Positions 1 to 64,000 of a stretch of DNA of 64,000 nucleotides are shown piece by piece. The notes under the pieces are model-generated. The model was not told the origin of the DNA. It did no database searches and saw only the letters and a list, made by a program, of their open reading frames with translations. The stretch spans positions 434,001-498,000 of the forward strand of contig RSEE01000010.1 in assembly GCA_003971905.1 (NCBI GenBank), given 5' to 3'. Source of the stretch: Moniliella sp. 'wahieum'. Taxonomy: Eukaryota > Basidiomycota > Moniliellomycetes > Moniliellales > Moniliellaceae. The position numbers were made by a program, and so were the translations under genes. Numbering within the stretch: position 1 is the first letter of the stretch; every line of letters starts with the position of its first letter.

Positions 1-249
1 CGACCCTTTCTGGCGACCTAGTATGTGCGAGGAGCGCGGAGCAGCATGCATAGGCACGTGCGCTGGAGCGACGCAAGCGATATGGTATTAGCAGCAGGAC
101 AGAAACTACAGAAGCAATAGGTGAGCTTTGCCACGCATGCTAAGCGCTTAGGCTAAGCTTAGCGCTAATGGGCGAGACAGCGGCGGGACTGACAACATAG
201 GACAAGTATACGGCGTATCGAGTACAACTGGCTAATCCTTGCCTGTTAT

Positions 250-270
250 GCGTTACGCGTTACGCGTTAC
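250..270. repeat. heptad micro-array, TTA-CGCG
   Basis: Three 7-bp units read as TTA alternating with the palindrome CGCG (equally ACGCGT plus T). Confidence 0.85.
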
Positions 271-572
271 ACCGCAGGGATTAAGCGCCAACAAGCCCAC
301 ACCTGTGGCACAGACACTGTGCCTAGGACTGGAACGACTTTTCTAGGCAGACGGCATGGTGGCGATCGCTTGTCGCATGCCCATGTCAGCCTCAGGCGAG
401 GGGCGGTGGGTGCGTACAAGCTGAGAATTCTACTGTGCTAGCAGGCGCCGTCCCACACTATATCGGGGAAGCTAGTGCCAGCTAACGTCTAACGCTCGTG
501 CAGGTCCCTATGTATCAGCCACAGCAACAAGCGCATCACATACATCAGGCCTCAGGCTCAGGGGCAGGCATC

Positions 573-593
573 ATGCATCATGCATCATGCATC
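573..593. repeat. heptad micro-array, TCA-TGCA
   Basis: Three perfect ATGCAT hexamers, each followed by C, so TCA alternates with TGCA. Confidence 0.9.
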
Positions 594-1408
594 AAGTGAT
601 TCTCCAGATCGAGCCCCCAGCGCCTGAGCGCTCCGCGAGCGCCTCAGCCAACGCATCCTCAGACTGGCCAGAGGCCGAGTGCTCAGTCTCAAGAACGAGC
701 GCCTGGGGAGAGAACTACTGACACTGACTTCCTAATCAAGTCATCGATGACTGGTATCGGTGAGCCGGAACGGAGCAAGATGGCGTTCGGTGCCAGTGGT
801 GCAAGCTGGTGCAAGACGGCGGGTGCACACGGTCGGATGTGCAAGACGATCGCAGGGTGCAAGAAGCGACACTCGGTTCTAGACAACCCTTTGATCCGCC
901 CCACTCCCGCCTCGCACAGCGGCCAACCGCGCCGGCGTATCCCTCGCCGCCCAGCCACAACCGGCCACTGATGATCGATGAGATCGATGAGACTATCCTT
1001 TCCCGCGCGTCCACGCTGTCCATGCACTCCCGCCTGTGCCCCGCCCGCATCGAGTACTGAGTGCTAGTACCGACTGACCACTTTGCTCCGAACCAATGCA
1101 GGTGCGCTGTCAAATGCCAGACAGGAGAAGTAATGTTGGACTTAGCCTCAACGTCTTCGACGTTGCTACTGCACTGATGCGATCGCTGACAAGAGCAGAG
1201 CAGCAAAGCGGCTATACTCCCGTCACGCATCACGTCATGATACCGACCAGACGACTACCAAGCCCACTAGTCCTGTACGCAATGCCACGCCCTACAGCCG
1301 GTTGGGCGGCAAGCTAGGACAACAGAGGAGCACAGCTGGACGAAAGGAATTGTTGCTTGTTCTTCACTCCCTCCAGTTACCACCCCCTCGCCCCCACACA
1401 CGCCTTTC

Positions 1409-3057
1409 ATGGACTCCGTAAACGATCTCTCCAAAACGCCCGACTCGATGCGCCTGATGCCCCGCCCGGGTACAGGCGCCAATCGTTCCGCCAGCACTAC
1501 TACTGGGTGGGGAGCCTCTGACTCAGTCTTTAACCTTGATCCCAACTCCAGCAAACAGGCGCTCACGGGTAATCCCACGTCCTTGGATGGGGTGCTCCAC
1601 CATCCTTATTCCCTCCCTGGCGGGCCCAGGGAAAAGCCTCAATCTTGGCTGGCAGCTCACAAAAAACTGCTGTTAACACTGGTCGGGGTGCTGGTCGCCC
1701 TCGCTGTAGCCCTTCCCGTTGGTCTTGGTGTCGGTCTGAGCAAAAAGAATACTCATGGAAGCGGAAATACCTCCAAGCCCAACAGCCCAGCACTCGACAG
1801 TAGCGGCAACGACCCCAGCAAAATTACCCCCCTGCCGTTTTGGGACTGGGCTGACAACAATCGAAAAGTCATGGGTGTATCTCTTGGGGGTGGCTGATTC
1901 TTGAACGTTGGATCGATGAGGATTGGTTCACCCAATATGCTCCTAATGATTGGGACGAGTGGCACTTTACCCAAACTATCGGCTCCAATGCGTCTCAAGT
2001 CCTGAGCGAGCACTATGACCAATGGGTCACTGAAGACGAGGTGGGACGATGTATCAACATGGAGTTAACCAACTGCGTATTCCTGTCGGATTTTGGCCGT
2101 TCATTCCCCTCGCAGACGGGGAACCGTACAGCAACTCGACCCAACTGCACTACCTCACTCGTATGCTCGGTTGGCTATGGAAGCGCACATGTACGCCGTT
2201 ATCGACCTCCATGGCATGCCTGGCTCTCAGGTACGTCACTTCCCTTATCCCTTTGGTAGCATCTACATGCAGCATGGTTCCTATGTTTCTGACCCTTCTC
2301 TTTTTTACAGTCGGGTGACCAATCTTCGGGACTCAACACGACCAATCCCACATGGTGGAATCAAGAAAACCAGGACCGATCAGACCAGACGCTGGCGTCT
2401 CTCATTACTTGGCTGTCCTATAACCCCTACAAGTCCGTCGTCAGCGCCATCTCTCCCGTCAATGAGCCCAACGGCGTTTTCCGCAGCACGCCAGCTAACC
2501 TGAACGTGACTCAAGCATTTTATGAGCGGCCGTACGAGACACTGCAAAAGGCTGGGTACAGTATGTTTTTCCACCATGGTTTTGCCTCAAATCCGGCGAC
2601 GTATTGGAAACCCTTTGCAACAGGGAAAAATGGGTCCATGCTTATCATCAATGACATCCGTACCCCGGATGGTACCCTGCTGTGAACAACGTGACGGAGA
2701 TTAACCAGAGAGTCTGCAAAACGGTGACTGATTATGATGGGTTCCCTGTCCCGATGGTCAAAACGGAATACTGTGTGATCTCGGGTCCGACGGATTCGGC
2801 GTGGAACAGCCAATACTATGCTACCAAACAGCAGCCTATGCTTCTGGAGCAGGATCCTTTTTCTGGACGTTCAAAGTGATGAATTCCACTTCGATGGTCC
2901 AGGCTGAATTGCCATTGAACCAAATGCATTTTCCTTCCTTCAACAAGCAACACTGGGGACCATTCCGTCCATTGGCACAGGCCAGTCTACGACCCAGTAC
3001 ATTGCTGCGCTTCCTAATCCAGCCTGTGGTGCGATGACCCCTACATACAACGCCTGA
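1409..3057 (+). CDS. membrane-anchored exo-beta-1,3-glucanase, GH5 (frameshifted)
   Basis: Probable glucan 1,3-beta-glucosidase of the type II membrane (exgD-like) group, trimming beta-1,3-glucan at the cell wall. The N-terminal ~90 residues are polar and cytosolic in style, followed by one hydrophobic anchor (KKLLLTLVGVLVALAVALP) and a Ser/Asn-rich linker. The GH5 barrel follows: LGG-WLILERW, LRIPVGFWP, VIDLHGMPGSQ, then ISPVNEPNG with the expected acid/base Glu in NEP. KTEYC probably carries the nucleophile. An intron with donor GTACGT and acceptor TTTTTACAG lies at 2231-2310. Similarity jumps frame near 1890 (five G where six are needed), near 2050 and near 2170, with more breaks near 2640 and 2840. 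The 3' end is uncertain; a plausible frame stops at 3055-3057. Either a pseudogene or indel sequencing errors; the latter is favoured because other genes here show the same pattern. Confidence 0.85.
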
Positions 3058-4407
3058 ACGCTTTATCCATGTTTGTATCGAGCAGAGCGCATCGTGCCCC
3101 TGAGATGTTATGAAGTGGACGATGCACCGCGTATCTCTTGACTGAAGTTGGTTTCCTCTCGTTTTGACTTGGCCTTTTCCCTACGGATTATCAGCCCCTA
3201 TCCCCGCTCCCTCTTTTTGCTCTGCCCAGGCCGCCATGATGTTCCTGACATTGTGGTCGATGACTTCTACTGTGTACTTGTTATCGGACTGTGCTACTTG
3301 TGTCTTTTGCATTTGTGTTATGTTGCCGAATGTGCATCCCTCCTTTGTACTGTGCGTTTCGTATATTCACAACGATGTTTCCCCCTTCCTGTTAGATTAT
3401 TTGGGTACATATATGTGTGTAGGCATCAGACGAACAATATCGATAATGGGAAGAGATGAAAGCTTTAAGGCATAGAGACGCAGGGGATGAGGCTTTCGTT
3501 TTCAAAGCTCGTAGGTGTGGGCCGTGGAACTTCGACGTGAGGAATGAGAGGTAGGGAGATATCTCCATATTATTGTCTACTACTTTTACGACAGGGTTGC
3601 TGTGCATTCCTTCGCTGCCCATATGACGATGAGTGAAGCAAAAACTAATGCTGGCCTTCTCTAGTTTGTGTAGCGATTGTGGGAGACCAGAGGCCGTCAT
3701 TGAAAAGAGGGTAGCAGTATGGTTTAACGTTTATGTTTCTCGATGACCCTTGGTCATTGTACCATCGCACATGCCTATAATGGTTTGTTCAACAAGTGTG
3801 GTTGTGTCGCCACAGATAAGTACACTTCAAAAGTGTTTTCCTTTTTCACAGTACCGCTATATTCAGCTTTTAACTCTCTCACGTCACTTACCAAAAGAAC
3901 TTTAAAAGGTGAACGGCCTCCCAGGACCTCGTTTCTGGGAGGAGTATGTCATACTCCTCAGCTCTGCTGGAAGTCCTTCTCATCTATTCACCGCCCTATT
4001 TCCTTCTCTCTTTCAGTGTATAAATCGTTGGCTTCCTTGGCACTTGTTGGTTCTATTTTTCTACCATCCTAATTCGGCTCCTGTCACGTTACAATGTGCG
4101 TCAGCTCCTGCAGTACTACTGGTCGATCACGTGGAGCGGAATCCGACAAATTCCGATACTTGTGGTGCGCAGTGCATTACGTGGTCCCCCGATGATCGAT
4201 GATCGATGATCGTTGGCATCGATGAGCTGCTGAGCAGGACTGAGCCGTTGCGCCACTGAGCTGGCTGGCTTTATTGCCTCAGTAGCTCAACAAGGTTTTG
4301 ATCTGGGCCACAGCGACATCTCAGAGCCACACAACAGCGTTGCTTTGTCCCACCAAATCGCCGCTATCTCTGCCATTCGCTTCTTCCTTCCCCCTTCCTT
4401 GCCACCC
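3058..4407. other. intergenic, no gene recognised
   Basis: This is the 3' flank of the glucanase and the 5' flank of the UBX gene. It is AT-richer than its neighbours and has only short, compositionally biased open frames. A heptad array lies at 4195-4212. A pyrimidine-rich stretch immediately precedes the ATG at 4408. Confidence 0.5.
4195..4212. repeat. heptad micro-array, TGA-TCGA
   Basis: Two ATCGAT hexamers each followed by G, plus a partial third. Confidence 0.8.
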
Positions 4408-5289
4408 ATGTCCGACCCTAGCAAGTCACCCTTGGGGCAGAGTGCCCTCCCTGTCAAGGTGTTCAAGCCGCCATCTGGTAATGCTGGTACGTCCCACCAC
4501 TGGTCCGTGTCGCGCGCGCTTCACAAGTCTGCTCCCAACTGACCCAGCCCTCTTTATTCACCAGCTCCCCCGCCGCCACCCCCAGAGCAGGGAATCAAGG
4601 CCACCTCTGCCAATACAAGCCGCATTCAAGGACCACATCCAGCAGAGGCATGGGCCCGATGCGCCCATGATGACCAAGGCGATGCGGGAAAAGGAGATGG
4701 CCAAGCGTCGTGCTGGGCGCAAGGTGTACTCTGAGGTGAAGATTCGCATTCGCTTTTCCGATCGTACTCAGATTGAAACGACCTTGCCGGTAACAGCAAC
4801 TCTGTCCCAAGTCTACGATTTTGGTCCGCAGCTCGGTCATGCTGCTGCACAATCAACCTCGTTTACTCTCTTCACATCCCCGCCCAAGACAGACTACAAG
4901 GAGTCTGATCGACGCTCGCTCAAGGATTTGGGATTTGTGCCAGCGGCCGTATTGAGTGTGAGGTGGGAGAATGCAGCGTTGAACAGTATGTCGCTAAAGC
5001 TCTGTTCTTCTGCTTTCATTCGTGCTGACTAGTTCTCTCAGATCCTTCCACCGCCGCGCCCTTGCGCACCGATTTAGCATCTTCTGCTACTGACTTGCCT
5101 CCGCCCAAGCAATTTGATGAAAGCCAAGCTGGCCCTTCCACATCAGCCTCTGCTCCGGCGGCCACTGCAAGTGCTGGTTCCAAACCTATGCCGAAGTGGA
5201 TGAAGGGTATCATCAGTACGTCGCCCCCTCCCCTCAGACTATGATCCATGATCGTTGACATTGTCTTTCAACATGCAGAGAAGAAGTAA
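4408..5289 (+). CDS. short UBX-domain protein, TUG/ASPSCR1-like C-terminal half
   Basis: Probable Cdc48/p97 adaptor. Exons read 4408-4486, 4565-4985, 5042-5215 and 5279-5289, with GT-AG introns that join in phase. The protein begins MSDPSKSPLG, has a Pro-rich stretch and a basic helix (MREKEMAKRRAGRKVYSE), and then a UBX fold: VKIRIRFSDRTQIE, SFTLFTSPPKTDY, and LKDLGFVPAAVLSVRW. It ends PMPKWMKGIIKKK, matching the PKWLK-type tail of TUG/Ubx4 proteins. One frame jump near 4620 (between NTSR and AFKDH) looks like a one-base indel. At about 245 residues it lacks the N-terminal ubiquitin-like domain of full-length TUG, and I see no such domain upstream. UBX assignment is firm; the family placement is an inference from the tail. 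Confidence 0.8.
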
Positions 5290-6420
5290 TTTGATCTCTA
5301 CACACTTCCATGCAAATGGTGCAACGAGTTCAACGCGGTTTATATAGTCAACAATCCATTGACTTTCAGGTCAAAAGAAAAGGATACACAAGTCAACCTG
5401 CAATGGGCTGGAAGGTTGGGGGGGGGCAGATATACTGAAAAACAACCTTGCTCAAGCTATGCCGTTATAGTCTTGCAGTTGAAATACTGTTGGTACGAAC
5501 GGCTAATGCTTTAGGAACAGTACCGGCGTACACGGCACTTGTCCCGCAATTCGGGAGTGATCCGGGCATCCTGACTACTAGCCTTCCGAATGGCATGGTC
5601 CACTGCTTACTGTTGATCCCATACTTGCTCAGGGATTATCCATCACATACGACATCGGACAGAAAAGTAGCACAGAATCTGCCCGACGAGGAAGGGACGT
5701 GGACGAAATCCCATGCACACTCATCGCCCAGTCTTTCCAACCCTTGCAATCCTCAAACCCCGTCATCAGGCTTACCGTTTCGGATCGTCAATGACAACAA
5801 ACGAACTGTGATCCTCAAATCCATGTGCCACCCGCTGCTGCTGTCTGTGGTGGCGGCAATAATGGTGGCGGGGATGCTCAGGGCGCTCAGGCCAGCATTT
5901 GAAGCTTCAAGCTTCTGGGGCTCAGGGCCTCAGGCCTCAGATTCCTCAGACTGAGGCCTCAGATGCGCCTCGCATCTCAGAGGAGATAAGGGTGACCGGT
6001 GGTGCACGATGGGTAAGCTACCCGGTAACGTTCGAAGACGACATGCATGACAATGGACAGGCCGCAGATTGAGGTGTTGAGCTCAGTGGTGGGAGGTTAG
6101 TTGGACGTGGATGCCGACGATAGGGAATGCGACTTAGTGGCAGGCCCATTGATACTGACCGATTGACCAGCCTCAGGGGGCGCTGGCACCCTTCAGGTTT
6201 GCGCCAGACCCAGGAATGCAATTATGAAATGTCAATGGATCAACTTGGTAGATGGCGGAACGCTGAATTCCGCTGATGGGGCACACGCGTCCAAAGAGTA
6301 ACCCTACAGCGTTCATATGCTCACAGCCTACACCGTGCCCATACTCTCCGCACCACCCTACCTTGGAACCACCTTCCTACCACCAACACCCTGATTGCGT
6401 CGCTTGTGGCCCTCCCCGCC
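5290..6420. other. intergenic, weak unassigned ORF
   Basis: A plus-strand frame at 5448-5954 (168 codons) is open but resembles nothing, has poor codon character and ends in palindromic GGCCTCAG words, so I do not call it a gene. The 5885-5975 part is a cluster of short palindromes (AAGCTTCAAGCTTC, GGCCTCAGGCCTCAG). The final 100 bases are pyrimidine-rich leader for RPN2. Confidence 0.5.
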
Positions 6421-9400
6421 ATGGCCGCGCCTATCTCGTCTGCCATCGGCGTCCTGTCGCTTCTGGACGAAGACGATGTCGATCTGCAGTCCTATGCTCT
6501 CGAGAAGCTTAACACTATTGTCGACCACTTCTGGGCCGAGATTGCTGACTCTGTGTCCAAGCTGTACGTCTTCAGTGCCCCCCTTCTCTTCGGTCTTCCA
6601 GCCACTGACCCCGCTGTAGTGAGACCCTATACGAAGATCCCTCTTTCCCACATCGTCAGCTCGCCGCGCTCATCACCTCCAAGGTTTACTTCCACCTCGG
6701 TGAGTTTGATGACGCCCTCACGTTTGCCCTTGGAGCTGGTCCCCTGTTCAAGCCGGTCGAGGATCGTGATGACGAGTACACCACCACCGTCGTGAGCAAA
6801 GCCATCGACACGTACATTGATCTATCTCATAAGCCCGACTCTGCTTCCGCAACAGACAAGACATTCCGTGAAGGCCTCACCGCCATCGTTGAACAGATGT
6901 TTGACCAATGTGTTCACGATGGAGAATACAAGCAAGCTGTCGGCATTGCTATTGAGGCCCAGCGGATCGACGTGATCAAGCGTGTATTTGAGGCGTCCCG
7001 CGATGTGGCCCTGCTGACTTACATCCAAGATGCCGCCATGGGTGTCGTTCAACGTCTTGACTTCCGCAAGGAGCTTCTTAATACACTTGTCGAACTGTAC
7101 AAGTCCCTCTCCTCGCCCGACTACTTTTCTGTCGCACAATGCTTCGTGTACCTGGCAGAGCCTCAGAGGGCAGCTCAGCTACTGGTTAACCTGACCAACA
7201 AAGCGTTTGACCCTGCCTCGGTTAAACTAGAGAACACAAGTGACGATCCTTTGTTAATCGTCTACCAAGTCGCCTTTGACTTGGCCGAATCAGCCACCCA
7301 AGAGTTCCTCGAGTCGATCCGCACCACGCTTAAGACCCACGTGAAAGATACACCGGCCCCAGCCCCTCCCGCTGCCGTTCCCTCCTCGACAGACACGGAC
7401 GGCGACGTCGCAGTTACTGAGGATGACCCATCCGACCCCCCTGGTTCAAAGGCAACTCCCTCTTCTGTATTGCAACGAATCCGCGCCATTCTCAAGGGTG
7501 AGGAGAGCATCCAGCTGTACCTCACGTTCCTCAAGACGAAGAATAACACCGATCCTCTGATCTTGAAGAACATCAAGGAATCGATTGATGGGCGCAACAG
7601 TGTGTATCACACTGCCATGTCCCTTGCCAACGCATTTATGAACGCAGGTACAGCTTCGGACGAATTCCTTCGTAACAATCTTGACTGGCTGATCAAGGCA
7701 TCCAATTGGTCCAAGTTTACTGCCACCGCCGCTTTGGGTGTGCTGAACCGCGGCAATCTCAAGGATGGAATTGACATTTTGCGACCCTACCTTCCCCGCA
7801 GTACTGGGTCCAATGCTTCGGTATACCAAGAAGGTGGATCGCTCTACGCCCTAGGTCTGATCCATGCCAATCATGGCGGAGAGGTGCTTGAACTTTTGAA
7901 GAACAACCTGCACAGCAGCAATGAAGTGGTTGTGCAGCACGGTGCTGCACTGGGTCTGGGTGCCGCTGGAATGGCCACCGGTAACGAGGATGTATATGAT
8001 GAGCTTCGCAATGTTTTGCTCTCTGATAACGCCGTTGCTGGTGAGGCATGTGGTTATGCTATGGGGTTGGTTATGTTGGGCACGGCAAACGAGGCCAAGG
8101 TTGAGGAGATGCTCGAGTACGCTCGTGAGACATCCCATCAAAAGATCACACGTGGCCTGGCCATTGGCACAGCCATGTTTTACTACGGAAAACAAGAGGC
8201 GGCCGAGGGTATCATTAGCCAACTTCTCGCCGATAAAGATGCTATTCTACGATACGGCGGTGTCTACACACATCGCTCTGGCCTACGCTGGCACAGGTAA
8301 CAACTCGGCTGTTCGTCGGTTGCTTCACGTTGCCGTCAGTGATGTGAGCGACGACGTTCGCCGCGCGTCGGTGACGGCGCTTGGGTTCCTCCTTTTCCGC
8401 AACCCAACGCAGGTTCCCCGCATTGTCGAGCTTTTGGCTGAGAGTTTCAACCCCCACGTTCGTTATGGCGCTACTCTAGCGTTGGGTATTGCCTGCGCTG
8501 GCACTGGGTTGGCCGAAGCAGTTGCGCTGCTTGAGCCTATGACCAAGGACCCAACCGACTTCGTCCGGCAGGGTGCCTGCATTGCCTTGTCGATGATTCT
8601 TATTCAGCAGAATGAGGCGCTCAACCCGGCCGTGGCGGCGGCCAGGAAAACGTTTGCCAAGATCTTGTCAGACAAGCACGAAGAGACCATGGCCAAGTTT
8701 GGGTCCGTTCTCGCTTCCGGGATTTTGGATGCGGGTGGCCGGAACATGACCATTTCCCTTCAGTCGCGCGGTGGGTCAAACAACATGCCAGCGATTGTAT
8801 CCATGGCACTCTTTACCCAGTTCTGGTACTGGTTCCCCTCTCGCCCATTTTGCTTCTCTGGCATTTACCCCCACGCCCTTGATTGGCTTGACGCGTGACT
8901 TGCGTGTACCCGACTTCAAGTTCATCTCGAACGCGCGTCCGAGTCTGTTCGCCTATCCGGCCCCCACCAAGCCCCCTGTTCAGAAACGCGCCCAAAAGCT
9001 CGAGGTGGCTGTGCTGTCCACGACGGCCAAGGCGCAGGCCCGTCAGCGGACCAAAGACAAGGCCCGTCGGATTGAGGAAGGCGGTGATGACATGGAGGTT
9101 GACGATGCGGCCGCCGACGGCGCGATTGGCGGGGACGAAGGGGCAGAAAAGAAGGAAGATGCCCAGGGGCGCAAGAAGCGCAAGCCTGAGTCTTCGTTTG
9201 AGGTGCTGCACAACTATTCCCGTGTCACTCCTGCCCAAGCCAAGTTTGTTTCCTTCCCCTCTGAGGGTCGTTTTGCCCCTATCCGCAGCCTGGCGAGCGA
9301 GGAGAACGATGTTTACGACATTAGCTCTATCTTGTCCAACCGTCGGCTGCTGGATATCGGTGAAACACCCAGCGTCTCTGGCCGAGCCACACCGAAACCC

Positions 9401-9841
9401 ACCTCCAACTCAGGGGACAAGAAAGAAGAGCGCAAGGCGGCAGCTCCGGGCGAGGAGGCCCGTGCCATCTTGGGAGCTCGAGCGATTGCTTCGGGAGGTG
9501 GGATTGTGCTACTGATTGACCGCAAACCGAGCGAGCCTTTGGTCGAGCTTGACCTTGGAGTTGACAAGGGCAACGCGCCTGCTGACGAGCCTCCTGCCTC
9601 GGATCCTGCGGCCTCGGGGGACAACGCTCCCGAAGCGAGTGGGGCGACCGCGATGCTGGACGACTCCGAAATTTCGCCTGAGGATGCGCTGGCCATCGCG
9701 CGTGCGATGGAGATGGATGAAGAAGACGGGGATGATCCCGATGAGCGCATGGGCGTGGATGAGCCCCAGAAGAAGGACAAGAAGGACGACAATCCACCCC
9801 CACCGCCTCCTCCTGGCGCGGGCGATGGCACCGCTAGGTGA
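6421..9841 (+). CDS. RPN2: 26S proteasome regulatory subunit RPN2 (PSMD1)
   Basis: Scaffold subunit of the 19S base. Exon 1 (6421-6563) begins MAAPISSAIGVLSLLDEDD. A 56-nt intron (6564-6619) joins in phase to SETLYEDPSF and ITSKVYFHLGEFDDAL. The centre contains the proteasome/cyclosome repeats, for example LYALGLIHANHGGEVLELL, GAALGLGAAGMATGN, GYAMGLVMLGTAN, GLAIGTAMFYYGKQEAAEG and GATLALGIACAGTGLAEAV. FTQFWYWFPLAH and DLRVPDFKF follow. A Lys/Arg and acidic insert and an Ala/Asp-rich ~85-residue tail extend it beyond yeast Rpn2 (945 aa). Two single-base insertions break the frame, near 8270 (TACACACATCGC) and near 8838 (CCCC run), although the homology is continuous. RPN2 is essential in yeast, so sequence error is more likely than gene death. 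Confidence 0.97.
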
Positions 9842-10105
9842 ACATAAGAATATTGCGGCCTGGTCCGGCGCTATGTCATGCAGCCAAATTGAATCGCCAA
9901 GTAACTGGCTCCCTTGCGGATGCAAAATAGTATCAGGTAGTCGTCTCTATCCCAGCGGAAGGTAACTGCATCGTGTCCATGGCCGTGCATTGGCCCGTCA
10001 CGCGTCACGCGTCACTAACGTTATTAAATAGGCGCGAAGTCGCTTGGGGAAGAAACATGCCCGTTGAAATATTCATTCTAATACCAAAATTCTGCTCCGC
10101 GCCAC
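9842..10105. other. intergenic spacer RPN2-QRI7
   Basis: Short spacer between two genes on the same strand. It holds a heptad array at 10000-10013 and an AT-rich stretch (TTATTAAATAG) that could serve the RPN2 3' end or the QRI7 promoter. Confidence 0.4.
10000..10013. repeat. heptad micro-array, TCA-CGCG
   Basis: Two ACGCGT hexamers each followed by C. Confidence 0.8.
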
Positions 10106-11950
10106 TTGTGCGAAGTAGCCAGCTTAAATCTGGAAGCGCTTGCACGCCATCATCATGTTGGGTCCCCCGCCCGCACCGCCTGTGCCACCCGACTCGGCGC
10201 TGTACATGGCCTCAAGCGGGTGCTACGTCCGCCGGTATGCGTTTCCCCACGGCATGCCAGTTCGGTATCCGCTACCGACGCAAGTGACCCCAAGCGAACT
10301 GCAGGCAACGAACCCGCGTTCCCACGTGGGAGGAAAGTCACCATCCTGGGCATTGAAAGCTCTTGTGACGACTCGTGTGCCGCTGTGATCGAAGGCATCC
10401 CATGGCCCGATCCAGACGACCCCACGCTTCCTCTCCGCTCTCCTCCATGCCAGGGGCGAGAGACGGAGAGGGGCCAGGGATCGGGGCCATGGCAGGCTAC
10501 GGTTCTCTCTAATGTGGTGATCAAGCAAGACCACTACGTTACGCGCGGTGTGCATCCGCTTGTGGCCAGCAAAGCTCATGCTGTAAACATCCCAAGAGCT
10601 GTTCGGGCGGCGCTAGCTGAAGCGCAATCCGTTGTTGCCCGCCGATCTGATCAATGCTCCCCTCCTAATAAAGGAATCGAAGGTGCCCACGACGGGCCCT
10701 CTTCCCCGTTCTCGCCCGATATGATCGATGCAATTGCTGTGACCCAGGGACCTGGAATGCCGGCTTCCTTAGCAAGCGGCTTGGTGACAGCTAAGACATT
10801 ATCGGCTGTGTGGGGGAAACCAGTGATCTACGTGCACCACATGGCTGGCCATGCGCTTGTCCCTCTCCTTGTGCCGCGGGAGGAGAATATCCAAACCCCT
10901 TTCCTTGCCGCGCTGGTTTCGGGCGGACACTCCCTGTTGGTGTTGGTGAATGGACCAGAAGAGTACGAAGTGGTTGCATCAACCACTGACGAGGCCATGG
11001 GTCGAGTATTCGACAAGGCTGCCGTCATTCTCGGTCTCGTATGGGGCCCCGCAGCAGGGCCCGGAGGTCCGAAAAATGCCGGTGCAGCAGTGGAGCTGGC
11101 TGCCAAGCAAGTTTGTCCGGATGCAGTGGAGCGGCTGCGCCAAAAAGGTGTCAAACTGCCGAGGGGGTTATCGGGGCCTGAGTGGGGGTATGATATGGCA
11201 TTCGGGGGATGAAACTGTCGCTGGAACAGCAAGTACGCAAATTGGTTCACCTCCGTCGGCCACGACCAGATGCAGCGGCTCCCATGTCGTCGGAACCAGA
11301 GGTTCGAACCGAAGCATGGGCCATGCTTCACCCCACCCCACTGGGTGGGAGTCCGGATGGGGAGGTTTCAGCGAGGGGGATGGCCATGGAAGCTGACCCG
11401 GAGCTGACTGTAGCGGATATGGAACTGGACCAAGGCCCTGTGGCTGTTTTGGATGTGGAAATTGTGCGGGCATTGGCCTATCTTCTACAAGAAGCCGTGG
11501 TGGGACAATTGGTGCGGCGTATTATGAATGGTTGGGGGGATACAACAAGAAACATGGCAAACTCGACTCTTCTGCCCTGGTGCAGGAGTGAAGAGCGTTG
11601 TGCTGGCCGGGGGTGTGGCAGCGAACGCATATCTGCGGGAACAACTTGAGGCCGGTCTAACGCGGGGTGGGCGGGATGATGTGAAGGTGTACAGCGCGCC
11701 CCCAGAATGGTGTACCGACAATGCAGCGATGATTGCACACGCGGGACTAGCGACCTTTGCTCGTCGTACACACGACCTTGGCGGACTAGCCGTGCCGTCA
11801 TGGCCGCTAGGCATGGTGCGCACGCCTCCGCTGCAACCGCTCGCGCGATTGGGTCAGCGCAAGCGCAATGTGCGCGTTCGCGCCCAAACGAGCAACACTT
11901 CCCCCAGTACTGCTAGCGTCGCCACCGATGAACATACCTCCAGCAACTAA
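10106..11950 (+). CDS. QRI7: mitochondrial tRNA t6A threonylcarbamoyltransferase QRI7/OSGEPL1
   Basis: Kae1/TsaD-family enzyme, which transfers threonylcarbamoyl to A37 of mitochondrial ANN-decoding tRNAs. Hallmarks are [33 protein letters not shown], the metal motif in [23 protein letters not shown], and [16 protein letters not shown]. The C-terminal block has [15 protein letters not shown] and [16 protein letters not shown]. The residues before VTILGIE are Arg/Ser/Ala-rich, as in a mitochondrial presequence, and favour QRI7 over cytosolic Kae1. The exact start is unclear; 10106 is the first in-frame ATG, but 10140 or 10206 in another frame is possible if an indel lies between. Two further frame changes (around 11050-11210 and 11480-11590) interrupt the middle, where [15 protein letters not shown] is recognisable. 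Gln- and Pro-rich insertions lengthen the protein relative to bacterial TsaD. Confidence 0.9.
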
Positions 11951-12565
11951 AATGCCATCCATGAAAGCTGGCTTTGGCGCTTTGAATCAACCGGCGCGCA
12001 TCATGCTCGGTGCTTCTGCAGGCGACAAGGCTGCACCACTGTGATTGCGCGCCGGTATCCCTGTTGTGACGCCCTATTCCGCGTACCGGATCCATTTCAT
12101 GCGGCTGTCTACCGATGGATTCGGATGTCAACGACAGACGCACGTGGACCATCGCATCAATGGCGCATCTGTCGTCGCTCTGCTTTTCGGTCGGGCTGGC
12201 TCTGCAGGGCGACAAGTCACACCGGCAGCGGCATGACGCATCTGCTAGAACAGGGAATGCTTAGTGGGATGGAATTTATACCACAGGACTGAGACTAGTG
12301 TTGGGTGGAATGGAAGAGTGGAGTGGGTTGAGTTGGGTGCATATTCCGGCTCTTAAAGACGGCCCTGTGCCGTAGCGACTGGATTGATATACGATTCCTC
12401 GCATGGTCGAGCGCCCGCCTGCATCACGTGCCGATTCACCGAAGCCAGCTATAAACCCTTTTGCGTCCATACTAATACCACATACTTCTACGCGGAGATT
12501 GCATGCGCCCCCTCTTTCACCATCACCACCACCGCCTGCAGTAGCAGCTTCTGTGTCGTTGGCAT
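11951..12565. other. intergenic, no gene recognised
   Basis: Several short open frames on both strands are of similar quality and none matches a family. The base composition up to about 12240 is coding-like (GC-rich), so a decayed or unrecognised small gene cannot be excluded. The part after 12400 is pyrimidine-rich, as in the leader of the following gene. Confidence 0.4.
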
Positions 12566-14697
12566 TTGCAAGAAAGCACCACCAGGTCAATGCCCTCCTT
12601 CCTCCCATTCCCCTCCAGCACTCCACCCACCTCAGCTTGGGCCGAGCACCCTCCGAGCCTGTCGTCAGTCCCCGCCGCGCCTGAGACTGTCGCCAACGCC
12701 ACACGCACCTGGTCCCCACGCCCCTCGCCCCTTCCCGACTGGTTCACACTATCGGCTGATTCGCCCCCCTACATCCCCAGGACAAACCCCACACCTTCCT
12801 TTATTTCCCCAGAGACCATCACCAGCAGCGCCCAGCCCTGGAGCGGGCCCATCATCACCTCAGACATGGGCATTCAGGCTTTCAATCCGCTTGCCCATCA
12901 TGGCCGCTTCCTCTGTGACAATCCACCATCTCTCACCCACACTCCATCTCCATTGAATGAAGGACCTCGTATGAGCAATCGCCTTGCTCCCCAATATCCA
13001 TTCCCCGCCTCTCCCAGTACCGTCACCTCCGCCAGGCCCTCCCCCTCCCTCCAGCCGTCACCAACGGTATTCAGCCCTCATTCCTCCTTTTTCTCTCCCG
13101 AGGTGCGTTAGAACCACATGGGTCCCGTTAACCAGAACCGGCTCCGTTTTGACGGAATTTACTCACTTTTTCATTCTGAATGCTATAGCCATCCTTATCA
13201 GCGTCAATTGATTTCGCGGTGCCACAGGAACCGCTTGACTACGACTATAAGCGGCATGTGTTGACCACAGGGGTGAACCTGTCTCATTCGAGCGCAATGC
13301 CGTTTCCTAACTTGGTATGTCACGCTGTGGGTCTCCTTTGATAATAGTCCTTTTGGCTTACCGTGTCATCTCATCATGGTGCAGAACACATCCAACAAAA
13401 ATGATGCGTTCACAGAGGAACAATTGCAAATGCTGGCAAATGTGCTGGAGACAATGCGAAACAAAGTGGACGAACAGGAACGGATGCTTTCCAAGTTTGA
13501 CGTGGTCCTACATCAAGTACGGTCTAACGCAATGCACCGCCTACGTCTTTGCCATGTTAATGAGCTTGATGGCAGTGGGAATGACGGTGTTCCTACCAAA
13601 CACGCTTCCTTTTGGGTACGACAAATCTTCTCCAACGAGGAGCATCCCCGTGCATCGTTGCATGCGTCGTGTTTGATGCAAACCCAACTTTGTGGGCTCC
13701 TTTGGTGCGCAAGCAAGAGATTGTGGAGGCTGTTCGCACGTACATAATGCCGCTCAGTACGCACCAACACGGCAACTGGTTGGTCCAGAAGGCGATCAAG
13801 TCCAATCCAGCGCTCGTTACTTCTCTCTTGGGGCGTTGCACAGCCTTGGCTTTGAGCGACTTTGGCTACCATGTGCTGGTGTGGGTGATTAAGGCCACGT
13901 GCGAATCGTTTGCCCGAATGGTGGTGGACGAGATGCTTTCTCACAACGTATACGAAACATTTCGCACCAAGAGCTCAATTCACGTATGGCAACAAGCACT
14001 GGAGGTCAACTGGGTCGAGGAGCCCGACTATCGCCAACGAATGATTAATCAACTCAACCAGGCCATCCGTGGACGCTGGGCGGACATTGCTAGGTCCGAA
14101 TGGGGGTCTATCTTACTTCAGTCCTGGTTTGAGTCAGCAGAGTCAACGGAGAAGGAGGAGGCGATTGGAGAACTGTTGGCCGCATCGCCTGCCTTGCTCA
14201 TTCATCCCCGTGCGGTATGGGTGATGGAGCACATACTCAAGCTTGGTTCGCCCGAGCACAAGGCCAAGGTACTCGACTGCATTGTGCAGCATGCAGTTTT
14301 GGTCACCCAGTCTCAGTACGGACACAAGGTAATTGCCGAGGCACTCCACAAGGGAGACAAGCCCTTCATATCTCGCTATGCCCTTGCCATTTGTGCTCCT
14401 TCTTCCTTGACTGCGCTCGCCTCTACTTCGTCACACTCCTCATTGGGCTTGACGTCGCAACCTCTGTCCCCGGCAGCCCAGATGGATCTTAATCTAGTTG
14501 GAGGCGGCGGCACCAGTCGCCAGCCAGCATTGATCAACTTAGCGTTACGGGACTCGGGAGGAAATATGGTCATGACGCTCTTGTCTAAGTGCGATTCGGC
14601 GGCCCGGGACGCTGTATTGCGTACGGTAGCTCGCAACTCGACCGTTCTCAAGGGGGACCCAAATGGAAGCCGGGTGGAGAAGATGTGCCGTATGTGA
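12566..14697 (+). CDS. Pumilio-repeat (PUF) RNA-binding protein
   Basis: Probable sequence-specific mRNA 3' UTR binder. The first ~180 residues are Pro/Ser-rich and disordered (a second Met at 12590 may be the true start). Introns are seen at 13103-13188 (joining SFFSPE to PSLSAS in phase) and 13315-13384 (joining MPFPNL to NTSNKN). A predicted coiled coil follows (LQMLANVLETMRNKVDEQER). The C-terminal ~300 residues hold divergent PUF repeats: VRTYIMPLSTHQHGNWLVQ, LALSDFGYHVLVWVIKA, HPRAVWVMEHILKLG, and VLVTQSQYGHKVIAEAL. A frame change near 13670 precedes FDANPTLWAPLV. The repeats are too diverged for me to assign an individual PUF protein or predict the RNA motif. The C-terminus (DPNGSRVEKMCRM) is short. 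Confidence 0.75.
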
Positions 14698-15527
14698 AAG
14701 AACCTGATGGGGAGTATGTGTGGGAGGGGGGGTTGAGACTAGATGAAGGCAAGGTTGGCTGCTGACTTATGGTTATGGACAAAACAGAGCGGGCTCGAAC
14801 CTCCAACGCCATGAGTTCTTCCTAATCATCCCGTTATTGACAAGCGTTTCGCGTTTGTACCGGCTTCTCCTTAATTTGCTAATGAGGCAACCCGTTCTTT
14901 CCCTGTTCTTCCCCATCCCGTATCTTTCTTAGTCTGCCGATTCACCCTGGTTGGTGGGGCTTTTGATGGTCCGTTCTTATTTGTCCCAGTGCTTGTTGCC
15001 TCTGGCACAGTGCGGCGGTGTCGCCCACCATGTTTATATTTCGCCGTCCACAACAATACACATTCACAGACACACGCTGTAGCACGTTATGCACGTTATG
15101 CCTTTGACTACATGACCTACCCTTCCTGACCTGGCGGATGGAGCCGATCGTGAATACGATTTAGTATAATATAAGGCAAAGGACTCAGTCGTCGCAATTC
15201 CACCAAAACATAAACCTCGATCAAGATGGCACGTCGCAAGTTGTGCGTGGGGGCGTATGGAGACGTGCACAGTCGTAAAAAGAAGGAACCGCCTCCATCA
15301 CTTTAGTACATGCACACACACAGAGACGGCGAAGAAGAATATGAATATATGGACGGGGGAACAGGCACAAACGAGGGTGCAGAGGTGTGTATGGGGGGGG
15401 GGTACAAAAGATGAGGGGCTGAGAGTCAAAGGGGTGACTCACGATGTTTTGTCGTGCTGTTGACCAGAGAGAGAATCGGAGAATGAGGAGGCCCACTACG
15501 AGTGTGTGGGTAGAGGGGATTGTTGTG
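14698..15527. other. convergent intergenic region
   Basis: 3' flanks of the PUF gene (+) and the GRAM-like membrane gene (-). No gene is seen. The 15160-15190 part (TTTAGTATAATATAAGG) is AT-rich and may carry polyadenylation signals. A run of nine G occurs near 15392. Confidence 0.5.
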
Positions 15528-18500
15528 TTAAACTCCAGGCTTAGTAACGCTCCGTCCGCCACACAAAGGTGCCAATGCAAGTACATGGTTGAACGCCGTA
15601 TCACGGCTGGACGAGTCGGGGAATGTTAAAGTCACTCCTTGGCCACGAGAAGGGTCAAGTTGGGCTGGAGCAATTCGGTCTTTTGAACGCGTGGGAAGCG
15701 GAGACGCGTACGCAGGGTTGCGCAAGTGGATGTACAGTTGGGCCTGGGGCAGCTTGGCCAGCACCTGGATTCGATCCAAGGATACATCCAAAACAGATTG
15801 TTGGTCCTGAGTGGAAGGAGGAAGAGTCGTGGGGTCGGCGAACTCATTCATCGCAGCATTAGCCACTTGGGAAAAATTGAGCCGAGATGGGGAAACAACG
15901 AGCAGAAGTGGGGTACTATCCACTTGAATGGCGTATGTGCCTTGGGCCAACCAAGTCGACTGGCCCAAACACTGCTGTGCCAAACGGGCAATTGGCTCAT
16001 AGATTATACCGGCAGCCAATGCGCTCGGGCTGGAAGTTGAGGCAGTCGTGACTGAGGAGGCACGTTGACGGATGAATTCCATAGCCAGCTCCGTGTCGTC
16101 AGGAGCAGCCAGGATGCGCAGAATGGTGCGCCCACCCTTGCCTCCAAGGCCTAGCTTGGAGCGGACGGGTGCGCTGAAGAAGAGCATCGCTAATAGGAAC
16201 GAGACCCAGTGCAAGCCAAGGGCAAGCAGGGCAACCCATCCTAGCAGGATCAACGCGACTGCTCTCCGGCTGGCCCCGGGTGCGCGCCAAAAGATCACAT
16301 TGCCCATTTGCTCGTGTAAACGGATCAGACTTGTCGCCCAGGCAGCAGCGTCAGGATCGTAGAAAGAAAGATCAGTGCCGCCTGTGGAAGACCCATGGCT
16401 ATCCAACCTCCCCGCTTGAGGGTGAAGACCAAGCGAGGCAGAGCCAACCTGACGCAGCGCCGTCATGTCTTGGCTGTACGTCGACAGACTACCGCGTGCC
16501 ATGATGACGAGGAATCCGCCAATAAAGACTGGCGCCACGACCCCATACTTCCAAGCCAGCAGCCACACCTGACACACGACAGGCCGTCAAGTTAGTACAT
16601 GCGTCCTTCTTCTTCACCCAATCGGGAAACAATCAAAGGGAGACGTACCAAAAAAACCAAAGTAATGTAGCGATGCTGTCCCATCTGTAGACCGCGCCCA
16701 ATGTATCATCAAGGGCGGTAAGGATAGGGCGATAGCAGCGTAGAGCCTCAAGAGGCCAGCGTGCCCAAATCCCGTTCCTGCCATCCCCATTGTGCCTTGT
16801 GATTTGTAGATGACGGTCGGGAATGGATGCTGCTCTTCGAGCTCGATGAAGGAAACGAGTAATCGTTGTCCTGTGAGCTCGAAATCCAAGCGCTCTGGAA
16901 CCGTTGGGGGTTGTGGCGGTCTCGGCTCAGTTCGGGGGCCTGGCGCCAAGCGGGTTGGAGTAGTAGCTGACATGAGCGAGATTAGCGTAGTGACGAAAGC
17001 CATAATGTACCCAGCCACGTTAAACACCTTTCTTCCATCATGCTGAGTCATTGTCCACTGTTCTTCGTTGGAAGCTGATCCAGAAAGACGATTTCCTCTG
17101 ATGATTCGTAGGATTAGCAATACTCTCTCCTTGGCTTGCGTAAAAAAGAGCCTCCTCGGCCACCTGAGAAGTATCCACGGCGGTACAGTGAGCAACGCGC
17201 GGGCAGTGTGGATGTTCTTGCCCCACGACATAAGATACCGCACCACCATTAGATCCGACCATGTCGTCTGGTTCAGCACGTCGGCCGTAGCAGCTTCCTT
17301 GGAACGTGCAGACGATGCCGGCGTGGTCCTCCTTGGGGTCGGCAAGGGACGTCAAGGCAGACAGGGTCGCAGATGCAGCAGCGACGCCGCCCCAAAATCG
17401 GTCGCAAGCCTCGAGCTGTGATGCCCCTGTTGCTCCATTCCATCCGGGGGATTCGTGCGGTCCGACAAAGACTCCAAACTTTCACTAATCAGGGCATCAC
17501 TGCCCCGAGCTGACGAATGAGTCGAATCGGGCGTGAACTAATGCTAGCTGGTGCCTTGGTAAAGTCGAGATGGGGGGACTGGTACACGTTCGTCTTAAAT
17601 GCCGAATCAGCTGGCCCACTGGACCATGGAGAACGATGACGCAACTGCTGTGTAGTGGAAGCGGTGGCCTCTGGTTCAGGAGAAGCTGCGAGAGCCCGAG
17701 GGGTGACAGCACCACTTTCCTCCTCTCCCGAAGCGTTAGGATGGGGAGGTACCCCATCGTCTGTTGATGCGGTCGAATCAGTTTCGTTAACTGTAAAGCA
17801 CTGCAAGCTGTGGAGGCTTCCAGAACCCGCCGAGCCTGAGCCAGAACCAGACCCAGAACCAGAAACAGAACCAGAAACAGAGCCAGATCCTTTCGCTGAA
17901 TTGGATCCCCACTTTCCCGAATTAGCCGATGAGGTAGAGCCAGGCCGTGATCCTGAGGAATTGCGAGATGATAAAGATGCGTTGGGGGAAGTCATGGCAG
18001 GGGGTGACTTGGATGTTGATTTCCCACCATGGCTTGGACGTGAAAAGAGGTCAGTTTTCGTGGAGTCCGCGGGTGAATCATTGGAAGACACGGGCGCAGG
18101 GGAAGGGACTGTGCTGGCCTTTTCACGCAATGTGACTGAGACCGTTGAGATTCCCGCCAAGATGGCATTACGGCTTCCAGAACGAGAACTAGGGCGCTGC
18201 GATTTCTTGCGGGATGGGCGGGTACTAGGTTGTGCAGGAGGCACAACTCCAGGGATTGGCTGGAGCCGGGACTGTTGACCACCTTCAGAGGGTGCTGAAG
18301 GTGGGGGGGGTACAGGCGATCCGACAACACTAGCGCTTGCGTTGGGTCCAATCGAGCTAGCAGCCGCTGTGCTACTGAAGCTGCCCCTGCGGGCCACCAT
18401 GCCCGACGCGTCCCCCAGACTTTCCGCGCCAGATGACGCTCGTGGCCGAGAGTGGCGAAGCGGGGGGAGAGGTTCAGCAGAGCTGTCCCCAGATGAGGCA

Positions 18501-19662
18501 GAAGGGGCACTTCCCGAGTTGGAAGGATCATTGTCCAAAAAGACACCTGGAAGACCGACTGCATCAGTCGTTGGTGTATGGAGCGACGCATCTCGAGTTT
18601 TTTCTGCAGCACTCGCATATGGTGCGATACTGCGTGCATTCGACTTGTTGGGGCCTAATTCAGGGGCCTCCCTAGCTGGAAAGGCTGTGAAATGCTGAGA
18701 GGCCATTCCGGAGTCGCTCACGTATTGCCGAACAGGACTGGAGGACCCACGGGCTAAGAGTTCCCTGGGGGCTGTACCTTTGGTCGCAAGCGCATCTGAG
18801 TTGGGCGCAGCAAACGACGGTACCGCTGACTTGTTTCCCATATTAGAATTGGGCCCGGGAGGGAGATAAGCGGATGAGTTGGAGACGGATTTAGCCCGAG
18901 AAAGGGTTGCAGTACTGGATGCCTTAACACCAGAGGAGGACGATGTACCAGACTGGGGCCGAGTGTGGGGAAGACTTTGGTTTGATGCGGGCGAGGAGGC
19001 AAGGCGGACCGAGTCGGCGATTGATTGAGGACGGGATGACGTGCCCGAAACGCGCGAGTCTTCCGAGGGCGAACCAGGAAGCGGGGGGGGTGAGAGTCGA
19101 CAAGCGACTCCCGCGAAGGAGACCCATTCCAATCGGTCGAATAACTGTGGAGGCTCTCCGCGATCGGGGTTAAACCAGTGCGGAGGTAGGCTTCCTGCCA
19201 CGAGTCAGGCCACTCATCTAACCCGCCAGGAGGGCGGCCAGAAAGGCCATGACGGCTGGAGGTGCGCATCATTATGCGTTCCATGTTGTCCCATACATCC
19301 TCGCCCTCATCGCTGGAATCGGACGAGCTGGGATCATCGCCCTCATGAGGATGGCCATACCGGTTGAGAGAGCCGATCCAGGCGGAGGAATCATAATGCT
19401 CCAAGGGGGAATCGTCGGCGCCAAGATAGCGTCCGTAGCTGTCTTCGGTGCTGGGGGTGCTGGAGGCAGAAGAGGCGTCGGGTGTGGAGTGCTGAGGCGC
19501 CGGTTGGGCTGGAAGCGCAGCGGGCGCTGGCTCGGTGGTGGAGGAGGGTGGGGCGCCGCGTGAGGACGGAGGCGCAGGCGCAGGCAGGGCAGAGGGGAGG
19601 GGAGGGAGCGCGTGCAGCACCGCGTGCTGCTCCTCCGGCGGCAGCGTGGACGGGGCAGCCAT
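15528..19662 (-). CDS. large Ser-rich membrane protein with GRAM/PH-like C-terminus
   Basis: Tentatively one gene. The start at 19662 gives MAAPSTLPPEEQHAVLHALP, followed by a long disordered Ser/Pro/Ala-rich region that includes a Gly-Ser dipeptide run (17830-17890). A middle part starts with a Phe-Trp-Gly-Gly motif (DRFWGGVAAASATLSALTSL) and the helix VPPWILLRWPRRLFFTQAKE, and has membrane segments such as VAGYIMAFVTTLISLMSA. An intron with donor GTACGT and branch TACTAAC at about 16570-16645 leads to VWLLAWKYGVVAPVFIGGF. Next comes a hydrophobic pair (AVALILLGWVALLALGLHWV, SFLLAMLFFS). The last ~180 residues end SSRDTAFNHVLALAPL, reminiscent of the end of a GRAM domain. The order resembles GRAMD4-type proteins, but this is inference. 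Several frame changes (near 17350, 17500 and 19090) mean it could also be two genes. Confidence 0.45.
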
Positions 19663-20617
19663 GGCGACGGGGGGAGGGTGGTGGGTCGCGAGGTGGGGTT
19701 GGCGCCCAGAGCGTCTCTTAGCGGCGGCGTGTGCGTGTGGGGCACAGCAACACGGCGGGCGCGACTGGCGCCGTGCCGGAGAAGGAAGCGGTCTGTGGGG
19801 TTGCGTGGGGGCAGCCAGGGGTTGTCACCGGGGGTGGTGGCTACGATGGGTGAGTGCCTGTGAATGTCGCAGTGGTGCACGCGACACTGGCCCTGTGCTG
19901 CCCATGCAGGCACCCGCACGGTGCATGTGGAGCAGAAGGCGAGCGAGCGAAAACGCACACTCGCCGGACATGGCCCTGAGCGCGAGCGTATTAACAAACC
20001 AGCTGCTAGCTCTGAGTATCTCCTGACTACATCCTGCGGGCCCAGTAGCTGGCGATGCGGGAGATGGGGGGATGGAGATGGAATTCCACAGCTAACAAAA
20101 AGCGCTACCGATGGGCCGTGATGTATAACAGGCTCCGGGCTCGGAGGCCAAGAGTGGAAGCCGTGGAACGTCTGGGATGCACTGCCCCCATGCACTGTGT
20201 GTATCGGGTCACGTGCAACTGAAGCTTGAAGGCCGATGGACTCTGGACCACTGGTGGTCAGCACAGGACTTACTCAGTGAACAGTCGGGGCTAATAAGCG
20301 AGGGAGATCAAGCTTCAAGGTCCTCTGTCTTCCAGAGACGGGGAAATGGCAAGATTGTGGGAGGAAACAAGACGCATCATCAGGCCTCTCAGGCCCTCAG
20401 GCAGGGAAGGAAAAAGCAAAGGGAAGGGGAAGAGCGAGATCAAGGCGACCATCGATCACAAGGTATGCCCAGAATTGGTACTTTTTGGAGCGAGCATATT
20501 CCATCAAGCCCCTTTTAGGTCTGAGCTCAGAACTCAGTCTGAGTACTGAGACTCAGTATCAGTGTAACAATGGGGGTGTAACATGTAAGCTCTAAGTTGG
20601 AGAGCAGTGTCATGCTC

Positions 20618-20631
20618 ATGCATCATGCATC
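20618..20631. repeat. heptad micro-array, TCA-TGCA
   Basis: Two ATGCAT hexamers each followed by C. Confidence 0.8.
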
Positions 20632-20657
20632 AAGCCAGTGCACCACTGTTGTTCCTG

Positions 20658-20676
20658 ACTGGGCCGTAGGCCCGGT
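20658..20676. repeat. GC hairpin (ACYGGGCC-GTA-GGCCCGGT)
   Basis: An 8-bp stem with a GTA loop. The third stem position is T opposite G (wobble) where the second copy at 28354-28372 has C. The flanking bases (TGA before, GGTC after) are also shared, about 24 bp in all. Confidence 0.8.
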
Positions 20677-22479
20677 GGTCCTCTAGTTTTTAACCCATTG
20701 ATCACTGGCGTTAAACGTTATCGATATAAGCCAAGACACGGGGAAGGCAGAACTGTGTGCATATTACAACGTTCCGCAACTGGCGAGCTCTCTCTGGACC
20801 CACCGCGCCTCGGTCTCCTCATCCATCCTTTTCGGTCCCTCTGAGACCCACTCACTACACATGGACTAGCGTCGGGAGCTTACAAGAGGCTATATATATG
20901 TGACGGTTCCCTTCTCTCTCTGCGCCCCATATGTCCTTAACCTGCCATATGAGATCTAAGAAAAGCCCATCATAGTGATGCAAGTGATGTGACGCCACAC
21001 TGGTGTTGTGGCGCCGGTAGCCCAAGTCCGAAACCCTCGAGATCATTCCGTGCAATATTCTTTCCTGGCGAGCAGGAATATTCTCTAGCCTTTGTAGCTC
21101 ATGTGCAATACAATACACTACCTGCCACCTGCTCTCTGGTCTATAACAAGCGATCCTTGCGTTATAGCACAGGCAGCCACATAATTTAAAAGTGCTCTCT
21201 GGGGACGACCTCCTCGTCCTCCCAAGTGGAACGCTCAGCGCATACTACCCCTTATTATGCTTTACCAGAGGCCCTTCCCCATTCCCGGAGGGAATGCCCT
21301 GATGTGAAGAAGAGGCTATATGCGTGTACACTCTCAAAATTGTGAGACGTACTAGATGGATAGTTAGCCCAGGTCTCCCTGTCCTTTTCTCATCCCTCTG
21401 GTCGAGTCGCGACCACCACCCGGTGCTCGTGGCACCATCCGATACTTCTCCTTACCCCTTTTATCAAAATGGTCTGATAACCCACTGCAATGGCTGAGAG
21501 TATTCCTATTGAGTAACATCCCGACGCAGCAATACCGGGCCCTATATATTCCCCGGGGCCCAAAAGATACGACCAGATTTTTTCTATATCCCTCTAAGGT
21601 TAACTGTCATTTGCTCGCATATGATGGTGTCATGAGGAATGTTCCCCTCGTTGAAGACAAATGACGTCGATAAAGGCTATCTTGACTTGAAAGTGTTTTG
21701 AAATAGGTCGTGGGTCTTTGCCCAAATTGTATTAGCACCACCTATAATGTACTCACCTGGTAACTGATGTGCTTGTGTGTCTTATCGAAATATGTTCATC
21801 GATCGTCGTTTTGAAGCGTTCATAGCATGTGTTGAACCTTAGGGACAAAACGAGGCGCTACAATCCCTAAGGAACTTGTCATTCGGTTGTCTCCTGTTAG
21901 CCCGTGGCAACCAACAATCAGGAAGCCACAGTGATTCCACCAAAGCAACAGGTTATATGACTTTCTGACACTCACTATTGGCTTCCAACTAAACTGGATG
22001 TAGCGCAAGAGATCAAACTACAAACGAGCGGGTTAAAGGACTGATGGGAGCGCGGATGAGCGATGAACTCCTCGAAGAACCCCCGTGACGGGATTGCAGG
22101 CTTCCCGGGTGGAGACTTTCCCTACTTATAGGAGACAAAAAACTCTTGGAGGACTGAACGCGTTTCATATCATCAAAGTGACAGTACTCCAGCGAAACGA
22201 AGGAGGGTTGCGACCGTGACTTGCTATAGTACTAGTCGGGAAATTAGCTTAGAGCTTTTTGCGCATCATAGAGAGCGGGCATGAAGGGAGATTAGGGAAG
22301 CTCCTATGGGCGAAAAGGGCAAGCGAGCTGTTTGAAACCAGGTTCTTCTACAGAAGAGAGTTGGAAAGGGGGGAGAGGAATAGTGTTGGGTGACTTGGTC
22401 TTTTCGCAATTGTGAGATCAAGGAACAGGCAATTTTTTTAGATTAAATATATATATAGGGGACAACAAGACTAAAGATG

Positions 22480-22840
22480 TGGGCTAAATAGGGAAGGAGA
22501 GAAGAGCAAGGGGGGGATGAGTCCAAGGGAACTGGGAGAGAAGAATGGAGAACAAATACACGAGACAGGAGAGAACGAGCCGAGGGTCACGATGGGAAAA
22601 GGACCCCAGAGGCAATAAGTGAGTCGAGACATTGAGCACAAAACATGTGTGCACACACAGCTTTGAGAAATGTGAGTTGTTGTCAAAAAGACGAGAGAAG
22701 GAGAGGAGAACAAACTGAAAAAATCAGAGAGAGCAGAATAGACAGACTGAGGAGAATAAAAATGGTTCCCATCAAGACAGCAAGAGGCGGGTAGTGATGT
22801 TGAGAAGAGGAGAGAAACCGAGAAGGGTAAGAAAAGAAGA
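22480..22840. other. purine-rich tract
   Basis: The plus strand is dominated by A and G (GGAGAGAAGAGCAAG, AGAAGGAGAGGAGAAC). An open minus-strand frame here merely reflects this bias (Ser/Leu/Phe-rich translation) and is not called as a gene. Confidence 0.6.
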
Positions 22841-22939
22841 GCGAAGGTGGCTTCACTCCGTGGGGTCCCCACATAGATGTTGGCCCATGACACCAACACC
22901 TCCCATGATACTTTCCAGTCAGTTCCTTCAATATCTTGT

Positions 22940-22992
22940 GGGCAATCTTGGGCGCTGCGTTTTTCTTTTATCCCAGCCTTAAGCTCTCTCAA
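22940..22992 (+). mobile_element. 3' end of dispersed retroelement-like repeat
   Basis: Ends TTTTATCCCAGCCTTAAG-CTCTCTCAATGATA. This matches, with changes, the common end CCTGTCCCAGCCTTAAGTTC-TGTCAATG found near 56535, 60503, 61387 and 62870. Only the terminal ~50 bp is recognisable. Confidence 0.45.
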
Positions 22993-23278
22993 TGATATGG
23001 TTGCAGAATAGAGATGTGCGTTACGAAGCGGATGGGTGAAATAGTGTTAGTTGGGCTTCCTACAACAAAACGGGTAGTTTTTAATCAATTTCTGTCGCTG
23101 ATCCCCTGCAGTAGCAACAAAAGACCACCATGTCACCAAACTAGCTTACCATGTAACTACGGATATGCCACTTGTCGTGTGCCAGATGTCACGCGGTCAC
23201 GTCTCATTGATGATCGTTAAAATGCACTCAAAAAGGTATCATATAAAAAAGGATACAGGAGGAGTCATCTCAAAGAGG

Positions 23279-24890
23279 TTACGTCTCCTTGTGGCCCCAC
23301 TTGCACTGGAAGGGGTGACCCACAGTGCCGTCTGAGTAGCCTTGCTTGATGCTCTCGGCTGCAGCGTACATACCAGCACCCAGGATGACAAAACCCATCA
23401 GGATGATCAAGGCGTTGACGGTGCACAAGATAATGTTTTTCTTGCTTGCGTTCCACTTGCCCTCCTTGAGCAAGATAAAGTACATTACTGGAATCAGAAC
23501 AGAGTTAGTACGTGCATTAACGAGAGACGGAACCAGGCGGGACGTACGGGCTGGGAGGTAAAGAGAAGGCCGAGATCAGGAAACTTGAGATGACGGAGAG
23601 AAGAGATGAGAAGAATGGAATAGCTTCGGCCTACAAATGGACTCATTAGTATCAAAGCTGCGAAGAGAGGAGTTGGGTACGTACAATGACCCACGAGATG
23701 ACAGTGAGGATGGCACACAGTCCGACCCAAGCACCCATGCCGAGGGGAGTGTTCATGTAACGGTGAGGAGTGTTCTTAAAGACACGAACGTGAATGTAGC
23801 GAGCGGCCGTGGTGGTGTTGATCGAACCAGAAATGAAGATGACAGGAATAGCAACACCAAATGCAACACGCGAGACCGTGTGGCCGGCTGAAAGAAGGGC
23901 AGGGGATTGGACTTCATTGCCGACAAATACGTATACAATCGCACCCGTAAGAGTGTAGATCAAAATCTCGGCGATACCAAGGGCCCAAATCGACCTCATG
24001 TACTGCTTGGGCTTCCGCATCTCAGCTTGGAAACTAGGCTGGCAAACAGCAAACGAGAACGCAAAGACGATGTCGGTGACGGAATTGAAGGCTTCCGAGA
24101 AACTCGTGCCAGGAGGGGCGGTAGAATGCCAGTCGACGCCGTCGAGGCCACCTGGGCTGTTGTGCGCGCGAATGCCAGTAGCAATCATGGTGATCAAGAT
24201 AGCGGTAATGATACTAACGAAGTCGATGATCCCTAGCAGGGAAACCTTCTCGAAGGTGGTTGGAAGTGCGAGAACGAACTAGTAGACAAGTCCAGGGTTA
24301 GCGCGGGTCCAGTCGTGAATGACACCAACAGGAGCGTAACATACCAAGACCACCGCGGACACGACCGACCACACCAACTTGCAAGCGCGACCATCGGCAA
24401 TGGTCGACAACGCAATCGAACCCGTCAGGGCGTGAGAGCCCGTGATAAGGATAAGGAAGAGCACGAACGCACCCCCGACAATCTCACCGCCCCACTTGCC
24501 CCACATGAGGTAGCCAATGTCGGAGTAGTGCAAGACCTCGATGTCCCACTCCTTGTTGCATACTTGTCCCACAAGATAGGAGGTGTAGATGGTGATCAGG
24601 CCGATGGACACTGTGAGAATGACGCCAGCAGGCAACCCAACCTGAGCAAAGGCACCTGGTAGAGAAAGAGCACCCAATGCGATGGCAGTCACAATAAGTA
24701 GAAGGGCCATGCGGAACCAAGAAACAGTCTTGAGGTTGGTCTCCTCGCCATTGTAATCGCCTGACGAAACGACGCCGTTGTTGTAGTCCTCCGAAAGCTG
24801 CTTCTCATCCTTCAATGAATTGTAGGATGGGTCGTCACGAGTGGTGGATGGGTCATGCTCGATCGGAGCGCTGTAGACCGTGTCGGCCAT
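23279..24890 (-). CDS. AAAP-family amino-acid transporter
   Basis: Polytopic permease of the Aa_trans (AAAP) family, probably importing neutral amino acids. The cytosolic N-terminus MADTVYSAPIEHDPS ends in NLKTVSWFRMALLLIVTAIA, then LGALSLPGAFAQVGLPAG, and a series of hydrophobic helices (IVGGAFVLFLILITGSHAL, FSFAVCQPSFQAEMRKPKQY, AIPVIFISGSINTTTAARY). Introns on the minus strand are 24344-24279 (66 nt, branch GCTAAC, joining SAVVL to FVLALP) and 23684-23631 (54 nt, joining VISWVI to AEAIPFF). A third intron lies at about 23547-23490 before MYFILLKEGKWNA. The end is FQCKWGHKET. The frame is intact across exons except for an uncertain third splice junction. The long 5' region to 25100 is the likely promoter. 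Confidence 0.92.
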
Positions 24891-25439
24891 GTTGTGTGCG
24901 GAGGAAGAAAGGGGGACGGAAAACGGGTGGCGGTTGAAAATGAAGGTGCGTTATATCTAGCCCAGGCGATGGGGAGGGGGCGAGACGGGGAAAGTAAAAG
25001 GGGGCTGTGGTCGGGTCCGCTGGCTTGAGGCAGTCGAAAGCAGGCCATGCCAGGGCAGAACAGGAAGACTGGCTGGGTGCGGACAAATGTCCGCTAGCCT
25101 GGGCGCCCAATCTAGGCGTGGGTATACTGGCCCCGTGCTAGCGGGAATTTCCGCGGCTCACCGGGACAACCGGACACTCGCAAAATGCGATAGTGCAACA
25201 CTGGCGCCAAGCGCGACAACTGGTTTTTTAGAACCCGCATTTTTCCTTCGCGGCTTAGTGGGGCACTAGGTAGCACTACGCCCGAGATAGTCAGGAACCT
25301 GCGGGACAAGTCACATTCGTAGCCTATCATCGAATATCGTTGTGCCTCTTCTTCTGCCAGCCCCGCCAAGGGCAGTGCATCTCACTGCGGTTTCAGTGGC
25401 CCCGAGGGGGAAGTAGTGACATGTGATTGATGATCCATG

Positions 25440-25460
25440 ATGCATGATGCATGATGCATG
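25440..25460. repeat. heptad micro-array, TGA-TGCA
   Basis: Three ATGCAT hexamers each followed by G. Confidence 0.9.
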
Positions 25461-25579
25461 ATGTGCATGCATGGCGCAAGGATGTCACCCGTCACGCGCA
25501 TCACACATTATATATGCCGGCGGCACCCCTCCACTAGTTCATTAGTCACCGGTCCTTAATCGGCAATCACCGGACCGTC

Positions 25580-25593
25580 ATCGATCATCGATC
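25580..25593. repeat. heptad micro-array, TCA-TCGA
   Basis: Two ATCGAT hexamers each followed by C, flanked on both sides by TCACCGG words. Confidence 0.8.
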
Positions 25594-25748
25594 ACCGGCC
25601 ACTGGTTACACTCGGTGTCAGTATCAGTATTTGGCGTGGGTTCTGGGCGTTGCCGCGGCTGTCGTCTGGTGCTTGCCGGTGCTTGCGGCGCACCGCAGAG
25701 CACTTTTCGACCAGGGCCAAGCGATTGTGCGCTAGTGCTGTCCCCATC

Positions 25749-25781
25749 ATGCATCATGCATCATGCATCATCGATCATCGA
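25749..25781. repeat. mixed heptad micro-array, TCA with TGCA then TCGA
   Basis: Three units with core TGCA switch to core TCGA without loss of the 7-bp register, and TCA is constant throughout. Confidence 0.9.
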
Positions 25782-26714
25782 CAGTCGAGCTTAGGACCGA
25801 AGTCTCCAACCGGCCTAAGACCTAAGGCCTTCCTAAGGCCTAAGCGCCTAACCGGCCTAATCCTCGGTTCCTGCGTACCTAGTGCGGCGTCTAAGAAAGG
25901 TATGTGGTGTTGATGCATGGTACATGAAATTTGAAAGATCTAAGGCCATATAGATCACCAATCGACGATCAATCAATGTAGGTAAAGAAAAGATCGTATG
26001 TCGCGCGACCGGCGACCCGAATCCCCTGCGCCCCCTCCAGCCCTTGGCGCACTCGACAGGGAAGATGCACGATAGTCAGTGTCTAAGTGCCGCGTTAGAT
26101 TGCTGCAAGTCAGTCTTACACCTTTAGGCAGCTCTGGACGCCGTCTTCGCATCGCTCCGGCTGTCAGTGTTCAGCCCAGCAAGAACGATGCGCCTCGGCA
26201 GCGCTCCTGAGCGGACCAGCCTAAGGCGTAAAGCCGCTTAGCCTGCGCCACATTGTAGTGTGAGTCTGGAGTGCGCTGAGTGGGTAAAATACTGATGACT
26301 TCCATCGAGGCTCTAATACTGAGGCTCAGGCCTCAGGCGCTAAGGGCTCAGAGGCTCAGAGCTCAGACTGAGCTTCAAGGTCTCTCCTCGGGGCTAAGCG
26401 CTAAAGGCCGGAGGGTCTGAGGTACGGAAGAAGTATTAGTGGGGTGGGTGGGAAGGCTTGGGTGCTTGGGCCTGCTTGCACCTCCTGTTAGGCACAAGCG
26501 CGAGTCTTCAAGCTTCCAGCTTTAAGTCACTATAGTGAAATCGCTAGTCACTAGTGGTTATAGTGACTATTATAGTGACAGTCACTTGTGTCCATTCTCA
26601 AGCTCTCATATTCTCAAGCTCAAGCTCCAAGGCCCGTGACGAGTGCGCATGAGGCCTGAGCCTGAGCTGAGGCCCTGAGGCCCTGAGGGCCTTGCCAGGC
26701 CTTGCCTAGAGAAG

Positions 26715-26755
26715 TTACTAGTTACTAGTTATCGAGTTATCGAAGTTATCGATTA
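26715..26755. repeat. mixed micro-array, constant TTA with varied cores
   Basis: Six TTA triplets are separated in order by CTAG, CTAG, TCGAG, TCGAAG and TCGA. The core changes in sequence and in length while TTA is invariant. Confidence 0.9.
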
Positions 26756-26933
26756 TCCGATGTGAGCTGTTGAGCGCATGTGACATGTGGCATGTGAGCG
26801 CGTGCGCGTGAGGGGGGAGCACTGGGGGCTACTATACTACTACTACAGTTGGGGTCGTGGCGCTACTCGTTGAATCATGCACATGCATCAGGTGGGCAGA
26901 AGCCGTCTGTCCATGGCCTATCTATAGAGCATC

Positions 26934-26952
26934 ATGCATCATGCATCATGCA
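26934..26952. repeat. heptad micro-array, TCA-TGCA
   Basis: Two ATGCAT hexamers followed by C, and a third altered at its last base. Confidence 0.85.
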
Positions 26953-27192
26953 GCACGCGCCACGCACCATGCATCATGCGTTTTGCATTATGTATCACCG
27001 TATCACCTCTGCCCCTGTACCGGACTTTGTCTCTTCTATCTCTCGGCTGAAAGATTGCCTTTATATTTCCGTGTCTCAGTCGGGCGGAAGTTGCTAAAAG
27101 AGAACGCTGCTTGCCCCGGACTTCAGTAGCTTCAGTCAGATTTCTTCCGGCAGGAACAGCAGCACTACGACAGCTATGCACGCTGAAAGTTA

Positions 27193-27217
27193 AACGTTAA
27201 ACGTTAAACGTTAAACG
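27193..27217. repeat. heptad micro-array, TAA-ACGT
   Basis: Three AACGTT hexamers with spacer A and a fourth imperfect copy. Confidence 0.9.
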
Positions 27218-27774
27218 GTAAAAAGGACTACTGTCCTGCATGTCACATGTCAATGTCGTGCATGTCGCTATCGAATATGAACTGGTGACTAGCGTGACGA
27301 GTGACTAGGCTAGTGCCACAAGCCATGTTTAGCGTTGCAGGAGCCTACCCAGTGCCTACTCTGCCATTCCTTTTTCCCGTCCCCGACCTTCCGGGTCTTT
27401 TCTAGCTTTCAGCTTTAGAGTGAAGCCGAGGCCAGTCCTGGCTTGTATCCGGAGGCCGCAATGCGAACTCAACGATTGGCGCTTGGCGACCATCGACCAC
27501 CGATGAGCGCGATGAGCATCTATCATCAATCATTTTTCCCCCTTGCTTTGGTTTTGAAAATCGCATTACGTATTCCTATGGCCTAACCGATAATCCTCAA
27601 CTTACATGGTAGCCAACTCGCTTCGTACGTTCTTGACGTCCAATGTTTTCAACACACGATATGCATTGCGGAATAACACTGAGACAGAGTACACTGGGTT
27701 TCTCATTTCTACCACCTCTTTCGTAACGTGCAGCCTGTAACATGCGACTCGACTCCCGATGGGCTGTTCTTCGA

Positions 27775-27789
27775 TAATCGATAATCGAT
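27775..27789. repeat. heptad micro-array, TAA-TCGA
   Basis: Two ATCGAT hexamers with spacer A, preceded by an imperfect unit. Confidence 0.75.
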
Positions 27790-28154
27790 CGGTCGTCATC
27801 GATCCATCTATCATCATGAATCGATCATATGTAGATAGACCGTGCATCACATATGCATAATGCCATGAATGGATGAATCCTTCTTGGTCGGGCATAGATA
27901 TCTTGGTGGTTGCCCTATACCTGCCACTACCAACAGGCCTTTCTAATACCCCCACAATTGTGACTGTTTTCTTATCGCGTTTTTAATCAAACTCCCCACC
28001 GACAGCATGTGAGCTTATGCGCTTATATCCCTATCGCCTATCTCTATGTCATGCGCAAAAAGGATCGGCCCTGCACTTTTACATCAGCATGCCCCGTGCC
28101 ACGTCCGCAGCCACCCACCAGCGCGTATCGGTGATATTATTTCGTCTTTCCAGC

Positions 28155-28320
28155 GTGGAACGGTGGCCGGTGGAACGGTGGCCGGTGGAACGGTGGCCGG
28201 TGGAACGGTGGCCGGTGGAACGGTGGCTACGGTGGCGAAAGGGGAACGGTGGCTAAGGTGGCAATGGTGGGGGGGAACGGTGGCTAAGGTGGCGAAGGGG
28301 GAACGGTGGCTACGGTGGCG
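28155..28320. repeat. 15-bp GTGG-rich minisatellite
   Basis: Four perfect copies of GTGGAACGGTGGCCG (28155-28214) are followed by a partial copy and about 90 bp of degenerate GGTGGC/GGAAC variants. Confidence 0.9.
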
Positions 28321-28331
28321 ACGCAGCACCA

Positions 28332-28372
28332 AGCTGGGGCGAAGCCCCAGCTGACCGGGCCGTAGGCCCGGT
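28332..28372. repeat. double GC hairpin
   Basis: Two perfect stem-loops lie almost back to back: AGCTGGGGC-GAA-GCCCCAGCT (28332-28352) and ACCGGGCC-GTA-GGCCCGGT (28354-28372). The second recurs at 20658-20676. Confidence 0.85.
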
Positions 28373-28417
28373 GGTCTCCTCGTATACTAGACTGTGGGCT
28401 CTGTGAACTGTGGTGTG

Positions 28418-28434
28418 ATTAATGATTAATGATT
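28418..28434. repeat. heptad micro-array, TGA-TTAA
   Basis: Two ATTAAT hexamers each followed by G, plus the first half of a third. Confidence 0.75.
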
Positions 28435-28802
28435 GGCCGCATTATGCATGACGCACGGTGAACTCATTGAGCACAGTCTCGGAGAGTTGAAGACATGCTA
28501 TTCTCTCCGCATATGGTAGGAAGGGTTGGGTTATTAATAATGCCGTATAGAAACGGGAGGGTACCCGTCGGGTGTATGAGAACTTCGTGTCAAAAAGTGA
28601 ACACCTTGCCGTGAACGTTGATGAACGCGTTGAACAACTGTAAGCTTATAAAGCTTTTTCCTGTTTTGGGCCACCGCGGGTCGCTAGTGTGTTTTGGCCA
28701 ACGTCTCCCTTATTCAGTCCCTCTCTTCAAGGCTTCAGGCCTGAGCCTCAGGCCCTCAATAAGCCTATAGGAGTTCAACCGTTGCCTTTTCTCACTACTT
28801 GA

Positions 28803-28956
28803 TGAGACTTTTGGAGTCCGGATGGTCCTCGAGGGTGATGCAATCGCACTGATGGTGGTGGTGGTGGCCCAAGCCATCCAGCAACGCCTACAGAGGAACT
28901 TCAAGCAGCGAGTCGCCACCAGGGGCTAAGCTGCGGAACAATAAGGGAAAACAGGA
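28803..28956 (+). repeat. left arm of ~155-bp inverted repeat
   Basis: Matches the reverse complement of 29045-29197. Shared blocks include GGATGGTCCTCGAGGGT / TGATGGTCCTCGAGGGT, GAGGAAC, AGTCGCCACC and GGCTAAGCTGCGGAACA / GGCTAGGCTGCGGAACA. The arms are clearly diverged from one another. Confidence 0.8.
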
Positions 28957-29044
28957 GAGATAAAACAACGGAGAACTCCTAGGCCTGAGGAGAAACTGAA
29001 GGGACATTGATGAAAGCACGAGCCACCCAATGGTTCAGCACTAG

Positions 29045-29197
29045 TACTGTTTTCTTTGTTCCGCAGCCTAGCCCCCGGTGGCGACTGTGGCTGCTTTTGA
29101 GATGTTCCTCGCGAGGCGGTGGTGGTTGGCGTAGACCACTGCTTCCACTACCACTAATGCAAATTGTGTGACCCTCGAGGACCATCAGGACTCCAGA
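29045..29197 (-). repeat. right arm of ~155-bp inverted repeat
   Basis: Reverse-complement partner of 28803-28956, separated from it by about 88 bp. In one frame both arms translate to a shared G-V-x-M-V-L-E-G word, suggesting the ancestral unit may have been coding, but no family is recognised. Confidence 0.75.
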
Positions 29198-30036
29198 TCT
29201 CATATCACCTTCAAGCTTCAACTGTCAACAAATCTCAGTATACATTACTCACCGTACTAAACATACTCAGTATATACTCACGACTTTACCGTTGCCGAAG
29301 CATCAAGTGTTACGTTTACCGTGACTAAGGTGACTATAGCTCAACTCCTGGCTTTCAGTGGTGGTAGACCTCACAGTACTCAGTGGGCAGAAAGAACCTC
29401 CGGGGACCGGTGCCCTCTCTAAACCGTTTGCGAGAGGACCACGCAGAACAGATCTCACGTGTGCCATGCCAGAGGTGCCACCCAGGGTGCACGGTCCAGC
29501 CTCGGTCAACGTTCAACAGGCTCGTCCATCGCTATTCCAACACATCCATACGGTTCAAAACGTTCTCATTGTGAAATGTATCGAGGCATAACGGCGAAGG
29601 AGTTGAATGTTGATTGGCAGTGACTTGGGAGGACTACACCTCTAAACTAATAGCGGAAGGTGCTAATATAAGACAGGATGAGAGATCATGTCGATCATGG
29701 GACTCGGAGTTGAAGGTGCGTTGGAGCTAATAGAGTTGGGTTTGTTGGGCCTGGGTGCAGCAGCATCTATTATTAGTCGATAGAACCTGGGCCATGGGCC
29801 CGTGACGATACAGTGAGCACATAGCGGATCATTCAACAGAAGCGATGTTGTGGTTCCGGACGAAGATGAAAAACGTCCCATGCATAGTTGTATTCGCATG
29901 ACCTGCATGACTGATGTTAATCACATCGCCATATATTATTGCTATTGCACCACACTCTAATATAACGGCTTGAAGTGCGGCTTGGGTTGGGCACTTCACA
30001 ATCGTCTACTCTCGCACACCATCCTACCGAGCTTTG

Positions 30037-31765
30037 TTAATCGACACCCACCGCCCATACCTCGAGGGCGATGCACTCGAATTTTTCCCCCTTGCGCTCA
30101 CTTCCAGCGCTGGTAGGGAACGCGGTCGTGTTGGCCAAGAGGTCGTTGTCGAACGTGACCGACACCTCCGACACACCATTTTCCAGCTCATCGTCCAACC
30201 ACAGACCATACCGTCCATCTGGGCCTCCACCAAAGGCTAAACTCGATCCTTGAGCCAGGCAGGCGTACATGTTTCGTCCAGACCATGGGAACAGTTTAAG
30301 CATGCGCCCCGCCTCGAACACCCCCTCGGCACTTCCCCGTCCAGGTACCTTCACTGTCTTCCACAGGAACGCTTGGCCCGAGCCAAAGTAGTGGGGCTGG
30401 GGATTGATGGGCTCGTTGAGGAAGGCGCCGAAGACGTTGCCCTCGGCATCTTGAACGGCAAGAACCAGACCGGCATCGTGCATGGCCAGGCCAGATAGGG
30501 AAGCATTATGGGACGCCCGGACAGAAGCTTGGGATGTTTCCGGCCGTGGAGAAGTTTCGGAAAGCCCGCCCGTGCCATCGTCTGCAGCCAAGGCAAATGC
30601 AGCGGCAGAGGAAGCACCACGTAACCAACCTTCGCGAGCAGCGGTACGCGAAGCCGAGGACTGACTCATCAACCGTCCTACACGATCATATAAGGTTTGC
30701 AAGCTGACCCCATGCTGGTCCGTCGAATAGACCAAGCCCCACCCGCGGCCGAGTTGTAGGCGCGCAGGAAGTACGCCCTGGAGTTGGCCGGCCAATCCAG
30801 GTCGGACCACTTCACGCGTATCGGCATACTTCCTCGCAGCGTGACCATCTGAGCGCGGCGATGTGCAAAACGTGATTCAGCGGCGGCTTGGGGGGAGTTG
30901 CCTGTCAAGACACGGACGCGCTCGAGAGGATCAACAGCAGTGGAGGTACGCGAGGCGAGAGAGGAAATTGAAGAAGTGGCTTGTACATTGTGTGAAGGTA
31001 ACGTATTAGGTGTGGAGGGTAAAGTGCTGTCAGGGTCGGGGGCGTGGTGGGATGGCAGGGTCCATTCTGCTCGGTTCCAATCTCGGTTGTCAAAGCGGTC
31101 TTGAGCCATACTGAAACCGGGCGCTCCGGAAAGGACGGGCCCCTTTGTGGGTGCAGTAGTGGGTGAAGTCGTTGGCGGAATCGTGGTGTGTGCAAGCTGC
31201 CGCGAGGGGCGTGGATAGGGGGAAGGCGAGGGCTGTTTGGAAGGTGGCGGTGGGAGAGTTTGTTGGTACGCTTGGAACTCGGGGTCGTCAGCGGCCATGT
31301 CAAATAGACCCTTGGAAGATGGGGGCGAGGAATATAGCTCCAAGCCTCGTCTGCCGCTCCACGGGCTCGTCCCCCGATTTGGCGCAAGTTCATGTTGCCG
31401 AAGGTGCGCCAAAGAGTGTCGGACCAACCCGAATGAGACGCGGGCGGATCACCCAAGGAGGGAGTGGAGCCGCGGGCGAATGGAGATGCGGGAGGATTGG
31501 GCAAATGCGCTTCGTGATCGTCGGGATGGACGGCACGGTGATGGGCGACGGTGTGAGAGGAATGGCATTCTGGGACGGGTGGTTTGCCCGGTGCGTCGGT
31601 CAGCGGCCCAAGTGGGATGGACGGGGTGGGCCGGGCAGGGTGAACAGCGTCCGAGCCGGCGTGGGCTGGATCGGCGCGGGAAGGGGCCGGGGTGGAAGCA
31701 GGCGCAGCAGCCAACACTCCAGAGGACGTGTGGGATGCCGTGCGAGTGTGCGGGGGAGCAGTCAT
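30037..31765 (-). CDS. OXR1: TLDc-domain oxidation-resistance protein OXR1
   Basis: TLDc proteins protect against oxidative damage and in yeast modulate V-ATPase. The start at 31765 gives MTAPPHTRTASHTSSG; an upstream in-frame ATG at 31828 is also possible. The N-terminal ~300 residues are Pro/Ser-rich, with GWSDTLWRTFGNMNLRQIGG in the middle. The TLDc domain contains LPARLQLGRGWGLVYSTDQH, GVSLQTLYDRV, DAEGNVFGAFLNEP, YFGSGQAFLWK, FPWSGRNMYACLAQGSSLAF, GGGPDGRYGLWLDDEL and the closing FECIALEVWAVG. Two frame changes, near 30790 (just before LPARLQ) and near 31330, interrupt it. A Ser/Thr-rich insert (about 30485-30665) splits the domain, as in other fungal Oxr1. It is divergently arranged with GDI1. 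Confidence 0.92.
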
Positions 31766-32101
31766 CGCAGAGCAAAGGGGACACGCTCCAGGGGGTGGTG
31801 CTTGGTACTGGGTGCTTGGCACTGGCACTTTTACATTTTGCGCCGCCCCCTATACTGCACGTGTGGCACAGTGCCACAGCCACCCTGCCAGCACGCAGCG
31901 CCCCGCGCACGTGACCACGTACGTCATCCGCACTGGGCTGGCCACGGGGGCAGTCTGGCGTGGCGCTTCGGCCACCGGGGATGGGGGATGCTCCCGCGCG
32001 CCGGGAGCGCTGGCGGGCGCTGGCTGGGTGCTGCTCGGAGCCAGAGCCGAGCTGGGGTTGGCTTCGTTCCACCACCCCTCCTTTGACACGATCCACCCAC
32101 C
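31766..32101. promoter_or_regulatory. shared divergent promoter region OXR1/GDI1
   Basis: About 335 bp separate two head-to-head starts (about 270 bp if OXR1 starts at 31828). The sequence is GC-rich without an obvious TATA box. Confidence 0.5.
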
Positions 32102-33591
32102 ATGGATGAGCACTACGGTACGCACTCTGCCCCCTCTCCCTCCGCTCCCTGTCTTCCTAACACCCGCCCCAGACGCCATTATCCTCGGCACCGGCGTGAC
32201 CGAATGCGTGCTGTCGGCCCTGCTTTCGGTCGAGGGCAAGAAGGTGCTCCACATGGACCGCAACGAGTACTACGGTGGCGACATGGCATCTCTCACTCTG
32301 TCCCAGCTCTTTACCAAGTTCCGTCCCGATGCTGCTGTGCCCACCGATCTGGGCCGCGACCGCGACTGGGCCATCGACCTGGTGCCCAAGTTCACCATGA
32401 GCAACGGCGAGCTGACCAACATGCTTGTCCACACCGACGTCACCCGCTACCTCGAGTTCAAGCAAATCTCCGCGTCGTATGTGTACCGCGATGGCCGTAT
32501 TGCCAAGGTGCCAGCCACCGAGATGGAGGCCGTCAAGTCGCCGCTTATGGGCCTATTTGAAAAGCGTCGTGCTCGTAACTTTTTCCTTTTCATCCAGAAC
32601 TGGCGCGATGATGACCCTGCCACCCACCAAGGTACGTGCCCCTTCCCCCCCCCCCCTCCCCTCACGTACTCAATGGCCTGAATCCTGACGCTTATATTTT
32701 ACTCCAATAGGCATTGATCTTGACAGCGACTCGATGGACCAAGTGTACACCAAGTTTGGTCTGGAGAAGGGCACCAAGGACTTTATTGGCCACGCCATGG
32801 CGCTGCACTTGGATGATTCGTACATTAAGCGCCCGGCGCGTGAAACGTACGAGCGCATCATCCTTTATACGACCTCCGTGGCCAGGTATGGCAAGTCGCC
32901 TTACATTTACCCCCTCTACGGTTTGGGAGAGCTGCCGCAAGGCTTTGCTCGCCTGTCGGCCATCTATGGTGGTACCTACATGTTGGCCAAGCCTATTGAG
33001 GAGGTGGTGCTGAACGATGAGGGTAAGTTCAAGGGTGTCACGAGCGAGGGCGAGACGGTCACGGCGGATTTGGTGATTGGCGACCCATCCTACTTCCGTG
33101 GCAAGATTGGTGGCAAGGAGAAGGTGCAGACGACGGGCCATGTGGTGCGGGCGATCTGCTTGCTCAAGGCGCCGATTCCCAACACTGGCAATGCCGACTC
33201 GCTCCAACTCATCATCCCCCAGGCGCAGTTGGGCCGCAAGCACGACATTTATGTGACACTGGTGGGCAAGAACCACAACGTGGCACCTGAAGGGCTGTAC
33301 ATTGCCTCGGTCACCACCATTGTCGAGACAGACCGTCCGGAGCTGGAGCTCAAGCCAGGGCTCGACCTGCTCGGCCCCATCTTGGACAAATTTGTTTCGA
33401 TTGCACCGCAAGAGGAACCACTGGAGTCGGGGTCGGACGACAACATCTTCATCACTCGCTCGTACGACGCCACGTCCCACTTTGAGACGGTTGCCGAGGA
33501 CATCCGCGACGTGTGGCGGCGCGCTACCAACGGCAAGCCGTTGGTGCTCAAGCGGCCTGAGCACAGCGAGGGTGCCCAGGTGCAGAGCTAA
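32102..33591 (+). CDS. GDI1: Rab GDP-dissociation inhibitor
   Basis: Extracts and recycles GDP-bound prenylated Rab GTPases from membranes. Three exons, 32102-32117, 32173-32631 and 32711-33591, join in phase over introns of 55 and 79 nt. The N-terminus MDEHYDAIILGTGVTECVLS carries the GxGxxxC dinucleotide-binding-like motif. The Rab-binding platform has VEGKKVLHMDRNEYYGGDMA, and domain II follows (RYLEFKQISASYVYRDG, AIYGGTYMLAKPIEEV). The total of about 450 residues matches the family. The frame is intact throughout, one of the few genes here without an indel. It ends EGAQVQS without the prenylation-type cysteines of Rab escort proteins, supporting GDI over REP. Confidence 0.98.
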
Positions 33592-34384
33592 TCTAGCCCC
33601 CTTTTGTGTCTTTTGTGGTTGTGTTGCGGATTTTGCGCTCCCCGTGGTTTTTTTGCCTCCTTTTCTATGCCAACATGTTCCGACCTGATTTGTGAAAATG
33701 GCCAGCATGGGACTAACACAGGGTAATCTAGTCACGTTCCTGGAGCGATGCAGATTCCAGATGCCAGTGTTGTAGATTGGGACGGGCCCCTGTGAGGCTA
33801 TGGACATTGTTGAATTTGATACAAGCTGTACTGGGAATACGGGGCTTTTTATCTCCTCACAGCACAAATTGTTGTCTGCTTGTGGGTGGGTGGCCCCTGC
33901 TATATCGCAAAGCTCAAAGAACGCTTATGTGGCTTGTATTGAGCCAAGACCTGCACTGCGCGTCGCACAATATCAGACTAGCGCAGCGGCAGTGTGACGT
34001 TTGGTACCTGCTTATACCGCTTGCTTTCTTCGATCCTGCCCGTTGGCTGAGCGTGGACAAACGGCTTTGCTGGCGTTGCTTGTCGTATTGCCCCCCCCCC
34101 AACTTGCTGTCTCCCCCAAGCCGAAAGAGCCTTGAGCATAAGCGCCCCTGTGTCCCCTGAGAAAGCGGCCTTCGAGCCTAGTCTTTTGCGCTTCGCCCCG
34201 AGTAAGGAGGAAGGGACTGAAGCCTTCACTGGCACCTTAGCCAAACGTGCTCTGGTTCAGCTCCGTTACTTACTCCGTTACACAAATGAAGATTCCTCCT
34301 CTGTCTGCCTCCTTTAATCTTTGCTATGAGTGCAGGGCGCTGTACAAACCGAGGTGCCAGAACCGATTCATTCTTCTCAACACA
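33592..34384. other. convergent intergenic region
   Basis: 3' flanks of GDI1 (+) and the AP endonuclease (-). No gene recognised; it contains a run of about ten C near 34091. Confidence 0.5.
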
Positions 34385-35967
34385 TCAAAGTGAACCTGCC
34401 ACATCCAAAACAACCGGTACATGGTCGCTGGTGCCGTACACGTTGTATCGGATTTCGCACGACCGGACAGGTACCTTGGGAGAAGTGCTCGCTTGTGCAG
34501 CATCGGTTCCGTTCACGTGCTCATATTGGCTGCTGCTCACCAAGAAACTGTCCAAACGCCAACCGATGCCTTTACTGCGGCACATGCCTCGCATCCCAAA
34601 GAAGGCTGGACAAAGGAAAAGTCAGTGGTTTTGTTGCTTGCACCTTCCATGTCACAGCGCCACAAGATCAAGGTACGTACAAAAGTGGCCGACTGCGTCT
34701 GGGTGAAGCTGACGCCATACATCGACAAAGGGGAAGGGGGGCTCCTTCTCCGCCTCTTCCGGGACCGAGTAAACTTTCGTGGAGCCGCCCTCTGCGTCGC
34801 CATCTGCCCCTCCCAACGTATCGGACTTGGGCGGGGGTTGGACCAAACGGCGCCAGTTGGAGCACTCTGCGTCGGTAAAGCCTGGAGACTTGTTCCACTT
34901 GGAGTAGCCCAAAGTAAGGTCGCGCTCGTCGAGAACGACGTTCAAGTCGCCGGTCATGATGATCGGCTTGGAAGGCTGTTGCTGATGCAAGTAATAAAGC
35001 CATTGGATTAGATCGACAAACCACTGTTTTTTGCCATCCAGGCGCTTGAGACCTTCGCCTGCGTTGGGTGCATAATACCCCACCAAGAAGCTCTTGTCCA
35101 GCTCGAGCGTAATGATCCGTCCGTCGTACAGCTTTCCCTTTTTCTCCGACGAAGCACCTTCACTATCGTCGGCAGTAGCATGCTTGCCGACCACAGAGGC
35201 CGGAATCCCAATTGTTGTCTTGAGGGGTTTGGTCTTGGACCACACCGCCACACCTGCATACCCCTTCTTGGACGAGTCGATGGCCCAGGCCCGGTGGGGC
35301 CATTTGCTGAAGCCAGGATGCATGACCGGGATCTCGTTCACCTTGGTTTCGAGGAGCACCACAATGTCCGCATCCTCAGCTTTGAGGTAGGAGAACATGC
35401 CCTTCTTGTCTGAGCTGCGGAAGGAGACGATGTTCCAAACGACGATGCGCGAGTCGCCCTCAATGCGGGGCTTGATGCCCATCGCTTCCAATGCTTCGGG
35501 TCCATTGTAGGGCTCAGGCAGGGTCGCCAAGTTGAGTGGGGTGCGGGGCAGGTCCGGGGCGGCGAGGTTGTCGCCATACTTTTCCCGGAAAGCAGCGGTG
35601 GGAGCAGCGGGACAATCGCTCTCCACTTGGGCCGACTTGGAGGTACGCTTCTTGGGCGTAGGCTCCTTCTTCTCGGCCGGCTCGGACGGGGATGCGACGC
35701 GGGGCTTTTTGGCGGCAGGGGCGCGTCAACGGGGGGGTCCTGGGCGGCGCGGGCCACACGCGATGAACGGCGAGGGGGCATGGCGGCGTCGGGCGAGGAG
35801 TGGAAGCCGGCGGAGGGAACAAGGGTGGGCGCGCGGGGGGCAGAGGCGGGGTTGCAGGCGCGGGAACGGAGGAATGCGTGACAGAGGCGGGGCGGGGCAC
35901 GGACACGCGACACGCTAAGGACAGAACGATGGACGAGGGGGACGAGTGTGGCGCCGGGGCTGGCCAT
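34385..35967 (-). CDS. AP endonuclease, exonuclease III/APE1 family
   Basis: Base-excision-repair endonuclease cutting 5' of abasic sites. Catalytic motifs are visible: SRIVVWNIVSFRS (Asn of the active site), ADIVVLLETKVNEIP (Glu), KGYAGVAVWSK, FLVGYYAPNAGEGLKRLDG (Tyr), IIMTGDLNVVLDERDL (Asp and Asn), KSPGFTDAE, GIGWRLDSFLVSS and YGTSDHVPVVLDV (Asp-His). An intron at 34680-34606 joins VGHF to FFGMRGMCRSKG. One base seems to be missing in the CCCC run near 35720, where the frame moves from the Arg-rich N-terminus to APAAKKPRVASPS. A nuclear-style start MPPRRSSRVARAAQ lies at 35781; an in-frame upstream ATG at 35967 adds an Arg/Ser/Ala-rich leader ending AGFHSSPDAA, typical of a mitochondrial presequence. 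Length and motifs match APE1 rather than the longer APE2/APN2. Confidence 0.93.
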
Positions 35968-36291
35968 CGAGTGGTGTCGAGCACAAGGCAGGCAGGCAGC
36001 CCAGGGCAGCCACCTGCGTCTGCCGCGTCGCCCACCTGAGCGCGTCCCGAGATCCGGCGCAGAGCCTCGCCGGCACTCGCGCCGTGCCGGAAGAATGCAA
36101 TTGCGATGATTAATGAGCGTCATGCATGATGCATGAGCCTGCGTCTTTCGCGAATGCACACGCAGGCCGTGAAAGTTTCCCAGCCACGCGCGCGCCATCA
36201 TCGGTGGGCGCACAAGCGCGTCGCGTCGGGCGGACGCGGTGGACCCAGTCCAGTGCCTCGCTGCTCCACCACCCTGCCGCCACCAGCTGCC
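35968..36291. promoter_or_regulatory. shared divergent promoter region APE1/CTF18
   Basis: About 325 bp between head-to-head starts (510 bp from the downstream APE1 ATG). It contains a small heptad array at 36122-36135. Confidence 0.45.
36122..36135. repeat. heptad micro-array, TGA-TGCA
   Basis: Two ATGCAT hexamers each followed by G, located between divergent genes. Confidence 0.8.
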
Positions 36292-39200
36292 ATGGAAATG
36301 GACGAGGACGACTGGCTTGCCGCCCAGGCCGAGCGCACGCCCTCCCCGGAGCCCGACCCCGAGTTTTTTGCTGCGCTCGAGCCCCGCGGCCTGCTCGAGG
36401 ACGACGCTCAAGCGGTTGCCCTCCCTCCGGCCCTTACCCCGCCATCAACAGCGCCTGCGCCTGCGCCTCCCGGCCAAAGCCACCCCTACCCCCGCGGCCC
36501 CCTGCCAGGCTCTCATATGGTCAAGGACGGTGATTATGCCGTGGCCGATGCTCAGGAGTCGCTACTCGGTCAAGATTGGGAGGACGATTTTTTCAACGAC
36601 AATGCCATGATGGACGAACTGCTGGACCAGCCCTTCGATGACGCGTCTGGTCTGTTGGATGAACCTGCGGGGCAGACTGCGCACCAGACCGCACACGCTT
36701 CCTCTGTCCCTCCTCATGACCCTACTCATACTGGTCCCATCGCTGATCCTGTCCCGGACACGCGTCATGACGCAGCGCTGGCGGCTGCCCTGGCTCGGGA
36801 GCTTGACGAGTCGCAACGCGATCTGGGCAATGCACTGGCCCAACTCGGTTCTTCCAGCAGGGGAGGTGACGGCCGTGCCTCTGGCTCTTTTGACCCTCCT
36901 CCCTAGAAGAGCAGACTCCTGCTGTGGAGGCATACTCTTTCCAGTACGGGCACCGAGATGATCGTGGGATCCCCAAGTACCTCCCCGTTGCTAGCAGCAT
37001 CGCCTTTGCCTTTGATGGTACAGAAATCAGGTTGCCTCGACGTCGAAGAATGAAGGGATGGCGACCTTCCAAGGGGCACTACAATCCGGACGCCGGCGAG
37101 GGCAAGATTGATTCTCGCACAGGAGCCTTGCAGCTCACTGCGCAGCCCGTGTACCAGATGATGGACGACCTGAAACGGCGCAAGGCCCAGACAGCGCAAC
37201 GCATCCAAGCTGAAAGCGGACCCGATCATCAACGCTCGGCACTTCAGGCAATTCAAGATATGGACCGTCCTGTCCCTTCAAGCAGAGCTGCCAAGTCCCC
37301 CGCAGCCCAGTTGGCTGAGATCCAAATACGCTCCAAACTTTGGGTCGACAAGCATCGTCCATCTACCTTTGCCCATCTTCTTGGGGAAGAGCGGGTCCAT
37401 CGGGCTGTTCTAGGGTGGATCAAGGCATGGGACCCTTGTGTGTTCAAGACAACCCCACCGCCTGTCGAACCCAATGCCAATGCGCCGTGGGAGAAGCCCG
37501 ACCCCCTTCATCGTCCGCAGCAAAAGGTACTCTTGCTCTCCGGTCCCGCTGGGGCCGGGAAGACCACGCTGGCCCATATCTTGGCCAAACAGGCTGGATA
37601 CGACGTGTTCGAGATGAACGCGTCGGATGCCCGTGCGGCATCCAGTGTGGACGAGACGTTGAGACAGGCGCTCGATTCTGGGTCGTCGGTCAAATGTGAG
37701 AAACCAACTCTAGTGATTCTGGACGAGATTGATGGTGCGACGGGAGGAAGTGGTGATGGAGCGAGCTTTATCCGCTCTCTTGTCCGTCTCATTGAGCGTG
37801 GCTCTCTGCCCCCGCGGCCCAAAAAAGCGAGAAAGAAGGGGAAACAGCCAACCGTTCTCCAGCGTCCGATCATCTGCATCTGCAACGACCTTTATGCCCC
37901 CTCCCTTAGGGCTTTACGACTAATTGCCAAGGTCGTACGCGTGCCAGTGCCACCAGCCAAGGCGGTCGTACAGCGTCTGCGGCAGGTTAGCACCATTGAG
38001 GGCTTACCAACGGACAACAAGGGTCTCACACTCCTTACGGAGCTTACCGGAGGTGACCTACGATCCTGCTTGAATGCCCTTCAGCTTCTTGCCGCCCACA
38101 CAGCCGATCTGCAACAGAGCAGGATGGACCCAGCAAGCGCGCCCGCAGAGGCATCACCGAAGAATCACTACGCGGTGCGGCTCTCGGTATCAAAGACGGA
38201 GGTTCGAACTTGCCCCGTGTATGGGACGTTCTATTGCGTGCACGAGACTCGCGCAAGCTGAAAGCACTTTCCGCTGCAGCCCTCCTCGCCGAAGACGCGG
38301 CTGGGCGGGGCCAGACCGACGCGTGGCTGCTGGGGGTGGTTCATGAGCTTCAACTCTGTGGGGAATATGACAAGATCAATGTGGGCCTCGCCTCGGCTTG
38401 GCCCTCTTTCCTCGCCACCGCCAAGGACGATGGATGGGGCAGGGCAGTCAAGGCGCTAGATTGGCTCGCCTTCGGTGAAACGCTGTCCATGTCAATGCGC
38501 GGCGGTAGCTTTGAGATGCTCCCATATTGCCCCTTTGCGATCGCTCCCTGGCATGGCCTGTTCGCACACCACCGCATCCCCTTGCCAGATTATCCACGGC
38601 ACGACATCGAGGTGTGTTGTGGTTCCTGGCACCGTCTCTGCTTTGAGACGTTTTAACTAACTTTTGACTCTTTTAGGCACGTCAACGCGCTTCGGCGTTC
38701 CAAGAGATCATTCAATCGGTCCAAGAAACGCTTCCATCTCATTTCCGTGCTACCTTTGACACGGCTCGTGTGGCTACAGAGCTGGGCCCCGTATTGACCA
38801 AGATTATCAATCCTTTGATAAAGCCGGTATGTCATTTCTCAGGTCTTGAGGCATCGATCGAAGCTGACATTTTTGGTGTACAGATCAACTCCCTCGTCAC
38901 CTCTCCGTCGGAGCGAGCGGCAGCCGAACATGCGGTCGAGGTAATGCTCTCTCTCGGTATCCGTTTCGTTTCGGACAAAAACGAGGCAGGACACACGGTT
39001 TACCGGACTGAACCTCCACTGGACGAGTTTGTGGAAGGTTTGACAGAGGATGTGGCCCTCTTTTCCAGGGCGACAGAGTCGTCCGATCCATCCGCCGCAT
39101 CTGACTCGACGGTCAAGGGTGCCAGTTCGGGGAGCGGATTTGCTATTCGCCACTATCTCGCCCGCGAGATGGGAAAGATCGAGTTTGCCAGAGCCGAGAA

Positions 39201-39552
39201 GGCCAAGGCAGAGGCGTTGGCGGCCAGTGGAGAAGCCCGCGCGCCTGGGGCCGAGGTGACCAAGACTTACTTGTCCGGTCAAGCTGGGGGCGAGCTGGGC
39301 AGCGCGGCGGGCGGGTCGGTAGCCAAAGACTTTTTTGGCAGACCTGTTGTGCAGGCTAAGCCGACGCAAGGACGGCCCCATCGCCGTGCCCAGGACGAGG
39401 CTTCTGCCGGCGGAGCCGAGGGCGGAGGAGACGAGCCTACGGAGGAGCCGGCAGCCAAGCGCTTCCGGCCTCATCCCAAGATTTCTTTCCGCTTCAACGA
39501 GGGCTTCTCCAACGCGGTGCGCAAGAGCATCCGACTCCAAGATCTTCTCTGA
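36292..39552 (+). CDS. CTF18: Ctf18, large subunit of the alternative RFC clamp loader
   Basis: Loads PCNA for sister-chromatid cohesion and checkpoint signalling. The start MEMDEDDWLAAQAE opens an acidic N-terminus. The AAA+ core follows: LWVDKHRPSTFAHLLGEERV, Walker A LLLSGPAGAGKTTLAH, EMNASDARAAS, Walker B TLVILDEIDGA, PIICICNDLYAPSLRALR (sensor 1) and TGGDLRSCLNALQLL (sensor 2). The Ctf18-specific C-terminal part continues with NLPRVWDVLLRARD, FGETLSMSMRGGSFEMLPYC and a tail FRFNEGFSNAVRKSIRLQDL that would contact Ctf8-Dcc1. Introns are 38612-38676 and 38827-38883. One-base losses near 36900 (PP-LEEQTPAVEAYSFQYG) and near 38178 (before LGIKDGGSN) split the reading frame. Confidence 0.95.
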
Positions 39553-39930
39553 TATGGTCGTATGCGAAGAGATGTAATAAACGGTCAGAACCAGGATTGC
39601 GTTGTAGCCACCCCCCGTCAGGCCTCGTCGTCGACACCATCGGCGTCGTCCAAGTCTGTAGGCAGGCCAGTGAGCACAGCAGTAGGCAAGCCGTCGGGAG
39701 AGCCTGAGCGATAGCGGAGGACGCGTCTGCTTGCGTAATGCATAATGCGCGCCTACGCGCCTGCTGTCTACCATCGACTATCCCCGACGCGATGATCGCC
39801 TGCTGAACATTTCACGCCCCCGTGCTGTGGACCTGCTGCGGCTCTGTCTCCTCCTCCTTGCCCCTTCTTCCACCATCACCGATACCACTCACCGCTCACC
39901 GCGCCTCCACCGCCGCACGCGTTACGCTGC
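39553..39930. other. intergenic spacer CTF18-SFH1
   Basis: Tandem spacer with a pyrimidine-rich stretch (39830-39900) before the next start and no gene. Confidence 0.5.
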
Positions 39931-41775
39931 ATGGTGACGACGCCCTTCCTGCCGACTGCCATGGCCAACGTCCCGGGCGCGAATGGGGCGGTCCCCTTCC
40001 GCCCCTCCGTCGCTCCTCCGTCCATGGCCGTCTATGCCGCGCCCCCCACCTCCTGGCCCCAGGGCACCTTGGCCCAGCCCTTGCCTCCGTTCCAGCCCAT
40101 TGTGCCTGGCACACGACGTCAAGCCACCTTCACCTCCTACCCCAGCCGCATCAAGGCCGGGACAACGACTCTTGCTACTCCCAGCGGCGAAAAGGTGTCT
40201 GCTCCTGCCGCATATGGGTCGCGTGGCCTTCCCGATGCCGAACTCAGTCGCGTCTCCAGCTCCCGCACCAGTCGGCGCACTGGCCGGATCGTGTATCGCG
40301 AAGCGTCTGACGAGGAGGAGCTTTATGCAGAGGATAACGATTCCAGCAGCCAAGAGGAGGAAGCGCCTTCACAGGATCAAGACGCGCCTGGAGCCTGGCT
40401 TGGCCGGCCATTGCCAGCAAACAAAACGATCATCCAGGTAGCCCGCCCTTTACCTTACCCGCTCTCGAGCGAGGAGCAACGCCGTGCTGCATCCCGTGCT
40501 CCCGAGACTTTGTACCCCATCAAGATTGACTTGGAAGTGGGGGGGCACCTGATTCACGATGTGTTTACCTGGAACAAGAATGAGACCCTTCTTACCCCAC
40601 TGGCCTTCGCCGAACGCTTTCTCCGGGATTTGGATCTCCCCGAAGAATACGCCGAGTCCATTGCGGCATCGATCACCCAGCAGCTCGAAGATGCGGCCTC
40701 GGCTGATTTTGCTGTTGGGCCTCCCCAGGCAAATCATTGGACGTCTGGGCAAGCCGTTGGGTCTCAAGAGCATGACGCGCTGCCGATCAAGATGAAACGC
40801 AGAGATGCTCGTCCTTGGGACTGGGGTCTCGACAAAGGGTTAGATGTACGTCCGTCCAAGAAAAGGAAACGTGTAGCTCCTTCCGTACCGTTGGATCGGG
40901 ACGAAGAACAAAGCATGGAGCCTACGGACGCCCTGGTATCGTCAGTCGAGAAGGAAGACGACTTGCGTGTGATTGTGTCGGTGAGTACCTTGTCTCGGTC
41001 CAGATGAACTTTGATTGACATGGATATCCAGTATGAAGTCCAGATCCTTCGCGACTTGCTTAAGGACCGAGTAGAGTGGGATTTGTCCTCTCCCTTGACT
41101 CCCGAGGACTATGCTGCAGGCCTGTGCCAAGACCTTGGCCTAACCGGAGAAGCTCTCCCTTTGATTGCCAATGCGGTGAGAGGGGAGTTGGCCCAGCACA
41201 AGCTTGCTGTGATGGAGCAGTACTTGGTTGGATCCGGGGCCCAGTATGACCTCGCGTCCCGCGAGCTGGAAGAAGCAGTGCAGGAAGAGTGGGAGGAACG
41301 GATGGAGTGGGCGGCCACCAAGAAACGTGCCGAATTATTTGGTCTTCCTCCTCCGCAATTGTCCACGGAAGTGACGGTGTCTCAAGGCGCTACGCCTACC
41401 TCAGGCCCATCTGGATTGGACTCACCTGCACTTGTGCCTGCTGTTGTGGAGAAGCGGGGACGAGGGCGTCCATTCAAGTACCCCAGGGCGTCGGGACTGG
41501 ATGGTGAACTTACTGGTCAGGCTGGCTCGGAGCCCATGCTACCGGCCATGAGACGGCGCAAGGAAGCCGAGGCAGCCCTAACGTCTCTTCTCAACCGCTC
41601 GTCCAAACCATTGCAGGACATTTGGCGCGACTGGACGGATGCCAAGGAATCGGGGCCATCGCTGGAACGGATCAGCCCCGAGGACTTGGAGCGCTTGGCA
41701 CATGAGCAGCTGCGTGCGGCTCGTCGGGGGAAGCGCGATCAGGCTCGTGCAGGTCCCAGCCGGCGCCGCCGATGA
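39931..41775 (+). CDS. SFH1: SNF5/SMARCB1-family chromatin-remodelling subunit (SFH1-like)
   Basis: Core subunit of a SWI/SNF or RSC complex. Exon 1 (39931-40980) has a Pro/Ala-rich start MVTTPFLPTAMANVPGANG (an internal Met at 39961 is an alternative), TFTSYPSRIKAGTTTLATPS, and the conserved TGRIVYREASDEEELYAED. SNF5 repeat 1 is YPIKIDLEVGGHLIHDVFTW, NKNETLLTPLAFAERFL, and LDLPEEYAESIAASI. A 51-nt intron (40981-41031) interrupts repeat 2 (YEVQILRDLLKDRVEWDLSS, TPEDYAAGLCQDLGL). An AT-hook-like EKRGRGRPFKYP near 41455 precedes a basic C-terminus. The frame is intact. Sfh1 is preferred over Snf5 because the protein lacks a Gln-rich N-terminus, but this is not decisive. Confidence 0.9.
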
Positions 41776-43357
41776 GTAGCAAATCGGCCTGTTCCAACGC
41801 TGTTGCTGTCAATGAAACTCCTGTACGCTGCGATCGCAGTAAAGTGAAGCCAGGCATTGATCATCTGATTAGCGAGACCACTCCGGACCTTGTCACCTGC
41901 TATACAACATGCATGATCCTGGAGGCGAGGGGAGCTGGAACTGTGTGACACGAGCAGAAACGATTAATGGGAATGTGGCACAAAGCCCTGTCCACAGGAC
42001 AAACATGCTTCAAGCAGCGGACGGCAGAGCAAAGGCGGGGGCGATGGAAACGAAAAGGGGACGGCGCGCGGTAAGGATTGGAGCGCTTGCTTTAATTCCT
42101 CCTTCCATCAGCATCACTGTCGCTGTCCTTGAGGGCCAGATGACGCGAGAAGGATAGAGGAAAGTGGTAAAGATCATCGGTGCGGGTTGCGCCAATATAC
42201 TGGGGGGTGGGTACTGGGTAAGTAACCTGTTGGTGGGTATCGATAATCAGCTGAGACTCCCAGATCCGGTGAAGGACCGTGGTAGAGGTACATAAGACCG
42301 AACTTATATTCATCGAGAAGAGAGCACAATGCATAGTGAACGAGCTGCGTTCCCAAAGCACAGATATGAAGAAGTCTGCACCTCATCGACTCATCCAAGA
42401 AACTACAGAGATTAACCGACAGATATTGATCCCCACAGGAACCCGAGATGAAGAGGAGACGAAAGCAACGTTCTATACACCCAGACGACTTGATGTTTAA
42501 TGACCGGACAGAACAGGTGCGGGGATTCGTGTCGCAATCGCATGCTACTTAGTACCTATTATGTACTACTGGCGGTACAGTAGTGCAGCATTACATGTTA
42601 CCATATTTAAAGCCAGACTCATGCTGGATCAATTTCTGCAGCAGCTCTCAGTCTCCAGTTAGCCAGGGGATGATGGCCTCTGGACAGAGTGGCCCCTGTG
42701 CCACTGGCCTGCAAAACGGGATAAAAAGGGATGAGGAGGTCGATGAGGCTGGTTTAAGTGATATAGCGGGCGCAATGGCTCATAGCCCCCGATCTCTGTA
42801 GCCGAAAGTGTTGCGCTGCATTGGATCTCACAAAAGCAAACTCACGCTGGGAGCTGTAATGTCGTGCATGACGGAGTATAGCAGCCTACCAGCCACGCTC
42901 AGAAAATAGTGAGTGCAGTGACGAGCAATGGTGGTCGCAACACAGAAGGGAGAGGAGGACAGAGGGGGGGCAGCTGGGGCTGGCTGCAGTTCCTCCGCCG
43001 TGGCAAGCTATCCACCTTCGTCGTAATCATGAAAGGGGGGGCTACTGGGGTTTTGGCGGGTAACGATAATAGGAGCGGCTTCGCTCAGCGCGTGCCGCTG
43101 GTAGCCGTAGGGTTGGTGGAAGTGTTGCTTGCACGAATCTGAAATGTTCAATCGGTGTGCCTGTTCCGCCCACGCGCGGCTCACGGCAGCTGGCCAACAG
43201 CATGTGATACTCCTTGTGCTCCACAGCGTCGACGACACAGACGAACACAACCACCGCCGCCGCCGCCACCACCACCACCGTCCCGCTGTCTCCATCTACC
43301 CTACTGGGCTCTCCGCGTTCTCCGTATTGCCCCCACTCCTTAATCGTCTTGCCCACC
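41776..43357. other. 1.6-kb intergenic region
   Basis: 3' flank of SFH1 and 5' flank of the kinesin gene. Only short unassigned frames are present. A CAC/CGC-rich leader (43250-43290) precedes the kinesin ATG. Confidence 0.5.
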
Positions 43358-46300
43358 ATGGCCGACGGCGGCAACATCAAGGTCGTTGTCCGATGCCGCC
43401 CCCTCAACTCGCGCGAGAAAGCTCGCGGAGCCAGCTACCTCATTGATGTTACCAGCCCTACCTCTCTCGTTCTCAACCCTCCTCCGGGTGGCGACACCAA
43501 GGAGAATGCGCGTGCCACAAAGAGAAGCCGATGCCCTTCAGCTTTGACCGCATGTTTCCCGAAGACACCGAACAGTCTGAGCTCTTTGACTTCGTCGGCG
43601 AGGATCTCCTCCAGCATGCCTTTTCTGGGTTCAACACCTGCGTCTTTGCTTACGGACAAACCGGTTCGGGCAAGAGTCATTCCATGGTTGGATATGCTGA
43701 GCAGAAAGGCCTTATCCCCCTCACCTGCTCCCGCATTTTTGTAGACATTGCGTCCAAGACCGCTGCCGACCCCAACCTCAAAGTGACAGTCGAGGTGTCC
43801 TACATGGAGATCTACAACGAAAAGGTCCACGATCTTTTAAACCCCAAAAACAAAGGCAACTTGAAGGTCCGCGAGCATCCTAGCCTGGGCCCCTACGTCG
43901 AGGATCTGAGTCGTTTGCTCGTCAATACCTACGAAGAGATTGATTCCCTTCTTGACGAGGGTAACAAGGCTCGTACCACGCTTCTACCAACATGAATGCC
44001 ACCTCCTCTCGTTCTCATGCCGTCATCACGCTCATTTTGACTCAAAAACGCCATGATGTCGAAACTAAACTCGACACCGAAAAGGTATCTCGCATCAGGT
44101 ATGTCAGCCTCCATGTTCCCCCATCTTTCCCCTCTGCATACATTGACCCCCCTTCTCTGTATTTCCTATTCTTAGCCTTGTTGATTTGGCTGGTTCCGAA
44201 CGTGCAAATTCTACCGGTGCCACGGGCGATCGGCTCAAGGAAGGCGCCAACATTAATCGTTCCCTGACCACTCTTGGTAAGGTCATTGCCGCGCTCGCTG
44301 GGGAACCGATCGGAGCGGCGCCCAAGAAGGGGCAAGAAGAGCGCGCTCGACTTTATCCCTTATCGGGACTCGATTCTTACCTGGCTTCTCAAAGACTCTT
44401 TGGGTGGTAACTCCAAAACAGCCATGATTGCTGCTATTTCACCCGCCGATTACGAGGAGACCCTCAGCACACTGCGGTATGCTGATCAGGCCAAGAAGAT
44501 TAAAAACAAAGCGGTTGTTAATGAAGATCCGAACGCCAAGCTCATTCGTGAGCTCAAGGAGGAGCTCGAACTACTGCGTGCTCAGGTTGGTGTCGGAGGC
44601 GATGGAGCTGGAAACGGATTGCCGCTCTCTACTGCAGCTCCGATGTACGATGCGAGCGTGCCTCCAGAGAAGCAAACAGTCACATACCAGACCAAGAGCG
44701 GTGAGATGCGCACGTTGACGAAAAAGGAACTCCAAGAACAACTGGAACAGAGCGAGAAGCTGATGAAGTCCCTGGATGAGAGCTGGGAAGACAAGATGGC
44801 TCGGACAGACGCCATCCATCGCGAGCGAGAACGAGCCCTCGAGGAGCTCGGGATCTCGATTTCCCATACCATTGCCCACTCCAACGATGTGGGGCTGGTC
44901 CATACTCCCAAATCGTTGCCCCACTTGGTCAACCTCAACGAGGACCCACTCATGAATGAGTGCCTCATTTACCAGCTCAAAGCCGGCAAAACCTTTGTCG
45001 GGAATGATGGGCATCAACAAGCCAGCTCAGATGATCAAGACGGCGAAGGGGAAGGCAATGACGATGGCTCTGCCCATAAGTTAAGCGAAGTCACCATCCC
45101 TTTGAGTGGCACCAACATTCAACCCCTTCATTGCGTCTTCACTAACGAAGGAGGCAAGGTCACCATTCAATCTTTACCGGGTGCATTAACTATGGTCAAC
45201 GGCCAACGCCTAGAGCCTTCCCAAAGCAAGCGACTGCGTTCTGGGTACCGCGTTATCCTGGGAGACTAGTCTTCCGCTTCAATCACCCGGAGGAAGTACG
45301 CAAGGCTCGTGATCGTGTCAATCTAGCCAAAACTAATCCAGCCGAGGGCGAGGCAGACGATTCTCCATCTTCGGATAGTGAAGACAACAACGTCGAAGTG
45401 GATTGGAGCTATGCCCGAGCCGAGGCGGCGTTGGCCAAGTTAAACGGCGAAAATGTTGATTTCGGAAAGTTCGACGAGGCGGAGCTGGAGAAGCTCATGG
45501 AAGATGTGCGACGGGCACAGATTAAGAAACGTGGGGCCGGCTCATCGCTCGAGCTAAACGACAATGGCTCCCAGCCGAGTACATCAAACATTCCGCTTGA
45601 GTGGACCGGCGAATGGGATGACGGTGCACCTTGGGGGGGGCTCAATGGGCATCTGAAGGTGGTTCTGACCTACCGTCTACCCCTGTTGGTTTAGCACAAG
45701 AAACCCAATTGCTCCGTGATCGTGTCCGCAAGTACGAGCAACAGCTTGCGGAGAATGGAGGGGTGCTTTCCGCCTATGCGCCCCTCTCGTCGCGCGAGTG
45801 TACTGTGGCTCGTCTTGCTCTGGCCCATTGGCATATGCCTGCCCCCCTCCGCTTGGCTCGAGACCTACAACATGGCGCGTCTCTCGTCCTCCGCGCCATG
45901 CGTGCTGCTGCATTGGCGAAAAAAAATGTGCAATACCAGCTCACCATTCTTGACCGCGAGCCTCCTTCGGCGGCGGCCCTTCTCAAGTCGGAAACCAGTT
46001 CAAGCCGAAATTTCCCAGATGACTCGAGCTCAATCCTGGGTCTCGAGGCTCCGGATGACATTGCCCCTGACCGTGCTCTAAGCCTGGGGCCTCGCCCTTG
46101 TGTGGCGGTACAAGTCTTGGATCGGGAGCGTTCCGCCATTTTTGTCTGGTCTTTCGACAAACTTGAAGCTACTATTGGCCGGATGGAGCAAGCTGCGGCT
46201 GCTGTGGCCAACCCAGCTATGACCCCCCTTCCCAACCGAGATGTCGAAGTCTCCACTGCCAATCCGTTCACCACCCAAGCCATGGTGCCCCCTTTCTTTT

Positions 46301-49026
46301 TCATCGGTGCGGCACTCGTCCCTTTAGCCCCCCTCTCCAAGGGCCAAAGCACAACTTACGCAATGGTACCGTTCCGCAACGCCCAAACCAATACACTTAT
46401 GGGGACGTGCCGTGTGCGATTATCCGTCCGTGGTCTGGTCCGTCCTCGCCGAGCCAAAGATAAGGCCAGTTATGGTCATTTGCCTTTGGGCGCTCGTCTG
46501 GCCCTCACCATCGAGGTGGACGAAATGGCAGGGCTCGAAACTGCGGATTTCGTCCAGGCACATTTGCAAGTGCGCCGCGAAAGTCTGACAGGCGAACCGG
46601 ACACCTTCCAATTGTCTTACGCCTCCGATCGTGGCGCGCACCCTTTCTTGGACCTGTCAACCGCTGCCGGTAACACCAGTTCCGGCCCCTATCCCATCGC
46701 TAGCGCTTACCTCTTACCTCGATCCCAGCTCGTGTGGCTCAGACGCGCACCTGGCGCAACGTGCGCTTGCGTAAGGCGGTGGATGTACTTCTCACGCCCT
46801 CTTCGGTATATCACCTAACCTACGGGTATGCCGCGATTGAGCTATTTGCCTCCCCTTCGCCCAGCTACTTTACTCGCCTGGAAACACTTTCTGAAGCTTC
46901 CATACCTGCTACGGTTTCCAACACAGAGACGAGTCCCCCTCCTCACCACATGATGGTCCAAGCCCGATCAGTATCTACCACCAGAGTGTCATTATTCGTT
47001 TCGAGATCCACGAGTTGGGTGTCTCGGGCGAGTACGAACCGGTGCAGGTGGTTCCATTGGATTTATCATCCTCTAATAACTCTGAACAGAAGAACACTGT
47101 CTCTGGGGAGAGTGGCAATGGGCCCAAGCCAGTTGACATGCCGGCTTTTTTCCTCCGCCAAGGCAGCCAACGCAAATTCGTGCTCCGTGTCCAGTCGGAA
47201 AAGCGTGGCTGTGTCGAGCTACATCGGATCGCTACCCTAAAAGTAGGTGACGTCTGTCTTATTGACAGTGGGGGCTACTCGCACAAGTCAAGTGATGACC
47301 GTCTCATTCCCTTGGCTCAGCGGTCTACAAACTCCCTCGAGCGTCCCGGTGTTGTCCATCTTCACTCATCGGCGCGATGGGACTTCACCAGTCACCAAAC
47401 AACCTGTTTCTCGACCGCATCACCCGGCCAGGGAATACACCAGTCTTAAGGTCCAAATTGAGATCGAGGCTGAGGTCCGCAACCAACTGTTGCCGGTCAC
47501 TCGACGCACCCAGAGCTAATCGCCTTTGGGACTACCCTCCGAGCAACTGTGCACTCCCCAGACGCAACACCTGCGACAAGTTGGAGGAGCTGGGTCGGAC
47601 AAGCTCCTGAACCCGTCACAACTGTGACGGAACTGTTTGACGTCCAACTGGTGCAGGCATCGGATCAGTTCGTCGACAGTTCGGCCTCCACTTCCGCAAA
47701 AATACAGTTTCCTTACCGATCATCTCGGAGGTGGCTGGATCGTCGCCAGGGCCGGCCCGTGTGGCGGCCACGAAGCCTTTCTCTCCTTGGTGCGTATTCG
47801 GACAGTACGCGCAAGCAAATCCTCCGTGCGGACGTGGAGGCCACCCGTGTTCTCTTAGATGCTCGTACCCTCCCTGCAGCCGCCCCCCCTTCTTCTCCTG
47901 GGACTGCTACATCTCCCGAGTTGCAAAATGGAAAACAACCTTGGGCCTTCACACCCGAGCAGAACCCTCTCCGTTGGAGGATGTGTGGGCCAACTCGACC
48001 ACCATGTCAACTGACCCCGGTCAAATTGATGACCTGGATACGAATGATCCTTGGGCCGCTCCTGATCCATGGCAATCCGAAAGCTCTCGCCCGACATCTA
48101 CTGCACCGATATCGGCCGACTCTGGTGCCGAGCTTCGTGATGGGCAAGATACGCCGCCGAGCTCAACGGACCATACCTTAACGTCGGACGACCCACGACT
48201 CTCTCCCGTAAACCACCTCGATCTCAACCCATGTCGATAGAGCGGGTTGTGGCCTTGTGGCAAAGTGCTTGTCGCGCCACCGAGTATGACCGGATGGGCA
48301 AAGTAAGTTGTGCTCGCTACGCCGAAACCTAGCTAACATTGGTGCAGTTCAATTATCAACCTCAACGGACTCCCCACTCCGTGCCCCTTGGTGAGAACGG
48401 CCCGCCTGCTTCGAAGATTGGACAGAAGGAGCCGACACTAGAGACGACGATCTTGGTCAACCCAGTCAACACCTTCCTTGCCTCCGCTGTGGCGGGGGCG
48501 CGGATGTCCACCTCGGCTGGGGCAAACAGGCGAAGCGGCTGGTTGCGCATTTGCACGGATCCAGTCCGAGCAGCGAACGGGCACCCTCCCGTCGTCCCGC
48601 CAATGCATCTCGTCCTGAGATCGATCCTTGGCCCCGTCTATGGACCGTTCTGTTCGGGCCCCACTTGCTCTTCTTTAATGAGCCGAACCCGCGCCGCCGG
48701 TGTTGGAAGGCGCTGTGCGCATTGACGCCAACTCGACAGTCGAGATCAGTAGCGAGCTTGGCCGGTTGTGTCAAGTACGTTTCTTTTCCTTTGGACCACC
48801 CCTTGCACACGGAGACTGACCCCCTTGTCTTGCTTAGGTTCCTGCCGTATTGTCACTTTTCACGTCAGCCAATTCGTATTTGCTCCTTGCCAGAACAGAG
48901 ACTGACCTTCATGGCTGGTTGTGCGTATCCTACGCCTTTCACACACTTCGCATATTTGACCGAGACTGACGACTGTTCCCTATCAGGATCTCCCTCCAAA
49001 CTGCCGTCAGCGACTGTGACCTTTGA
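43358..49026 (+). CDS. kinesin-3 motor (UNC-104/KIF1-like) with FHA and PH domains
   Basis: Plus-end microtubule motor for endosomes and vesicles. The motor starts [20 protein letters not shown] and has P-loop [14 protein letters not shown], switch [12 protein letters not shown], switch [18 protein letters not shown], and the neck [23 protein letters not shown] domain: [16 protein letters not shown], then [20 protein letters not shown] and [21 protein letters not shown]3694-type region ([46 protein letters not shown]) and a PH-domain end ([17 protein letters not shown]) follow. A clear intron is 44099-44175; the last (about 48920-48986) joins HGWL to [12 protein letters not shown] and the stop at 49024-49026. 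The frame shifts near 43520, 43990, 44345, 45268, 45642 (G run) and 46735, plus several in 47.2-48.7 kb. All fit single-base errors in one ~1,700-residue protein. Confidence 0.93.
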
Positions 49027-49435
49027 TTGTTTTTTTCCGTGAGCCCCATACCCGATACCCTTGCAGCCTCCGGCATGCAATCCGGCGTGGTCTTGGCTGG
49101 CTACTACATTGTTGGCTTGCTGCTGGCTGCTCAGTGCACCCCAGAGAGCCGAAATTTGACAGCAAAGGAAGCATCATAATGCCCGATCCCTGTTGCAGAA
49201 GTATTAGATGCCACACATCAGCGTTAGGATTGGGAACGTCGATTTTATCGAAAACACGTTATAACCGGAGGGCCAGGGCAACCTGAAAAGGATGGTACAC
49301 ATGCCGCGCGGGAGGAGGAAAGCGAACATAAGTAAAAGGAACCGCATCGAGAAGAAACATATGCCTCTCCTTCTGTACCATTGGCATGCTTTACTATTTT
49401 ATCTGTTGCGCCTCCACAAGATTCTTGCATCTTTC
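49027..49435. other. convergent intergenic region
   Basis: 3' flanks of the kinesin (+) and sirtuin (-); no gene seen. Confidence 0.5.
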
Positions 49436-50449
49436 TTATTGCTTTAAGAAAGGAGCTAGAAGGCGGGGAAGCCAATCAGTAGCATCCCCTTGGAAGTGCC
49501 ATCCATCAAAATGGGAGTCACGCCCCGTCGATGGGTCCGGGTTGAAAACAGCCACCCGCCCCCCGGCCTCCTCAACTTGATCGATAAAACCAGCGGCCGG
49601 ATATACTGAAGCTGACATACCAATGGCTAGTAGCAGGTCCACACCCTTTTCAAAGAAGCGTTCGGTCTGCTCAAGTGCGTCGTGGGCAGCTGCTCTCCGA
49701 ACCACACAACCCCTGGACGCAAAAGAGAAGCACATTTGGGGCAACGAGGCAGGTCGCAGACTGGAATCGTGGGCTGATCGGGCTCGCCCGCCGACTGCTC
49801 GCTGAGTGGCGGTACTCGTCCCAACGCAGGGGTCAAGGGGTGGGTCAAGTCTTGCTTTTCGTAATCACAATGAAGAGAGGTGCAGCGAACGGTCATATCG
49901 CCATGCAGCTTCAGCAGGGAGGCCCGAGGGTGGTTGGCGCGTTCACACAGATCGTCCACGTTCTGAGAGATGGTCAGCAACCTGGACCCAGCTCCCCACC
50001 CAGAGGCCAAATCTGCCAAGGCGTGGTGGCCTGCATTGGGATGAGCTTGAAGCACGGCCGCGCGCCGGGCAGAGTAAAAGGACCATACCAGGCCCGGGTC
50101 CGCGGCAAAGGCTTGGGTGAGGCGAGCGACATGGCGCTGCGATGGCGCCAACCCCTCCTGGTCCGCGGAAGGTGCCGAGGCCACTGGATGCACTCAGTCC
50201 AGCCCCCAGCAAAGCAACTACCCGGCGCGACTGCGCCATATACGCCTGGAAGCTGGCCACGTCGGACGATATCCAGGGGGGTTGTGGGTGGCGCAAGGGA
50301 GATGGAGATGAACTCGGATGACAGCGGCTGCGATCGCCTGGGGCGTCGTGTCGCCTGCGTATCTTCAATCTATGAGGATCTGAGGCTTCATCTGACGTCG
50401 GAAGCGCTGGAGGCCCAAGTTGAACATTCAAACGGTGACGTTGAAACAT
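49436..50449 (-). CDS. SIRT5-like class III sirtuin (lysine deacylase)
   Basis: NAD-dependent protein deacylase. The NAD fold is VVALLGAGLSASSGLGTFRG. The helical part is AFAADPGLVWSFYSARRAAV, with the Tyr-x-x-Arg pair that in SIRT5 binds succinyl/malonyl groups. Then LLTISQNVDDLCERA, the catalytic His in LLKLHGDMTVR, zinc cysteines CTSLHC and CPKC, and LLRPGVVWFGEQLP. The C-terminus has DLLLAIGMSASVYPAAGF, VAVFNPDPSTG, and the closing FQGDATDWLPRLL. Frame changes after FRGPGG (about 50130) and near 49660 break the ORF. The 5' end is uncertain: 50449 is the first ATG of the open frame, but conserved sequence begins only at about 50270. Localisation (mitochondrial or cytosolic) cannot be read. 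Divergent with SEC63. Confidence 0.92.
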
Positions 50450-50581
50450 TGAACTCGCTTCGATCCGAAGACAGCAGAGACAACCCTAGCGTCGTCACGC
50501 ATACGTCACGTCTCCGCGCCGCTTCTTCCACGTCGCACCCGCGCCTGCTCCCGCTCGCCCCACCACCGCCTCCCGCCCGCC

Positions 50582-52675
50582 ATGGCTGGGTCCTACAAGT
50601 ACGACGACGAGGGGACGCAGTTCCTCACCTTCGTCATCAGCGTCCTCTGTCTCGTGCTCGTCCCGCTTACGTGGTCCGGCCTTTCGCTCCGCCGCCGCAC
50701 CCGCTCCACCCACCAGGGCGCGTTCGACGCCCCTGGCCAGAAGATCCCCCCGTCGCCGCACTCAGCACGCGTCTTGGCCCGCGCATCAGTCTCCGCACCC
50801 TCTGTATTCTGCTCGGATGGGCGGCTGTGGGCCTCCTCGCCCACAACTCTCCACCACCACTGCCTCGTCGCCCAACAAAATCTACGACCCTTTCTCCATC
50901 CTCGGTATTGGTGCCTCGGCCACCGAGAAGCAGTCCGCAAGCACTACCGCAAGCTCAGTCTCAAGTTCCACCCCGATAAGCTTGTGCTCGGCCCAAACGA
51001 GACTGCTGCTGATGCGGAGGCACACTTTATTGAGCTCACCAAGGCCTACAAGGCTGACTGACGAGACCATCCGCAAGAATTTCGAGCTTTATGGCCATCC
51101 CGACGGGAGGCAGGAAATGAGTATGGGCATCGCCTTGCCGACCTGGGTCATTGAGAGCCACAACAATGTTTGGGTCTTGGGTGCCTATGGCCTGGTGTTT
51201 GGCCTGCTTTTGCCCATGCTTGTAGGCAGGTGGTGGTATGGGTCGCGGTCACGCACCAAGGATGGCGTGTACAATGCCACTGCCCAAGCCTATTTCCAAA
51301 ACCTGCGTGACGACACGCCTGCCTCGCGCCTTCTCTCTCTTTTGGCCATCTCGGAGGAATTCTCCCAACCAGGTCTGGATTTGCTTGCTGAGCGTTCTGC
51401 CAAATCAGGCAAGCCGTACACTGGCCAAGCCGCACTGGATGCTCTCGAGCGCCAGGTGCGTGAGGGACTGAAGCATTTTTCCCGATGCGCCTTACCCTCT
51501 TCATTCCGTTCGGAAAGTGTGCGACGTGCTCTGGTTTTGCTTAACGCTTACTTGTTGCGCATAAACCCTCTGTCCGGAGCTTGAAAAGGCCAAGTACCGT
51601 GCTGCTTCTACTGCACTGCCCTTGATCCAGTCGATGTTGTCAATTAGCCTTGGGCACAACTGGTTCCAACAAACGGAGAATGTGCTGGCGCTGCAACAGT
51701 GCATTGTGCAGGCCGTGCCATCCAAGCGCCTCGTCTGTAGCAGGACTACTACAGCTGCCCAACATGACGTTGCCAGTTGCTGAGAAGCTGGTGCGCGCTT
51801 CCAATGCCCGGGCTGACTGGGGTGTTCAAGGCCTCGTTGCCATGCCCGAGAATGAGCGGCATGCACTCCTTACCGACGGCAAGAAGGGGCTGAACGAGGA
51901 GGAGTATGCTAGCTTGATGTCTGTGGCCAAGGCCTGGCCCCGGATCCAGCTGCTAGGTGCTCAGTTCAAGGTCGCAGGTGAACGGCTGGTTACTGCAGGG
52001 GCATTGGTACAGCTCGTCATCCAACTCCGCCTTTCCCCGCCTGGCGATTTCCCAAATTACTTAATATGGCGTTGATGGTGATGCCCGACGGACGAAGGAC
52101 ATCTTGGTCACCAAAGAAACCGGTCCTGAGACCAAAGAGACTGTCCCCATCCTGAGGTAGACGATGGGGATGCGGCCCGGAGGATGCTGGCTCTGTCCCC
52201 ATCGGCTCGGCTCGCGCCCCTTACCTCATCGGCGAGCGAAAACCCCATTGGGTTGTCTTCGTTGGCGACTCGAAGGTAGACCGCGTCATGGTCCAGCCTA
52301 CGCGAGTAACTGATGTGGGGACTACAACACGCACATTCACCCTCTCCTTCTCGGCTCCTCCTTCGGCGGTGTCTACACATTTAATGTAGTCGTGCGCTCT
52401 GATTCATTCCTTGGATCGGACGCTGAACAGGCGTTGCGACTGACTGTGGAAGACCCCGCTGTGCTCGATGCGGAGGATGACTTCGACGACGATATTTCAG
52501 AGGCGGATGAAGATACGCTGGCGGGCCAATTGGCATTGATGCGGGGGAAAATGTGAAGCGATCCCCTGTCCATGGCGATGCCGGGTCGGAGGATGAAGGC
52601 GAGGAGGACGAGGATGCCTCGGGCGGGAGCTCAAGCGAAGACGAGGACACAGACACCGATTCTGACTCTGACTAG
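50582..52675 (+). CDS. SEC63: SEC63, ER translocon J-domain protein
   Basis: Recruits BiP/Kar2 to the Sec61-Sec62 translocon. The start MAGSYKYDDEGTQFLTFVIS leads into a first membrane helix; STRLGPRISLRTLCILLGW is the second. The luminal J domain reads KIYDPFSILGIGASATE, KHYRKLSLKFHPDKLVLGP (HPD motif) and FIELTKAYK, then LTDETIRKNFELYGHPDG. A third helix is VLGAYGLVFGLLLPMLVGRW. The Brl/Sec63 region follows (LLSLLAISEEF, NMTLPVAEKLVRASNARAD). The tail is acidic (EDEDTDTDSDSD). The frame shifts near 50740, 50870, 50935, 51057, 51585 and 52070 and beyond. An essential gene in yeast, so sequencing error is the likely cause. Confidence 0.93.
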
Positions 52676-52783
52676 ATTGTTTCTTCCCATCGTCCCTCGT
52701 TTGATGCCTTGTATTCTTCAAAATGGTTGCCCACATGTTTCCATTAGGCCTGCTGAATAGCTGGAACAATGATGGATTAGTCG
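52676..52783. other. short convergent spacer
   Basis: Only about 108 bp separate the SEC63 stop from the PMT stop on the opposite strand, so their 3' UTRs probably overlap. Confidence 0.6.
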
Positions 52784-55557
52784 TTAGTAGCGTGGGGGTC
52801 CACTCTGCACTGCCACCGCGGGCGGATTCTCGAATGCATGTCGACCAGGCTCGACCTTGACTTTGTACGGTTCATCGTCGGGCCCAGTGATATGGGCCTC
52901 TTCCGACGTCGAACTGGGGCCACCACCGCTTGCCTGCATGTGGTACACCACATACGGATGGAAGTCAGGATGCTCTTGTTGGAAGGCTTGGTATTCCTCC
53001 AACGTCTCAATCACTGGATCGTCATCGGCCGGGGGCATGCCCGTGTCGTGGATGAGGTTGCGGTACCACATAAATGCGTCTTGCTCCTCTACCAGCCGGG
53101 CAGCCTCATCGGCCTTAGACTGGCGGCGCTTCGCCCCCTCAGCTTCAATCTCCTGGGCACTGGGCTCCGTCTTGATGCCCGGTGGGAGCGATGCATACTC
53201 ACTGAGGTGAAACGGGAAATTGACGCAATCCAAGTCCCAGGGTTGACGGAGTCGCGCGGCCTCGCATTGCTCCAGGGTCCATTGTGATCCATAGCTCAAC
53301 GGTGCGATGCGCCACCATGCCGCCGTGGTAAGAAGTACGACGAGGGAGACCAAGCCCCAACGGGCATAACGAGAGGGTAGTGCCCCCATCACAGCGTCCA
53401 GCACTGTGGCAAAATCAGAACGCTGAAATACAACGCTGGAGGTAGTGATGGAGAAAGAGCTGCCGTTCCATCAAGAAGAAAGGGAGGTAGTGCAAAGCCC
53501 AACCGCAAACGAGGAACGCAAGGATGGTATCGTAAAAGACAACCTTGCGGCGGGTCAATTCGGGGTAGCCACGCTTGCTTCGTAGCATGAGCAACACGCG
53601 CGTACCCAAATATCAAGGTCGCTGCCGCAGAAGCCCACCAGACAAATGGATTGCCCAACAAATACACTTGTCGGCTTTCCTTGTTCCAAAAGTTTATCCC
53701 ACGGCGCAACAGCGGCCACTGGGACGGGCGCGAGTCGTACACATGACGCTCGGTCAAACCCGAATTTGTCTTGAACATTACCTTTTGCAACTCGATAAAC
53801 TTTTGCCAAAAGGAGGGAGTGCGATAGTTGACCTTGACCGCCGTGGGTTCCTCTTCCAACATAGGATGAACATTGGTTTCAATGAACCATAACGTATTGG
53901 GTCGGGTGGGAGATGAGTTGCAGGTCACCTCCTGTTGGAAAAGGCCCATTCGGGGAGCTCGACAGGTGGGAGAACAGGTAGCACCCCGAAAATGGGTGGC
54001 GCAAACGGAATACAGTGCGAAGGGCGCGCACCCTCTCGCGCGATTCCTTGTCGTGGCTAAGAGAAGTGTCGATCTCGACAATCCAATTGTCGTTCCCGTC
54101 ACCAGCAAAGTTGGTAAACCCATACGCCGAAACCTCGTTTTGGTAATCAGCGTCGGTCATGGGCGGACGAATGTCATGCGAGTGCAAGCGCTTATCCGAG
54201 GTGCGATGGGTTAGGCGGATAATGTCGCCGTTGCGAAGCCATTCCAGCTGGTCGAGTGTTGTTCCACCTCATGGGGTCCTTCGAGTGTAAGAGGAACACC
54301 ATCTTCATCTGTGGGCACCTCGGCGTCGAGCGGAGGTGCACGAATGACAAGCCATTCGTTGTTCTCATCCGAGTGAGGATACAACGTGATCTGTTGTTGC
54401 TTGGAACCGGTCTCGTAGGCGTGTGGGTGAGAATGCAGATACCCCCCTTGGGTATTCAGATGGCGGATCGTAACGGTCGACCCAAAGGCCACATCGGCGA
54501 ATGGGAAGCATCTCATGGCCGAGTAAACTGTGCTGGAACTCAGATGCATAAAATTATCCTGCGAACCAGAGCGGTTGATGACACGCAGATGGACAGCAAA
54601 CCAGAACGTGTAAATGGACGCAGGCCACAGAATCAAGAACAGGGCGCGAGCAACAAAGTGCTTAACGAACAGAACTAGTCCGACCTTCGGATCGACAAGG
54701 ATGTTCCACAACTGAAGCACAGTGAAAATGCCAATGGTTGCGATCGTGAACAGTCCCACATACTTGACGCTGACGACTACCCCAGGCTGGTGCCGGTAGC
54801 AATGAGCCAAAGCCACCAGGCTCTCGTAAATGGTCTCGTACCGTTGAGAAGCGAAAACTTGGTGTAGGCCAAGACCGCCGTAGCGGTGAAGAATATAAGA
54901 TGAGAGTCAAGAAGGATCAATCGGCTCTGGGTGGACAACGCGTTGTCAAGCCCAAGCATGAATGTGCCCACTGCGCTGGTTGCTGCGCGCAGCCCCAAAG
55001 AACGCAAAGTGAAATAGGCCACGGGAGCGTCAGGTAGCCCAATACGGCGCAGAGAAGGCGCATCTCGAGATATGGTACGGGCGTGTCCGGCCCATAGAGG
55101 TATTCGCGGCCAATTTCGGAAAAGTCGAAAGAGCCGTCAAACCCAGCCAGCCAACCTGCAGCAGCGATCGACATTGGCCAAGGGCGGATGTACGTCCATG
55201 AAAAGACGCGGTTGATGTACTTGCTAGCAAACCCACCAAAATGAAGTTCGTCAAATCTAATGAGGAGAGAATCGCGTCAGAGGCACAACCCAGATAGCAC
55301 GCTGGGCTGAAGACATTAGACATACACAACGCTGCTTGGTTGGCCGAGTCGGTAGAAGCGAACGGCGGCGGTCACGAGCAGAACCGAGGCAAACAGGACA
55401 AACTCTGCCCGTCGTGAAGAGGGGCGGGATTTGTCCGCATCTTGGAAGTGGATGTAGAGATGTCGCCAACAGGAGAAGAGTCTGTGGTAGTGGAGGGCAC
55501 GGAGTCCTTGAGGGGCCGGCGCCGCTCTCGCAGCACGCTGCTTGCGGGCGAATCCAT
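52784..55557 (-). CDS. protein O-mannosyltransferase (PMT family, PMT1/PMT2-like)
   Basis: ER polytopic GT39 enzyme that transfers mannose from dolichyl-phosphate mannose to Ser/Thr. The start is MDSPASSVLRERRRPLKDS. Luminal and membrane segments include EMRLLCAVLGYLTLP and DNALSTQSRLILLDSHLIFF. MIR motifs include GGYLHSHPHAYETGSKQQQI, TLYPHSDENNEWLV, RLHSHDIRPPMTDADYQNEV, and RHPFSGCYLFSH. The C-terminal block is SRPSQWPLLRRGINFW, QVYLLGNPFVWWAS and FFLMERQLFLHHYLPALYF. A charged ~150-residue tail after the last helix is longer than usual. Frame changes occur near 53410, 53580, 53930, 54200, 54780 and 55020; at least one intron is expected near 55260. The motif QQEVTCN suggests the PMT2 subfamily; this is a moderate inference. 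Confidence 0.92.
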
Positions 55558-56731
55558 GGCGGCCGGCGAGCGAAACGAGAAGGGGGTCAGAAGAGGTAAG
55601 GAGAGTGAATGGGTGGGAACGTGGCGTCGCAGAGAGCGGAGACCGAGAAGATGTGCTTCAAGGGCTCGCCGGCAGGGTGGCATGAAGCGATGGTGGTGCT
55701 TGTCTCGTTCAACGCCAACGTGGCGCCGCCGCGAAGAAATGCCACGTCGATAATCACAGATCGACGAAACTAACCCTAGGGCGAAACCCTAGTGTCCGTC
55801 ACAAGTTGGTGCCATAACGCGAACGCATGCAATGCTTTTATTTATTTCAGTGTGGTACACCAAAATAATCGCAGTATACAGCAACCCGTACCTTCACTGG
55901 CTCAGGCTTAGATCCATCAGTAGGTTTGGGATGGCTGCATCGTCGTTACTCATTTGTCCCCTGTTTGGCAAGTACTTGTTGGACATTCATTGCTCTATCT
56001 CTATAATAATACACTGATGTTCATCTCGTAAGGCCGGAGAGACATAAGAGTCATCAGAGATTCGAAGGGACAGAGAAGAGACGAGAAGAGACGAGAAGAG
56101 GCGAGAAGAGGCAAACAAAATGCACCCTCATCTTCATCATGTATTTACAGAGTCAAAGGTTGGGACAAAGAATCGTTTCGCTCATTCGGCGTGTGCTGCT
56201 TGTTGATGCCAAAAAGTAACCCAATCGCCGAGGACAGGTATATAAGGACCGCCTGGTGATCTCTTCGGCGCATTCGCTTCCAAACTCTGGATCCATAGCT
56301 CTTGGCGTGGATTAGTAGTAAGAAACATTTCAGTAGTATACATGTGGGCTGTGACATGTGAGCGCTGTGAGCTCCCAACTCAGTACCCATTCCTTTTGCC
56401 CGCTGCGGCTTGGTGGAACAGTAACCGGTAACCTCGTGTTTTTTTCCCTAGCAGTGGCATGGCGCTGCCAAAAAGTAACACACACAAGATGAGCGTAGAG
56501 TTTCCCTGTCCCCGCCTTAAGTTCTGTCAATGTAATGATATGAATGCATAATTAAGGCGATTAAAGCTTAAAGGCTCTTGAGTGCGCCCTCCGGCTGGTA
56601 CATAAACTTTAAGGGAAAGACAGCTCTCTCCTCTTGGTTCTGAGTATTAAAGAGAGCACTCGGTGACCGGCACGTAGAATGAAAATCATCAGGCTATATA
56701 TCTCTGATGTACACGTGACATATATAGGCGT
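55558..56731. other. intergenic with GA repeats and element remnants
   Basis: No gene. GAGAAGAGAC direct repeats lie at 56074-56114. ACCCTAGGGCGAAACCCTAG (about 55774-55794) is a short hairpin. Retroelement-like 3' ends are at about 56440-56535 (+) and, weakly, 56150-56190 (-). TAA-CCGG-TAA occurs near 56424. Confidence 0.5.
56440..56538 (+). mobile_element. 3' end of dispersed retroelement-like repeat
   Basis: Carries AGTTTCCCTGTCCCCGCC and TTAAGTTCTGTCAATG, nearly identical to the element ends near 61387 and 62870 but on the opposite strand. Confidence 0.6.
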
Positions 56732-58758
56732 TCAGTACCAAATGGGCAGGAGCAGCAAGAAGTGATGAATGATCAGGAATAGGAAAGGGAGGGACAGAAA
56801 GATGCGAGACAAAACAGGGCCATTGTAGCTTGCCTGGGGAACTAATACCCCTCCAATGAAGTGACGTGATTGATAATACAGAAGCCTAAGGCTGAATGGG
56901 TGATTCGGCCACCTTCTCCTGTGTGGGTGGCTTTCGATGTCAGTGGCAGCTGGAGATTCGGCCCCCTTTGCATCCTGGCGATCGATCTCTGCACGTCCAG
57001 TGTCACTAACTGGGCCATCCAACGTGGCCTCGGTCTGGACGGCAGCGTATGGCGAGCGAGCACGGATGGCCGCGCCCTTCCAGATCAAGATGAAAGGAAG
57101 GGGGATGGCAATAGCGATCAGAAGACTGAGCAGTAGACCAGCGTACTGAAAGCCCATGTTGTTGAACATCTGGTTGGTAAACAAGGGGAAGCTTGCGGCC
57201 ATTAGGTTACGAATGAAGCCTTGAGCACCAATGGCTGAGGCACTCGACTCCCCGTACGCATCAGTCAGATATGCCTGCACCGATTGGAAAATCCACACAA
57301 TTCCGATCAGAAGTACAGCGAGGCCGATTTCGGGGGCGATCCAATGCACCCACGTGTAGGGGGCCGTAAAGGAAAAGATGAACATGCCAATAGTGGATAC
57401 AATGCCCCCTGCGGCGCCGTAGTACAGGCGCACCTCGGGTATGGCATGCCCACCGTGTGCGTCGGCAGATTTCTGGTAGAGGTAAGAGTCGTGGAAAAGG
57501 AACACCCAGCCAATGAAGGTGCCAATGATTGGACCAATGTAAGCTAGACCGGTGTTTCCTTCACCCCAGCCACGCTTTGTGGAGAAGGCAATTGGAATGG
57601 CACTGAAGAGGGCAAAGATCAAACTCCACGTATGACAACCAGAGGGAGAAGAAGAGGACAACTGGTTCCTTCACAATCATTACCGCCGCCGAGTCGTAGA
57701 GACCTTGAGAAGTTCCTTCAAACTTGGCGTTTCCAATTCATCTCGAGAGCGATAACGGTTATCGCCTGTCTCCTTGCGCAGCTTCTTGGCTCGGCGCGAA
57801 AGGAGAGCACTGCCACGGGGCTCACGCAAGAAGATGCACTCTAGAATCAGTGCGGTGCCATTGATGGCCATTTGAATCCACTCGATGGCGCGCCAGCCCA
57901 GATTGTGGCGTGCATCAATGTATCCAGCATATAGAGGCGAAGCAGCTGTGCCCAACACGGCGACAAGGGTGAAGAGCGCGACAGGTAGCCCGATCTCGTT
58001 GGGACCCAGATTGAAGCGAGTGTTCCCGGAATGATCGTCACACCGGCTGCTCCAAAACAACCCGAAAAGAAGCGGCCAATAACAATTGTCCAAATATTCT
58101 GCGCCTCAAAGAGAGCCACGAACCAAATGACAAACCCAGCGTAGCAGATCAGGTAACGGGTTGCGCCCCAACAAACTCGGACACGGGCCCCAGAATAGGA
58201 GGAACCTACGAAGGAGAAAAAAAATCAGCAACGCATTTCCCCACATCAAAGCGAAAGCGGGTATAGTGGTGAAATACGTACCAGGGCAAAGGCTACGTTG
58301 AACGCGGTAAAACCCACACGTCCAAGTTCAATTCCTGTGTGTAATCCATCTCATGGTTAGCATTGTTCCCCAAAAAATAGGGGCATAGACGTACCAGATG
58401 CATGCAGCTCCTTGCACATTCTTGACACCGGAACCATAGGCGGCGGTTGCCAAACCGATGAAGAGGCACATGGCGCACAGGAGACTGGTGTTGGTCCATT
58501 TTTTCATCTTGGACCAGTTCATGGGGTTCAGGGGGTCGTCAGGCCCATCCCAGTCGACGAGGATGATCTTGCCCTCCGATACCTCTTTGAGGATATCCTG
58601 GTTAAGGTGGGTTACAGAACCATGATCGATACTGGGAGATGCTGTATGTGTCTCCGCCTCGGATGTTGCAGCTGCCTCGGGTCAGCGTCGGCTGTAGTGT
58701 ATTGTTCCTTACCAGGAAAGATGTCCGCGCGGGTGTTTGATTGCTTCTTGAGGACCAT
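56732..58758 (-). CDS. DHA1-type MFS drug:H+ antiporter
   Basis: Twelve-helix transporter, likely exporting small toxic compounds or polyamines. The start MVLKKQSNTRADIFPGKEQY is followed after a one-base loss (near 58680) by DQDI/KEVSEGKIILVDWDGP and NPMNWSKMKKW, the usual cytosolic lead-in of fungal DHA1 proteins. Then CAMCLFIGLATAAYGSG, two short introns (about 58393-58335 and 58283-58205), ALFEAQNIWTIVIGRFFSGC, a central basic loop (LSRRAKKLRKETGDNRYRSR) and the second half: GLAYIGPIIGTFIGWVFLF, GGIVSTIGMFIFSFTAPYTW, IGAQGFIRNLMAASFPLFTN and YAGLLLSLLIAIAIPLPFIL. The last ~40 residues are atypical and the true stop may lie before 56732 if another indel exists. Substrate unknown. Confidence 0.85.
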
Positions 58759-59472
58759 TGCAGGCAAATAAGAGCCGTCGCGATAACGGAGAGAGTTAAT
58801 AAGATGTGATGGAGATGGAAAAAGATGCTGATAAGAGTGGAAGGTAGAAGTAGTAGAGGTCGCAATCTGTGTTGGTGAGATGCTTTCCAACACGACGGAG
58901 AGGCACTGCTTTAATACAAGAACCGTCTGGCCAGATACAACCCCTATAATACTTTACTAATGAAGAGTAGCGAGACATAAAACATGGCGTGCCGCTTGCC
59001 GGCGAAACGTTTGAGACTCTAAATCTGTTGGACCTAGGAGTTAGGCCTTACGCCTTCTTGGACCTTAATAGGCCTCTTGAAGCTTGTGAAGGGGTTTTGA
59101 TCTTCTTAGACCTCAGATCTCAGACCACATTTTGGGCCCTGTCTGTACTGCGCATCAAAAAACCGGCGTAAGTGCTCCGATCCCCCTCATTTTCGCCTCT
59201 ATCCCATCTGGTGAATAGTTAGTACTAGCAGGAGAAACAGGAATTCGTCACCGTTCCTACACCCCCGCGGGGCTCCAGTCGGACCTGGAACGATGTATCG
59301 AACCGTTCTCTCCCCCGCATTGTTGTGGTGAACGCATGAACCGTGGATGATGATCGATGACGTCGATGACAGTGGCAAGTGGGCTCAGAGAGTGCGCTAG
59401 ATACTCAGGATGAGCCTGAGGCCTGTGAGATTTGAATCTGACGTCTGATGGATCTGAGATCTCTGAGATCTG

Positions 59473-59488
59473 AACGTTGAACGTTGAA
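59473..59488. repeat. heptad micro-array, TGA-ACGT
   Basis: Two AACGTT hexamers each followed by G. Confidence 0.8.
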
Positions 59489-59532
59489 CTTCAACCGTCA
59501 ACGTGTCTCAACGCGTGTGAGCTTCAAGCGTC

Positions 59533-59552
59533 AAGCTTCAAGCTTCAAGCTT
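59533..59552. repeat. heptad micro-array, TCA-AGCT
   Basis: Three AAGCTT hexamers with spacer C. Confidence 0.9.
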
Positions 59553-59585
59553 GAAGACACTGAACGCCGCTGATGATGATCGATG

Positions 59586-59598
59586 AACGTTGAACGTT
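59586..59598. repeat. heptad micro-array, TGA-ACGT
   Basis: Two AACGTT hexamers with spacer G. Confidence 0.75.
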
Positions 59599-59990
59599 CA
59601 GTTGAACGTGCGCTGAACTACCTTTTGGTACTGGTATTGAACTAAGCACAAATACTACCAATGGAGGACAAGTACAGGCATGTATTAGCTCCACAAGATG
59701 GTCTTTCCCCTTGGCCCTATTCATAGAGGGAGACGTACCCGGGAGACCCACAGCCAAGAAACAAGCAGTATATAAGAGTAATAACAGTATAGGTAAATTT
59801 GTGACTAGGCCTCCCTATTGCCTGCCTGCCTCTGGTCTCAGTGCCTCCGCACGCCTCAGCACCGCCTCAGCACAGCCTGTGACATGCTGACATCCCTGGC
59901 AGTATGTTCATCATGCATCATCACTATACCACTAGAGCAAAACTAGCAAATAGCCCTAGGAAGAAGTACCTCTTTTAGTACTTTCATGAG

Positions 59991-60015
59991 TAACCGATAA
60001 CTCGATAACCGGTAA
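59991..60015. repeat. mixed micro-array, constant TAA with varied cores
   Basis: Four TAA triplets are separated by CCGA, CTCGA and CCGG. Confidence 0.8.
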
Positions 60016-60078
60016 CCAGACGCCGCCGCTATGGGCGCGCTATCGGCTAATTATATTATCGATCATTAATCGATAATC

Positions 60079-60147
60079 ATCGATCATCGATCATCGATCA
60101 TCGATCATCGATCATCGATCATCGATCATCGATCATCGATCATCGAT
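60079..60147. repeat. long heptad micro-array, TCA-TCGA
   Basis: The longest array. About nine ATCGAT hexamers with spacer C, with one extra CAT triplet at about 60123-60125 that shifts the register once. Confidence 0.95.
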
Positions 60148-60502
60148 CATCGTCAACTAATATATTCCTTCCCCACGCTTGTTGATCAACTTGTCATCGA
60201 TACAGCGTCATGGATCTGTTCCTTGCAAAAAGCCCCACGCCTAGTCAACCTCTCTTCTACCATCGATATACCATGGGAAATCGATTCCTTTTGGGGAAGT
60301 TCAACTGTACACACCTCGGTGCATCATCAGATGAGATGCTGTGAGAGTGTGCTTTCCGAAAAGTTGCGTGTTGCCGCAAGGTCAATGTGGAAAAATAACC
60401 CTGAAGGAAGGATATGTCTTGTGCCGCTGGCGTACTCACGCAACCACGTGCAAAAGCCAAAATCTCTATATGCTGTAACTGTACCATTGACATGTGACAT
60501 GT

Positions 60503-60620
60503 GACAGAGCTTTAAGGCTGGGACAAAGAAACGCTCTCCTGTACCCCCAACAGGCGAAGCACGGCGGGGCCTGTGGGGGTTGGTGGAAACTGTGGAGGAG
60601 CTGCAGCGAGAGACACAAGG
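60503..60620 (-). mobile_element. 3' end of dispersed retroelement-like repeat
   Basis: On the minus strand it ends TTTGTCCCAGCCTTAAAGCT-CTGTCACATG, matching the shared end with small changes. Nothing coding is recognisable in this copy. Confidence 0.5.
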
Positions 60621-60835
60621 GTGCGGAGAAACTGAGACCAGATCACTGTGAAGACAGCGTGGTGGCTTTTAAATTTTATGCCGTTGCTGCGCCGCTGTCG
60701 CGCTCTTGGCCCTCGCTTCTGCCGCAACCTATCGACTCACTTAGTACTCAACTGAGTCACTGATGCACTGAGTTACTAGTTACGGATGCCTTGATGCCGC
60801 GCCGTACAAAGTAACGTTGAACGTTTTCCAGTCTG

Positions 60836-60849
60836 AGGCCTGACGCGTG
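60836..60849. repeat. mixed heptad pair, TGA with GGCC and CGCG
   Basis: AGGCCT-G-ACGCGT-G; TGA is constant while the core differs. Confidence 0.75.
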
Positions 60850-60882
60850 ACGTGACGCATGAGGGCGGCCTGAAGCCCTGTG

Positions 60883-60896
60883 ACATGTGACATGTG
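60883..60896. repeat. heptad micro-array, TGA-CATG
   Basis: Two ACATGT hexamers each followed by G, and a partial third. Confidence 0.8.
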
Positions 60897-60937
60897 ACAT
60901 GACATGCATGACATGTGAAGTGCATGTGAAGCTTTTG

Positions 60938-60951
60938 AAGCTTGAAGCTTG
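60938..60951. repeat. heptad micro-array, TGA-AGCT
   Basis: Two AAGCTT hexamers with spacer G. Confidence 0.8.
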
Positions 60952-61177
60952 ACGGTTGGAATTGAATATTGGAGCTTGAAGCTTCAAGAACCTCTAGCTT
61001 GAAGGCAGCTCTCGTAGCGAGCTTGCAGTGGCCTCAACGCCTCAGCACCTCAGTACCTCTGGTAATGCTGAGGCCGAGGCTGAGGCTGAGCAGCGCTTGC
61101 TCAGCTGAGCAACCCTCAGGCCTGAGGGCCTCAGGTCCCCTGCCGCTATTATCATTAGATTATCATTAGACGACTTG

Positions 61178-61192
61178 AAGCTTGACGCGTGA
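61178..61192. repeat. mixed heptad pair, TGA with AGCT and CGCG
   Basis: AAGCTT-G-ACGCGT-G in one 7-bp register. Confidence 0.75.
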
Positions 61193-61268
61193 CGAGGGGT
61201 CACCGGTCACCCTACGGATCCCTTTTTAAGCTCTGAGACTTCACCGATCGGCATGGCGCCCATCCCGG

Positions 61269-61318
61269 AGGCCTCAGCCTGAGGCCTCAGCCTGAGGCCT
61301 GATGCATGATGCATGATG
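61269..61318. repeat. mixed micro-array, GGCC to TGCA with TGA
   Basis: Three AGGCCT hexamers, partly separated by AGCCT words, pass directly into two ATGCAT-G units, with TGA kept at the junction. Confidence 0.85.
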
Positions 61319-61386
61319 TGTATGATGCCTGATCGAGATCTCGCTGACGTCCAAACCCTTATATTGATCCCTATATTGATCCCTAT

Positions 61387-61950
61387 CATTGACAGAACTT
61401 AAGGCTGGGACAGGGAAACGCTATACGCCTAAACTGTCACAGTCGGGGCTACAGCTACAGCGAGGGAGACCAGAATCGGACTACGCCAAGGGGTGTAGCA
61501 ATCGTTCGTGGGGAAGAAGCAAGAACAGAGGATATATGGTGCGAAGTGGAAGAAACAGGGAAGGAGCGAGACGCTCGAGACGAAGAATTTGGAAAATGGG
61601 AGCGAGATCAGCCAAACTATGACATAAACGGACCGGTTACCGGTTACTCAACTTGCGTGAGTTACTTGGTAGCGCCACTACTGCTAGGGAACCAGCAGGA
61701 TCGCCATGATACCAGGACCCTCTGGTGCTCGCCATCTGGTCCCGTACCCGATGTAGCGCATGTGGACACGGATGAACGCGGTAGACATCCGAGCGAGGAA
61801 CCATTTCCATTGAGATTCACAGTAGTCAACTATAGTCAAATCCTTCCAGTGCGCAAGCATCTTTCCCGCTGTCTCGGTGCCGTAATAGTATATCCTCGCG
61901 TCGTCAAAACCAGGAGGGGAAAACGGCTCTTGCGTGCATCCCTGGTACTT
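61387..61950 (-). mobile_element. 5'-truncated LINE-like element, copy B (decayed)
   Basis: On the minus strand, a decayed coding part (about 61950 to a TAG at 61684-61686) ends VHMRYIGYGTRWRAPEGPG and ILLVP-stop, then an untranslated stretch leads to the shared end CCCTGTCCCAGCCTTAAGTT-CTGTCAATG. Similarity to copy A stops abruptly at about 61950, as in 5' truncation. The frame is interrupted by small indels. Beyond its 3' end lie two ATTGATCCCTAT direct repeats. Confidence 0.65.
61632..61646. repeat. heptad micro-array, TTA-CCGG
   Basis: Two ACCGGT hexamers with spacer T. Confidence 0.75.
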
Positions 61951-61968
61951 TATAGTTGAAGGTTGATG

Positions 61969-62116
61969 ACGATTCCCGTGAGATCAATATTCAATCCCGA
62001 TTCCCGTGAGATCAATGCCGATTCCAGTGAAGTCAATGCCGATTACAGTGAGGTCAATGCCGATTCCAGTGAGGTCAATGCCGATTCTACAGTGAGATCA
62101 ATGCCGATTCCATGAG
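61969..62116. repeat. 21-bp minisatellite
   Basis: About seven variants of CGATTCCAGTGAGGTCAATGC in tandem, differing mostly at CCC/CCA/ACA and GAGA/GAGG/GAAG positions. Confidence 0.9.
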
Positions 62117-62867
62117 GTTCTTGGAGCTCAGAACGTCGGTCCCGTTCCGCCCCTGCCGTTCACGCCTCCCACTGTCATGCAATCATGCACCTCAGGCTTG
62201 ACCTCAAGGTACACTCCAGCGTGTAATGCTGCCTAACCAGTGACTAGCCAGGTCGGCACAGCTCTCTTCTATATCCGGACCTAACCCACCTCTCAGGACC
62301 TATAGACTCCCATCCTTCTCTGGCCCCAGCTGAGCTGACTAGCACTCCCTACCGCGATGGTAGTCGACCGTGTATATATAGTACCTTGACGTTCATCGTT
62401 GGCCGAGGGGTGTCCATCAAATATGTAGCAAAAGTTCTGGGCTCTTTTAGAAGCCTATAAAGTCTCTGTTGTCTCTTCTGACCTCGGTCTCACACGAACA
62501 ATGCCGAGAACATATCATTCTTTTTCAGCATATTCGTCTCCATCTTCTTTCAAAAGTGTATATGGAAATGATGAGTGAGAAGCACAGACGCAATCCACCA
62601 TCCACTGTAGTACTAATATAGCCTCCATATATGTACTCACATGATGCGGGGAGAGTAAGGGGGGGGGGGGTGCTATCCGCCAAAAATACAATAACGTGGA
62701 GTGGATGCGCCGCGCGTCCAAGAGTACCTCTATTATATATCAGTACATCAGTAGAGTGTAGAGCAACCGAATCCGAACTCCACGCATCACCCTCTTCCCC
62801 GGGCAGTGCACCCCCCAACACAAAGAAGTCAGTTTCCCCTCAGTACTAGAGAACGTCCATTTCATTG

Positions 62868-63266
62868 GCAGACTTAAGAAGGCTGGGACAGGGGAACGCT
62901 ACGTCTAAACCTAACCGTTCATCTTGCGGGGGTTACTTAGGGGCGCCACCAGGGTCAAGGAACCAGGGGGATCGCCAGGATATCAGGACCCTCCGGCTCA
63001 CGCCATCCGGTCCCGTACCCTAGGAAGCGCGTATGGACACGGAGGAACGTGGTTGACATCCGAGCGAGGAACCATTTCCACTGAGACTTAGTAGCCAACT
63101 CCTTCCAATGCACAAACAACTTGCTCGCCGTCTTGGTGCCGTAGTATCCTCGCGTCGTCAAAACCAGGGGGAAAAACGTCTCTTGAGTGCGTCCCTGGTA
63201 CTTGGCGTTCTTCTCGCATTCTGCTTGTTCAAGCATCCGAAGCAGCTCCTTCTCCCGGCGTTCCAA
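62868..63266 (-). mobile_element. 5'-truncated LINE-like element, copy A
   Basis: On the minus strand an open frame (63266-62955, 103 codons) contains EKNAKYQGRTQETFFPLVLT, TRGYYGTKTASKLFVHWKEL and ends VHTRFLGYGTGWREPEGPD-ILAIPLVP-stop. The F-x-P-L-V-x-T-x-G-x-x-G pattern resembles the region after reverse transcriptase in several LINE-like ORFs (from memory; inference). The 3' untranslated part ends CCCTGTCCCAGCCTTCTTAA-GTCTGCCAATG. No reverse-transcriptase core is visible upstream, so the copy is truncated. About 80 per cent similar by eye to copy B over the shared part, with stop codons at the same position (TGA here, TAG in B). Confidence 0.65.
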
Positions 63267-64000
63267 GGGGGGTTGCGGTGCTCGCGTGCACCACCCTCCG
63301 GAACGCGCTCTGCGCTGCCAGTGATCCTATATAATGCTCTACTGTTCCTCTCGTCTATAAAAGTTTTTGCCACTTGAAATGAAAGAGACAGATTTTTGTG
63401 TTAGACGTGGTACATGTTAGGCACAGTCTCTCGCTCGAGGCCCCACTGTCTTAATATTTGCTGTGACGCGTGACGGCGTTCTCGAAGCTCTCGACCCTCT
63501 GTTGGTCCCCTGGCGACTTGAACGCGGGGGTAACCGGTAATGGGTAATGGAACGCGTAGCTAGAGCACAATATATAACTGGCATAACCTCCTGGCGCGCG
63601 GTAATACATACGGCACTCTGCCCTTTTAATTGTATTTTCGCAGACTATTCGATCGTTGTGGGACCACACTACGCAGCGGTACTAATTGTACAACCGCTCT
63701 CCTCCACAGCTGCCCGCCCAGGGGGCGCAATTTCCTCTGCTCCTTGGGCAGCACTGTGCGCCTTGGCGTTTTTGTGGCGCGCACCCGGCACTGGCATTGT
63801 ATCTGTCGCCTAGTACTGACAACTGGCATACCCGCGGCAGGGGCACACGTCGGCGCGTGGCTCGTGGCTCGTGCGCCTTATTATATATATAGGAAAAGTG
63901 CCTCCGTCAGAGTTAATTCGTTCGCACCACCATCTCTGTCGTTAGAGTCGTTGTCGCTACCGCATCATGGCTTTGCACGCAGCGCTTACTCCACCTCGGT

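Follow-up and report, generated by a model that had tools for sequence, protein, structure and literature searches.

Scar-like 7-bp motifs beside TNA trinucleotides recur throughout the genome of Moniliella sp. 'wahieum'

The DNA analysed here, a window of 64,000 nucleotides of contig RSEE01000010.1, holds eight Pfam-supported ORFs and an RPN2 reading frame; tRNA and Rfam searches gave no matches. In trees of RPN2 and RPC2 the organism falls within the fungi, and in that of RPC2 it clusters with three unnamed sequences adjacent to Agaricomycetes. The window also contains numerous short arrays in which TNA is joined to a self-complementary 4-mer, and by eye these runs look clustered in long non-coding stretches. 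Arrays of the unit TCATGCA are found at 568..594, 20616..20632 and 26929..26952, and others are built from TTACGCG (250..270), TGATCGA (4190..4212), TCACGCG (9996..10015), TGATGCA (25436..25463), TCATCGA (25578..25594), TAAACGT (27189..27217) and TAATCGA (27771..27789). At 26713..26757 an array of TTACTAG is followed by decayed TTA-TCGA units, and an exact 19-mer of the form TGATT, AA, TGATT, AA, TGATT lies on the plus strand at 28416..28434. The core may also change within an array: at 25745..25781 it passes from TGCA to TCGA with TCA held constant, and CTTGAAGCTTGACGCGTGACG at 61174..61194 can be obtained from CTTGACG through two events, one to the left and one to the right of TGA, core switching being attributed to events that hit both sides of one TNA.

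Thirty-eight perfect tandem heptamer runs of at least 14 bp occur in the window, 29 of which consist of TNA and a self-complementary 4-mer, against an expected mean of 0.09 and a maximum of 1 in 100 resamplings, which bears out the claim of the initial annotation that at least two dozen loci obey one rule. When runs of at least 12 bp are counted, the class reaches 70 against 1.36 expected, with a maximum of 6 in the resamplings; expected counts derive from local second-order Markov resampling in 1-kb blocks and do not stand for true neutral sequence. The class is not restricted to the window and exceeds resampled sequence elsewhere too: in C1:300001-500000, an independent 200-kb sample of the same genome picked before inspection, 48 class arrays of at least 14 bp were found against 0.3 expected (30 resamplings), together with 109 class runs of at least 12 bp, and 50 of 90 heptamer runs were self-complementary, 48 of these 50 being of the A....T plus N type. 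Counts over the whole genome agree, TCATCGATCATCGATCATCGA occurring at 91+91 places against 0+3 for the reversed pattern and TGACATGTGACATGTGACATG at 105+120 against 0+0 (overlapping matches included), and the motif class is confirmed as real and genome-wide. In 264 kb, a palindromic 4-mer is enclosed by two TNA with the same N 255 times against 11.6 expected, a 22-fold excess, while the equivalent centres ANT (3 against 6.2), CNG (27 against 29.8) and GNC (21 against 34.6) are not enriched. The same-N TNA surrounds each of the 16 palindromic cores, and unrelated cores are indeed united by one rule, with TNA constant within an array, as had been suggested; only T.A is invariant, since N takes all four bases and the core all 16 palindromes.

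The motif is not, however, mainly the array architecture that had been taken as its basic form. A single core is present in 116 of the 180 chains in which any palindromic core occurs, and runs of exactly 12 bp (n=70) far outnumber those of 19 bp (n=10). The elementary unit is 12 bp long, TNAWX-X'W'-TNAWX or its reverse complement (primes denote complementary bases), above which arrays grow by 7 bp per step. Two mirror-image end points account for 53 of the 70 exact 12-bp runs (30 + 23) and for 9 of the 10 exact 19-bp runs, and 12 bp with these preferred ends is the most frequent class run length above the 10-bp seed, in keeping with the earlier view that this is not an ordinary microsatellite. 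The palindromes do not serve as input: the second half of the core, seen only together with the insertion, reverse-complements two flanking bases that are nearly neutral. The motif has the look of a scar left by a process that cuts or copies DNA: seven bases added beside TNA, forming a mirror-image motif built from the adjacent bases; only about 2.7% of random 7-mers would fall in the class. A symmetric 12-mer unit, W'TNAW-XX'-W'TNAW, was discarded by phase analysis, as it fits only 4 of the 70 exact 12-mers. A wider class of freestanding TNA-centred odd palindromes and A....T hexamers showed no excess after period-7 runs of at least 10 bp had been masked, so the effect does not extend beyond the insertion structure and related forms. 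The initial annotation is on the whole partly supported; its remark that three heptads make 21 bp, or about two helical turns, found no support.

Pair counts within long arrays overlap, and isolated cases provide the cleanest test. Isolated palindromic pairs with exactly one flank completed number 34 + 35 against 0.25 + 0.40 expected, and only 12 isolated 14-bp cases are completed on both sides, compared with these 69 one-sided ones; isolated non-palindromic pairs, summed over four flank classes, number 73 against 78.5 expected. In the 69 cases (0.65 expected) the added bases are the two-base reverse complement next to the duplicated flank, as in P nucleotides, and the flank duplication in scars is mostly 5 bp, with 6-7 bp in rarer forms, lengths that fit a trimmed 7-bp duplication without proving it. 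Plain 7-bp duplication was considered and rejected, its isolated both-sided cases (non-palindromic, 2 against 0.45; half-palindromic, 4 against 0.25) being far below the one-sided palindromic ones; other divisions of the seven inserted bases, with 76-103 cases each, coincide in part with long arrays and cannot be told apart in that count. Written as centre + p + rc(p) + centre + p, the rule yields 291 cases against 1.7 expected for T..A centres of length 3 with p = 2. Over all centres of length 3, p = 3 gives 15 against 4.2 and p = 4 gives 3 against 0.3, and over all centres with p = 2, length 4 gives 49 against 13.5 and length 5 gives 54 against 5.0. T.A joins carrying one or two extra flank bases are found as well (16 against 0.2, 8 against 0.4, 15 against 0.2 and 10 against 0.0), and these, like centre lengths 4-5, are as expected from variable trimming in a 7-nt stagger. 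Centres A..C, A..G, C..T and G..T with p = 2 (19, 29, 43 and 35 cases) drop to 2, 5, 6 and 9 after class-run masking and are therefore mostly class arrays read in another frame. Hairpin thermodynamics alone was also set aside, given that G.C-closed centres are without enrichment and even-length self-complementary units are not clearly enriched (6-mers, 45 of 250 runs against about 0.20 expected; 8-mers, 3 of 30 against about 0.08).

In diverged copies of parts of this DNA, individual sites can be compared with and without the insertion. The aligned copies, a few kilobases mostly picked for holding arrays, are otherwise 90-98% identical, yet their arrays differ, and copy number varies in 7-bp steps. 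All nine 7-bp indels lie in class sequence (two of the nine with a base change in the extra unit), three of four 14-bp indels are at class sites and two of four 9-bp indels match the 9-bp rule; these counts take in the 63328 piece, and gap placement within repeats is ambiguous. At four of the sites, the shorter version has TNAWX only and lacks a palindromic core, and inserting exactly the 7 bp that the rule predicts (an inverted copy of two flanking bases and a direct copy of five) would reproduce the longer one. The scars TAAAG-CT-TAAAG (56562..56573, plus strand, the run extending one base further to 56561), CATCA-TG-CATCA (59909..59920, minus strand, the run extending to 59921) and the 12-bp GGTAA-CC-GGTAA (63529..63540, minus strand) are each represented in the C223 copy by a coreless sequence 7 bp shorter, with a single TAAAG, CATCA and GGTAA, respectively; conversely, TTACTAGTTACGG at 60773..60785 has an unexpanded TTACG where C223 has TTACCAGTTACGCGTTACGG, a 7-bp insertion having created the core CGCG. 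The absence of the core from short copies indicates that the palindrome is made by the event and is not its prerequisite, although for the most part the direction of an individual event is inferred, because deletion between 5-bp repeats could also yield short copies. The 9-bp variant TGTGAGC, GC, TGTGAGC at 56357..56372 is likewise a single TGTGAGC in C223. Among two-sided arrays, TGA-GATC-TGA-ACGT-TGA-ACGT-TGA (59464..59489) corresponds to two GATC and one ACGT in C223, and the one at 61293..61318, with one GGCC and two TGCA, to two GGCC and one TGCA; the window's longest array, 11 perfect copies of TCATCGA (60076..60152), is shorter in C223. The 19-mer TGACA, TG, TGACA, TG, TGACA (60488..60506, plus strand) falls within the first bases of a dispersed repeat, of which four other copies were seen, three with one TGACA and one with TGGCA.

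Taken as products of a simple mutational rule, under which the flank predicts the bases that are inserted, the strange arrays become intelligible, including the origin of unrelated palindromes and the switching of cores. It is tentatively proposed that the motifs are scars of recurrent insertion at TNA through a hairpin-capped break and P-nucleotide joining, followed by slippage. A putative dimeric nuclease or transposase-like enzyme would cut symmetrically about TNA (NN-TNA-NN, 7-nt stagger), the cut ends would become hairpin-capped, and opening of the hairpins two bases from the tip would leave 4-nt self-complementary overhangs. End joining would retain one overhang, that is, two P nucleotides, and trim the other flush to TNA, the rarer 8- and 9-bp forms being joins with less trimming; from two units upward, ordinary slippage would lengthen or shorten the array. 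V(D)J coding joints (RAG/Artemis) offer a likeness: in the available part of PMC3528771 they carry a short inverted copy of the last bases of the end, mostly two P nucleotides, from a hairpin opened beside its tip, the dominant opening being two bases past it. What separates the two is that here recombination signals are absent, any TNA in a fungal genome can serve as the site, joining duplicates the flank as well, and one site can be hit repeatedly. The analysis yielded neither an enzyme nor an element, which counts against the proposal, as does a two-base P tract of greater uniformity than end joining would lead one to expect. Three observations are left unexplained by it: CNA (TNG) centres with p = 2 (18 against 2.0, still 18 after class-run masking), half-palindromic isolated pairs with one flank completed (21 against 7.6) and several 6-bp forms at 5-12 times expectation. 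The stronger version, in which a dedicated or domesticated hairpin-forming nuclease with the target NN-TNA-NN breaks nuclear non-coding DNA genome-wide, moves no element and scars tens of thousands of sites with V(D)J-like P nucleotides, is considered unlikely; scaled up from the 109 runs in 200 kb of C1, the 69.5-Mb assembly, second copies included, would hold about 38,000 class runs. If it were true, this would be a self-palindromising mutator for which each TNA is a potential seed of a hypervariable repeat.

The main rival to the hairpin-break reading is replication template switching, in which the nascent strand, after copying TNA and its neighbours, would fold back on itself or on a displaced strand for two bases and rejoin the template at a point five bases earlier, so that the 7-bp insertion would arise with no nuclease; we regard it as possible, if somewhat doubtful. 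It requires no mobile element, and none was seen in 264 kb, and the mirror-image products are about equal (30 and 23 exact 12-mers). According to the accessible portion of PMC5677150, rad27-deletion yeast undergoes fold-back switches in two steps that lengthen palindromes and duplicate DNA, a single insertion combining inverted and directly duplicated sequence; the examples described there, however, start from existing inverted repeats, are larger (one insertion of 66 bp) and variable, and that portion mentions no T.A requirement, whereas T.A is fixed here. Fold-back normally requires pre-existing complementary arms, and the four short copies have no palindromic core at the site concerned; moreover, pairing alone should favour C.G or G.C centres equally or more, contrary to the lack of excess for ANT, CNG and GNC, and the step sizes are unusually fixed.

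Transposases that form flank hairpins are expected to leave flank-derived footprints with P nucleotides, so the motifs could instead be excision footprints of a TNA-specific transposon with a short flank duplication, now rare or missed, acting by the same hairpin chemistry. Many dispersed repeats are present in the genome, and in the part of PMC4763223 available, Hermes-type hairpin-capped flanks are described, as are hairpin-capped breaks made by Kat1, a domesticated hAT transposase of Kluyveromyces lactis, resembling the capped ends proposed here. The same source gives hAT target duplications as 8 bp, unlike the 5-7 bp of the scars, and TNA-centred 8-bp repeats with inverted ends were not found in 264 kb. 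Nor did a scan of the 264 kb detect any insertion of 40-6000 bp with 7-bp NNTNANN repeats and 10-bp inverted ends (one mismatch allowed), its 13 matches being pairs of array copies, and with 5-bp TNANN repeats 5 matches were obtained against 0, 9 and 10 for other centres, which is no excess. A search of the genome for the hAT dimerisation domain gave no match, the 14 control genomes being silent too. The density of 109 class runs in the 200 kb of C1 would, in addition, demand an extreme number of excisions; this origin appears distinctly improbable. Ordinary slippage of hairpin-forming heptanucleotide microsatellites, with self-folding units favoured, would account for the 7-bp copy-number steps between copies and for the perfect 11-unit array at 60076, and long arrays probably grow in this way. 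As a source of the units themselves slippage is contradicted, because it yields full two-unit 14-bp repeats and not 12-bp runs with preferred ends, leaves insertions at non-palindromic sites unexplained and does not fit the unenriched G.C-closed units; as a full explanation it is given little credence. Selected binding-site arrays for a regulatory or chromatin protein reading TNA every 7 bp would suit runs lying mostly outside long ORFs and their clustering by eye, but are scarcely credible when the choice of core and N is close to neutral, the majority of units stand alone (116 of 180 chains), arrays differ between otherwise 90-98% identical copies and no protein can require self-complementarity of arbitrary bases.

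Open-licence literature searches, mostly at title level, returned no description of the rule, which does not in itself prove its absence from print. Short palindromic insertions that may be present or absent are also described from non-coding DNA of other fungi, namely the palindromic (A)n/(T)n repeats of Fusarium mtDNA and the Allomyces double-hairpin elements cited with them; the former, in the available text of PMC7218506, are mitochondrial with mononucleotide arms and have neither a 7-bp rule nor a T.A target. Heptanucleotide microsatellites and minisatellites share tandem 7-bp units and step-wise length polymorphism; here, however, the unit is TNA plus any self-complementary 4-mer and most copies are not in tandem arrays. 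Should a nuclease be responsible, hairpin breakage of the V(D)J type would have a genome-wide parallel in a fungus; should replication be responsible, template switching would here show unusual sequence specificity. Under both readings any eukaryotic genome can be searched for the rule, which provides very dense, variable markers.

Coding DNA is nearly scar-free, as expected of 7-bp insertions that shift the frame, and purifying selection would clear scars from exons. None of the 70 window runs of at least 12 bp lies inside the eight Pfam-supported ORFs (8,643 bp), and in both samples together 1 of 179 runs falls within ORFs of at least 400 aa, in agreement with the exon avoidance noted initially. 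A function as stop codons was also considered; since any TNA reads as a stop codon on one of the strands, frames close trivially, and no function is inferred. The RPN2 reading frame has one 10-bp match (8889), which reads through as protein and by eye looks like chance.

Within the 69.5-Mb assembly of 223 contigs that contains the window (C10:434001-498000), a second, independent sample of 200 kb from contig C1 (C1:300001-500000) was picked before inspection, and chance levels for heptamer arrays were set by second-order Markov resampling in 1-kb blocks; expected values thus refer to local resampling and not to true neutral sequence. The window holds 38 perfect heptamer runs of at least two units, 29 of which combine TNA with a self-complementary 4-mer, the core, against 0.09 by resampling, and the C1 sample holds 48 such arrays against 0.3. 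When the two samples are pooled, 255 instances of TNA-palindrome-TNA with identical N stand against 11.6 expected, whereas the pooled ANT, CNG and GNC counterparts were at or under expectation. Every N is represented, each enriched 30- to 45-fold, and so is each of the 16 cores. Across the whole genome, two array words gave 91+91 and 105+120 matches (overlapping ones included), and the reversed words used as controls 0+3 and 0+0. The initial annotation, which had described arrays beyond chance that share one architecture despite unrelated cores, is upheld on both points, and the pattern is not confined to the window.

The elementary unit of these arrays is 12 bp long. The exact 12-bp class runs, meaning period-7 repeats that obey the TNA-core rule, have non-random end points: 23 of 70 read T..X, that is TNAWX-X'W'-TNAWX (primes denoting complementary bases), and 30 are its reverse complement; 9 of the 10 19-bp runs have those two preferred end points too. 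Among isolated pairs, with no additional TNA at -7 or +14, those with a palindromic spacer and exactly one completed flank number 34 + 35 (0.25 + 0.40 expected), and non-palindromic pairs, summed over the four flank classes, 73 (78.5 expected). Decay of former copies is the best reading both of palindromic pairs in which neither flank is complete (35 vs 6.9) and of half-palindromic pairs in which one is (21 vs 7.6). Once period-7 runs of at least 10 bp were masked, neither TNA-centred palindromes nor A....T hexamers were in surplus. A generalised search on both strands for a centre, p, the reverse complement of p, the centre and p again peaked at centre length 3, p = 2 and T..A, with 291 instances against 1.7 expected; longer p at this centre length was rare (15/4.2 and 3/0.3 in all, observed/expected), and the weaker signals of centre lengths 4 and 5 at p = 2 (49/13.5 and 54/5.0) correspond, at T.A, to one or two additional flank bases being kept. 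At centre 3, p = 2, the signals of four other end pairs come largely from these arrays read in a shifted frame. The C..A pair is a CNA (TNG) version of the 12-bp rule, found 18 times against 2.0 outside TNA-class runs, in the window and in the C1 sample (e.g. C1:414302 and C1:425537), and perhaps represents arrays in which T mutated to C and expansion continued.

For some long regions the assembly also has a diverged second copy, C223 for the right end of the window and C25 for the C1 sample. These copies may be duplicates, or alleles if the fungus is diploid or dikaryotic, and they are useful for phasing indels. Identity between copies is 96-98% in three small pieces of the window and 90-95% in the four array-rich pieces. 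The window carries the filled form at 56562 (TAAAGCTTAAAG vs TAAAG in C223), 63529 (GGTAACCGGTAA vs GGTAA) and 59909 (CATCATGCATCA vs CATCA), and C223 carries it at the counterpart of 60773 (TTACGCGTTACG vs TTACG in the window); at all four sites the long form is derivable from the short form by the rule, and the short form lacks the palindromic core. What these comparisons show is a two-base inverted copy together with a direct copy of TNA and those two bases, at any TNA, and further changes in steps of 7 bp. All nine size-7 indels found fall within class sequence, the extra unit of two of them carrying a changed base, as do three of four size-14 indels. A 9-bp rule fits two of four size-9 indels, and at 56357 the window has TGTGAGC-GC-TGTGAGC where the other copy has a single TGTGAGC. 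Units are exchanged at 59464-59489 (one GATC and two ACGT in the window, two and one in C223) and at 61293-61318 (one GGCC and two TGCA, against two and one), which fits a single TNA expanding on either side; such expansion would also account for core-switching arrays such as CTTGAAGCTTGACGCGTGACG (61174-61194), derivable from CTTGACG. The 19-mer at 60488, common to the window and C223, lies at the very beginning of a dispersed repeat, and four other repeat copies examined have one TGACA each (TGGCA in one of them), which suggests gain rather than loss.

The inverted dinucleotide directly abuts its source, with no loop. A loop-free inverted copy touching its source is the hallmark of a closed hairpin end being opened, and we infer that the dinucleotide arises in this way. 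A dimeric enzyme would cut symmetrically about TNA with a 7-nt stagger and the ends would be turned into hairpins; filling of one overhang and flush trimming of the other would produce precisely the 12-mer and its mirror image, and the 8- and 9-bp forms would result where less was trimmed. The scars would work in like manner to P-nucleotide and footprint chemistry: in V(D)J joints, P nucleotides usually number two, and hairpins open chiefly two bases past the tip (PMC3528771), and Kat1 offers a yeast precedent for hairpin-capped breaks (PMC4763223). Against hairpin opening, no enzyme was found, nor any element with such flank duplications in the 264 kb of both samples; a hAT domain search gave no match, but its control was equally silent, which makes it uninformative. 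Two of the defining transposon or hAT features tested were absent from these 264 kb, which leaves the scars unassigned to hAT or any other known transposon, and the literature searched yielded no description of the scar rule. The main rival, replication template switching (PMC5677150), fails to explain why the process acts at T.A but not at G.C or C.G. Slippage probably drives the long arrays but alone cannot create one-sided 12-mers.

Of 179 class runs of at least 12 bp in the 264 kb, one lies inside ORFs of at least 400 aa (40 kb), 11 inside those of at least 300 aa (96 kb) and 27 inside those of at least 200 aa (151 kb), many of which will be spurious. None of the 70 window runs falls in the eight Pfam-supported window ORFs (8.6 kb), in agreement with the earlier remark that none was noticed in the recognised coding exons. 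Since a 7-bp insertion shifts the frame, selection is a sufficient explanation. The TGACGCGTGA at 8889-8898 lies within the reading frame of RPN2, where the sequence by eye reads through as protein, and is probably a chance match and not a scar.

The words CTSAG, TTSAA or GTSAC also cluster densely with spacings other than 7 bp, at 61032-61130, 26321-26380 and 59426-59610 of the window and at 2200-2900 of L033. For such TNA-centred pentamers, pairs of the same word 8, 9 and 11 bp apart exceed expectation 7-10 times, an excess for which the 8- and 9-bp scar forms account in part only. A dispersed repeat of about 480 bp (62846-63327; at least 35 further copies, 94-99% identity) is missing from the same place in C223 and is therefore likely a recent insertion, with a short flank duplication, perhaps TA. 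The repeats at 61431-61625 (195 bp; at least 38 further copies, 91-93%) and 60507-60690 share the opening TTGACAGA.CTTAAGGCTGGGACA or a close variant of it. A repeat of about 240 bp with more than 30 copies at about 88% identity, its inverted partner immediately downstream, occupies 28798-29042 and 29050-29207, and a minisatellite of GTGGAACGGTGGCCG-like units at 28155-28323 has relatives on several other contigs.
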